Part shown: positions 1 to 64,000 of the stretch, piece by piece
Position numbering within the stretch: the first letter of the stretch is position 1
Layout of the letters: each line of letters begins with the position of its first letter
Source: Crambe crambe
Lineage: Eukaryota; Porifera; Demospongiae; Poecilosclerida; Crambeidae
DNA length: 64,000 bases
Reading direction: 5' to 3'
Assembly: GCA_963924555.1 (NCBI GenBank)
Contig: OZ004585.1
Location: forward strand, 1,377,488 to 1,441,487
Position numbers and translations under genes: made by a program
The notes under the pieces: generated by a model
What the model was told of the DNA's origin: nothing
What the model saw: the letters and a program-made list of their open reading frames with translations, nothing else
Databases searched by the model: none

Positions 1-688
1 GAACTCTTTCAACATGGCTCAGGACAGCTTTCTACTGACCACACCCATTTCATAATAGCCACACCTATCATTCGTTCCACACCATAGTAGCAGCTACTGC
101 AACTCAGGAACCAAGCATGGAAATGAGCCAATATTAATTTAACTACTAGCTAGGTAAGCTAGAAATGTGACAGCATATTCAGGAGGCATGAAGTAAGTGT
201 GGTTGCTAGCTAGTTAATTATTCCTGAGTTTGCTAGAAGTGGAATAATTCTTTGTAGACTATTAAAGTAGAATGAAATACTGGAATAAACCGATATCATT
301 TTATCCTAGCTACTAAAAGTGGGGGAACTCCAGCTATGGGTGATTCTGATAATTTCCCAGCTCCAGAATGCTCTCCAAATTAGAGGACTGGTTGTAAAAA
401 TCTTAGCCAATGAATTATGTTGCATTGGACATACTTGTAGCTACATATAGCTACAGTGGATGGAACCTTCAATAAATAACATTCCAAAAGAGGACAAACC
501 TCTCAACAACAGGCTGGATCTCAAGTGTGTACATTGTAGCTCTCATACTAATTGCTAATGGAATGTGACAATTAAAATTAAGATTATTAATACAGTTGTA
601 GAGCAAGCTGCCATGCATGACTGACTAACCAGCTCTGCTATATAGTTTGCTGGTTCTTATAACTAGCTAGCTAGCTGTGTTGATCGAT
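1..688. other. 5' flank of the SRCR gene
   Basis: No coding segment is recognised here. The stretch is AT-rich with repeated AGCTAGCT words. About 449-535 is a degraded copy of the short foldback family whose ends read CAGTGGAACC and whose interior reads AAAGGACA/AGAGGACAAACCTCT; better copies lie at 11546 and in the introns of the TRAF-like genes near 40.5, 50.2 and 60.0 kb. The promoter of the downstream gene should lie here, but no clear TATA box was identified. Confidence 0.5.
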
Positions 689-12144
<11,456 letters not shown>

Positions 12145-12369
12145 TAGAGTTATGAATTTACTGAATGTTATAGTGTGCAAGTAGCAAGAACTTATGTCTA
12201 TGGCTAGCAATTAGCTCAATTGCCATAGCTATAGCAAAACCTGTTTAAAAACTTCACTAAGTTTACATATTGTTCAATTCACAATTAATATAAAGTTAGT
12301 AGCTAATATCAAGGGATTGTTACACATCTTAGTATCAATGTTTAGTGCCATTATTTTCTTTCCGTTTTT

Positions 12370-13010
12370 TTATCCTAACTTTCCAATAATGCTTCACATA
12401 ATTCTGCCAATGCTGCATTGTTTGGTGCTGTGTTATTCTTCCCTGAGGTTTATTCTTCCCTGAGGTGGTTCTAAACATGTTTTATTTTGCTTTCTGGAAA
12501 AGAACTGCACAATTGTTTTGTAGTGCTTTAGTTTTCTTATTCAAAGATAAACATAATAGACAAGAATACCAATGAAAACGAAGAAGCTAACAGAAATTGA
12601 AAGAGTTATACTTTTGCAATCACTTTTGCCTCTGCGCTATCCAACTTTGCTTTCTGCTCAATTTAGTGATCTTATCAATGACTCTCCACTACCTTAAGAG
12701 TAAGGGAAGTAATGCTGATGCCCTATGCAACAGTATAACTGCTTCTATCTCCATAAGTTTTGCAATTCTTATTGGCATTTTTGTCTATCATGCCCATCTC
12801 CAGATGAAAAAGTTTCAGATAATAATATTATATCAGTTCAGAGTTTTTTTTCATAAGAAATGTTATAAAGGCCATCTTCAAACTCCCCTACTTGGAGAAC
12901 ATGAAGAAGATAATCCTAAGGAGTCGTATGGTGCTATAATTAACAAACCCCCAACCACATCAATGTTAGAACTACCAATTAATTAATACCACGGAAACAA
13001 GAAGAAAAAG
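12370..13010 (+). pseudogene. Chimeric relic of two beta-helix membrane-protein genes
   Basis: The first part (about 12370-12637) is an antisense-oriented copy of the 3' end of the minus-strand membrane-protein type, collinear with 41870-42130. At about 12638 it switches directly into a sense copy of the 3' end of the plus-strand type, collinear with about 49108-49480, including CFLLNL, SMTLHYL and the tail up to QTPLLGEH. That second part is open to a stop at about 12986 but covers only the last two membrane helices and the tail. There is no start, no ectodomain and no known exon upstream, so I call it a pseudogene fragment. Homology to the downstream flank of the parent gene continues to about 13230. 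Confidence 0.75.
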
Positions 13011-13610
13011 GACACCAGCAAGCTAATTAGTAAAAAGCTGCAATACCTATGACTGTGTTAGTAGGAATTTAAACAGCTGTACCTATATGGCTACCATTAT
13101 ATTAGTATTATTAGTGTTTTGATGATAAAATCCTCCTTTTGGCTGTCTTGTATTTCTATATTTTCTGTTGTTTTTTTTGTTGTTGTTGTTTTTTGTATTA
13201 AAATTGTGTTACAATTATTGTAGAATAGCTAATGCTAAGAGAATAATGGACATAAATGTATGGCATGCTAAAAAATAGCATATTTGGTAGTAATGAGAGT
13301 ACTCTATATGTAGGGATGGCATGGATGTCTATTGCACTAATACCTTTGATTATGTAGGAATGGTTCTCTTCTACTGTCAGCAACTCCTGACTTGAAGACA
13401 GAACACCTTCAATGTGCTAGGACTGAAGTAGCTAAAGATAAAGCAGTATCATTTTACAGCGACTTCTAAAATTGCCATAGCTAGCTATTCATCTGGTCCT
13501 TCATCATCTTCATCATCATCATCATCAAACAACTCAACGGTTTATTCTAACTTTTATACCACACTGCTCAAAAATGATTGTGCTATAATCCTTTACCTTT
13601 AACTCATTAT
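13011..13610. other. Noncoding stretch
   Basis: No gene was found. The first 200 bases resemble the 3' flank of the plus-strand membrane-protein genes (T-rich, GTT-rich near 13168-13195). The rest includes a short TCATCATCATC run at 13505-13530. Confidence 0.5.
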
Positions 13611-13614
13611 GTTC

Positions 13615-14051
13615 TTCACATTTTCTCTGTGGCTACTGAAACAGATGAGAGGGTGACTATATAGAGAGAAGTGTTCACATCAGTAAGGCTGAAAGTTGAT
13701 AACTAGTTATCTTGATGTAGCTAGCTAGCTACCTAGCTATATGCTTATGCAGGTAATTCTAGTGATGAATGTGATGTTCACTTGATCAATGAGGGCATAG
13801 TTATTATGGGGAAGAGTGTCACTATTTAGTTTTATGGATCACAACTGGTTGAGAAATATCGGACAGAACTATCTGGGAGCTTCTCTCAATGTAAGAAAAC
13901 ATTTATAGCTAGTAGCAGCTACCTATACAGCTAATAAGTTATTATCCAATTCAAGGTCACAGTCCACTCCACTACAGCAACTTTGATGTTGGTTCTTACC
14001 ACCTCATGGTTCAACCAGTGGGGTGCAGGGGCAGAGGTCACATTGTGTGAT
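13615..14051 (+). pseudogene. Relic of the last three exons of an SRCR/vWD-gene paralogue
   Basis: Three pieces line up with exons 26, 27 and 28 of the upstream gene. They are 13615-13680 (with an in-frame TAG), about 13752-13893 (CDVHLINEG matches, with a TAG where the gene reads CAG before FYGSQ) and about 13961-14051 (matches the SYHLMV and RPVGCG region). Splice-like AG and GT signals remain around the pieces. A second copy of this same diverged paralogue lies at 28.9-30.4 kb and shares intron sequence with it. Confidence 0.75.
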
Positions 14052-14282
14052 TAATGACATACTTATTATTAATTCTTGTTAGCTAGCTACTGAGTGTAGC
14101 TATAGCAGCTCTACTGAACTTTCCCCCATTAGCTATTAAATATCCTGGCTACATACCATGTTCTTTCTAATTGATGCACCACCCTAATTTAAGAGCCAAT
14201 CTGACATTCTGGCCATAGCTATAAACACATATAAATTTATGTTACCTCCTGACCTGGAATGGTAGAAGTATTTTTCTTCGAA

Positions 14283-14734
14283 GTGGCTATTCGTCCGGCA
14301 GCCGGATACTATTTTCAGAGCTATTCGTCCGGCAGTCTAAATAGGCCAGCGAAGCTGGCCTATGTATTATAAAAGCTCCTGCAAGGGAGCGAGCGCAGCG
14401 AGCGTTAGGTGCATGGGACGTACTATTCACGCACTGTTGTGACTCCAAGGCTAGGCAACACTCGCCCAGCTTGCAGTGCAGGCCCAAAGGGCTCCCTAAG
14501 GCCACCAGAGAGTAACAAGTATAAATATCACTCTCGAACTGAGTTTTGCAGCGTTGCCACCGTAGTGTATTGGTTAGTGCCGTGTGCTTTGGAACGTCCG
14601 ATCGTGGGTTCGATCCCGGAATTGCTGCTTCTTTTTCTTCTTTCAGATTTTCAATCTTTGAAAATTTTCTAAGTGCCAGCACTGCCGGAAGAATAGCTCT
14701 GAAAATAGTATCCGGCTGCCGGACGAATAGCCAC
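14283..14734. mobile_element. Foldback element with perfect 44-bp inverted ends and an internal tRNA-like segment
   Basis: Positions 14283-14326 and 14691-14734 are exact reverse complements of each other (they begin GTGGCTATTCGTCCGG). The 452-bp element carries an internal segment with an A-box-like word TAGTGTATTGG (14563-14573) and a B-box GGTTCGATCCC (14607-14617), spaced as in a tRNA-type RNA polymerase III promoter. It therefore looks like a tRNA-derived SINE captured in, or forming part of, a foldback element. The GC content is clearly higher than its surroundings. Confidence 0.8.
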
Positions 14735-14839
14735 AGCGATTTTTCTTGGCTCTTCAATTGTAATAATGTATGAATCCACACAATGAACTTACTACTATAG
14801 CTAGGCTATAGGCACAACTAATTTTATGGGTGATCTTTG

Positions 14840-15122
14840 ATAGAATGATTGTTTCCTGTCCACCGCCCGCGTATTGAAAATGTCACCGCATCAAAAAATA
14901 TTATTACTGCCTAGCGCCTGCCATTGCTCATGCGCACAGTAGAGCGCGCACATTTGGCTTCACTTTTTGGGAAAGCCCGTGGTGAATGACTAGTCTCGAG
15001 ACTAGTGAATGATGAAGATAGGACCCTTGAGACAAACAACGAAGCAGTAATAGAATAATTATAATAACTGCCCGCCCGCAGCACTTGTGGATGTCTTCTT
15101 GGACAGGAAACTAGGATTCTAT
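14840..15122. mobile_element. MITE-like element with about 23-bp imperfect inverted ends
   Basis: ATAGAATGATTGTTTCCTGT at 14840 pairs with the inverted ATAGAATCCTAGTTTCCTGT ending at 15122, with four mismatches over 23 bp. The roughly 283-bp interior is noncoding and contains an 18-bp perfect palindrome, ACTAGTCTCGAGACTAGT, at 14989-15006. Confidence 0.55.
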
Positions 15123-15420
15123 AAATAGTGGCCTAAGCTAATTTTATTATCCCATATAGTTATAGAGTTGCAAGCTGTCAACATCCATAGTTATGTATTA
15201 GCAATAATGCAGGCTGGTATTTTCTCAAGTTTAGTCAAGTCAAAAGAAGTTCACACAAATGACAAGCATGCATGGTGCTTAATACACAAGTCTAAATTTA
15301 GAATACTATAAATAGTGACAGAATGAATAACTGAGTACAGTACATAGTGAACAGCAACACACAAGTCGAAGGTCACTTAGGCTTTAACTCTCTTTTTTTC
15401 CGCATTGTTATAGCTCACTT
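15123..15420. other. 3' flank of the minus-strand TRAF-like gene
   Basis: Short AT-rich stretch with no recognised feature. It would hold the 3' untranslated region of the minus-strand gene. Confidence 0.4.
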
Positions 15421-16861
15421 TTAGGTGAGACATGACAAGCCTATGACAAGTAAAAAATTAATTATGACCAGAAAGTAAGAACTTGGAGACACAAAACTGT
15501 AATTGAATAATATAGAAAGAAAGACAGCATAAATGAGGGCTCCAAACATCACGTAGTTGAACCGATGCCTGTGCTTGACTGATACTCTAAGGTAGAGAGT
15601 GTTGTCCTTGAGGTATTGTGTGTTGAGAACTGGATCATAAGAGAGTTTGTAGTTGGGGATAAATTTGGAAAGACCCTTCTTGCATCCATTGTGTGCATCA
15701 TCAATGGATAGCATCATATAATGGTGGTTATTTTTTGCTGATCGATTCAGCAACTCAAATCGAATAGTTCCATTAAATGGCCAGCTGAAGAAATTATCAT
15801 AGACACCCTTTAATAGTTCCATGCTTACTGATAGATGTGTACCTTTACCATCACCAATCCCATTGGGGTGTACTCGAATGCGCATATTATATCCATCACT
15901 ACAAGTATAAAATGATTCTGATTAAAAAATATAATCGTCCCTTTTTATCTCTTCATATTCTATTAGTTTGAACCTTCCTTTTGTGATATTTGAGCTGATT
16001 CTAACTGGACAGTCATGTCTTCACTCTCTTGCTTCATTAGTTCTATAGTCTCAGTGGCTGATTTTAGTTTCTCAAGTGCCAGGTACAGATGAATCTCATC
16101 ATCCTCCAAGATATGTTCCCACATATCTCTTCTTCGCAATACCACATCACACCCAATATTCTCATACTTGCATTGTATCAGCGTGTATTCGCAGATGGAT
16201 TCGAGATGTTCTTCTATTTCACCACGTTCCATTTCTTCAGTGCATTCATCATTGGGACAACAAACTACTTTCTTTTCACATATGTCGTCATGAACATCCA
16301 TTATGTTGGTATATGTATCCTTCTTTCCACAATGCAAACATTCATAACTTCTGTTCACACAGTGTTCCTCTAAGTGTTCGTTCAAATCTTTCCTCATAAT
16401 CATTTTTATAGTATTATTTTGTTTGCACTTTTGGGGGCAGGGAACTGGAATAATTTCACATGGGATCAAGTGTTCCTTTAGTGTACCAACAGTTCCTTCC
16501 CATTCACATCCTCTCTCAACATAATCACATTTCACACGAAGAGCTTGAACTTCTCTTTTACCTGATAGAGTCAATAGATCAGATGGTTCAACTATATCTA
16601 TTATGTATTGAATGTGCTGGCTAACTTACTTTTAGTGTCTTCAAAATACAGTGGTTGCTTCAGTCTGCAGTTGGGACATGACTTATTCCTACCATGCTTT
16701 TTTAAGCACTTTCTACAGAATAGTCGGCCACACTTCCCATGTTGCAATGGCTCTTTAGCTACTGCCAAACAGATTAGACACTTCAGAGCATCATCTGGTT
16801 CAGATACAAAGTTGCAGTCATAACCATTGCTTGGAACTAACTTGGTACTTATTGTAGCCAT
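15421..16861 (-). CDS. TRAF-like protein with RING, TRAF zinc fingers, MATH and C-terminal membrane helices
   Basis: Exons on the minus strand: 16861-16630, 16561-15974 and 15917-15421, giving 1317 nt (438 aa). The RING is encoded in exon 1 (CLIC, CGRLFC, CPNC). The zinc-finger region is in exon 2 (PCPQKCK, HLEEHC and later Cys/His pairs), followed by only a short coiled coil. The last intron is 56 nt with a good acceptor (TTTTTAATCAG) but a weak donor (GTTCAA). If it is not an intron, a stop separates the zinc fingers from MATH and the gene would be broken. The MATH part starts late (SFYTCSDGYN) and lacks about 25 N-terminal residues found in the paralogues. The last 45 residues hold two hydrophobic segments, so a membrane anchor is likely. 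It is transcribed divergently from the next TRAF-like gene at 17960. Confidence 0.7.
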
Positions 16862-17204
16862 TATTATTATGTGGTATGCTATTTACAGGATGTAGTCTAA
16901 TAGTATGTGAAAAGAGATCAATATTCACTCCTTTCAAGGCAGTTAAAGTGATGTTCTGCCCCTACAGCTCACAGAATAGTAAGGGGAAGGTATTGAAGAA
17001 GTGAAGAGTCCGAGAATTGAAGTTGGAGAGTCTGAGGAAGGAAGTTATTTAATTATTCATAACTTTTTTTCCTTGTAATTATAACTATGAGTACCTATCA
17101 TTGCTCATTATACATTAATTTTATGTGATTGATTTGAAAGAAAGGCCAGAATGACTTTTGGTATTAAAATTAGACATAGATTCATTATTATTATAGCTAG
17201 ATAA
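16862..17204. other. 5' flank of the minus-strand TRAF-like gene
   Basis: AT-rich and noncoding as far as can be seen. It should contain that gene's promoter. No box was confidently identified. Confidence 0.4.
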
Positions 17205-17780
17205 TTTTGCCCCGAAATTATCTGCCAGTTTCTGCCTCATCAGCATTATTGCAATACTTCCAGCTTTTGGCTGTTGGATTTTGACACCATCCACCTCAAG
17301 AATTCGGCTCAGTCAGCTGTCCTGTGGACCCTATGGATATTAGGGGGGAAATATAGTAAGCTTGCCATCTCCATAGGATGACTATTGTATAGAAAACAAA
17401 TGAACCAATTCCATTTACTGTTCTATCCTTTCCCTGAAATAACTAATACAGTTGCAATATTGTTAATCTATTTCTTGGGAGAGGGATTACAGTTTTAACA
17501 CCACTTGCAAATGCTAGAGACAATACAAAAACTAACATTACTATTCCATGTAGCTAAAGTTTACATGCCTTTTGATCAGAAAATGGGCAACAGCAGTTGA
17601 TTCCATCAAGCGTGAGAGGGAATACAGTCCCATTAACCACTACAGTAGTATTTGTAGGAATAAACTTGAAGTTCTGAGCTAACAGTAAATCTATGCCCTA
17701 GTGTATTATAGTACCATTGGCATAAGTCTTACCTCACGGATCTTGTCAGAACAGTAACTTTGACGAAAGTGTTCAGTCAT
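17205..17780 (-). pseudogene. Possible remnant of a small spliced gene with a PDZ-like segment
   Basis: On the minus strand an ATG at 17780 opens a 48-nt exon (17780-17733) with a GTAAGA donor. A 35-nt candidate intron follows, then a 129-nt open segment (17697-17569) with protein-like composition (GIDLLLAQNF, TVFPLTLDG). Further on, 17320-17205 encodes a stretch resembling the core of a PDZ domain (GQL then RILEVDGVKI), but one extra base separates GQLTE from RILEVDG. No complete gene can be assembled and I cannot name a family for the first part. It could be a decayed gene or chance. It occupies the gap between two divergent TRAF-like genes. Confidence 0.3.
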
Positions 17781-17959
17781 TCAGCTGTCAACGCGCCTCG
17801 GTTGTTAGTTGCTAACGAGAGCACGTGATCCGTTTCCAATCCCGTAAACCTCTAGCTATGATCAACTGTACCGTTCATGAGTTTTCCTCCCACGCAATTA
17901 AAGTTGCGGAAGTAAGTGGGAGTGGTGTAGCAACGCCCATTACACTGTGTTTGTATGTC

Positions 17960-19712
17960 ATGGCTAAGGCTAAGCTAGAGACAGGCTACGAGTGTAACTT
18001 TGTTTCTGAACCAGATGATAGTCTGAAGTGTTTGATCTGTTTAGCAGTAGCTAGAGACCCGTGGCAGCATGGGAAGTGTGGCAGGCTATTCTGTGAAAAG
18101 TGCATATGTAAACATGGAAAGAACAAGCCTTGTCCCAATTGCAGGATGGAGCAGCCACAATATTTGGAAGATACTAGGAGTAAGTGGTATTCATAAACAA
18201 TTTAACCATTAGCTAGATCATGCATCCATTGTTTCTGATGATCACAAGAGATCACATGATACATGACAACTGAAACATATAGCAGAACACACATAGTCAC
18301 ATAGTCTTAACTCTATTATATCTCTAGGTAAGAGAGAAGTCAAAGCTCTTCATGTCCACTGTGATAATGTTGAGGGTGGATGTGAATGGGAAGGAACTGT
18401 TGGTACACTAGAGGAACATTTGGCGTCATGTGAATACATTCAAGTTCCTTGCCCTAATGAGTGCAAGAAAGATGATAAAGTCCAAATGATAACGAGGAAA
18501 GATTTGAATCAACATTTGAAAGAACATTGCCTAAACAGAGATTATGAATGCAAACACTGCAAAGAGAAGGCTACGTATGCTTACATAACAGGTCTCCATG
18601 ACAGTTTATGTGAAAAGAAAGTACTTTCTTGTCCAAATACTGAATGTGATGATACCATGGAACGTGCAAAAATCAAGGACCATCTGGAAAACCACTGTGA
18701 CTACACTATTGTATCATGCAAGTATGAAAGCATAATTGGATGTGATGTGAAGTTGAAGAGAAAAGATATGGGTGCACATGAGCAGGATGATAAGGTTCAT
18801 CTCCACCAAGCTTATGATATCGTGGTCAAGTTGCAAGATGACATACAATCAGTAACTACAACTGCTTCAGCAATGAAGAAAGCAAGCAAAGAAGTGGCAA
18901 CCAACCAAATAAAAACTATAAAGTTATTGAAGAAAGCAACCCATGCTAAGGAAGTCGAGTTGCAATCAATCACTAAGGAGATAGCAGCAATGAAAAAAGA
19001 AAAGGATGCTGTGGCAGTCCTGTTGCATTCAGCCACAGAGAGTATCACGTCGTTGAAAAAAGAACATGATAACGTGGTAATCAAGTTGAAAGAAGAGAGT
19101 GAAGATATGGCAGTCAAGTTTAAGAGAGAAAGTGATGACAGGGCAGAAAAATTGCAATTAGTCGCAAACACTATAGCAGCTAGGAAGAAAGAAATAGAAG
19201 AAATGACAGTCGATTTACGATCAAACAGAATGACTATAACAGCAATGAAGAATAATGACATGGCTATAGAGTGGGATTCAGCTCAAGTAGTACTAATAGG
19301 AGAGTCTATCACATTCAAATTAACAAGCTATGCACAAATGGAGAGGAATAATGAACTATATCAATCGCAATCTTTCTACACTGGGGTTAATGGATATCAC
19401 ATCCGTATCCAAGTAGCTCCCAATGGAGGACATGATAAAGAGGATAGACATGTATCAATATCTATGATGATTTTGAGTGGTATCAATGATGACAGCTTGA
19501 AGTGGCCATTTATTGGAACTGTAAAATTTGAATTGCTGAATCAGTTGGCATATAACACTAGCAACTACCACAAGATGTTATCCTTTGATAAAGAAGATTC
19601 TGTTTATGGCATTTCTAAGTTTATTTCCCGCTCTAAACTCACCCATGACCCAGTTCATAATACACAGTACCTGAAGGATGACACTTTGTATCTAAGAATA
19701 TCATTTAGCTAG
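17960..19712 (+). CDS. TRAF-like protein, 534 aa, long coiled coil and MATH domain
   Basis: Exons 17960-18179 and 18328-19712 (phase 1 junction), 1605 nt. I chose the ATG at 17960 because the product then begins MAKAKLETGYECNF, aligning with the other family members; an in-frame ATG at 17857 is also possible but has no counterpart. RING-like domain at residues about 20-62 (CLIC, CGRLFC, CPNC; Arg replaces the usual RING His). TRAF-type zinc fingers at about 80-240 (CDNVEGGCEW, PCPNECK, HLKEHC, CEKKVLSCPN). A coiled coil with repeated K/E heptads at about 245-390, then MATH to the end (ITFKLTSY, WPFIGTVKFELLNQ, YLKDDTLYLRIS). No C-terminal hydrophobic anchor, unlike several neighbours. By family this would be a cytoplasmic signalling adaptor whose MATH domain binds receptor tails and whose coiled coil trimerises. 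Confidence 0.88.
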
Positions 19713-20228
19713 CCATTAGCTGCTTTTATGTAGCTCATCATAGCTATGTATCTAGCTGCATAATATTTTTTGGCTGCCCAAGGGATCATCCTCAAGTCAA
19801 GTAATTAAACAAAGACTTAGCTTAGTTTGCTGATGGTCTATAATCAAGGTCTATCACAGTGTTAGAGCAAAAAAACAGTAACCCTTACAATGATGATCTC
19901 TATTATACCCATGCCCTCTATCTGAGATATGTGGATATGCTATCACCATTCTAGATTGTTTGTTGTCATTTTGTTGTTTTTTGTTGTTTTTTGAAATGTA
20001 AGATGAGGACCCTAACCGACTAGCATAGCTAATTAACAGGGGGAGGGGGTGGACCCCTTCTGAAGGATGCAGTGTCAGAGATGTCTCCTTAATCTTAATT
20101 GAGGGGGTGGAACTGAGTGGACTGCAGGTAAACTCAGTGGCTCACCACCATCCCACTTGCACCAGCCTTTCCATGGGGTTCAACCAGAGTCACCCATCCA
20201 TGTACTAGCTGGCCCAGCACTGCTTAAC
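19713..20228. other. Intergenic, noncoding
   Basis: 3' flank of the TRAF-like gene. It holds a TTGTTTTTTGTTGTTTTTTG run near 19965-19995 and no coding feature. Confidence 0.5.
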
Positions 20229-20330
20229 TAGCAAAAACTAGCCAGGTGGAAGACAAACAGCAGCAGAGCTAGCCAGGTGGAGAACTAACAGCAGAAGCTA
20301 GCCAGGTGGAGAACAAACAGCATGTAATAA
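20229..20330. repeat. Short tandem repeat containing CTAGCCAGGTGGA
   Basis: Three imperfect units of roughly 32 bp, each with the word CTAGCCAGGTGGA followed by GAACAAACAGCA-like sequence. Confidence 0.7.
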
Positions 20331-20379
20331 GTTAACTAGTATACGGATGATATAACAATGTAGTGTGCGGTGCGGTGCA

Positions 20380-20560
20380 CGTGACGTCGGCATTTCGGCG
20401 CATGCGCAATCAGTGCCGGTGTTACAGTGATATGTGTTTCCCGGTGGCGCGTGTTCCCCGAACGCATAACTCTAGGGATATCTGTTCGCCCACGCGAAAT
20501 CAAACGTCACTCTCAAAACCTGCAGTGATATGTGTTCCCCACGTGCTAATTTTCGTTTGA
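20380..20560. repeat. GC-rich dispersed repeat, inverted copy at about 24604-24720
   Basis: The block contains TGATATGTGTTTCCC, GCGTGTTCCCCGAACGCATA and GGGATATCTGTTC. Its reverse complement is found at about 24604-24720. The core word TGATATGTGTTTCCC also recurs in the 22.8-23.3 kb satellite, which suggests a common mobile origin. Confidence 0.7.
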
Positions 20561-21200
20561 TGCTAGTGGCATGGAAGAAGAAAGATAGCTACTTGGGTTA
20601 TATTGAGAAGCAAGAATATCTTCCTGGTTTTAACAGCAATCAGATAAGGGCAAGCAAGAGTTATCAGCTGATAGGTGATCAGCTGCACTACATTCTGATG
20701 GTTCTACTTTCCAAAGACTTATACTTTGAGGAAGAAATGAAGTAGACAGGGTCTTTATGGAATGTCATTCGACGGCATAGAGTACTATTTGGTAAAATAA
20801 AGGCTTGTTATTATTGGCCAAATTATTACATGAAGAGAAGGTTAGAGTAGCTTTAGTTATAGCTACGTAGCTAGTGATAATTCAATCATCACATACACTT
20901 GTGCACATGTTGATCTGAAGTTCAGCTGGCCATCATTAGAAGAGCTAGCTAGTAACAGACTATTTGCTGACAATTCTGCATGCAGGAGCCTATCATGCAA
21001 TGTACATTTGGTCTTGCCAGATTTGGTCCATGGGAGCATACTCTGTTCATTCCATGGACAATATCTATGTAGCTACTAACTGCCCTCACAATGAAAATAC
21101 TGCAATCATATATCATATTGGCCATTGCTAACATGCTGAAGTGATTTCGTGCTTGCACTTCGCCTTACAGTTTTACCCTCTCTATGGTTGTTACACTAAT
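20561..21200. other. Intergenic, nothing recognised
   Basis: Short open frames here have no recognisable protein features. No gene called. Confidence 0.4.
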
Positions 21201-22641
21201 ACAGGCCCGTAGGAAGCAAAATTTCAATGGTCAGGCCAGGATGTGGGTGTGGTCAAGTGAAATGGGTGTGGCTACACAATAATACTCACTAGGGCTGCAT
21301 AAATTATGCTGGTGAACATTTTATAAGTAGAATTTGAGCAGTAACTGGCAACTTGCTGATTCCCTTTTGACATGCATGACATGCATGATGAATAACATGC
21401 ACCAAGGGTGCATTGAGTCGCAAGATAGTGAGAGGGCCAATGCTCTATACATAACGGCAGGGATGGGAATATATTGGAATCTACGTTAGATTATTTACAC
21501 ACGTTCCGACCTTGGCTTCCATGTGAGTAACATATCTACATATCACTTGAAGGTAGCTAGTAGGCCTGTGGATTGGAAACAGTGGAATAGAATACAGTGC
21601 ACAAGAGGAGACATGATCATGTACTATGGATGTTTGCTGAGTAACATATCACTTGAAGGTAGCTAGTAGGCCCGTGGATTGGGAACAGTGGAATTGAATA
21701 CTGGACTAGAATACTACCAATACTATTGAAGCTACTAGCTATTAGGCCCAGTTAACCTACAATTCATTCTTCAACGCTAACAAACATGCCAGTACCAACA
21801 ATTATTTATTACTCCTCAAATCATGTATGACAGCTATATAAGCGATTGTTATCACTGAAACCTAATATAGAACTTGTAAGATCATGCAGCTCTTGAGTAT
21901 TGTATCTGTCATATGCTGAATCCCACATCCACATTCCATATTATTACCATATGGTCAGACTGATACTGTAGCTATAAACTATAATTCTCAAATATTACAC
22001 AACACTTCTAGATATACTGTATGACGCCAGTATTATTTATCCGGGCCTACTAGCTACCTTTAAGTGATATGTAGATATGTATATATTTTCACTACTCAGC
22101 AAACATCCTCAGGGAACTATAGTAGTAACAGGTGATTAACACGATCACATCTCCTCTTGTATTGTACACTCCAACTCTTTGCGAAAAGCAATTTTTTCAT
22201 GGTTATGTTTAACACAAAGCTGCTACATCCACCTTTAACTGCATCACACTGATAGATTCCTGCATCTTAATTGGTACAGTTATTGCTAGCAATCACAGAT
22301 TTAATACCAATGCAATATAGAACATGCATATGGAAGCCGAGGTCGGAACGTGTGTTAATAATCGAAATCTCAGATTCCAGTATTCCGTTCCATTGATTCC
22401 ACCAATCCTATTGGGAAAGAAATTGAGCTTGAGCCTGAAGCTTCTAGCACTAGCAGTAATATTATGTCTTTTGAGTATATCAAAGCTTGGTAGATATCAA
22501 AGCATTATGGGCATGCAGTGTGCTTGAAAATTTGAGAATATAGTTGAATGAGCCCTAATACTCACTTAGGGGTATCGGGTCGAAAGTTTAAAAGTGGTCA
22601 GGCCATGGCCTGACTGGCCTGACCGGTTGCTACGGGCCTGT
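21201..22641. mobile_element. Large (about 1.44 kb) foldback element with ACAGGCCCGTAG ends
   Basis: The left end ACAGGCCCGTAGGAAGC and the right end GCTACGGGCCTGT are inverted, and both are followed inward by GGTCAGGCC. Deeper inverted pairs also match: the GTTCCGACCTTGGCTTCCAT region at 21503-21522 with GGAAGCCGAGGTCGGAACGT near 22332-22351, and the AGCTAGTAGGCC / ACTTGAAGGTAGC blocks at about 21540-21670 with their inverse near 22045-22065. No transposase frame is visible, so it appears nonautonomous. A fragment of the same left end lies near 24803-24835. Confidence 0.65.
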
Positions 22642-22814
22642 AATAATAGACTATAGCTAGTGTCCCCACTAACAAGCTAACCTCTATTGGCTCAAGAGCC
22701 TGCACATTTTTCATTAGATACAGACTTGCTCATCACAGCTCATCATTTTTCCTAACCACAATCATGCCTTGTATATAAAAGACTGAGACATTCTTGGTCC
22801 TCCTATGTACGCAT

Positions 22815-23295
22815 ATCTCAGACTTCTATTATTATGTTTCCCCTCAGTTTAATGCAATCTGAATAATGTGACTGTGCATAAAATAGAACACATGACTTCT
22901 ATTGTCAGTGATATAATTATATATGTTCCTCTCAGTTTAATGCAATCTGAATGAACTCTAGCTACGTAGTTGCCAACTTCAATGCAATCTGAATTGACTT
23001 GCATGAGATAAACACATATCACCGACTTCTATTGTCAGTGATATGTGTTTCCCCTCAATTTAATGCAATCTGAATGGACTTGCATGAAATAAACACATAT
23101 CACCGACTTCTATTGTCAGTGATATGTGTTTCCCCTCAATGCAATCTGAATGGACTTGCATGAGATAAACACATATCACCGACTTCTATTGTCAGTGATA
23201 TGTGTTTCCCCTCAAATTAATGCAATCTGAATGGACTGTGCATGAGATAAGCACATATCACTGACTCAGTTTACATAATGCACTCTGAATCATGC
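22815..23295. repeat. 76-81 bp satellite with an embedded hairpin
   Basis: Five to six units carry GACTTCTATTGTCAGTGATA, then TGTGTTTCCCCTCAATTTAA and GCAATCTGAATGGACTTGCA. Unit starts at 23024, 23105 and 23181 are 81 and 76 bp apart. Each unit junction contains an inverted pair AAACACATATCAC / GTGATATGTGTTT around a 15-base loop, so each unit can form a hairpin. Outer units are more degenerate. Confidence 0.85.
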
Positions 23296-25203
23296 ATGGG
23301 ATATTAGCATGTATCTAGCTAGCTTACCATGATGTGAGAGATTATTATGGCGGAGTATAGTGGAAGGATCTGTCCAGAGTACATACTCTTTTTCCCCATC
23401 AAAGGGAGAGAGGAGGAAGTTTTCATCACAGTAGCCCAATGACATGGTATATATGCCCAGATTAGATATAGCTATTAGCTATAGAGTTATTATTGCTTGT
23501 TAATTGTTACCACATTAACAGACAGCTGAGGTGGACACTTACTTGAGGGGTATTCAGAGTGATGTTCAAAATAAGAAAACAATTACCAACCTGTATAGCT
23601 ATATTGCAAGTTATGTGCTCTAGCCTGAAGTAGCTGCTATTGGTACAAAGCTAGCTATACGTAGCTATAATGCTTGAAATGATACTTTCTTTTAAATGCA
23701 GGCAATGATTCTCCTATAAGCAAAAGATTTGGACTCTGCTATAGCTAAAGATGCAAAAGAAATCAAGATTTGCAGCAGTTACTCAAACAGAACACAAAGA
23801 ATAGCTATAGCTATATATAGTTAAATTAATGTATCACTATGACATCACTTTTTTTTGTAAACAATTTGGTGTACAACACCAGGACCATGCATTAACTAGC
23901 AATCAACTAGCATAGCATGGCCCTACACAAGAGATAGGGAAAACAGAACAATGGGGAAAAATCAACAACAAAAACGAAAACAATAACAAAAAAAAAAAAC
24001 AAAAAAAAACAATGCACTATTTTGAAGATAGGGAGATGATACTATCTGGTACAGTGTCCCACGATTGTACCACACTCACAAAGACTGACACTTTGTGATA
24101 GTTTATTCGAACCAAATAGTTGGCAAGAGTTGACCTGTTGGAGGTTTGAATTGCTTGCAGAGGAAAATAGCTACCATGGGTGGTATAAGAGAATAGCCAG
24201 TCAAAATTCTTCAGCACAGACACAGCTTCTGACAACTCCTTATGGAGAGAGTATATAGCCCAATCCAACTCCTCACACACAGTGTTGTGCAATCTGGAGC
24301 ATCCCCTGTGGTCAAGCTACTGCTATAACAAGCTCGTTATAACTGAATAGCTTCATATGCTTTGTTATAGCAAACTATTATACAGTGGAACCTCTCTAAA
24401 ATGGACCAAGCATTTTGTCTGTAGTTTAGCTATAGCTACAATTAAGGGATTATATCTACTGCATGCCACCCCTGAATTGCAGATTACCTCCACCACACAT
24501 GTACAAAGACCACACACCATTAGTAGCTATCAGATTATGGCATAGCTAATCCCGGCAGGCGAGGGAACAATTTACCCTGGGGAACATCTATCCCTGAGCG
24601 CTTTCAAAAAAACGAAATCCAGTGTTATGCGTTCGGGAGAACAGATATCCCTAGAGTTATGCGTTCGGGGAACACGCGCCACTGGGAAACACATATCACT
24701 ATAACACCGGCCCCCACCCGTTACCCCCGGCCCCCCCCCCCCCCCGCAAAAAAGTAACTCGATCTGCCTAGCGCCTGTCGGTGAATCGGAGAAACAACCA
24801 CAGAGGTGGAGGAAGCAAATTTTCATTGGTCAGGCAAAAACCATGCATGAATTAGCTAGAGATTTTATTGCAAGCCATATTATTTGAAGCCTGAATATAA
24901 TTTTTTTTTTTTTTTGCAATGCTGACTTCTCATTCGGTGCTCATCCCCACTCTACATTAAAGTCTAACTTCTCTGCTTTTTTATAGAGTCATAAAATGGT
25001 TCAATTGTTCCACTGTAGCTATGGCCTAAGAAGCATGATTTTGCCTGCTTAACTAAGCTTTTATTTTTCAGTTATCTAGCTAGCTAAATCCACTGTCCTT
25101 TTTTCCTTTGCTAAATCTCTTTTCAGCCTTCAATCATTATGGGCGCGGCAGCGAGTTGGTGTGCGTTAATTAGAGATCGCTCTGGTTCCGGCGCCCCTGA
25201 ACC
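23296..25203. other. Repeat-rich intergenic region upstream of a TRAF-like gene
   Basis: No gene is supported. It contains A-rich runs near 23965-24012, an inverted copy of the 20.4 kb repeat at about 24604-24720, a C-run at 24727-24744, a fragment related to the 21.2 kb foldback element near 24803-24835 and a T-run at 24900-24916. Two halves of the CAGTGGAACC foldback family, near 24382 and 25005-25016, face each other, as if an older insertion had been split by later ones. Confidence 0.5.
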
Positions 25204-27169
25204 ATGGTCTCTAAGTTTTGTTCTAGATATGAGTATAAGTTTGTATCTGAACCAGATGATAGTCTGAAGTGTTTGATCTGTTTATCTGTGGCTAGAGACC
25301 CATGGCAACATGGAAAGTGTGGCAGGCTGTTCTGTGAAGTGTGCATAAGTAAATATGGAAAGAACAAGCCTTGTCCCAATTGCAGGATGGAGCAGCCACT
25401 GTATTTGGAAGATACCAGAAGTAAGTGGTATTCAGGGGCAGATCCAGGGTAGGGGTCCAGGAGGTCCAGACCCCCCTTTTTTTAACGTTGCATTTGTTGA
25501 CAGGTTGTATAATGCAGCACAAAAGACAAACTTCCATACTTTTTCGATGTGTTTGTTCTCTAAAGGGATTCTAGTTTAACCAATTTTTTGCTTACACAGG
25601 AGGGGCATGTTGGACCCCCCCCCCCCCCCCCCCCTTTCAAAATCACTGGATCTGCCCCTGGTATTTAGCTATTAGAGCTATATCATCCATCCATTCCTTA
25701 CAGGTAAAAGAGAAGTCAAAGCTCTTCATGTGAAATGTGATAATGTTGAAGGTGGATGTGGATGGGAAGGAACTGTTGGTACACTAGAGGAACATTTGGT
25801 GTCATGTGGATACATTCAAGTTCCTTGCCCTAATGAGTGCAAGGAAGATGATAAAGTCCAAATGATAACGAGGAAAGATTTGAATCAACATTTAAAAGAA
25901 CATTGCGTAAACAGAGATTATGAATGCGAGCACTGCAAAAAGAAGGCTACGTATGCTTACATAACAGGTCTCCATGACAGTTTATGTGAAAAGAAAGTAC
26001 TTCCATGTCCAAATACTGAATGTGATGACACCGTGGAACGAGCAAAAATAGAGGAGCATCTAAAAGACAATTGTAAATACACTGTGATATCATGCAAGTA
26101 TAAGAGTATTGGATGTGATGTGAAGATGAAGAGAAAAGATATGGGAACGCATGAGCAGGATGATAAGATACACCTCCATCAAGCTCTTGATATTGTGATC
26201 AAATTGCAACACGATTTACAATCAGTTACAACAACTACTTCAAAAGTAAGGGAAGAAAATGAAGAAAGGGCAGTGAAGCTAGCGAAAAACATAAAATCAA
26301 TGAAAAAAGAAAACAATGCTAAAGGAGTTAAACTGCAATCAGCAAAAAATGTATTGGCATCAATGAAGAAAGAAAGAGATGATATGTCGATGAAGTTGCA
26401 ATCAACCACAAAGAGTATTGCATCAATGAAGAAGAAATGTGGCAATAGGGTAGCAAAATTGAAGAAAGAGAATGAAGATATGGCAGTTAAATTTAAGAAA
26501 GAAAATGATTTCAGGGCAGTAGAATTGCAATCAGCCACAAATATTATGGTATATATGGAGCAAGAAAGGGATGAAATGGCTGCCATTTTGAAATCAACCA
26601 GAAAGACTATATCAATGAATCGCATGTGCATGGAGTGGGAATCAGGAATTCGGGTATTGCAAAAAGGAGATTGGATCAAATTCAAATTATCTGATGTTAG
26701 GAAAGTGAGAACTAGAAAAATATATCAATCACAGTCCTTTTACACTTGCATTGATGGATACAATTTCAGGATCATAGTAAACCTCAACAAAATAGCTGTT
26801 CATTCTTTGTTTAACTATATTTATATGTCAGTAACTGCAAAGTTGTTAGAAGAAAAGTGGCCATTTATTGGAACTATTGAATTGATGCTACTGAATCAAG
26901 TGGAGGAATGCCTCTTCCATAAAAAGTCGATTCTAGATAATGGATCTACTTGGCACATTCCAATTACTGACCATCGTAAACTAACTCTCTTTGGTCACTA
27001 TGACATGGAATGCCTCAAAGATGACTTTTTGTATCTAAAAGTGTCAATCAAACACCAGCAACGGCTCAAGTGTCACTCAAACACCAACCCCAGCTTATTG
27101 TTATTATTTATTATTATTATTATTATTGGAGTCTTAATTATCTTTCATTTTACTAATGCAATATTATAG
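25204..27169 (+). CDS. TRAF-like protein, 560 aa, with C-terminal membrane anchor
   Basis: Exons 25204-25420 and 25704-27169 (phase 1), 1683 nt. RING-like domain at residues about 20-62 (CLIC, CGRLFC, CPNC). Zinc-finger block at about 80-235, close in sequence to the 17960 gene (CPNECKEDD, HLKEHCVN, CEKKVLPCPN). A long coiled coil at about 245-395 has repeats of the type SMKKERDDM and KLKKENEDMAVKFKK. A diverged MATH domain follows at about 400-530 (WPFIGTIELMLLNQ, CLKDDFLYLKVS). The end of the protein carries a strong hydrophobic segment (LLLLFIIIIIIGVLIIF, about 536-553) with only a few residues after it, the layout of a tail-anchored protein. The intron is enlarged by a MITE. By family the protein should be a TRAF-type adaptor; membrane anchoring is inferred from hydrophobicity. 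Confidence 0.87.
25433..25660. mobile_element. 228-bp MITE with CAGGGGCAGATCCAG ends and GTATT target duplication
   Basis: 15-bp perfect terminal inverted repeats (CAGGGGCAGATCCAG). The flanks read GTATT on both sides (25428-25432 and 25661-25665). The paralogous intron at 18180 still shows the unoccupied sequence GTAAGTGGTATTCATAAAC. A C-run at about 25614-25634 lies inside the element. The ends resemble those of hAT-like nonautonomous elements, but a 5-bp duplication is atypical for hAT. Confidence 0.8.
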
Positions 27170-27849
27170 CTAGTCTAAATGTACAGTAGTCTTGATACTC
27201 AAGCTCAAATTCACTTTGAAATGCTTGTACTTGAACTGCTCTTCACATGATGTGTGATTTTCATGTATATTGTTTTGTATTAGCTATTAACTATTATACC
27301 ATAATATGATGATGAAGTCTAGAATCTGAAAGTTTATGTGAAATGTTCCAACAGTTGCTCAGTGTCAAACCTGTTGACATGTATATGCAACAGTTAACCT
27401 ATTTCAAGTTTTCATATTCAATGTGGTGCATTCTAGCTAGACAATGTAGCTAGATATAATGGCTGGGAACATGATCAAGTAGTCAATTAACTAAAAAAAG
27501 GCAGGGTTGGGTGGGTGCAGGGGAAGCTTCCCCCCCCCCCCCCCCCCCCCCCCCCTCCCCCAAGGTATACTCCCTTTGGTTGTTACATGTAGTCACTAAA
27601 GGGAGTAATTTAGGGATACTTCAGAATAGTAAGCATTTTTGGCTTCGTGCCACATCCCCCTCACTGTGGCCTACAGCCACGTGATCGGTGAGCTTCCCCC
27701 CCCCCCCCCCAAGGTGAAATCCCTAGATGAAACCCTAAAAGGGTTCTCTATAAACTCTGGCTGGGCTGCATGCTATGGGGCCAGTCATGATTAGCGTTAT
27801 GAGTTCCTTGGAATGCTCGTCAAGTCATCGTTAATAATCTGCTACATAA
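27170..27849. other. Intergenic with long C-runs
   Basis: Contains a C-run at about 27531-27555, another at 27697-27710 and a small inverted pair around CTCCCTTTGG / CTAAAGGGAG (about 27568-27605). Sequence at 27340-27450 is duplicated at about 31300-31400 and, in part, at 62740-62790. No gene. Confidence 0.55.
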
Positions 27850-28897
27850 ACAGCTCCTTCTGGCTATGAATGTAATTCTAAACCTGATGATAGTCTCAAG
27901 TGTTTGATCTGTTTAGCTGTAGCTAGAGACCCATGTTAGAATGTCACACACTAATTCAACTTCTTTTATTTCTATGTAAACTGGTATACCACGATTTCAA
28001 ATGCCATCATTCTTAGTAGCTATAGTGAATGTGACAGCTTGGCAGCTGAGATAGCTATAATTGCGGTGAGTGGTATATAGTGAGGACCATACGTACTTAC
28101 ATAGCTACAATAAACAAATATGACCACGTCATGACCATAATCATTTTTTCCATCCACTAATAAGTGTAACAATGTTAAAAGTGGATGCACATCAGAAGCA
28201 ACTGTTGGTACGCTAGAGGCACATCTACTCACCTGCAAGTTCACTCTGGTCTCCTGCCCAAATAAGTGCAACACAAACCAACTTTTAATGAAAGAGAATC
28301 ATTTGGAAAAAGAATGTGTGAATAAAAAATATGAATGCCCACACTGCCACGAGAAAGCTACATAGCTAGCTATGCTGAACGGTCATGATAGCAAATGTGA
28401 TCTTTCGTGCCCCAATAAAGGAAAAATGGAACGTGCTAAAATAAAGATGCATGTTGAAAACGACTGTAAATACACTACGAGAGCTTTGGATGTGACGTTA
28501 CACTGTAAAAACGAAAGTGTGTACTGCACACTAAATTGTCCCAATACACACACCAAAAACAAAAAAAGTGTGTGTATTGGGACAAAATGGTGTGCAGTAA
28601 ACACTTTCGTTTTTACAGTGTAAGTTGAAGAGGAAAGATATGGGAAAACATGAACTGGATGATAAGGCACATGCACCTCCATCAGACTCTCAACACTGTG
28701 GTATCATTAAAACCTGAAAATGAAGACTTGGCCATCAAGTTACAATCAGCTCTGGCAACAAGAAGAACTGGTTACATTCAAAGTCACTAATTATAGGGAA
28801 AGAAGAAACAACAGTGAAACCTACAGCTCAGAGCCATTTTATACCGCACCTGTGATGGATACATGTGTCAAAGTATTGATGCCAAGGGTACACACAT
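27850..28897 (+). pseudogene. Broken TRAF-like gene
   Basis: The RING exon starts at about 27863 but is cut after ARDPC by a TAG and unrelated sequence. The zinc-finger exon resumes at about 28164 and is closest to the intact gene at 31822 (same SGCTSEATVGTLEAHL-like stretch), with TAG stops, small deletions and a MITE inside it. A MATH piece (FKVTNYRERRNN) ends abruptly at about 28897, where sequence of the SRCR/vWD family's EGF exon begins. Confidence 0.85.
28501..28620. mobile_element. 120-bp palindromic MITE, TA target duplication
   Basis: CACTGTAAAAACGAAAGTGT at the left end and its exact inverse at the right; the arms cover nearly the whole element. TA flanks both sides (28499-28500 and 28621-28622). 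The interrupted zinc-finger coding sequence resumes after it. A second, rearranged copy lies at about 55033-55299. Confidence 0.9.
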
Positions 28898-30430
28898 GTA
28901 TGTGAACAATGCCACTTGTGTGAAGCAAGTTCTCTCCTACACTTGCCAATGTCCTTCAGGATTCATAGGTGGATTATGTCAAGAGGAAACTTCAAGGTAT
29001 GGATTTATTGCTCTGAAAAGTACTTACGTAGTATCAGTCTCTTTTTTTCCCCGTTGCGCAGAACCACCTTTCAATGTTCGTCTCATCAACAAACTAAAAT
29101 CGGAGTTCATGGGTAGATTTCATCACCAGCAAACCAGCTCAAACATGTTCCATGAGTGGAAGGGTTAACTCTACTTTAGACTGTAAGAATAGAGCCCATT
29201 ATCATGATACCATTAGCCATCATAAAAAAAAAATTCTCTGATTTCAGGTTCATGTGGTTATTTCACTTTGAATGACCTCCCACCAGGAGCATAATTATGT
29301 TCTGCACATTTTCTCTGTTGCTGCTGAAACAGATGAGAGGGTCACTATAGAGAGAAGTGTTCACATCAGTAAGGCTGAATGTTGATAACTAGTTATCTTG
29401 ATGTAGCTATCTAGCTAGCTAGCTAATATGCAGGTAACTCTATAGTGCTGAATGTACATCTTTTCTACAATACGCATGCGCATATATTTGATATCCAATT
29501 ATTCGAAATTATAATATTACTCGGCTAGCTAGCTAGCTAGCTCCTGTATCAACTCGGGGATTCAGATTCACCAATCCATCTACCGGTAGACTCTATTTCA
29601 TCATCTTCGATCTCCAAGTATAGCTCAACAATAACGCAACACTTTGACTCGATAAATAATGATTGGGCTGCTATGCTATCCTTCTTTCATCTGTTCCTGC
29701 ATACACATAGAAGAATGAACTCTATACATAGCTAAAACCATAAAAGAGAGGAAAAAAAGACCAGGAACAAGTAAGGGAAAAAGCATTTCGTGAAATGAAA
29801 AAAAATGTAGGGATGACCACTGCTGGATAAAGTGCCCCCTGGCCAAACTGCCCCCTGGATAAAGTGCCATCCCAGGCACTTTATCCATCTCACATTCCAC
29901 CCCCATGAGATTACCTGAACCTACCTCATGTAAAGCTATTAAATGCACTATTGCTAATATCGCTATAATAAATGGCAACAAATAATGTAAACTTAAAAAC
30001 CTATTTAATGTTGCATTCGAAACACTAAACCCCCCCCATATTCATCTCACAATTCCCTCTCCTACATAAGGAACCGCAGATAATAAATTCGTAATTACCG
30101 TCACAGCTCAAAACGACATTTGACCTCAAGGCAAGACAAAAAAGTAAGGAAACAACAATCCCTACATATACATCAGATTGTATGTATATGTAGGGATTGT
30201 TGGCTGGATGTACAGAACAAAGATTGATCCCATTTCCATCCTTCTTGTTTCCTTATTTATTTATTTTTTTTTGAGCAGTGGTCATCCCTACATCTTTTTT
30301 CATTTCATGAAATGCTTTTTCCCTTATCATGGGGAAGAGTGTCACTATTCAGTTTTATGGATCACAACTGGTTGAGAAATATCGGACAGAGAAAACAGCA
30401 AACTATCTGGGAGCTTCTCTCAATGTAAAA
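28898..30430 (+). pseudogene. Relic of the EGF-to-C-terminus exons of an SRCR/vWD paralogue
   Basis: Pieces match exon 24 (about 28898-28990, NNATCVKQV and CQCPSGF), exon 25 (about 29062-29180, PPFNVRLIN), exon 26 (about 29249-29370) and exon 27 (start at about 29434, remainder at 30325-30420 with FYGSQLVEKY). Exon 27 is split by roughly 860 bp of inserted sequence that includes a 555-bp foldback element. Frame and splice sites are damaged. The 13.6-14.05 kb relic comes from the same diverged paralogue. Confidence 0.8.
29772..30326. mobile_element. 555-bp foldback element with 53-bp inverted ends
   Basis: TAAGGGAAAAAGCATTTCGT at 29772 is mirrored by ATGAAATGCTTTTTCCCTTA ending at 30326. The match continues inward for about 53 bp through GTAGGGATGACCACTGCT with one or two mismatches. 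There is an additional internal inverted pair near 30165-30200. No coding capacity. It lies in the middle of an exon-27-like relic. Confidence 0.85.
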
Positions 30431-30500
30431 AAAACATTTATAGTATAGTGGCTACCTACGTATAGCTACAGCTGATATTATTATCGGTAGTATTATTAAT

Positions 30501-30585
30501 CATCAAGTACAAGATACCATTCCTACTTCACTCCCATGATCAAGGGCCAAGGGAGTGAAGTAGGAATAGTATCTCATACTTGATG
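30501..30585. repeat. 85-bp hairpin repeat
   Basis: Arms of 35 bp (30501-30535 and 30551-30585) match as inverted copies with three mismatches around a 15-base loop. It looks like a very small MITE. It shares the CCTACTTCACT word with other foldback elements nearby. Confidence 0.8.
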
Positions 30586-30840
30586 ATGGGTAAGGGTCAC
30601 TTCACTAAGTTCACTCTCTTGCATGCAGTTATAATACATATTCCAGCTAGATTTTTGGGCCATACTGCTTCGATGCTGCAGTACTTGGTTTTCATAATGA
30701 AGCTGCAGTTATAATAGCTATAATAATTATTATGTGCTAAATTTGTGGTCATCCCTACTTCACATTTTTATTTCGAAGAAATTTTTTGCATTCATTATTA
30801 TTAAATGTGAGCACAACTCCTCACTTACGATGCCAACAGG

Positions 30841-30933
30841 AACAAGATGACACTATGTATCTCAAAGTGTCGATTGAACACAAACATAAGCCCAAAACCA
30901 AAAACATGTACACGTATGCTGTTGTTCATTAGT
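30841..30933 (+). pseudogene. Orphan 3' end of a TRAF-like MATH exon
   Basis: DDTMYLKVSIEHKHK followed by a short open tail matches the last beta strand and C-terminus of the TRAF-like paralogues (compare YLKDNTLYLRVSVKHRHR). Nothing upstream continues the domain. Confidence 0.7.
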
Positions 30934-31060
30934 CTGGCGCAGCCGACCCTTTTGGGAAAAGGAAGGTAAAGGGTCGGGAAAAGGAAGGTAAGGCAAGGGT
31001 CGGGAAAAGCAAGGTAAAGGGTCGGGAAAAGGAAGGTAAAGGGTCGGCTACGCCAGACTA
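30930..31060. mobile_element. Foldback element with GTCTGGC ends enclosing a 22-bp minisatellite
   Basis: TAGTCTGGCGCAGCCGACCC at the left end and its inverse at the right (22 bp, one mismatch) enclose about four copies of GGGTCGGGAAAAGGAAGGTA-type units. The whole element is 131 bp. Confidence 0.75.
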
Positions 31061-31821
31061 ATTATTACCTTCTGTATACTTTTCAGTCTTGTAGTGAATG
31101 ATATTAATAATAATTTTTGACCACAATTAGAATGTCACACACTAGGCTAATTAATAAATTTATTGTGAAACAGTCACTATAGCACTAGCTACATATAATT
31201 ATACCACAATTAAAGTTTATCACTTGCCATCACTCTATAGCTAAATTTAGTGGCTAGCTACGTGTCACAAGGCAGCTATCAAACTTGTTGACATGATTGT
31301 TTGAGCACTATAATGTTTATGTGAAAAGTGCAAGTATTATGCAACAGTTAACCTATTAGTATTCAACTTTCATTTTCAATGTGGTGCATTTAGACAATGT
31401 GATAGCTAGGGGATACCCCATAGGTGAGTGAAGTAGGGATAGAGTAGTTGGGTATTATATGGGTGTCATGAACTTTACACACAGCCATCCCATCCCTAGC
31501 TAGCTACTTGCCTATTTACTTGTGGTTCATGCTAGATTGCAAAGGTGGTAAACTGTCCTACTGGATGTGACAGTTGGCAGCTGAGATAGCTAATGAGGAC
31601 CATGCGTACTTATACATAATACATACAGTAAGCAAACATGATAAAGCTAAACAACATAACCATATCATTCTAGCTATACAGGTAACCATAAACCTCTGAT
31701 CCTGCAAGTAGTTGGTTGACGGTGCATGTTGTGTTCTTAAACAGGCTGAATCACATTAATTTGAGCTATAGCTACTTGTAACTATAAAGCTATAACAGTA
31801 GCTACTGTAACTAGCAGAATA
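31061..31821. other. Intergenic, partly duplicated from 27.3-28.1 kb
   Basis: Blocks near 31134 (TTAGAATGTCACACACTA), 31300-31400 and 31560-31680 have counterparts at 27940, 27340-27450 and 28040-28130. The intact 31.8 kb gene and the broken 27.9 kb gene therefore arose by duplication with their 5' flanks. Confidence 0.6.
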
Positions 31822-33109
31822 ATGGAGTACAACTTTGTGTCTGAACCAGATGATATCCTGAAGTGCTTGATCTGTTTAGCAGTAGCTATAGACCCATGGC
31901 AGCATGGGGTTTGTGGCAGGCTATTTTGTGAAATATGTTTGAATGAACATGGCAAAGACAAGCCTTGTCCCAATTGCAGGATGAAGAAGCCTCTACTGCA
32001 GTACTTTAAAGATTCCAAGAGTAAGTAGCTAAAAGCTATAATGAGACAGCTATTACATATATACACTGCCAATTTTAGGTAAGAGAGAGATCGGAGCTCT
32101 CCGTGTCAAATGTAAAAATGTTGAAAGTGGATGCACATCAGAAGCAACTGTTGGTACGCTAGACGCACATTTACTCACCTGCAAGTTCAAGCTGGTCTCC
32201 TGCCCTAACAAGTGCAACACAAACCAACTTTTAATAAAAGACTTAGAAGATCATTTGGAAATAGAGTGTGTGAATAGAGAATATGAATGCCCGCACTGCC
32301 ACAAGAAAGCTACATATGCTGAAATAATGAACAGTCATGATAGCGAATGTGAAAAAAAAGTTCTTTCATGCACCAACATTGAGTTAGGATGCAAAAAGAC
32401 TATGGAATGTGCTAAAATAAAGATGCATGTCAAAAACGACTGTGAATACACTGTGATATCATGTAAGTACGAGAGCCTTGGATGTGGCATGAAGTTGATG
32501 AGGAAAGATATGGGAAAACATGAACTGGATGACAAGGCACACCTCCATCAGGCTCTCAACACTGTGGTATCGTTGAAAACTGAGTTACGATCAGCTCTGG
32601 CAATATCTCGAGAAGGACTGGTTAGATTCAAAGTCACTAATTACAGGGAAAGAAGAAACAACAATGAAACCTACAGCTCAGAGCCATTTTACACTGCACC
32701 TGACGGATACAATAATATGTGTGTCAAAGTATACCCCAATGGGTATGATGATGTCAAGGGTACACACATATCTGTATATGTTTGCATATTGAAAGGCCAC
32801 TATGATGATAATTTGGACTGGCCATGTGTTGCAACTGTTCGACTGGAGTTGCTGAACCAGGTTGCTAATGCTCATCACCACAGTAAGACACTTCTCATCA
32901 GGAAGGAAAATAAAGCACACATCGGGTTCAATTGGGGCATTTCAAAATTCATTCCTCATTCTGAGCTCTCTCCTAATCATGTTCGCTACATACTTCATCT
33001 GAAGGATGACACTCTGTACTTCAGAGTATCAGTACGAGTGCCTAATTATAGGCCTTGGCTGGAGTGCACAGTGCATGGCCACTCTGTCTCAGCAGAAACA
33101 GCCCTCTAG
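31822..33109 (+). CDS. TRAF-like protein, 409 aa, almost no coiled coil
   Basis: Exons 31822-32020 and 32079-33109 (58-nt intron, phase 1), 1230 nt. RING-like domain at residues about 14-56 (CLIC, CGRLFC, CPNC). The zinc-finger block is complete (CPNKCNTNQ, HLEIECVN, CPHCHKKATY, CEKKVLSC). The coiled coil seen in other members is reduced to about 25 residues, so MATH starts at about residue 255 (VRFKVTNYRERRNN, WPCVATVRLELLNQ, HLKDDTLYFRVSV). The C-terminus (RPWLECTVHG) is not hydrophobic and is shared with the 40.2 kb gene. Trimerisation through a long coiled coil is unlikely for this member. It is the likely parent of the 27.9 kb pseudogene and of the 3' half of the 59.7 kb chimera. Confidence 0.87.
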
Positions 33110-33288
33110 CTGGCTTATGATTTATACTGCAACCATATGCTGCAACCTACCCATGTATTTCCAACTATAATTATGTGTGCATTAATTAATACGAGTTTTT
33201 TATAAGCCAGACCCCTTACCCAACCCACCCGCACGCGCGCGAAGGTGCCCTTTCCGGATTCATTACAAAAATTAATGCCCACGAAAAC

Positions 33289-34674
33289 ATGGCTTCCAAG
33301 TTAGTCCCTTCTGGATACGAAGAAAATGACTTCTTATCTGAACCGGATGATGCTCTGAAGTGTTTGATCTGTTTAGCAGTAGCTAGAGACCCGTGGCAGC
33401 ATGGGAAGTGTGGCAAGCTATTCTGTGAGAAGTGCTTAGATGAACATGGGAAAGACAAGCCTTGTCCCAATTGCAGGATGAAGCAGCCACTGTATTTGGA
33501 AGATGCCAAGAGTGAGTGATATAGAAGCTATTAGCTAAACACACACCTATTCTATTCTTTAGGTAAGAGGGAAATCAAAGCACTTCGTGTGAAATGTGAA
33601 AATGCTGAGAGAGGATGTGAATGGGTGGGAACCGTTGGTGAATTACGTCAGCATTTGTTCAGGTGTGGAGCAATTTGCCCTGATGAATCAAAGCAAAAGG
33701 ATACAACCGTGATAGCGTGTAAATATGAGAGCTTTGGATGTGGTGTAAAGTCAATCAGAAAAGATGTGAAAATACATGAACGTATTGACAAAGACTTACA
33801 TCTTCAACTAGCCCTCAATACTGTGACCAAATTGCAATTAGCTAAGAAGGAGAGTGACGCTGAGCTAAAAAGAACTGCATCATCAATGAAGAAAATGAGG
33901 AAAGTAAAAGAATCTATGAAGAGAGAGAGAGATATAACAGAAGCCAAATTGAAATCGGCCATAAAGGAGAAAAACGAAACGGCTAAAGTAAAAGCATCAA
34001 TGAAGAGAGAGAGAGATGCTGCAGAAGCTAAATTGAAATTGGCCATGAAGGAGAAAAATGACATAGCTGTCAAGTTGGCATCGACGAAGAAAGAGAAAGA
34101 TGACATGGAAGGCAAGTTTGTAGCAATGGCAGCCAAGTTGGAGTCATGTAACGTTTTAAAAAGGGATCAGGCAATACTTTTAAGACTAACTGATTATTTG
34201 AGAAATAATCGACCACAGATCTTTTATATTTGCACTGATGGATACAATTTGTCTATAACGGTGTACCCTGGTGGATATTCTGGATATGTATCGGTAAATG
34301 TGTGTTTTCTGGAAGGCAAACATGATGACGAAGTAGACTGGCCGTTTATCGGAACTATTAAACTGGAGTTACTGAATCAGTTGTCAGATATGAACAACCA
34401 CTATAAAAAGATATCCTATTCCAAGAAGGACAATGCACGTGTTGGATCTTCTCGGTGTATTCATCTTATTCCTGAGTCTGAACTCTATTATAACCACTCA
34501 CAGAACACACTATACCTCTTATTCCCTCATGATATGATGTTTCTTAGTGTATCAGTTCAACATGAAGACAGAATCAAAGACAAGAGTTATGAAGCAACGT
34601 ATCTTATTATAACAGCAGCAGTCATCATTTTGTTCTCTTCATCATTTTTTTTCTTCAAACAGAATTTCTGTTGA
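33289..34674 (+). CDS. TRAF-like protein, 444 aa, reduced zinc fingers, repeated coiled coil, C-terminal anchor
   Basis: Exons 33289-33511 and 33563-34674 (51-nt intron, phase 1), 1335 nt. RING-like domain at residues about 24-66 (CLIC, CGKLFC, CPNC). Compared with the other members the middle zinc fingers are missing: after the first finger (CENAERGCEW) the protein goes nearly straight to the last one (ACKYESFGCGVKS). The coiled coil carries repeated 28-residue units (SMKRERDxxEAKLK...KEKN). MATH follows (RLTDYLRNN, WPFIGTIKLELLNQ), then a hydrophobic end (TYLIITAAVIILF) that could be a tail anchor. A near-identical copy is at 60936. About 100 bp of upstream sequence is also conserved between the two copies. 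Confidence 0.88.
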
Positions 34675-34834
34675 GTTGCCATGATAATTAGCTGCTCACA
34701 TTATTGTGGCTAGCTCCATACCACAAAATCACACCTCTCCTCTGCGTTGTGTCCTTCTATTTATAGATATACACAGTGTAGGTCTAATAATAGCTGGCAC
34801 CTATATATAGACTAAACATGATGCGACTCCAAAA

Positions 34835-36985
34835 ATGGCTTCTGAGTTAGCCTCTGGATATGACTGTATCGACTTTGTGTCCGAACCTGATGATAGTTTG
34901 ACATGTCTCATCTGTTTAGCAGTGGCTAGAGACCCATGGCAGCATGGGCATGGAAATTGTGGCAGACTATTCTGTGAGTTTTGTCTAAATAAGCACGGAA
35001 AGGACAAACCTTGTCCCAATTGCAGGATGGAGAGGCCATCATACTTCGAAGATAGCAGGAGTAAGTGATCACTGCATATTTTTTTGAGTGAAAAAATAGG
35101 GAGCCTTAGTTATAGACCGTCTAGCTAAACCCTGGCTCTGGCTTCATCTTATTTCTCAAGTACGCAGACTGTACATCGAATTAGCTAATACTCTGCTTAT
35201 GAGAAAAGGGTATTGGGGCTGGGCTATAGCCTTGTCCCAGGCTCTAAAATTTTGCGGAGCAGACAAATAGTCTTTCCACTGGTACTCTCTTTTTAAACAA
35301 TGTTCATTTAAATGTTTCTCCCAGAGGCACGTGGTTAGCCTGGGTACAAGGCTAGGCTGGGATAAAAAAGTACAATATCAATATTTGATACATAACTTCC
35401 TGTTGGTAGCTACTCTAGCTACAGTGTGCCCTCATCCCAGATCCCATGCATAAATTAATAGTGTAGCATGGGATAAACCAGTGGGGCCTGAAGTGTGTAC
35501 TCATTGAGAATCTAAAGCTACAAGCCATTAATACCCAAATCTAGTACTGATCTGACTATACTCTTCTACTAGGTAAACGAGAAATCAAAGCACTTTGTGT
35601 CAAATGCGGTGAGAAAAGATGCACATGGAAAGGAACTTTGGGAGTGCTAGACCAACATGTGGCCACTTGCAAGTTCACTCAAGTTCCTTGTCCCAAGGAG
35701 TGCAAACAAATCATAAGGAGAAAAGATTTGGAGAAACATTTAAATGAACATTGTTTAAAAAGAGAGTACCAATGTAAGTATTGTGGAAGGAGGGATATGT
35801 ACATTAACATAACCGGTATCCATGACAATATATGTGAAAGAAAAATACTCCCTTGTCCAAATGCTGAATGTGTTGAAACAGTGGAACGTGCTAAAATCAA
35901 TATGCATCTTGAAAATGACAGTGAATATGCTTTAATATCATGCATGTATGAGAGCATTGGATGTGATGTGAAGTTAAAGAGAAAAGATATGGGAGCACAT
36001 GAGCAGGATGATAAGGCACACCTCCATCAGGCTCTCAACACTGTGGTCAAATTACAAGGTGACCTACAATCATTAAAAGTATTCAAAGCATCAGCTAAGA
36101 AAGAAAGGGAACACTTGGCAGTCCAGATGAAGAGAGAGAATGCAATGAGATTGGAATCAGCAATGAAAAGTGTAGCATTGACGGAGAAAGCATGGCAGAC
36201 AAGTTGAAATTGGCAAGAAAAGCTATAACATCATTAAAGCATGAAAAAGAAGCCATATTGCTGTCAGCTTCAAAGGCTCTGGAATCACTGAAGAAGGAAA
36301 ACAAAGATCAAAGAATTAAACTACAATCAGCCAAAACTACAATCAGCCAAAACGACTATAGCATCATTGAAGAAAGATAAGGCAGTTGAAATGACAAAGC
36401 ATTTGATGAAGAGGAATGAAGCACTGAAGGAAGAAAATAAAGATATGGCTTCAACTATTGCAACAATGGAGTTGATAAAGCAAGAAAGGGACAATATTGC
36501 AGCTCAATTAGAAGAATTCATGGAGGGAATTGCATCAATGGAGAGAGATAAACCAAAGAAGTCACAAGTATCAATGGCACGAGAGAATGAAGGTGTCAAT
36601 CAGTTGGAATCTGCTCAAAAAGGAGAATCAATCACATTGAGAATGAAAGATTATGCAAATATAAAGAGAAATGGTGAGTTTTTTTCCTTTACTGTAAGTA
36701 TTGAAGAATACAAAATGTGTATTGAAGTATACCCTGATGGGCAGGGAGACCATGAGGGCACACATATATCAGTACTTGTGAAGCTATTACAAGATAATGA
36801 ACAATCAGCTTGGCCGTTCACTGGAACCATTGAATTCGAGTTGCTCAATCAGTTGGCAGACACTAACCATCACATTAAGACATTATCCCTCAACATTGAA
36901 GAAGATGATGTCACTATATGTTGCTGCAATTATTTGGTTCGTAGGTGCAATTATTTGGATCATAGCTAGCTGTATTTGGAAGTGA
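34835..36985 (+). pseudogene. TRAF-like gene with compensating frameshifts
   Basis: Exons 34835-35060 and 35573 onward. The RING exon and zinc fingers are intact (CGRLFC, CPKECKQ, HLNEHC). In the coiled coil one base is missing near 36191 (paralogues suggest KDMADKL at this point), which leads to a TGA at 36205. Further on, the 16-bp word CTACAATCAGCCAAAA is duplicated in tandem near 36332, which returns the reading frame to the original one, so MATH (ITLRMKDYANIKRN, WPFTGTIEFELLNQ) is in frame with the RING. MATH is cut short after EEDD. A hydrophobic segment typical of the anchors of this family (AAIIWFVGAIIWIIAS) follows in a different frame, ending at 36985. I call it a pseudogene; sequencing error could explain the single-base change but not all three. 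The 512-nt intron is much longer than in neighbours. Confidence 0.75.
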
Positions 36986-38174
36986 CGTACTGCTACTCTT
37001 TCTTCTTCTTTATTACTTTTGGCTTAGCTATCTTTCGATAATTATGATCAAACTTTCATTTTCCTAAAATCATAGATAATATGTAGCTAGCCACATAGCT
37101 AGCTACCTCATTGGTTATAGCACTACAAGAAGAAGCAATTATTGCTAAGAAGAGGCTGAATTAATAGCTATTATACGTCCTTCAACTTGGATAGAGGAAG
37201 ATCCTTATTAAATTTGGTGGATGGGTGGTGTGTATGTATGTCTCCTTTAACTACCAAATCACCCGCAATGACTCTATCTTAGTTCATACTACACTACCTA
37301 TATCTATCATATAGCTAGCTTTATTTTCACATTTAAAACACCAGCAGAGAGCTGATTTAGTGTTACATGAATTGGTTTTTTTGTTTTTGTTTTAGCCACA
37401 CACCAGTCTCACACTGACTGTAGCTAGCATGTGCCATCTACTGGAAATAGTGTTCTGCATCCCATAATTATGTCTTGTTAGCAGATTTACTTGTGTCTGT
37501 CTCAGCATGTGCTGGGTATACATTTTAGAGGCTCAGCTAGCTATATAGTGCGCTCAGATTCCTTACGGGTGTTTTATAAGATGAGCTACATACCTTTCAA
37601 CCGCTAATGCACTCCAGCCAGCAGCCTTAGTGAATGACGTCATCAAGTAAATTTTAGTGGTTAAACTAGGGTCCGGGTATGTTTGTGTAACATATTCAAT
37701 TGCAATTGGTGAAAGTCATTTGTACTTCAACTTCTTAGGCAGTGGTGGTGGCAGCAGCATGCACTAACATACCAACCATCCGGATTGGGCGTTAAATCCA
37801 GACATCCAGGAATCAACAGAAAAAAATCGAGGGAACGTTTTTATTATGCCTAGGTGCTCTTTATGGCTACATTACTAGATTCTGCCTTGAAGCCTATGAT
37901 TGTTCATCCAGGGAAATTAATTCAAATCCATGGAGAAATATCCCAGATCCAGAGAAGCATGCACTTATAATGCTTACCCCTTAGAAAGCCAAGCGCATAC
38001 ATAGATAAGCTATGATAAAATCATTATACTGTAGAAAGCAATAAGCGAGCATGTTTCATTTATGGGGTTAAAGGTCAAGCGAACGTATGCGCATGCGTAT
38101 TAAATGTGAAAAAAAAAAATGAAAAAAAAAATTAAATGTGACGAAATCTCAGGGGGCGGGGCTCGCCAATAAAC
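36986..38174. other. Intergenic and 5' flank of a TRAF-like gene
   Basis: No gene recognised. Sequence at 37628-37670 (TGAATGACGTCATCAAG, then GTGGTTAAA) matches the region directly before the ATG of the 62901 paralogue. Here about 490 bp of unrelated sequence separate it from the ATG, so one copy has gained or the other lost a segment. Confidence 0.55.
37635..37642. promoter_or_regulatory. Candidate CRE/ATF site TGACGTCA
   Basis: A perfect 8-bp CRE palindrome, conserved with its flanks at 62861 upstream of the paralogous gene. Function is inferred from the match and its conservation only. Confidence 0.4.
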
Positions 38175-39309
38175 ATGACCGCTCCTTCTGGCCATGAGTG
38201 TAACTTCATATCTGAGCCCGATGATAGTTTCAAGTGTTTGATCTGTTTAGCAGTAGCTAGAGATCCGTGGCAACATGGGAATGGGAAGTGTGGCAGGCTA
38301 TTCTGCGAGAAATGTCTAAACAAACATGGCAAAGACAAGCCTTGTCCCAATTGCAGGATGGAGCAGCCACTCTACTTTGAAGATTGCAAGAGTAAGTGAT
38401 CGACTCACTAGCTAATACCATTCACTTTTGATGAAATTTTTATTCTCAGGTAAAAGAGAGGTTATAGCTTTCCATGTTAAATGTGATAATGTTGAGAGAG
38501 GGTGTGATTGGGAAGGAACTGTTGGTACACTAGAGAAACATTTAGACTCTTGCAATATCACTCCAATTCCTTGCCCAAAGAAGTGTAAGCACAATGATAT
38601 GATTCGAACTGTAATGAGGAAAGATTTGGAAAGACATTTAGCAGAAGATTGTATGAACAGGGACTATGAATGTACACATTGCAAGAAGAAGGACACATTT
38701 GCCAACATAACAGAAATTCATGACAATTTATGTGGAAAGAAAATAGTTCCGTGTCCTAATATCGGATGCACTGAAAACATGGAACGAGCCAAACTAAAAA
38801 AGCATGTCAATAAGTGTGGTTACACCATAGTCTCATGCAAGCACACACACACTGGGTGTGACAAAAAATTGAGGAGAAAGGATATGAAAGCACATGAACA
38901 GGACTACAAGGCTCAACTCCATCAACCTCTAAATACTATGGCCAAACTACAACATGAATTAAAATCGGCCAGTAAAGACATGGAACCAGCAATGAAGACC
39001 AGAGCCTCAATGGATAAGACAAATAAAGATAACGCTATTAAGTTGAAATCAGCAACAAAGGTCAAGAAATCATTGAAAAAAGAAAATGAGTCAGAATTGT
39101 GGTTGCTGAATCAGTTAGCAGATGCCAACAGCCACCTTACAGGGTATGATCGAAAGAAATGGAAGACTCCCAGGTTCAAAGTCAACCGTAGAGGTAGACT
39201 CAATTATCACCATGGGGGTGGAGTCAATCAGGTCCTATCTTGTATGTGTATAGGATTTCTTCTAGTTTCCCCAAGTATCATTTTGATTTCTGGTTTATGT
39301 CTCAAGTAG
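38175..39309 (+). CDS. TRAF-like protein with vestigial MATH and C-terminal anchor, 358 aa
   Basis: Exons 38175-38391 and 38450-39309 (58-nt intron, phase 1), 1077 nt. RING-like domain at residues about 19-63; two residues (GN) are added between the His and the third Cys (QHGNGKCGRLFC). A full zinc-finger block follows (CPKKCKHND, HLAEDCMN, CGKKIVPCPN). The coiled coil is short and runs straight into ELWLLNQLADANSH, the middle of a MATH domain; its first and last strands are missing. A basic stretch is followed by a hydrophobic end (CIGFLLVSPSIILISGLCL). Ligand binding through MATH is therefore doubtful, and the protein may act as a membrane-anchored RING/zinc-finger protein. The same architecture recurs at 62901, so it is not a one-off lesion. 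Confidence 0.83.
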
Positions 39310-40232
39310 CTAGCATAATAGACTCGTATAATCTCTATTATCAGTAGACCAGAGCCTCCAAGAGCCAGGTTATTTTCATGCCAGGGCACAGCTATGTTTC
39401 ATGTTGGACTTGGCATGAAATTGTGCCCTAAAATGGGAACACTTTATACTGAAATCAGTTTGGAGGCACTGATAGACTCAGCTATAAGTTCCTCCAAGTG
39501 TGTGATTGTTTTTATTGTCTTAGCAGATATGTAGGCTCAATCTTTTTTACTGCATCATTATAGTTAGCACATATTATATAGCTATGGCTATGATCAAAGA
39601 TGACCAGGGAGATCCAACAAAATTAATTATTTTTTCTGTGTTTCTGCTCTAAAGTAGCTAGTATAATTAGAGGAACATAATATGAGCTAATTTAATGTGG
39701 TTACTACAGCCATCATCATCTTAGGCTATGGCAAGAAAGAAATGGTCTATACATGACACATCCATTTTGGCTTGCACTTTCAAGGTCACACATTAGATAA
39801 CTCAGTGCATACTAACTGAGACTTCCTTAACAATCACACCTGTGACCGTGCATGTGTCACTTAAAAAATATCTTTCGGAGCACTTTGGCTTTCATTTTCA
39901 AGGTCACACATTAGATAACTCAGTGCAATAGGAGTGAAGCTGCAGAGGAAAATATATACCACCCTTATAAGTTCCCCTCAGGGCCCCTATTCTGATAAAA
40001 TTCATGGCCTGGAACTAGTGAATAGCTACAATTTTGAAGTATGGTTATTATCAATCCCTAGAGATGTAATATTACACGTGTTCATAATTATATCTTCATA
40101 AGAAATACATGCTGTGTATTATGTCTAGACTCCTTATAAATGGCTCTTTCTAATAGCTACGTACCTGCATGTGACCATGACTGTGTATGATAACTTGAAT
40201 TCACCAAGGAAGTTAGGTAGCTATAACTAACC
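39310..40232. other. Intergenic
   Basis: No gene recognised. The phrase AAGGTCACACATTAGATAAC with TCAGTGCA is present twice (about 39781 and 39899), indicating a local duplication of about 120 bp. Confidence 0.5.
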
Positions 40233-41453
40233 ATGGCTTCTAAGTCAGGGAAAGAAGTGAACGGCCATGATTGTAACTTTGTACCCGAACCAAGCGATTC
40301 TCTGATCTGTTTAGCAGTGGCTAGAGATCCATGGCAGCATGGGAAGTGTGGCAGGCTATTCTGTGAGAAATGCTTGGATGAGTATGGAAAAGACAAGCCT
40401 TGTCCCAACTGCAAGATGGCGAAAGCTATGTACTTGGAAGACAATAAGAGTGAGTGAGAGAAGTTAACATAACCAGGTAGCTATACGATGAAAAACCTCC
40501 AATAAAGGACACTCTGAAAGAGGACAAACCTCTCAATAAAGGACAATCTAAAAGTACCTTAACCTCTCTACAAAGGTAAAAGGTCGGGTCCCAAGTATGT
40601 CCATTATTTTGGAAGTTCAATAAAGTGATTCAATATTGTAAACTTATAATAACTAAAACGTATATGCATAGGTAAAAGAGAGATCGAAATTCTCAGTGTT
40701 AAATGTGATAATGTCAAGGGAGGGTGCCAGTGGTGTGGATCTCTTGCCTCACTTGACGATCATCTTAAAATCATTTGTGAGTACAATATGACATCGTGCA
40801 AGTATAAGAGCATCGGATGTGACGTGCAACTGATAAGAAAAATCATGGGGGCACATGAGCAGGATGATAAGGCACACATCCATCAGGCACTCAGTACTGT
40901 GGTTAAGCTGCAAGAGGATCAAAAGAAATCAGCTAATGCTATAGCACTATTAAAAAGAGGATCGATTGTCTTTAAAGTCACAGATTATGAAAAGAAAAGG
41001 GCTAATAATGAGATAGTTTTATCACGGTCTTTTTATACTGCTGATGGGTACAACATGTGCATTGAGGTGGACACTAACGGGGATAGCGAGGGCAAGGGGA
41101 CACACGTCTCAGTCTACGAGCGTATCTTGAAAGGTGACTATGACGAGGAATTAAATTGGCCATTTATCGGAACTGTCAAGTTTGAGCTGCTGAATCAGTT
41201 GGATGATGCAAACCACCATCACGTGTCCACAAACATTTCTAAAGAAAATAAAGCATGCATTGGAGGTACCTCTTGGGGTAGCACTATGTTCATCCCCCAG
41301 TCTAAGCTCTCTCGTGATCCAGTTAACAACACACAGTACCTGAAGGACAACACTCTGTATTTCAGAGTAACTGTCGAATTATCTGATCGTAAGCCTTGGC
41401 TGGAGTGCACTCCAATTGAACACCCTTTTGGTTCGACAATTGCTCAACAGTAA
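40233..41453 (+). CDS. Short TRAF-like protein, 332 aa, RING lacking its first Cys
   Basis: Exons 40233-40449 and 40672-41453 (phase 1), 999 nt. Relative to all paralogues a 9-nt in-frame deletion removes Lys-Cys-Leu before ICLAVARDP, so the first zinc-binding Cys of the RING is gone. The rest (CGRLFC, CPNC) remains. Only one zinc finger plus the conserved last one remain (GGCQWCGS, SCKYKSIGCDVQL). The coiled coil is about 25 residues and the MATH domain is complete (IVFKVTDYEKKRANN, WPFIGTVKFELLNQ, YLKDNTLYFRVTV). The tail is not hydrophobic. It is the first gene of the 9.7-kb block that is duplicated at 49.9 kb; its copies at 49879 and 59683 are broken. Confidence 0.82.
40487..40625. mobile_element. 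Degraded CAGTGGAACC-family MITE in a TRAF intron
   Basis: It fills most of the intron and has AACCTCCAATAAAGGACA near the left end and CCATTATTTTGGAAG near the right. It is shared at the same position with the copies at about 50139-50276 and 59927-60063, so it was present before the segmental duplication. Confidence 0.6.
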
Positions 41454-41853
41454 ATCCATAATTATGAACCTTTCTGAGTTTATACAAAGTATGAGCTGAA
41501 CAAGTGGCTACATCACACTGATGGCTTCATTATTATCTTCTAATAGCTACGTAGCTAGTTGTTTGAAACTTGGCTAAAAATCACGCACACTCAGCTTCAT
41601 TCAGTGTTCTATGATATCTAGGAAGAAAAAATGTCTATACAAGTGGGAAGTTGTAAGCTGGGGACATACCATCCATCTGTGACCCCCTGCGTGCCCCCTG
41701 GATCCACCCCAAAGTGCGTCACAAAAAATTATTATTGAAAAGGAAGGGGTGCATTGTATAATGATGCTAAAATTACTTGTAGCTATAAGTGCATGATTAA
41801 TATAAATGCCTGCATGGGTAGTTTAAATAAAATGTAGGGGTAGTTAGCTAGTA
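41454..41853. other. Convergent intergenic spacer
   Basis: Lies between the 3' ends of the short TRAF-like gene and the minus-strand membrane-protein gene. It is duplicated at 51085-51495. No further feature seen. Confidence 0.5.
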
Positions 41854-44800
41854 TCATTTTCTTTCACCACTCTCCAATAATGCTTCACGTAATTCGGCCA
41901 TTGCTGTTTTGTTTGGTGCTGTGTTATTCTTTCTTGTGGTTCTTTCCTCGACTAACTGAGTATGAAGTGTTGCTTCGTTTCGCTTTCTGGCAAGAAACTG
42001 CACAAACGCTTTGTAGTACTTTAGTTTTCTTATTTGAAGATAGACATGATAGGCAAGAATACCAAAGAAAATGAAGAAGCTAACAGAAATTGAAACAGTT
42101 ATACCGTTGCATAGAGAGTCATCACTTTTGCCTCTGCTATCCAAGTAATGCAAAGTTGCTGATAAGATTCCTAAATTGAGAAGAAAACAAAATTCCAGTA
42201 AATTCATGTAGATGTTTTTATAGATTTCCGTAGCAAAGGTCTTAACAGTGAGTATTCCTGTAAGGACAAGAGCTAATGTATACATGTTCGTCAGCAATGC
42301 AGTATCTTTGTAGTTCGCAGCGAATGTAAGGAATAAGAAACAGCGTGTTAGTAACATTAATCCAGTCCAATAGCGATGCTTTTTGTTGTAAGGTGCATGG
42401 TATGCGTCTAGGATGGAGATGAAGGCTGTACTGTGAATCCATCTCAATCCTCGTTTTGGTGGCAGTGAACGTATACATTGGCCAAATATCAGTACCAGTG
42501 TGTAGGGAAGAAAGAGAATCAAAAGAACCAGCAAGGCTATGATAAACAGAGGAATGTGCCTCCCCTTCAAGTAGTCGATATTGCCATCATAGGTCCAGAC
42601 TCTGTAGGGAGTCAGCTGATCTGTCACATCATCTGCTCTGCCTTCCAATACTTGAGTGAATGTGAACACTGTGATGATAGTCTGGAGAATTTTGCTATAC
42701 GATAAGAGAAAGAGAGTAGCCAAAATGGCTATGCTGTTTCTGCCGAATATTTTCATAGCAGTCGATGAGTAGTAACTCGCTATTATGATTGCCCCCACAA
42801 GAAGCCAAATATAAAGAGGAAAGACAAACTGCAGCCAAGTCTTGTAATAGGCATCCATACCTGAATAAAAACATGTCTCAATTCCAAGATCTAGATTAAC
42901 CCATGATATGAAGACGGAGAGTATTGGATGAATGGAACAATAGTTGAGACTTGTTAATCCACTGATGGAGAGAGTGTTTGCATAAAATATCAGTCCATTG
43001 AGAGTTCCAGCAGAAATGGTTATGTTGCAGATTAACAAGAAAGTTACTAGCACTACTCCTGCCACAGCGAACAGAACTGTCAACCAAATGAAAGCATACC
43101 TGGAGCTTGTACACTGCAAGCATTTTGACCCTCCAAGCACAATGCTATAGTTATTTCGACATGAGCCACACAATATCCCACTGCGATGATTAGCACATTG
43201 ACTGTCTGGGTTGGAAATACTGATAACATCGTCTGTGCTTTTACAGTAATCGAAGGGACAGTTTCTATATATTTTCAGATTATCTTCATCGTATCTCAAC
43301 CAAATCAGTTGCTTTCTTTCAATAGAATTAGTCTCGATATCGCAAAGTGAAATATTAAAATATTTGGTTAATCTTCTGTCGCAGATGCACCTGTCCTTCT
43401 TCTGTTCAAACCCTACAGAGCATGGTAGCACTGTAACATTAATGGTGATGACAGATAACGAGGAGTCTCTACACGGTCCCTCAGGTTTAAGTACCAATGT
43501 TGCTACAGATTCTTTGGCATAAACATGATAGTGGAGATTCTCGCATTCATTGCCAATTTCTCTCCTTTCTTCTCCTTTGCCTAGCTGTGCTGATACATCG
43601 CTATAACCTGCTCTTACAAATCCTGGAACTGGATTTTCATCTTGATCCAATACAGCAACAGCTATACTCAAAGTCTCTCCCCGAATTTTTCTGGCATTGA
43701 ATTCTTTTTTACTGCAATCAGGCTGGAATCCATCTCTGCAGAAACACACACTAAGCGGTTCTGATGTTATTCCAAGTGGAATAGTATCATCATATCGTGA
43801 AATATCTTTGAATAGTCTCATTGTTGTTCCCAATGGTGTGATGACATCAGCTGGTTCACATCTGTCTAGCAAACCACCATAGAGGACTGAACCTTGACTT
43901 GCTGTGTTGTTCTTAAATATGAAATGAGATTTGTTGTTGTAATGGGTGCCTACTCTTACAAGACACTTACTGTTCGGTCCATAATTTTTTACACAATATT
44001 TATCAAGAAAAAAAATTGCTCCACCTTTACTGCTTGAGGATTTGGCAACATTATCGGATAGATCAACAATGGATGCATTTAGCAAGCTCATGTCTGAATT
44101 GATAACATACATTGCCCCTCCATTTCCCTGAGCAATATTGTGTGTTATATTGCAGGATCTATAGTAAGTTATGGATGAATCATCTATAAAAACTGCTCCT
44201 CCATTAACTAATGCTCTGTTGCTAGTGATGAAGTAATCCGTGAATCGTATAGTGCTTGAGTGAAAGTAAGCGAATCCACCTGATCCAGCCGAATTGAATT
44301 TTGAAGAGCCACCAATGAATTCCATCAGGATTTTATAAGAATTATGAAAGTATACACCACCCCCACTTCTTCCTGCATGGTTGGATATAAAGTTACTGTC
44401 GGCAATAAATGAATGGTAGTGCACTCCAATTGGAGTTCCTCCGATGTATTCTTGCAAATAAACTGCACCTCCTGAATCTTCCGCTGAATTGTGCTCAAAA
44501 TCACATTTAGTCATAGTCAATCGTGACTTGTAACTAAAAATAGCACCTCCAAATTTTCTTGCATGATTATCCAGAAATACTGTGTTAGTAATATCTATAA
44601 TCGATGAGTCTGAGTGCAGAGCACCACCTAAAGATGCTGTATTGTTAGAAAATCCACTATCTGTCAAAGCTACATGAGTCAACTTGAAGTGAAGAACACC
44701 AAAGTTTGCAGTTTGCCTGTGATTACCCAAAAATACAGATTTGTGAATTATAATTGAAGAATTTGCACATGATATTGCACCATTATTGGAATGGAACTCA

Positions 44801-45303
44801 GAGTATATTATTTCAACTTGATTTATATTGTTAATAATAACAGGATAATTCCTTTTGTTGTCAAGAAATAAAATGTTTAGAATTGAAACTGAACTCGTTC
44901 CATGATACTTGCTGAATTCCAGAGTACAAGAAGTGATATTAGTAGACGAAATTGTTAGCTCTTTGATGTCTTTAAATACTAAGCGTGCTTGCAGCTGACA
45001 AGTAATTGCTCCAAACTCTGAGTCCAGCAATGGACTAACCTCCAATTCTGTCATATTAAAACTTGTGAGTGTATGACTGCTGGGAATCACATGCAATCCT
45101 GGAAGAAGGTGTAATCTTACTAACCGTTTATTAGACCATAACCTTGAGTTAAACTCGTGAAGATTATAGCAAGGATATAAACTCCTGCCATTCAGAGGAC
45201 ATGATCCATTCGGTGTAACATAGTAGTCCAGAGCATCTGCCTGAGAGATACTCAACAAAAATAATAACAAAATCATGCTAATGACCAGCTTGAATATGAG
45301 CAT
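41854..45303 (-). CDS. Beta-helix ectodomain polytopic membrane protein, 1149 aa (minus type)
   Basis: Single exon. The ATG at 45303 is used because the frame upstream only adds a TTG, and it puts a signal peptide (LVISMILLLFLLSISQADA) at the N-terminus. Residues about 30-470 are a right-handed parallel beta-helix of the polymorphic-outer-membrane-protein type, with repeated GGAI/GGAV and FxxN motifs (NNTASLGGALHS, NSAEDSGGAVYL). A Cys-rich region follows (about 500-720: CSVGFEQ, HRSGILCGSC, GGSKCLQC). The rest is a membrane domain of roughly 8-10 hydrophobic segments (SRYAFIWLTVLFAVAG, TWLQFVFPLYIWLLVGAI, HIPLFIIALLVLLILFLPYT) and a tail of about 60 residues. Families with this layout are known as uncharacterised proteins in invertebrates; function unknown, probably a surface receptor or adhesion protein. 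Divergently paired with the 45993 gene. Confidence 0.88.
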   Translation of the reverse strand: MLIFKLVISMILLLFLLSISQADALDYYVTPNGSCPLNGRSLYPCYNLHEFNSRLWSNKRLVRLHLLPGLHVIPSSHTLTSFNMTELEVSPLLDSEFGAITCQLQARLVFKDIKELTISSTNITSCTLEFSKYHGTSSVSILNILFLDNKRNYPVIINNINQVEIIYSEFHSNNGAISCANSSIIIHKSVFLGNHRQTANFGVLHFKLTHVALTDSGFSNNTASLGGALHSDSSIIDITNTVFLDNHARKFGGAIFSYKSRLTMTKCDFEHNSAEDSGGAVYLQEYIGGTPIGVHYHSFIADSNFISNHAGRSGGGVYFHNSYKILMEFIGGSSKFNSAGSGGFAYFHSSTIRFTDYFITSNRALVNGGAVFIDDSSITYYRSCNITHNIAQGNGGAMYVINSDMSLLNASIVDLSDNVAKSSSSKGGAIFFLDKYCVKNYGPNSKCLVRVGTHYNNKSHFIFKNNTASQGSVLYGGLLDRCEPADVITPLGTTMRLFKDISRYDDTIPLGITSEPLSVCFCRDGFQPDCSKKEFNARKIRGETLSIAVAVLDQDENPVPGFVRAGYSDVSAQLGKGEERREIGNECENLHYHVYAKESVATLVLKPEGPCRDSSLSVITINVTVLPCSVGFEQKKDRCICDRRLTKYFNISLCDIETNSIERKQLIWLRYDEDNLKIYRNCPFDYCKSTDDVISISNPDSQCANHRSGILCGSCRNNYSIVLGGSKCLQCTSSRYAFIWLTVLFAVAGVVLVTFLLICNITISAGTLNGLIFYANTLSISGLTSLNYCSIHPILSVFISWVNLDLGIETCFYSGMDAYYKTWLQFVFPLYIWLLVGAIIIASYYSSTAMKIFGRNSIAILATLFLLSYSKILQTIITVFTFTQVLEGRADDVTDQLTPYRVWTYDGNIDYLKGRHIPLFIIALLVLLILFLPYTLVLIFGQCIRSLPPKRGLRWIHSTAFISILDAYHAPYNKKHRYWTGLMLLTRCFLFLTFAANYKDTALLTNMYTLALVLTGILTVKTFATEIYKNIYMNLLEFCFLLNLGILSATLHYLDSRGKSDDSLCNGITVSISVSFFIFFGILAYHVYLQIRKLKYYKAFVQFLARKRNEATLHTQLVEERTTRKNNTAPNKTAMAELREALLESGERK

Positions 45304-45992
45304 CAAAGATTTTTTCTCTGTTTTTGCTACTCAGTGCTGCTTTTAAGGGAGTCCTCTAGGTTACTTCCTTGCCATATTAGGCCCTAAATAAAAGAATCGA
45401 ATAGAAAAACTTCTAGACAGTATACCTAGCTACTTTCCCAACTTTAGAATGTTTTTCTGATCTATTCTGCTCAAGCCAATTTTGTAACTTCAGAATGCAT
45501 AATTGGTCCACAAGATGCTTTTGAAGTTTTTCCAAAGGGTAGCTAGCTATCTATATTTTATAGCCAACTTTCTAAACGATCTATTATTCAGCTATTAGCT
45601 TTCAAAAGATGGGTTTATAATAATTAGCTATTATGCCAAAAGATAGAGAATAAGAGGTTTATAATAATTAGTTATTATGCCAAAAGATAAAGAATAAGAG
45701 GTTTATAATAATTAGCTATTATATGCCAAAAGATAGAGAATAAGAGGCTTATAATGATTAGCTATTATATGCCAAAAGATAAAGAATAAGAGGTTTATAA
45801 TAATTAGCTATTGAATAAGTAACTTTCCCAACTCATTTCTAAGATCATAATAACTAAACTCTTTACTTTCAATTTATGAATAGCCCTGATTGAACTTCTC
45901 ATGCATGAATTCTTTTACACTGCTATAAATTAGAGCCAAGTCAGATAAATCATAAGAGACTGTTTAAGATCACTAGTCAGCTAGCTAAAAGG
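45304..45992. promoter_or_regulatory. Divergent promoter region between paired membrane-protein genes
   Basis: The 689-bp spacer between two head-to-head genes must carry both promoters. For the plus gene a TATAAAT lies at 45924-45930, 69 bp before the ATG, and the 90 bp before the ATG are nearly identical in the second pair at 55.7 kb. The minus-gene side (45304-45390) is also conserved at 54949-55035. The middle differs, mainly because of a minisatellite. Confidence 0.6.
45612..45831. repeat. 44-46 bp minisatellite in the divergent promoter
   Basis: Units begin GGTTTATAATAATTAGCTAT at 45612, 45656, 45700, 45746 (variant) and 45792, followed by ATGCCAAAAGATAGAGAATA. The second gene pair has only a single, partial unit at the equivalent place (about 55551-55580). 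Confidence 0.9.
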
Positions 45993-48900
45993 ATGAATTT
46001 CCTGTTGATCTTATTGACATTAGCTCAAGCACATAAAACAGCTGCTCTGATCCACTACATCACACCTATTTCCACTGAGAACGAAACTTGTACTGTGAAT
46101 GGCACGAATTTAAGACCTTGTTATCAACTTTACCAATTTAATTCAATGTCATTTTCTAGTGAAAAAGTATTACTACTTATTCTACCAGGAGTACATATGA
46201 TTCCTAACAATCACACTTTCAAAGCATTGAATTTAAAGGAACTAGAATTTGAATCGTATCTTGAAGCTGAAAAAGAAACAATTAACTGCCAGCAAACTCG
46301 ATTGCTATTTCAAAACATTGGAGTCCTAACAGTTCGATCATTAAAGTTTTCTTCTTGCACTTTAGACATTATTCATGTGCAAGGTCATGATCTGGAGAGA
46401 AGCAGGATTGTTCCTGAAATTGATATTGTCCAGTGCATATTTGTTGACAACAGTTTTGATTATCCTGTGAATATCAAAGATGTAAGAGCTTCAATAATCA
46501 GATGTGAATTTTATTCCAATAATGGTGCCATATCTGCTGCATCATCCATTAAATCAGCAGTTGTAACTCTTGACATAGTTCTTACTAATTTCATGGATAA
46601 TAATTGCAGAGAAGGTAAGGTTGGGACTCTTCATACTGAATCAGTTCGCCTTACTTTAATTTCAAGCAACTTTACTAAAAATACTGCAGCTTTAGGTGGG
46701 GCGATTTATTCCAATTCATCACAGATCGGAATGAAGAACAGTATTTTCATTGCAAATCATGCAAACATCTCAGGTGGTGCAATGTATTGCATTTCTTCTC
46801 AAGTGATAATGAATTCTTCTCAGTTTGAAAACAATTCTGCAGATAAAAGTGGAGGTGGACTGTATATTATAAGGAGCCGTACACTTATTTTTGAGTCACA
46901 ATTAGTTTTCAACACAGCAAAAGACAGTGGTGGTGCAATACACTGTGATGAGACCAATAATGCACAGTATGTCGCACTATTCAATGGCTCTGCAGCTTTC
47001 AACACTGCCGAAAATGGTGGATTTGCATATCTTTCAAAATGTTATATAGTAATATATGATAATAGTCAATATGCCATCAGTAGCAACAGAGCACTATTGA
47101 AAGGAGGAGCCATATTTTCTGATAATTCTATTGTTAGCTCCCGTAATGCCTTCTGCAACATCACACGAAATACTGCCAAAGATAGTGGTGGGGCATTGTA
47201 TTTGAGAAATTCTAACATATTAATTATGAATACTTCTACCGTCTTTTTCATGAACAACAGTGCATTATCTCCAAGAGGTAAAGGTGGAGCTATTTTCGTT
47301 CTTGATGACGATTGCGAAAAGGTGATTGGTCCAGCCTCAATTTGCTTTGCTTATCTTGATTACAACAGATATAATAAAACACCCTTTGTTTTTTTGAATA
47401 ATGAAGCCAATGAAGGTTCAGTACTCTATGGTGGTCTATTGGACAGGTGCACACCAGTACCAGATGGTGATTACCCACTAGGAATCGGACTGAAGACATT
47501 CAAACATTTTTCTGATTATGAACAAACTCCACTGGCCATAACATCGGAAACAGTAAAGTTATGTGTATGCATCAATGGGACAACTCCAGATTGTAGTATC
47601 AATAAGGAAGTAAGTTCTACAAAGATGAGAGGAGAAACACTAACTGTGACAATAGCAGCATTGGATCAGGATGACCAATCAGCACCAGCAACAGTTATGG
47701 CAAGTTACAAGGAAATATCAGCACAGATAGGCGAAGGAGAAGAGAGAAGTTATATATTTAATAAATGTGAAGACGTACACTATCATATCTACTCTAAAAA
47801 ATCTACAGCAACTTTGGTTCTGGAGCCAGAAGGTCCTTGTGGAAACACCCCACTGTCTATTATTACTATTAACATCTCAATGATGCCATGCAGTGTAGGA
47901 TTTGAACAAGATACTGACAGATGTGTATGCGATAGAAGACTTTTACACATAGAAGAGTGCAATATTGATACTCGATCCATCCAAAAAAATAAATCAATTT
48001 GGTTAAGATACGATGAAAAATATCTTAAAATCTCTGAAAGCTGTCCTTTTGATTACTGTAAAGATGATGCTATCGATATTTCTTTCCCAGATAATCAATG
48101 TGCTAATCATCGGAGCGGGATATTGTGTGGATCATGTCAAAATAACTATAGCATTGTGCTTGGAGGGTCAAAATGCTTGCAGTGTATGAGCTCCAAGTAT
48201 TCTTTCATTTGGTTGACAGTTCTGTTTGCTGTGGCAGGAGTAGTGCTAGTAACGTTCTTGTTAGTCTGCAACATAACCGTTTCTGCAGGAACTCTCAATG
48301 GACTGATATTTTATGCTAACACTCTCTCCATCAGTGGACTAACAAGTCTCAACTATTGTTCCATTCATCCAATACTCTCCATCTTTATAGCATGGGTTAA
48401 TCTAGATCTGGGAATCGAGACATGTTTTTATTCGGGTATGGATGCCTATTACAAGACTTGGCTGCAGTTTGTCTTTCCTCTTTATATTTGGCTTCTTGTG
48501 GGGGCGATCATGATAGCAAGTTACTACTCATCGACTGCTATGAAAATATTCGGCAGGAACAGCATAGCCATTTTGGCTACTCTCTTTCTCTTGTCATACA
48601 GCAAGATACTGCAGACTATCATCACAGTGTTCACATTCACTCAAGTATTGGAAGGTAGAGCAGATGATGTGACAGATCAGCTTACTCCCTACAAAGTCTG
48701 GACCTATGATGGCAATATTGACTACTTGAAAGGGAGGCACATTCCTCTGTTCGTTGTAGCCTTGCTGGTTCTTTTGATTCTCTTTCTTCCCTACACACTG
48801 GTACTGATATTTGGCCAATGTTTACGTTCAATGCCACCAAAGCGAAGATTAAGATGGATACAAAATACAGCCTTCATCTCCTTCCTAAACACCTATCATG

Positions 48901-49475
48901 CACCTTACAACAAAAAACATCGCTATTGGACTGGGTTATTGTTACTGATACGCTGTGTTTTATATTCTGTATTTGCCAGCAGTTACAAAAGTAATGCTTA
49001 TGCATTATTAACAAATGTGTACACAATGACTCTTGTTCTTTCAGGAGTACTCACCATCCAGACATTCTCTACAAGGATTTATAAGCAATTCCACAACAGC
49101 ATGCTCGAACTTTGCTTTCTGCTCAATTTAGTGGTCTTATCAATGACTCTCCATTACCTTAAGGGTAAGGGAAGTAATGCTGATGCCCTATGCAACAGTA
49201 TAACTGCTTCTATCTCGATAAGTTTCGTGATTCTTATTGGCATTTTCATCTATCATGCCCATCTCCAGATGAAAAAGTTTCCATTTTATATATCGCTTCA
49301 GAATTTTTTGCTTGAGAGATGTCATAAAGGTCAACTTCAAACTCCCCTAGTTGAAGAACCTGTAGGAGATAATCCCAAGGAACTGTACGATGCTTCAGTC
49401 AACAAACAGCCAACCACAACAATGATAGAGCTACCCAAATTAGTGCAACAAGAAGAAGAAAAAGACATGAGCTAA
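45993..49475 (+). CDS. Beta-helix ectodomain polytopic membrane protein, 1160 aa (plus type)
   Basis: Single exon starting with a signal peptide (FLLILLTLAQAHKTAA). Beta-helix repeats at about 60-470 (NNGAISAAS, NTAALGGAIYSNSS, ADKSGGGLYI). A Cys-rich linker (CSVGFEQDTDRCVC, HRSGILCGSCQNN) and a membrane domain closely similar to the minus type (GMDAYYKTWLQFVFPLYIW) follow. The ectodomains of the two types are much more diverged than their membrane domains. The cytoplasmic tail differs completely from the minus type and contains PKELYD (residues 1128-1133, bases 49374-49391), which fits the TRAF6-binding consensus PxExx(acidic/aromatic). Tail cytosolic location is inferred. A relic of this type is at 12.6 kb. 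Confidence 0.88.
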   Translation: MNFLLILLTLAQAHKTAALIHYITPISTENETCTVNGTNLRPCYQLYQFNSMSFSSEKVLLLILPGVHMIPNNHTFKALNLKELEFESYLEAEKETINCQQTRLLFQNIGVLTVRSLKFSSCTLDIIHVQGHDLERSRIVPEIDIVQCIFVDNSFDYPVNIKDVRASIIRCEFYSNNGAISAASSIKSAVVTLDIVLTNFMDNNCREGKVGTLHTESVRLTLISSNFTKNTAALGGAIYSNSSQIGMKNSIFIANHANISGGAMYCISSQVIMNSSQFENNSADKSGGGLYIIRSRTLIFESQLVFNTAKDSGGAIHCDETNNAQYVALFNGSAAFNTAENGGFAYLSKCYIVIYDNSQYAISSNRALLKGGAIFSDNSIVSSRNAFCNITRNTAKDSGGALYLRNSNILIMNTSTVFFMNNSALSPRGKGGAIFVLDDDCEKVIGPASICFAYLDYNRYNKTPFVFLNNEANEGSVLYGGLLDRCTPVPDGDYPLGIGLKTFKHFSDYEQTPLAITSETVKLCVCINGTTPDCSINKEVSSTKMRGETLTVTIAALDQDDQSAPATVMASYKEISAQIGEGEERSYIFNKCEDVHYHIYSKKSTATLVLEPEGPCGNTPLSIITINISMMPCSVGFEQDTDRCVCDRRLLHIEECNIDTRSIQKNKSIWLRYDEKYLKISESCPFDYCKDDAIDISFPDNQCANHRSGILCGSCQNNYSIVLGGSKCLQCMSSKYSFIWLTVLFAVAGVVLVTFLLVCNITVSAGTLNGLIFYANTLSISGLTSLNYCSIHPILSIFIAWVNLDLGIETCFYSGMDAYYKTWLQFVFPLYIWLLVGAIMIASYYSSTAMKIFGRNSIAILATLFLLSYSKILQTIITVFTFTQVLEGRADDVTDQLTPYKVWTYDGNIDYLKGRHIPLFVVALLVLLILFLPYTLVLIFGQCLRSMPPKRRLRWIQNTAFISFLNTYHAPYNKKHRYWTGLLLLIRCVLYSVFASSYKSNAYALLTNVYTMTLVLSGVLTIQTFSTRIYKQFHNSMLELCFLLNLVVLSMTLHYLKGKGSNADALCNSITASISISFVILIGIFIYHAHLQMKKFPFYISLQNFLLERCHKGQLQTPLVEEPVGDNPKELYDASVNKQPTTTMIELPKLVQQEEEKDMS

Positions 49476-49878
49476 TCAGTAGGAAGTCAAAGTCGATACC
49501 CATAACAATTATGTGTGCAATTACTATAGAAATTAAGTACCATTATGTGTGCAATACATTTAGTATAATAACCATTATGTGTGTGCAAATAATAATACCA
49601 CAGTAGGAATTCAGTTGTACCTATGGCCTTTAGCTAATGAACTCACAAAATTTCAGGAAAGATGGGATCATTGGAGCATTTTAATTTTAATGCTTTAACT
49701 CTTTCTGTTTTTTGTATTAAACTGGCATTATCGTTACAACTACACTGATTTCCTTGTAGCTAGTAGCTGCATACTTGCATGTGACCATGCTTGTTGCCAT
49801 TGTGACAACTAGTACCTCCATGTGACTGTGTATGATAACTGACAGTCCTTTGAAGAAGTTTGGTAGCTATAACTAACC
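49476..49878. other. Spacer between membrane-protein gene and TRAF-like copy
   Basis: Noncoding; duplicated at 59238-59682. It contains repeated ATTATGTGTGCAAT words just after the stop codon. The last 90 bp resemble the 5' flank of the 40.2 kb TRAF-like gene. Confidence 0.5.
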
Positions 49879-51084
49879 ATGGCTTCTAAGTCAGAGAAAG
49901 AAGTGAACGGCCATGTACCTGAAGCAAGCGATTCTCTGAAGTGTTTGATCTGTTTAGCAGTGGCTAGAGATCCATGGTAGTATGGGAAGTGTGGTATGCT
50001 ATTCTGTGAGAAATGCTTGGATGAGTATGAAAAAGACAAGCCTTGTCCCAATTGCAAGATGGAGAAAGCCGAGTACTTGGAAGACAATAAGAGTGAGTGA
50101 AAGTGAGATAGTGAAGTTAACATAACCAGCTAGCTATACAGTGAAAAACCTCCAATAAAGGACACTCTGAAAGAGGACAAACCTCTCAACAAAGGACAAT
50201 CTAAAAGTACCTTAACCTCTCTACAATGGTAAAAGATCGGGTCCTAAGTGTGTCCATTACTTGGAGGTTCCAATGTAAAAGTGATTCAATATTGTAAACC
50301 TATAATAACTAAAACGATTATTACGCATGTGCATAGGTAAAAGAGAGATCGAAATTCTCAGTGTTAAATGTGATAATGTCAAGGGAGGGTGCCAGTGGTG
50401 TGGATCACTTGCCTCACTTGACGATCATCTTAAATCATTTGTGAGTACAATATGACATCGTGCAAGTATAAGAGCATCGGATGTGACGTGCAACTGATAA
50501 GAAAAATCATGGGGGCACATGAGCAGGACGATAAGGCACACCTCCATCAGGCTCTCAGTACTGTGGTTAAACTGCAAGAGGATCAAAAGAAATCAGCTAA
50601 TGCTATAGCACTATTAAAGAGAGGATCTATCGTCTTCAAAGTTACTGATTATGAAAGGAAAAGGGCTAACAATGAGATAGTTTTATCACGGTCTTTTTAT
50701 ACTGCTGATGGGTACAACATGTGCATTGAGGTGGACACTAATGGGGATGGCGAGGGCAAGGGGACACACATCTCAGTCTACAAGCGTATCTTGAAAGGTG
50801 ACTATGATGAGGAATTAAGTTGGCCATTTATCGGAACTGTCAAGTTTGAGCTGCTGAATCAGTTGGAAGATGCAAACCACCATCACGTGTCAACAAACAT
50901 TTCTAAGGAAAATAAAGCATGCATTGGAGGTACCTCTTGGGGTAGCACTATGTTCATCCCCCAGTCTAAGCTCTCTCATGATCCAGTTAACAACACACAG
51001 TACCTGAAGGACAACAGTCTGTATTTCAGAGTAACAGTCGAAATATCTGATCGTAAGCCTTGGCTGGAGTGCACTCCAACTTGA
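49879..51084 (+). pseudogene. Copy of the short TRAF-like gene with nonsense and frameshift lesions
   Basis: Corresponds to the 40233 gene. The RING exon has a TAG at 49978 where other copies read CAG (WQHG), and it lacks the DCNF part of the N-terminus. In exon 2 a run of four A in the parent (CTTAAAATC) is three A here (about 50430), shifting the frame to a TGA. Downstream of that, an ATG at 50452 could still open 210 codons covering the last zinc finger and the complete MATH domain, so a truncated MATH protein cannot be excluded. Confidence 0.8.
50139..50276. mobile_element. CAGTGGAACC-family MITE copy in the pseudogene intron
   Basis: Left end CAGTGAAAAACCTCC, right end GGAGGTTCCAATG, AAAGGACA interior; positional counterpart of the copy at 40487. 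Confidence 0.65.
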
Positions 51085-51495
51085 ACACCCCCTTGCATGG
51101 TTCAACGATCATTGCTCAATAGTAAATCCATATGAACCTTCCCGAGTTTATGCAAATGAAAATAAAGTATGAACTGAACAAGCACATCACACTGATGGAA
51201 TTAATAATATTATCTTCTAATAGCTAGTTATTTGAAACTTGCTGTGCACACTCAATGTTATCTAGGAAGAAAAAATATCTATAAAAGTAGGGAAGTTGTA
51301 AGCTGTGGACATACCCTCCTTCTGTGACCCCCTGTGTGCCCCCTGGATCCACCCCGAAGTGTGTCACAAAAAATTATTATTGAAAAAGAAGGGGTGCATT
51401 GTATAATGATGCTAAAATTACTTATACGTAAGTGCATGATTAATAAAAATGCCTGCATGGGTAGTTTAAATGAAATGTAGGGGTAGTTACTAGTA
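51085..51495. other. Convergent intergenic spacer, second copy
   Basis: Copy of the 41454-41853 spacer with scattered differences. No feature of its own. Confidence 0.5.
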
Positions 51496-54400
51496 TCATT
51501 TTCTTTCACCACTCTCCAATAATGCTTCACGTAATTCAGCCATTGCTGTTTTGTTTGGTGCTGTATTATTCTTTCTTGCGATTCCTTCCTCGACTAATTG
51601 AGTATGAAGTGTTGCTTCATTTCGTTTTCTGGCAAGAAACTGCACAAACGCTTTGTAGTACTTCAGTTTTCTTATTCGAAGGTAGACATGATAGGCAAGA
51701 ATACCAAAGAAAATGAAGAAGCTAACAGAAATTGAAACAGTTATACCGTTACATAAAGAGTCATCACTTTTGCCTCTGCTATCCAAGTAATGCAAAGTTG
51801 CTGATAAGATTCCTAAATTGAGAAGAAAACAAAGCTCCAGTAAATTCATATAGATATTTTCATAGATTTCCCTAGCAAAGGTCTTAACAGTTAATATTCC
51901 TGTAAGGACAAGAGCTAATGTATACATGTTTGTCAGCAATGCAGTATCTTTGTAGTTCGCAGCGAATGTAAGGAATAAGAAACAGCGTGTTAGTAACATT
52001 AATCCAGTCCAATAGCGATGCTTTTTGTTGTAAGGAGCATGGTATGCGTCTAGGATGGAGATGAAGGCTGTACTGTGAATCCATCTCAATCCTCGTTTTG
52101 GTGGCAGTGAACGTATACATTGGCCAAATATCAGTACCAGTGTGTAGGGAAGAAAAAGAATCAAAAGAACCAGAAAAGATATGATAAACAGAGGAATGTG
52201 CCTCCCTTTCAAGTAGTCGATATTGCCATCATAGGTCCAGACTTTGTAGGGAGTCAGCTGATCTGTCACATCATCTGCTCTGCCTTCCAATACTTGAGTG
52301 AATGTGAACACTGTGATGATAGTCTGCAGTATCTTGCTGTATGACAAGAGAAAGAGAGTAGCCAAAATGGCTATGCTGTTCCTGCCAAATATTTTCATAG
52401 CAGTCGATGAGTAGTAACTTGCTATTATGATCGCCCCCACAAGAAGCCAAATATAAAGAGGAAAGACGAACTGCAGCCAAGTCTTGTAATAGGCATCCAT
52501 ACCAGAATAAAAACATGTCTCGATTCCAAGATCTAGATTAACCCATGATATGAAGACGAAGAGTATTGGATGAATGGAACAATAGTTGAGACTTGTTAGT
52601 CCACTGATGGAGAGAGTGTTTGCATAAAATATCAGTCCATTGAGAGTTCCTGCAGAAACGGTTATGTTGCAGACTAACAAGAACGTTACTAGCACTACTC
52701 CTGCCACAGCGAACAGAACTGTCAACCAAATGAAAGCATACTTGGAGCTCGTGCACTGCAAGCATTTTGACCCTCCAAGCGCAATGCTATAGTTGTTTTG
52801 ACATGAGCCACACAATATCCCACTGCGATGATTAGCACATTGACTGTCTGGGTTGGAAATACTGATAACATCGTCTGTGCTTTTACAGTAATCGAAGGGA
52901 CAGTTTCTATATATTTTCAGATTATCTTCATCGTATCTCAACCAAATCAGTTGCTTTCTTTCAATAGAATTAGTCTCGATATCGCAAAGTGAAATATTAA
53001 AATATTTGGTTAATCTTCTGTCGCAGATGCACCTGTCCTTCTTCTGTTCAAACCCTACAGAGCATGGTAGCACTGTAACATTAATGGTGATGACAGATAA
53101 CGAGGAGTCTCTACACGGTCCCTCAGGTTTAAGTACCAATGTTGCTACAGATTCTTTGGCATAAACATGATAGTGGAGATTCTCACATTCATTGCTAATT
53201 TCTCTCCTTTCTTCTCCTTTGCCTAGCTGTGCTGATATATCGCTATAACCTGCTCTTACAAAGCCTGGAACTGGATTTTCGTCCTGATCCAATACAGCAA
53301 CAGCTATACTCAAAGTCTCTCCCCGTACTTTTCTGGCATTGAATTCTTTTTTACTGCAATCAGGCTGGAATCCATCTCTGCAGAAACACACATTAAGCGG
53401 TTCTGATGTTATTTCGAGTGGAATTGTATCATCATATCGTGAAATATCTTTGAATAGTCTCATTGCCGTTCCCAATGGTGTGATGGTATCAGCTGGTACG
53501 CATCTGTCTAGCAAACCACCATAGAGGACTGAACCTTGGCTTGCTGTGTTGTTCTTAAATATGAAATGAGATTTGTTGTTGTAATGGGTGCCTACTCTTA
53601 CAAGACACTCACCGTCTGGTCCATAATTTTTTACACAATATTTATCAAGAAAAAAAATTGCTCCACCTTTACCGCTTGAGGACTTGACGACATTATCGGA
53701 TAGATTAACAATAGATGCATTTAGTAAGATGATGTTTGAATTGATAACGTACATTGCCCCTCCATTTCCCTGAGCAATATTGTGTGTTATATTGCAGGAT
53801 CTATAGAAAACTCTGGATGAATCATCTATAAAAAGTGCTCCTCCATTAACTAATGCTCTGTTGCTAGTGATGATGTAATCTGTGAATTGTATAGTGCTTT
53901 TATGAAAGGAAGCAAATCCACCTGATCCAGCCGAATTGAATTTTGAAGAGCCACCGATGAATTCCATCCGGACTGAGTCAAGTCTACTGAAGTATACACC
54001 ACCCCCACTTCTTCCTGCATGGTTTGATATAAAATTACTGTCAGCAAGAAACGAATGATAGTACACTCCAATTGGATTTCCTCCAATGTAGTCTCGTAAA
54101 TAAACTGCACCTCCTGAATCTTCCGCTGAATTGTGCTTAAAATCACATTTAGTCATAGTCAATTGTGACTTATAACTATAAATAGCACCTCCAAGTTTTC
54201 TTGCATGATTATCCAGAAATACTGTGTTTGTAATGTCTATAATTGATGAACTCGAGTGCAAAGCACCACCTATAAAAGCTGTATTGTTAGAGAATACACT
54301 CTTTGACAATAATACATGAGCTGACTCAAGGTACAAAGCACTGAAATTTGTGCCTTCTTTATGATTTCCAACAATAGCTACAAATAAAGATTCGTGAATT

Positions 54401-54948
54401 ATAATTGAAGAATCTGCACATGATATTGCACCACTATTGGAATGGAACTCAGAGAATATTATTTCAACATTACTTATATTGTTAATGATAACAGGATAAT
54501 TCCTTTTGTTGTCAAGAAACGAAATGTTAAAAATTAAAACTGAACTCATTCCAGAATGCTTGCTGAATTCCAGAGTACAAGAAGTAATATTAGTAGACCA
54601 AATTGCTAGATCTTTGATGTCTTTAAATACTAAGCGTGTTTGCAGCCGACAAGTAATTGCTCCAAACCCTAGCAATGGACTAATCTCCAATTCTGTCACA
54701 TTAAAACTTGTGAGAGTGTGATTGCTGGGAATCACATGCAATCCTGGAAGAAGGTGTAATCTTACTAACCGTTTATTAGACCATAACCTTGAGTTAAACT
54801 CGCGAAGGTTATAGCAAGGATATAAACTCCTGCCATTCAGAGCACATGATCTATTTGGTGTAACATAGTAGTCCAGAGCATCTGTCTGAGAGATACTCAA
54901 CAAAAATAATAACAAAATCATGCTAATGACCAGCTGGAATATGAGCAT
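51496..54948 (-). CDS. Beta-helix ectodomain polytopic membrane protein, 1150 aa (minus type, copy 2)
   Basis: Single exon. The ATG at 54948 corresponds exactly to that of the 45303 gene. Same layout: signal peptide, beta-helix (NNTAFIGGALHSSSS, NSAEDSGGAVYLRDY), Cys-rich linker, polytopic membrane domain and tail ending REALLESGERK. Differences from copy 1 cluster in the ectodomain, for example near the 160-250 region, where SALYLESAHVLLSKS replaces GVLHFKLTHVALTDS, and near 300-330, where FSRLDSVRMEF replaces FHNSYKILMEF. The Cys-rich linker and membrane domain are nearly unchanged. This is the pattern expected for either diversifying selection on the ectodomain or gene conversion of the membrane half. 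Confidence 0.88.
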   Translation of the reverse strand: MLIFQLVISMILLLFLLSISQTDALDYYVTPNRSCALNGRSLYPCYNLREFNSRLWSNKRLVRLHLLPGLHVIPSNHTLTSFNVTELEISPLLGFGAITCRLQTRLVFKDIKDLAIWSTNITSCTLEFSKHSGMSSVLIFNISFLDNKRNYPVIINNISNVEIIFSEFHSNSGAISCADSSIIIHESLFVAIVGNHKEGTNFSALYLESAHVLLSKSVFSNNTAFIGGALHSSSSIIDITNTVFLDNHARKLGGAIYSYKSQLTMTKCDFKHNSAEDSGGAVYLRDYIGGNPIGVYYHSFLADSNFISNHAGRSGGGVYFSRLDSVRMEFIGGSSKFNSAGSGGFASFHKSTIQFTDYIITSNRALVNGGALFIDDSSRVFYRSCNITHNIAQGNGGAMYVINSNIILLNASIVNLSDNVVKSSSGKGGAIFFLDKYCVKNYGPDGECLVRVGTHYNNKSHFIFKNNTASQGSVLYGGLLDRCVPADTITPLGTAMRLFKDISRYDDTIPLEITSEPLNVCFCRDGFQPDCSKKEFNARKVRGETLSIAVAVLDQDENPVPGFVRAGYSDISAQLGKGEERREISNECENLHYHVYAKESVATLVLKPEGPCRDSSLSVITINVTVLPCSVGFEQKKDRCICDRRLTKYFNISLCDIETNSIERKQLIWLRYDEDNLKIYRNCPFDYCKSTDDVISISNPDSQCANHRSGILCGSCQNNYSIALGGSKCLQCTSSKYAFIWLTVLFAVAGVVLVTFLLVCNITVSAGTLNGLIFYANTLSISGLTSLNYCSIHPILFVFISWVNLDLGIETCFYSGMDAYYKTWLQFVFPLYIWLLVGAIIIASYYSSTAMKIFGRNSIAILATLFLLSYSKILQTIITVFTFTQVLEGRADDVTDQLTPYKVWTYDGNIDYLKGRHIPLFIISFLVLLILFLPYTLVLIFGQCIRSLPPKRGLRWIHSTAFISILDAYHAPYNKKHRYWTGLMLLTRCFLFLTFAANYKDTALLTNMYTLALVLTGILTVKTFAREIYENIYMNLLELCFLLNLGILSATLHYLDSRGKSDDSLCNGITVSISVSFFIFFGILAYHVYLRIRKLKYYKAFVQFLARKRNEATLHTQLVEEGIARKNNTAPNKTAMAELREALLESGERK

Positions 54949-55769
54949 CAAAGATTTTTTCTCTGTTTTTTGCTACTCAGTGCTGCTTTTAAGGGAGTCC
55001 TCTGGGTTACTTTGTTGCCATATTAGGCCCTACACTTTAAAAATGAAAGTGTGTACTGCACACTAAATTGTCCCAATACTCACACTAAAATCAAAACAGT
55101 GTGTGCATTGGGACAAAATGGTGTGAAAAGAATCAAATCAGCTATGTGTTATAAACTTACACTTCGCTTATAGCTCCTAGCTACGTACTTTCCCAACTTT
55201 AGAATATTTTCAACTGATCTATTCTGCTCAAGCCTAGCTATGTGTCCACAGCTATTCAAGATGCTTTCGAAGTTTTACAACACTTTCATTTTTACAGTGA
55301 AAAGAGTCAAATCATTATAATTAGCTGTGTTATAAACTTTCACTTCGCTTATAGTTACCTAAGCTACTTTCCCAACTTTAGAATGTTTTTCAACTGATCT
55401 ATTCTAGCTAGCTACATGTGTCCACAGCTATTCAAGATGCTTCAAAGTTTTTCCAAAGTGTAGCTAGCTATCTTTAATTCATACCCAACTTTGGATGCTT
55501 TCTAAACAATCTACTACTCATTCTGAGTAGCTGTTAGCTTTCAGAAGATGAGTTTATAATAATTAAAGGAATTAGCTATTGAAAAAGTAACTTTCCCAAC
55601 TCATTTCTAAGATCATAATAACTAAACTCTTTACTTTCAATTTATGAATAGCCCCTAATTGAACTTCTCGTGCATGCACTTTTGAATTCTTTTACACTGC
55701 TATAAATTAGAGCCAAGTCTAATAAATCATAAGAGATTGTTTAAGATCACTAGTCAGCTAGCTAAAAGG
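54949..55769. promoter_or_regulatory. Divergent promoter region, second pair
   Basis: Both gene-proximal edges match the 45.3-46.0 kb spacer. TATAAAT at 55701-55707 is 69 bp before the plus-gene ATG, the same distance as in the first pair. The middle holds a rearranged copy of the 28.5 kb palindromic MITE: one arm and centre at about 55033-55125, the other arm at 55281-55299. A roughly 170-bp segment (AAAAGA..TCAAATCA onward, starting about 55126 and again about 55300) is duplicated in tandem. Confidence 0.6.
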
Positions 55770-58700
55770 ATGAATTTCCTGTTGGTTTTATTGACATTAG
55801 CTCAAGCGCATAAAACAGCTGCTCTGATCCACTACATCACACCTATTTCCACTGAAAACGAAACTTGTACTGTGAATGGCACGAATTTAAGACCTTGTTA
55901 TCAACTTTACCAATTTAATTCAATGTCATTTTCTAGTAAAAAAGTATTACTACTTATTCTACCAGGAGTACATATGATTCCTAACAATCACACTTTCAAA
56001 GCATTGAATTTAAAGGAACTAGAAATTGAATCGTATCTCGAAGCTGAAAAAGAAACAATTAACTGCCAGCAAACTCGATTGTTATTTCAAAACATTGAAA
56101 TCCTAACAGTTCGATCATTAAAGTTTTCTTCTTGCGCTTTAGACTTTATTCAAGGTCATGATCTGGAGAGAAGCAGGACTGTTCCTGAAGTTGATATTGT
56201 CCAGTGCATATTTGTTGACAACAGTTTTGATTATCCAGTGAACATCAAGGATGTAAGAGTTTCAATAATTGGATGTGAATTTTATTCCAATAATGGTGCC
56301 ATATCTGCTGCATCATCTATTGGATCAGCAGTAGTAACTCTTGACATAGTTCTTAATAATTTCATGGATAATAATCGCAGAGAAGGCAAGTTTGGGACTC
56401 TTCATACTGAATCAATTCGCCTTACTTTAATTTCAAGCAACTTTACTAGAAATACTGCAGCTTTAGGTGGGGCAATTTATTCCAATTCATCACAGATTGA
56501 AATGAAGAACAGTATTTTCATTGCAAATCATGCAAACATCTCAGGTGGTGCAATGTATTGCATTTCTTCTCAAGTGACAGTATATTCTTCTCAGTTTGAA
56601 AAAAATTCTGCAGATAAAAGTGGAGGTGGACTATATATTATAAGGAGCCGTACACTTATTTTTGAGTCACGATTAGTTTTCAACACAGCAAAAGACGGTG
56701 GTGGTGCAATACACTGTGATGAGACCAATAATCTACAGTTTGTCGTACTGCTCAATGGCTCTGCAGCTTTCAACTCTGCCGAAAATGGTGGATTTGCATA
56801 TCTTTCGAGATGTTATTTAGTAATATATCAATATGCCATCAGTAGCAACAGAGCACTAATGAATGGAGGAGCCATATTTTCTGATAATTCTGTTGTTAGC
56901 TTTCGTAATGCCTTCTGCAACGTCACACAAAATACTGCCAAAGATAGTGGTGGGGCATTGTATTTGAGAAATTCTAACGTATTCATTCGGAATACTTCTA
57001 CCGTCTTTTTCATAAACAACAGTGCATTATCTCCAAGAGGTAGAGGTGGAGCTATTTTCGTTCTTGATGAAGATTGCGAAAGAAAGATTGGTCCAGCCAC
57101 ATTTTGCTTCGTTTATCTTGATTATAACAGATATAATAAAACACCCTTTGTTTTTTTGAATAATGAAGCCAATGAAGGTTCGGTGCTCTATGGTGGATTA
57201 TTGGACAGGTGTACACCAGAACCAGATGGTGATTATCCACTAGGAATCGGACTGAAGACATTCAAACATTTTTCTGATTATAAACAAATTCCACTTGCCA
57301 TAACATCAGAGACAGTAAAGTTATGTGTATGCATCAATGGGACGACTCCAGATTGTAGTATTAATAAGGAAGTAAGTTCTACAAAGATGAGAGGAGAAAC
57401 GCTAACTCTGACGATAGCAGCATTGGATCAGGATGAACGATCAGCACCAGCAACAGTTATGGCAAGTTACAAGGAAATATCAGCACAGATAGGCGAAGGA
57501 GAAGAGAGAAGTTATATATTTAATATATGTGAAGAAGTACACTATCATATCTATGCTAAAAATTCTACAGCAACTTTGGTTCTGGAGCCAGAAGGTCCTT
57601 GTGGAAATACCCCACTGTCTATTATTACAATTAATATCTCAATGATGCCATGCAGTGTAGGATTTGAACAAGATACTGACAGATGCGTATGCGATAGAAG
57701 GCTTTTACACATAGAAGAGTGCAATATTGATACTCGATCCATCCAAAAAAATAAATCAATTTGGTTAAGGTACGATGAAAAATATCTTAAAATCTCTGAA
57801 AGTTGTCCTTTTGATTACTGTAAAGATGGTGCTATTGATATTTCTTTCCCCGATAATCAATGTGCTAATCATCGCAGTGGGATATTGTGTGGCTCATGTC
57901 AAAATAAGTATAGTATTGTGCTTGGAGGGTCGAAATGCTTGCAGTGTACGAGCTCCAAGTATGCTTTCATTTGGTTGACAGTTCTGTTTGCTGTGGCAGG
58001 AGTAGCGCTAGTAACATTCTTGTTAGTCTGCAACATAACCGTTTCTGCAGGAACTCTAAATGGACTGATATTTTATGCAAACACTCTCTCCATCAGTGGA
58101 CTAACAAGTCTCAACTATTGTTCCATTCATCCAATACTCTCCGTCTTTATATCATGGGTTAATCTAGATCTGGGAATCGAGACATGTTTTTATTCGGGTA
58201 TGGATGCCTATTACAAGACTTGGCTACAGTTCATCTTTCCTCTTTATATTTGGCTTCTTGTGGGGGCGATCATAATAGCGAGTTACTACTCATCGACTGC
58301 TATGAAAATATTTGGCAGGAACAGCATAGCCATTTTGGCTACCCTCTTTCTCTTGTCGTACAGCAAGATACTGCAGACTATCATCACAGTGTTCACATTC
58401 ACTCAAGTATTGGAAGGCAGAGCAGATGATGTGACAGATCAGCTGACTCCCTACAAAGTCTGGACCTATGATGGCAATATCGACTATTTGAAAGGGAGGC
58501 ACATTCCTCTGTTCGTCGTAGCCTTGCTGGTTCTTTTGATTCTCTTTCTTCCCTACACACTGGTACTGATATTTGGCCAATGTTTATGTTCACTGCCACC
58601 AAAGCGAAGATTAAGATGGATACAAAATACAGCCTTCATCTCCTTCCTAAACACCTATCATGCACCTTACAACAAAAAACATCGCTATTGGACTGGGTTA

Positions 58701-59237
58701 TTGTTACTGACACGCTGTGTTTTATATTCTGTGTTTGCCAGCAGCTACAAAAGTAATGCTTATGCATTATTAACGAATGTGTACACAATGACACTTGTTC
58801 TTTCAGGAGTACTCACCATCCAGACATTCTCCACAAGGATTTATAAGCAATTCCACAACAGCATGCTCGAACTTTGCTTTCTGCTCAATTTAGTGGTCTT
58901 ATCAATGACTCTCCATTACCTTAAGGGTAAGGGAAGTAATGCTGATGCCCTATGCAACAGTATAACTGCTTCTATCTCGATAAGTTTCGTGATTCTTATT
59001 GGCATTTTCATCTATCATGCCCATCTCCAGATGAAAAAGTTTCCATTTTATATATCGCTTCAGAATTTTTTGCTTGAGAGATGTCATAAAGGTCAACTTC
59101 AAACTCCCCTAGTTGAAGAACCTGTAGGAGATAATCCCAAGGAACTGTACGATGCTTCAGTCAACAAACAGCCAACCACAACAATGATAGAGCTACCCAA
59201 ATTAGTGGAACAAGAAGAAGAAAAGGACATGAGCTAA
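55770..59237 (+). CDS. Beta-helix ectodomain polytopic membrane protein, 1155 aa (plus type, copy 2)
   Basis: Single exon. The ATG at 55770 is chosen because it matches the 45993 gene and follows the TATA box at the same distance; 33 nt upstream are open but start only with TTG. Layout as in copy 1: signal peptide, beta-helix, Cys-rich linker (CVCDRRLLHIEEC, HRSGILCGSCQNK), polytopic membrane domain and a tail with PKELYD (residues 1123-1128, bases 59136-59153). Compared with copy 1 it has small in-frame deletions in the ectodomain (for example the HV before QGHDLERS and the DNS before QYAISSN), while the last 400 residues are almost identical. Confidence 0.88.
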   Translation: MNFLLVLLTLAQAHKTAALIHYITPISTENETCTVNGTNLRPCYQLYQFNSMSFSSKKVLLLILPGVHMIPNNHTFKALNLKELEIESYLEAEKETINCQQTRLLFQNIEILTVRSLKFSSCALDFIQGHDLERSRTVPEVDIVQCIFVDNSFDYPVNIKDVRVSIIGCEFYSNNGAISAASSIGSAVVTLDIVLNNFMDNNRREGKFGTLHTESIRLTLISSNFTRNTAALGGAIYSNSSQIEMKNSIFIANHANISGGAMYCISSQVTVYSSQFEKNSADKSGGGLYIIRSRTLIFESRLVFNTAKDGGGAIHCDETNNLQFVVLLNGSAAFNSAENGGFAYLSRCYLVIYQYAISSNRALMNGGAIFSDNSVVSFRNAFCNVTQNTAKDSGGALYLRNSNVFIRNTSTVFFINNSALSPRGRGGAIFVLDEDCERKIGPATFCFVYLDYNRYNKTPFVFLNNEANEGSVLYGGLLDRCTPEPDGDYPLGIGLKTFKHFSDYKQIPLAITSETVKLCVCINGTTPDCSINKEVSSTKMRGETLTLTIAALDQDERSAPATVMASYKEISAQIGEGEERSYIFNICEEVHYHIYAKNSTATLVLEPEGPCGNTPLSIITINISMMPCSVGFEQDTDRCVCDRRLLHIEECNIDTRSIQKNKSIWLRYDEKYLKISESCPFDYCKDGAIDISFPDNQCANHRSGILCGSCQNKYSIVLGGSKCLQCTSSKYAFIWLTVLFAVAGVALVTFLLVCNITVSAGTLNGLIFYANTLSISGLTSLNYCSIHPILSVFISWVNLDLGIETCFYSGMDAYYKTWLQFIFPLYIWLLVGAIIIASYYSSTAMKIFGRNSIAILATLFLLSYSKILQTIITVFTFTQVLEGRADDVTDQLTPYKVWTYDGNIDYLKGRHIPLFVVALLVLLILFLPYTLVLIFGQCLCSLPPKRRLRWIQNTAFISFLNTYHAPYNKKHRYWTGLLLLTRCVLYSVFASSYKSNAYALLTNVYTMTLVLSGVLTIQTFSTRIYKQFHNSMLELCFLLNLVVLSMTLHYLKGKGSNADALCNSITASISISFVILIGIFIYHAHLQMKKFPFYISLQNFLLERCHKGQLQTPLVEEPVGDNPKELYDASVNKQPTTTMIELPKLVEQEEEKDMS

Positions 59238-59682
59238 TCAGTTAGGAAGTCAAAGTCGATACCCATAACAATTATGTGTGCAATTACTATAGGAATTAAG
59301 TACGTGTGTCAATACATTTAGTATAATAACCATTAGCTAGCTATGCGTGTGCAAAATTAATAAGAATATCACAGTAAGTATTCAGTTGAACCTATGACCT
59401 TTAGCTATGTCTGTGCAATTATATGAACTTGAGTTCAGCAGTAGCTATAACACACTCACAAAATTTCAGGAAAGGTGGGGTCACTGGAGCATTTTAACTT
59501 TAATGCTAACTCTTTCTGTTTTAAACTGGCATTATCGTTACAACTACACTGATTTCCTTGTAACTAGTAGCTACATACTTGCATGTGACCATGCTTGTTG
59601 CCATTGTGACAACTAGTACCTCCATGTGACTGTGTATGATAACTGACAGTCCTTTGAAGAAGTTTGGTAGCTATAACTAATC
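59238..59682. other. Spacer before the chimeric TRAF pseudogene
   Basis: Copy of the 49476-49878 spacer. No gene. Confidence 0.5.
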
Positions 59683-60756
59683 ATGGCTTCTAAGTCAGAG
59701 AAAGCGGTGAATGGCCATGATTGTAACTTTGTACCCGAACCAAGCGATTCTCTGAAGTATTTGATCTGTTTAGCAATGGCTAGAGATCCATGGCAGCATG
59801 GGAAGTGTGGCAGGCTATTCTGTGAGAAATGCTTGGATGAGTATGAAAAAGACTCCCAACTGCAAGATGGAGAAAGCTGTGTACTTGGAAGACAGTTAGT
59901 GAAGTTAACATAACCAGCTAGCTATACAGTGAAAAACCTCCAATAAAGGACACTCTGAAGGATGACAAACCTCTCAATAAGGACAATCTAAAAGTACCTT
60001 AACCTCTCTACAAAGGTAAAAGGTCGGGTCCCAAGTGTGTCCATTACTTGGAGGTTCCAATGTAAAAGTTATTCAATATTATAAACCTGTAATAACTATT
60101 ACACATGTGCATAGGTAAAAGAGAGATCGAAACTCTCAGTGTTAAATGTGATAATGTCAAGGGAGGGTGCCAGTGGTGTGGATCACTTGCCTCACTTGAC
60201 GATCATCTTAAATCATTTGTGAATACAATATGACATCGTGCAAGTATAAGAGCATCGGATGTGACGTGCAACTGATAAGAAAAATCATGGGGGCACAATG
60301 AGCAGGACGATAAGGCACACCTCCATCAGGCTCTCAACACTGTGGTATCATTGAAAACTGAGTTACGATCAGCTCTGGCAATATCTCGAGAAGGACTGGT
60401 TACATTCAAAGTCACTAATTACAGGGAAAGAAGAAACAACAATGAAACCTACAGCTCAGAGCCATTTTATATCGCACCTGACGACGGATACAATATGTGT
60501 GTCAAAGTATACCCCAATGGGTATGATGATGCCAAGGGTACACACATATCTGTATTTATTTGCATATTAAAAGGCCACTATGATGATAATTTGGACTGGC
60601 CATGTGTTGCAACTGTTCGACTGGAGTTGCTGAACCAGGTTGCTCATCACCACAGTAAGACACTTCTCATCAGGAAGGATACGAGTGCCTAATTATAGGC
60701 CTTGGCTGGAGTGCACAGTGCATAGCCACTCTTTCTCAGCAGAAACAGCCCTCTAG
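59683..60756 (+). pseudogene. Chimeric TRAF-like pseudogene (40.2-kb type 5' half, 31.8-kb type 3' half)
   Basis: The RING exon is of the 40233 type (MASKSEKAVNGHDCNF), with Cys to Tyr at the first zinc ligand (KYLICLA) and an 8-base deletion after EYEKD that destroys the second half of the RING. Exon 2 begins like the 40233/49879 type and shares the three-A frameshift of 49879. A further extra A follows at about 60298 (GGCACAATGAGC). From about 60315, in the conserved HLHQAL segment, sequence switches to the 31822 type (SLKTELRSALAISREG) including its 3' flank. About 118 bp of MATH are deleted after LLIRKD. It cannot encode an intact TRAF protein. Confidence 0.85.
59927..60063. mobile_element. 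CAGTGGAACC-family MITE copy in the chimeric pseudogene intron
   Basis: Third positional copy of the intronic element at 40487 and 50139 (CAGTGAAAAACCTCC to GGAGGTTCCAATG). Confidence 0.65.
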
Positions 60757-60935
60757 CTGGCTTATGATTTATACTGCAACCATATGCTGCAACCTACCCA
60801 TGTATTTTCCAACTATAATTACCTATGTGTGCATTAATTAATACGAGTTTTTTATAAGCCAGACCCCTTACCCAACCCACCCGCACGCGCGCGAAGGTGC
60901 CCTTTCCGGATTCATTACAAAATGCCCATGAAAAC

Positions 60936-62328
60936 ATGGCTTCCAAGTTAGTCCCTTCTGGATACGAAGAAAATGACTTCTTATCTGAACCGGATGATGC
61001 TCTGAAGTGTTTGATCTGTTTAGCAGTAGCTAGAGACCCGTGGCAGCATGGGAAGTGTGGCAAGCTGTTCTGTGAGAAGTGCTTAGATGAACATGGGAAA
61101 GACAAGCCTTGTCCCAATTGCAGGATGAAGCAGCCACTGTATTTGGAAGATGCCAAGAGTGAGTGATATAGAAGCTATTAGTTAAGCACACACCTATTTC
61201 TATTCTTTAGGTAAGAGGGAAATCAAAGCACTTCGTGTGAAGTGTGAAAATGCCGAGAGAGGATGTAAATGGGTGGGAACCATAGGTGAATTACGTCAGC
61301 ATTTGTTCAGGTGCGGAGCTATTTGCCCTGATGAATCAAAGCAAAAGGATACAACCGTGATAGCGTGTAAGTATGAGAGCTTTGGATGTGGCGTAAAGTC
61401 AATCAGAAAAGATGTGAAAATACATGAACGTATTGACAAAGACTTACATCTTCAACTAGCCCTCAATACTGTGACCAAATTACAATTAGCTAAGAAGGAG
61501 AGTGACATTGAGCTAAAGAGAACTGTATCATCAATGAAGAAAATGAGGAAAGTAAAAGAATCTCTGAAGAGAGAGAGAGATGTAACAGAAGCCAAATTGA
61601 AATCAGCCATAAAGGAGAAAAACGAAACAGCTAAAGTAAAAGCGTCGATGAAGAGAGAGAGAGATGCTGCAGACGCTAAACTGAAATTGGCCATGAAGGA
61701 GAAAAATGACATAGCTATCAAGTTGGCATCGACGAAGAAAGAGAAAGATGACATAGAAGGCGAGTTAGTAGCAACGGTAGCCAAGTTGGAGGCATGTAAC
61801 TTTATTAAAAGGGATCAGGCAATGCTTTTAAGACTAACTGATTATTTGAGAAATAATCGACCACAAATCTTTCATATTTGCACTGATGGATACAATTTGT
61901 CTATAACGGTGTATCCTGGTGAAGGATATTCTGGATATGTATCGGTAAATGTGTGTTTTCTGGAAGGCAAACATGACGACGAAGTAGACTGGCCGTTTAT
62001 CGGAACTATTAAACTGGAGTTACTGAATCAGTTGTCAGATATGAACAACCACTATAAAAAGATATCCTATTCCAAGAAGGACAATGCACGTGTTGGATCT
62101 TCTCGGTGTATTCGTCTTATTTCAGAGTCTGAACTCTATTATAACCACTCACAGAACACACTATACCTCTTATTCCCTCATGATATGATGTTTCTTAAAG
62201 TATCAGTTCAACATGAAGACAGAATCAAAGACAAGAGTTATGAAGCAACGTATCTTATTATAACAGCAGCAGTCATCATTTTGTTCTCTTTATTATCATT
62301 TTTTTTCTTCAAACAGAATTTTTGTTAG
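60936..62328 (+). CDS. TRAF-like protein, 446 aa, copy of the 33.3-kb gene
   Basis: Exons 60936-61158 and 61211-62328 (52-nt intron, phase 1), 1341 nt. I chose the ATG at 60936 by alignment with 33289; the frame is open upstream but without an ATG of its own. It is nearly identical to the 33289 gene: RING with CGKLFC, single first finger, 28-residue coiled-coil repeats, MATH (RLTDYLRNN) and a hydrophobic C-terminus (TYLIITAAVIILF). One Glu is added at YPGEGYSGY and a Leu in the anchor. Changes in the coiled coil are mostly conservative (for example VKESL for VKESM). About 180 bp of 5' flank are shared, so the promoter was copied too. Confidence 0.88.
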
Positions 62329-62900
62329 GTTGCCATGATAATTAGCTGCTCACACTATTGTGGCTAGCTCCAAACCACAAATCACATCTCTCCTCGACAC
62401 TGTGTCCTTCTATTTATAGATATATACATAGGCGTAGAGGGCTAATTTTTTATTTATTTATTTATTTTTTGGACAGCCCAAGTAGCTATCAGTGGGGAAA
62501 ACAAGTTAATAATAATAATAATTATTATTATGTGGCTATCAATCAATAACAAATAAATTATTTTGGGGAAAAATTATGTGGCTAGCGTCCTACGTATGAT
62601 GCTCAAGTATAGGAAATCATGTGTAGAACTTCGTATGATGCAAATCATGTGTAGAACTTCATGGTCTGGGGGGATTACGTTTTAATTTCGGGCTTGACCA
62701 ATCTAATCTTGCTTCTAACACCTCTGTATTGGAACAAGTTTATCCAACAGTCAACTTTCATTTCAATGTGGTGCATTCTAGACTATGTGCTCTAGTAGTA
62801 ATGCTGGAGAGCTGAGCTGCATACCACCCCCCGCGCGCGAGAGAGAGAGAGAGCAGTGAATGACGTCATCAAGAAATTAAATTTTTGTGGTTAAATAAAC
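62329..62900. other. Intergenic and 5' flank of the last TRAF-like gene
   Basis: Holds AT-rich runs (62450-62540), a local duplication of TCATGTGTAGAACTTC near 62609-62660, a (GA)n run at 62839-62853 and a block near 62740-62795 also found at 27.4 and 31.4 kb. The region that carries the 34.8-kb pseudogene in the first unit is absent here. Confidence 0.55.
62861..62868. promoter_or_regulatory. Candidate CRE/ATF site TGACGTCA
   Basis: Perfect CRE palindrome 32 bp before the ATG of the last gene, with flanks matching the site at 37635 upstream of its paralogue. Confidence 0.45.
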
Positions 62901-64000
62901 ATGGCCTCTGCTCCTTCTGGCTATGAGTGTAACTTCATATCTGAGCCCGATGATAGTTTCAAGTGTTTGATCTGTTTAGCAGTAGCTAGAGACCCGTGGC
63001 AACATGGGAATGGGAAGTGTGGCAGGCTATTCTGCGAGAAATGTCTAAACAAACATGGCAAAGACAAGCCTTGTCCCAACTGCAGGATGGAACAGCCACT
63101 CTACTTCGAAGATTGCAAGAGTAAGTGATCAACTCACTAATACCATTCACTTTTGATGAAATTTTTATTCTCAGGTAAAAGAGAGGTTATAGCTTTCCAT
63201 ATTAAATGTGATAATGTTGAGAGAGGGTGTGATTGGGAAGGAACTGTTGGTACACTAGAGAAGCATTTAGACTCCTGCAATGTCACTCCAATTCCCTGCC
63301 CAAAGAAATGTAAGCACGATGATATGATTCGAACTGTAATGAGGAAAGATTTGGAAAGACATTTAGCAGAAGATTGTATGAACAGGGACTATGAATGTGC
63401 ACATTGCAAGAAGAAGGATACATTTGCCAACATAACAGAAATTCACGACAATTTATGTGGAAAGAAAATAGTTCCGTGTCCCAATACCGGATGCACTGAA
63501 AACATGGAACGAGCCAAATTAAAAAAGCATATCAATAGGTGTGGTTATGCCATAGTCTCATGCAAGCACACACACACTGGGTGTGATAAAAAATTGAGGA
63601 GAAAGGATATGAAAGCACATGAACAGGACTACAAGGCTCAACTCCATCAACCTCTAAATACTATGGCCAAACTACAACATGAATTAAAATCGGCCAGTAA
63701 AGATATGGAATCAGCAATGAAGACCAGAGCCTCAATGAATAAGGACAACGCTATTAAGTTGAAATCAGCAACAAAGGTCAAGAAATCATTGAAAAAGGAA
63801 AATGAGTCAGAGTTGTGGTTGCTGAATCAGTTAGCAGATGCCAACAGCCACCTTGATCGAAAGAAATGGGAGACTCCCAGTTTCAAAGTCAACCGTAGAG
63901 GTAGACTCAATTATCACCATGGGGGTAGAGTCAATCAGGACATTGTCATGCTATTTTATATGTGTATGGTATTTCTTCTAGTTTTCCCAAGTATTATTGT
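62901..64000 (+). CDS. TRAF-like protein with vestigial MATH, copy of the 38.2-kb gene (runs off the window)
   Basis: Exon 1 62901-63120, exon 2 from 63175 (54-nt intron, phase 1), open to the end of the window without a stop (at least 348 residues). RING with QHGNGKCGRLFC, full zinc-finger block (CPKKCKHDD, CAHCKKKDTF, CGKKIVPCPN), short coiled coil, then ELWLLNQLADANSH and a basic stretch, as in the 38175 gene. The last codons (MLFYMCMVFLLVFPSII) are the beginning of the hydrophobic C-terminal segment. The shared absence of most of MATH in both copies indicates an established architecture rather than two independent losses. Confidence 0.87.

Follow-up and report, generated by a model that had tools for sequence, protein, structure and literature searches.

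Paired beta-helix membrane proteins and TRAF-like genes in a tandemly duplicated cluster of the sponge Crambe crambe

In this study, a stretch of 64,000 nucleotides from the sponge Crambe crambe (contig OZ004585.1, hereafter the window) was found to hold a tandemly duplicated block of receptor and TRAF-like genes, a chimera of two TRAF types, and one tract in which the synonymous divergence between the paired genes R1 and R2 collapses. We believe, with a probability of about 0.6, that this is a birth-and-death multigene cluster of paired surface receptors, in which TRAF copies drive duplication, R1 and R2 undergo gene conversion, and the co-duplicated TRAF need not serve the receptors. In the mechanism that we propose, TRAF-like copies flanking the receptor pairs would serve as direct repeats, unequal recombination between these copies would multiply the intervening DNA, and gene conversion between R1 and R2, which are inverted copies, would preserve their similarity in the juxtamembrane region and TM1-5 as their other parts diverge. 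If this is true, the cluster is an example of an early animal lineage keeping a receptor family that changes outside and stays uniform inside by means of conversion between inverted copies.

The duplicated block and the TRAF-like array

The duplicated block is approximately 9.7 kb long and consists of a TRAF copy, R1 and R2. Block a (40178..49822, + strand) carries T40, R1a and R2a, and block b (49823..59626, + strand), its tandem copy, carries T49, R1b and R2b. The overall identity of the two blocks is 92-93% (91.8% and 93.0% in the aligned pieces, with 533 mismatches in 9381 aligned bases, plus gaps). The divergent 5' region common to R1a and R2a (45304..45992, no strand assigned) is strongly different from its counterpart at 54949-55769, with an identity of 71.6% in one alignment and of 86-90% with approximately 470 gap columns in another. 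The start of each block lies immediately before a T40-type RING exon, and a third 5' end of this kind was found at 59627. Because the whole block is duplicated in tandem at this identity, the co-duplication of a TRAF-like gene with each receptor pair, as claimed in the initial annotation, is real. The receptor pair is present in at least three copies, namely those of blocks a and b and a relic at 12.4-13.0 kb (12378..13014, no single strand), in which the 3' end of an R1 (-) is fused head to head with the 3' end of an R2 (+) and the interior is missing.

The initial annotation also counted about 12 TRAF-like genes and pseudogenes within 31822-59237. This number suits the window as a whole, which has 13 loci, but only six of the 13 lie wholly inside that interval. 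T16m is on the - strand and all the other loci are on the + strand. Eight loci have readable models. T16m (15421..16861), which has a hydrophobic tail, is readable only as a three-exon model with a weak second donor. T18 (17960..19712, 534 aa) combines RING, zf-TRAF and MATH without a hydrophobic tail, T25 (25204..27169, 560 aa) has a strong C-terminal hydrophobic segment, and T31 (31822..33109, 409 aa) is an open two-exon model with RING, zf-TRAF and MATH. C-terminal hydrophobic segments also occur in T33 (33289..34674, 444 aa, RING and MATH), in T38 (38175..39309, RING and zf-TRAF, MATH lost) and in T61 (60936..62328), a copy of T33 with 96.5% identity. T40 (40233..41453, 332 aa) is an open two-exon model with a shortened zinc-finger region and an intact MATH. 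Four loci are broken: T28 (approximately 27850..28903), a T31-related relic with many stops; T34/36 (34835..36969), which is frameshifted and has an incomplete MATH; T49 (49879..51084), a pseudogene whose RING exon contains a stop and whose exon 2 is frameshifted, with the MATH frame still open; and T59 (59683..60692). The remaining locus, T63 (62901..64000), is 96.3% identical to T38, of which it is a copy, and is truncated at the end of the window.

The broken locus T59 is a chimera, which is of the T40/T49 type up to 60311 and of the T31 type from 60337, so that two TRAF types are joined within 25 bp. At 60101-60311 all but two of the informative sites listed are T40/T49-like, and at 60337-60450 all those listed are T31-like. 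Beyond the chimera, T61 and T63 repeat T33 and T38. The stretch 62894-63998 is collinear with 38168-39282, the segment ahead of T40, and for this reason another T40-type TRAF with an R1/R2 pair is predicted not far past 64000. Judged by its sequence, T59 shows that TRAF copies can recombine with each other, and unequally. Such recombination would suffice to copy the intervening DNA, and therefore the co-duplication of the receptors could be passive. From this one chimera, which lies elsewhere in the array, we infer that TRAF repeats may have caused the duplication of the receptor block and that the co-duplicated TRAF would not need to serve the receptors.

The window also contains a fragment of mitochondrial cytochrome b, in which TGA stands for three of the four Trp. 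AGG occurs in it at a site that we take to be Arg in cytochrome b, and its codon use presumably fits a non-bilaterian animal. No RNA genes were found in the window.

Receptor architecture, selection and the R1/R2 tract

Four intact, single-exon receptor ORFs of 1149-1160 aa were identified, with R1 and R2 head to head in each of two pairs: R1a (41854..45303, -, 1149 aa, tail of approximately 60 aa) with R2a (45993..49475, +, 1160 aa, tail of approximately 69 aa), and R1b (51496..54948, -, 1150 aa) with R2b (55770..59237, +, 1155 aa). R1b is a copy of R1a (dS 0.126, dN 0.047) and R2b is a copy of R2a (dS 0.091, dN 0.029). Chlam_PMP repeats were detected in all four at 40.1-54.3 bits against a Pfam cut-off of 20.6, and the earlier description of four intact beta-helix/polytopic membrane proteins in two divergent pairs was thus confirmed. 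R1a consists of a hydrophobic N-terminus, which by its sequence is likely a signal peptide, a beta-helix ectodomain with the Chlam_PMP repeats, a Cys-rich juxtamembrane region, seven to nine TM helices and a tail. R2a has the same layout, and its N-terminus is under the hydropathy threshold. Only about seven segments of the receptors exceed this threshold, and TM2 and TM6 were assigned manually. The loop charges are mostly compatible with a tail inside, but the R2a tail carries a net negative charge (8 K+R vs 11 D+E), which does not favour this orientation; the tail is probably cytoplasmic. No relatives of the receptors were found in the viral contigs, prokaryote genomes and phages scanned, and neither "Chlam_PMP" nor "polymorphic membrane protein" occurred among the literature matches listed. 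We believe that R1 and R2 are most likely surface recognition or adhesion receptors, an assignment that is putative.

The AlphaFold model of the beta-helix, built from a four-row alignment, was of moderate confidence, with 10-residue means of 56-92 over residues 21-420 except for a mean of 40 at residues 291-300. Foldseek comparison of this model with the PDB gave 273 matches at E up to 10, none of them at E <=0.001, and the TM-scores were low; nearly all of the best 50 of the 273 are, as we take them to be, beta-helix proteins. The beta-helix fold is often carbohydrate-binding. For the TM domain, four-row alignments gave no usable AlphaFold model (mean pLDDT 39). Its comparison with Pfam returned only DUF7630, in the juxtamembrane part and under the cut-off, and no polytopic receptor or channel family, and its comparison with PDB sequences returned a single match to a soluble enzyme (E 0.81) and no channel family.

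Between the a and b copies, the dN/dS of the beta-helix was 0.53 for R1 and 0.89 for R2, and that of the TM regions was 0.10-0.17. This indicates that the constraint on the beta-helix is weaker than that on the TM part. The N-terminal region of R1 had a dN/dS of 0.67, higher than that of the R1 beta-helix, on the basis of few changes. In the beta-helix, dN is not greater than dS (bootstrap P 0.002 for R1 and 0.343 for R2). Relaxed constraint therefore explains the data as well as diversifying selection does, and positive selection on the ectodomain is not claimed here.

In the juxtamembrane region and TM1-5, R1 and R2 show a collapse of synonymous divergence. Among codons for the same residue, 6-11% had a synonymous change inside the tract and 43-46% outside it (13-26 of 212-230 codons inside the best segment, 185-194 of 419-431 outside), and this was the case in all four R1-R2 comparisons. 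The best segment ran from alignment codon 729, 741 or 745 to codon 976 and scored 99-141. The highest scores among the 5000 shuffles made for each comparison were 37.5-45, with the best segment sought anew in every shuffle. The sites separating R1 from R2 numbered 0-3 per 50 codons in columns 750-949, 20 and 12 at the two edges, and 29-59 elsewhere. In R1a, the tract (alignment codons 729-976) occupies 42457..43200 (-) and covers the Cys-rich juxtamembrane region and TM1-TM5; the corresponding parts are 48096..48839 (+) in R2a, 52099..52842 (-) in R1b and 57858..58601 (+) in R2b. A collapse of this kind is a signature of gene conversion, and we infer that conversion was its probable cause. In principle, a similar pattern could arise from selection acting on synonymous sites.

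TRAF domains and membrane tails

Among the eight two-exon models scanned, seven (T18, T25, T31, T33, T38, T61 and T63) had a C3HC4-like RING pattern; the exception was T40, in which the first Cys of the CxxC, one zinc ligand, is absent. The RING exon of T18, the only one run against Pfam, stayed under the cut-offs of the RING models (best E 3e-4). The zf-TRAF score was over the cut-off in T16m, T18, T25, T31, T34 and T38 and under it in T40 (23.4 vs 27 bits), and there was no zf-TRAF match in T33, T61, T36 or the scanned T49 ORF. MATH exceeded a curated cut-off in T16m, T18, T31, T33, T36, T40, T49, T59 and T61, was just under the Pfam cut-offs in T25 (27.1 vs 27.4 and 24.8 vs 32), and was not found in T38. 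Several of the translations contain a charged, repetitive stretch between the zinc fingers and MATH.

Five of the nine TRAF C-termini examined were hydrophobic and TM-like, and these TRAFs are possibly membrane-anchored. To our knowledge, typical TRAFs have no TM segment. No TRAF with a membrane tail was described in the titles and abstract openings among the matches listed; the term "traf" also catches "traffic", and absence from print is thereby not proven. If real, membrane-tailed TRAFs would represent another mode of positioning TRAF adaptors. According to an excerpt of PMC6125299, R393 and Y395 of TRAF2 bind the Glu of Px(Q/E)E. In the array, the paralogues vary strongly at the canonical peptide-contact positions, which are not kept in most loci. 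T40 and T49 have E and D in place of R393 and Y395, and T31 and T59, with K and Y, are nearest to the canonical pair.

Alternative readings and known systems

It had been suggested in the initial annotation that co-duplication reflects a linked function. In a receptor-adaptor module of this kind, a cluster TRAF would bind the R1/R2 tails and signal on recognition, and the cluster would be held together for it. A TRAF copy was indeed duplicated with each receptor pair, the loop charges mostly fit an inside tail, several TRAFs with a TM-like tail could share the receptor membrane, the MATH part of T40/T49 has a dN/dS of 0.21, and TRAF genes of the sponge Halichondria panicea respond to LPS according to an excerpt of PMC8242945. 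The tails of both R2 copies also contain one PKELYD, which matches Px(Q/E)xxD (minor) and PxExx[FYWHDE] (TRAF6-type). However, T49 is broken, the T40 RING is without one zinc ligand, and the equivalents of R393 and Y395 are lost in both. All four tails were scanned for TRAF-binding motifs, and those of R1a and R2a also for motifs set after excerpts of PMC6125299 and PMC9597381. The major motif Px(Q/E)E, even as the looser [PSAT]x[QE]E, was absent from all four, and the R1 tails contained none of the TRAF motifs, including Px(Q/E)xxD, Px(Q/E)xT and PxExx[FYWHDE]. Among 5000 shuffled R2a tails, 243 had Px(Q/E)xxD, 734 had PxExx[FYWHDE] and 1550 had one or more of the five motifs in the search; the sole match to a canonical TRAF-binding site is therefore compatible with chance, and the relic R2 copy reads PKESYG at this place. 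Together with the recombination seen at T59, these results did not bear out a linked function, and we consider the module unlikely. They also illustrate that, where an array is rich in repeats, joint duplication of genes supports a functional link only weakly. It is rather improbable, in our opinion, that the cluster forms a compact locus for recognition in an early animal lineage, in which receptors with a conversion-kept membrane core and diversifying ectodomains would meet membrane-anchored TRAF E3 adaptors with diversified MATH grooves in the membrane, by docking other than Px(Q/E)E.

R1 and R2 could instead serve as multi-TM channels or transporters capped by a beta-helix, and their turnover could be drift in a redundant family. 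Several TM helices under strong constraint (dN/dS 0.10-0.17), a low-dS tract spanning TM1-5, as though the membrane core mattered most, and a beta-helix dN/dS below 1, compatible with relaxed constraint, would fit such proteins. The match of the TM domain to no Pfam or PDB channel family speaks against them, although this is weak evidence from four sequences, and we regard this reading as doubtful. It is very unlikely, in our view, that the assembly created the tandem blocks by joining two haplotypes of a single block end to end. Their identity over approximately 9.7 kb is conceivable in a highly heterozygous animal, but the window is without N, the array runs on through the third T40-type 5' end and the chimeric TRAF into the T33/T38 copies, and the identity of the blocks, taken in 200-bp steps, ranges from 79.5% to 100%. 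Moreover, dS between the blocks is 0.09-0.13, which is high for alleles. We prefer the birth-and-death cluster.

Such a cluster can be compared with several known systems. A lineage-specific expansion of full TRAFs has been described (PMC5758549), and it resembles the present array in this respect; the excerpt of that source does not mention a link to beta-helix receptors. Like the TRAF family, several loci here have RING, TRAF zinc fingers and MATH in the same order, and their best PDB sequence matches are TRAF5 and TRAF3, whereas the tandem array of 13, the mostly lost peptide-contact positions and the hydrophobic C-termini (5/9) set them apart. R1 and R2 share with the polymorphic membrane proteins of Chlamydia the PMP repeats over the Pfam cut-off and the beta-helix model. 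The Chlamydia proteins end in a C-terminal autotransporter barrel; in contrast, the C-terminus of R1/R2 consists of helical TM segments and matched no barrel family in Pfam. In the sea urchin SpTransformer family and the Hydractinia and Botryllus histocompatibility loci, genes occur as tandem copies with recombination between the copies. Their protein folds presumably differ from those of R1/R2 and the TRAF-like proteins, and the cluster of C. crambe, here known from one sequence, is similar to them in its tandem copies and inter-copy recombination.

Receptor pairs and their membrane core

The strongest new results are the putative R1–R2 conversion tract, the TRAF–TRAF chimera, and the hydrophobic TRAF tails. 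The ORF scan gave two head-to-head pairs of large single-exon ORFs, R1a (41854-45303, minus strand) with R2a (45993-49475, plus strand), and R1b (51496-54948, minus strand) with R2b (55770-59237, plus strand). The initial annotation, which described receptor pairs amid TRAF-like genes, was right in substance. The window holds four ORFs with Chlam_PMP repeats above the Pfam cut-off and 13 TRAF-like loci. All four ORFs also have a DUF7630 match adjoining the membrane part, below the Pfam cut-off. The N-termini of R1a and R1b are above the hydropathy threshold and those of R2a and R2b are below it; the latter two look like signal peptides by visual judgement only. Beyond residue ~730, R1a and R2a have seven well separated segments above the threshold plus one that overlaps the first, and with TM2 and TM6 placed by hand the total is nine. 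In this nine-TM reading, the net charges of the inside and outside loops are 0 to +8 and -2 to +1, respectively. The tail of R1a has a net positive charge (14 K+R, 7 D+E), but that of R2a has a net negative one (8 K+R, 11 D+E).

AlphaFold with a four-row alignment modelled the beta-helix with a 10-residue mean pLDDT of 56-92 at residues 21-420, except for residues 291-300, where it falls to 40, and gave no usable model outside it (whole-protein mean pLDDT 45.6; TM part alone 39). Foldseek with this model returned 273 matches at E up to 10, none of them counted at E <= 0.001. The best 50 of the 273 have low TM-scores, and we take almost all of them to be beta-helix proteins. They are tailspikes, enzymes acting on pectin and other polysaccharides, an adhesin, a phage tail, and proteins with pentapeptide repeats.

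Block a (40178-49822; T40, R1a, R2a) recurs as block b (49823-59626; T49, R1b, R2b); the two differ at 533 of 9381 aligned bases. The dS was 0.126 for R1a/R1b, 0.091 for R2a/R2b, and 0.76-0.79 for R1 versus R2. When only same-residue codons were compared, the synonymous differences inside the best segment of the four R1–R2 comparisons were 23/215, 17/230, 26/229, and 13/212 codons (alignment codons 741, 729, 729, and 745, respectively, each to 976), and those outside were 191/431, 191/419, 194/424, and 185/430. The segment scores were 99-141, against a shuffle maximum of 37.5-45 (5000 shuffles per comparison). In R1a, the tract corresponds to residues 702-949 and spans the Cys-rich juxtamembrane stretch together with TM1-TM5 and the beginning of the loop after them. 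R1 and R2 still differ in the remaining TM segments and in their tails. Because only same-residue codons were counted, protein-level selection as the sole cause of the low synonymous divergence is ruled out. From the sequence, conversion between the inverted R1 and R2 copies would be the simplest cause. Within the tract, R1/R2 divergence is comparable to a/b divergence, so such a conversion would be of roughly the same age as the block duplication.

Between the a and b copies, dN/dS for R1 and R2, respectively, was 0.53 and 0.89 for the beta-helix, 0.67 and 0.29 for the N-terminal region, and 0.32 and 0.15 for the linker; the tract and the remaining TM part had values of 0.10-0.17. In none of the receptor regions compared did dN exceed dS, and relaxed constraint is therefore a possible reading. 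In one 200-bp ectodomain step (44635-44834), R1a/R1b identity was 79.5%, against 86-95% in the surrounding steps, and this step may be an imported piece. The intergenic 5' region common to R1 and R2 (45304-45992, 54949-55769) diverges more between blocks than the adjoining genes (71.6% when aligned alone; 86-90% when whole blocks are aligned, with ~470 gap columns). Of its two copies, only that of block a gave a 46-bp repeat in the tandem-repeat scan.

The TRAF-like array and its recombination

Twelve of the 13 recognisable TRAF-like loci are on the plus strand. The proposed array of about 12 holds for the window, but only six loci (T31, T33, T34, T38, T40, and T49) lie wholly inside the interval first assigned to it (31822-59237). 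Most loci share an intron 3' of the RING exon (donor A|GTRAGT, acceptor AG|GT), and that of T25 (25421-25703) is longer than at most others and contains a dispersed-repeat-like stretch. Gene models are readable for 8/13 loci; T28, T34/36, T49, and T59 are broken, and T63 runs off the end of the window. The frame of T40 is open, but the first cysteine of its RING is missing.

T59, directly after block b in array order, is T40/T49-like at all listed informative sites except two at 60101-60311 and T31-like at every listed site at 60337-60450, which places a crossover within ~25 bp of common sequence. Beyond it, T61 is a copy of T33 (96.5%) and T63 a copy of T38 (96.3%); unlike in the T33-T38 stretch, no T34 copy lies between them. 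The T59 chimera with T61 and T63 behind it is direct evidence of unequal recombination between TRAF copies. At 12378-13014, the 3' ends of R1-like and R2-like genes are fused head to head, and the divergent pair has therefore existed at least three times. Both genes of this relic are joined at nearly the same position, as if the inverted-repeat centre had been lost.

The predicted proteins of T16m, T25, T33, T38, and T61 (15421-62328) have hydrophobic C-terminal ends. In the last 45 residues, the 19-residue hydropathy was 2.2-3.4 for these five and at most 0.13 for T18, T31, T40, and T49; T33 and T61 are mutual copies, and their tails were counted once. As background, 27 of the 463 stop-to-stop frames of at least 45 codons in the window, the genes themselves included, reach 2.0, as do 4/454 in one mononucleotide shuffle.

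Elsewhere, an SRCR (scavenger-receptor cysteine-rich) domain array (1260-8000, plus strand) contains near-identical ~1.65 kb repeats (93-96%), and a VWD domain with a weak AMOP match below the cut-off (9354-10483, plus strand) perhaps belongs to the same gene. A cytochrome b fragment of mitochondrial type (29901-30134, minus strand), with TGA for 3/4 Trp, is either mitochondrial DNA copied into the nuclear genome or a chimeric join. A tandem repeat (81-bp unit, 3.6 copies) lies at 22981-23266. The 64-kb window gave no tRNA or Rfam matches.

TRAF docking and the receptor tails

A functional link between the receptors and the TRAF-like proteins, as the initial annotation suggested, is possible yet unsupported. 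The major TRAF motif was absent from all four receptor tails in the motif scan. PKELYD in the R2a and R2b tails matches the minor motif and the TRAF6 motif, PxExx[FYWHDE] (PMC9597381). Among 5000 shuffled R2a tails, 243 had the minor motif, 734 the TRAF6 motif, and 1550 one or more of the five motifs.

We aligned seven cluster sequences over 131 columns, with T36 from a broken locus among them, and, of the hot-spot residues, ranked the R393, Y395, and D399 columns by variability against all columns. D399 was included as what we take to be a third peptide-contact position of TRAF2. The seven residues at R393 are R, Q, I, K, T, E, and E, a variability found in only 2/131 columns, its own included; the corresponding numbers were 21/131 for Y395 and 9/131 for D399. 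In TRAF2, R393 and Y395 are the residues that contact the Glu in Px(Q/E)E, according to a paper that also catalogues the motifs (PMC6125299). T40 and T49, the TRAF copies adjoining the receptors, have E and D at these two places. With these residues, no major motif, and PKELYD compatible with chance, the canonical docking mode is not supported, and docking of TRAF to the receptors by a mode other than the canonical one is possible.
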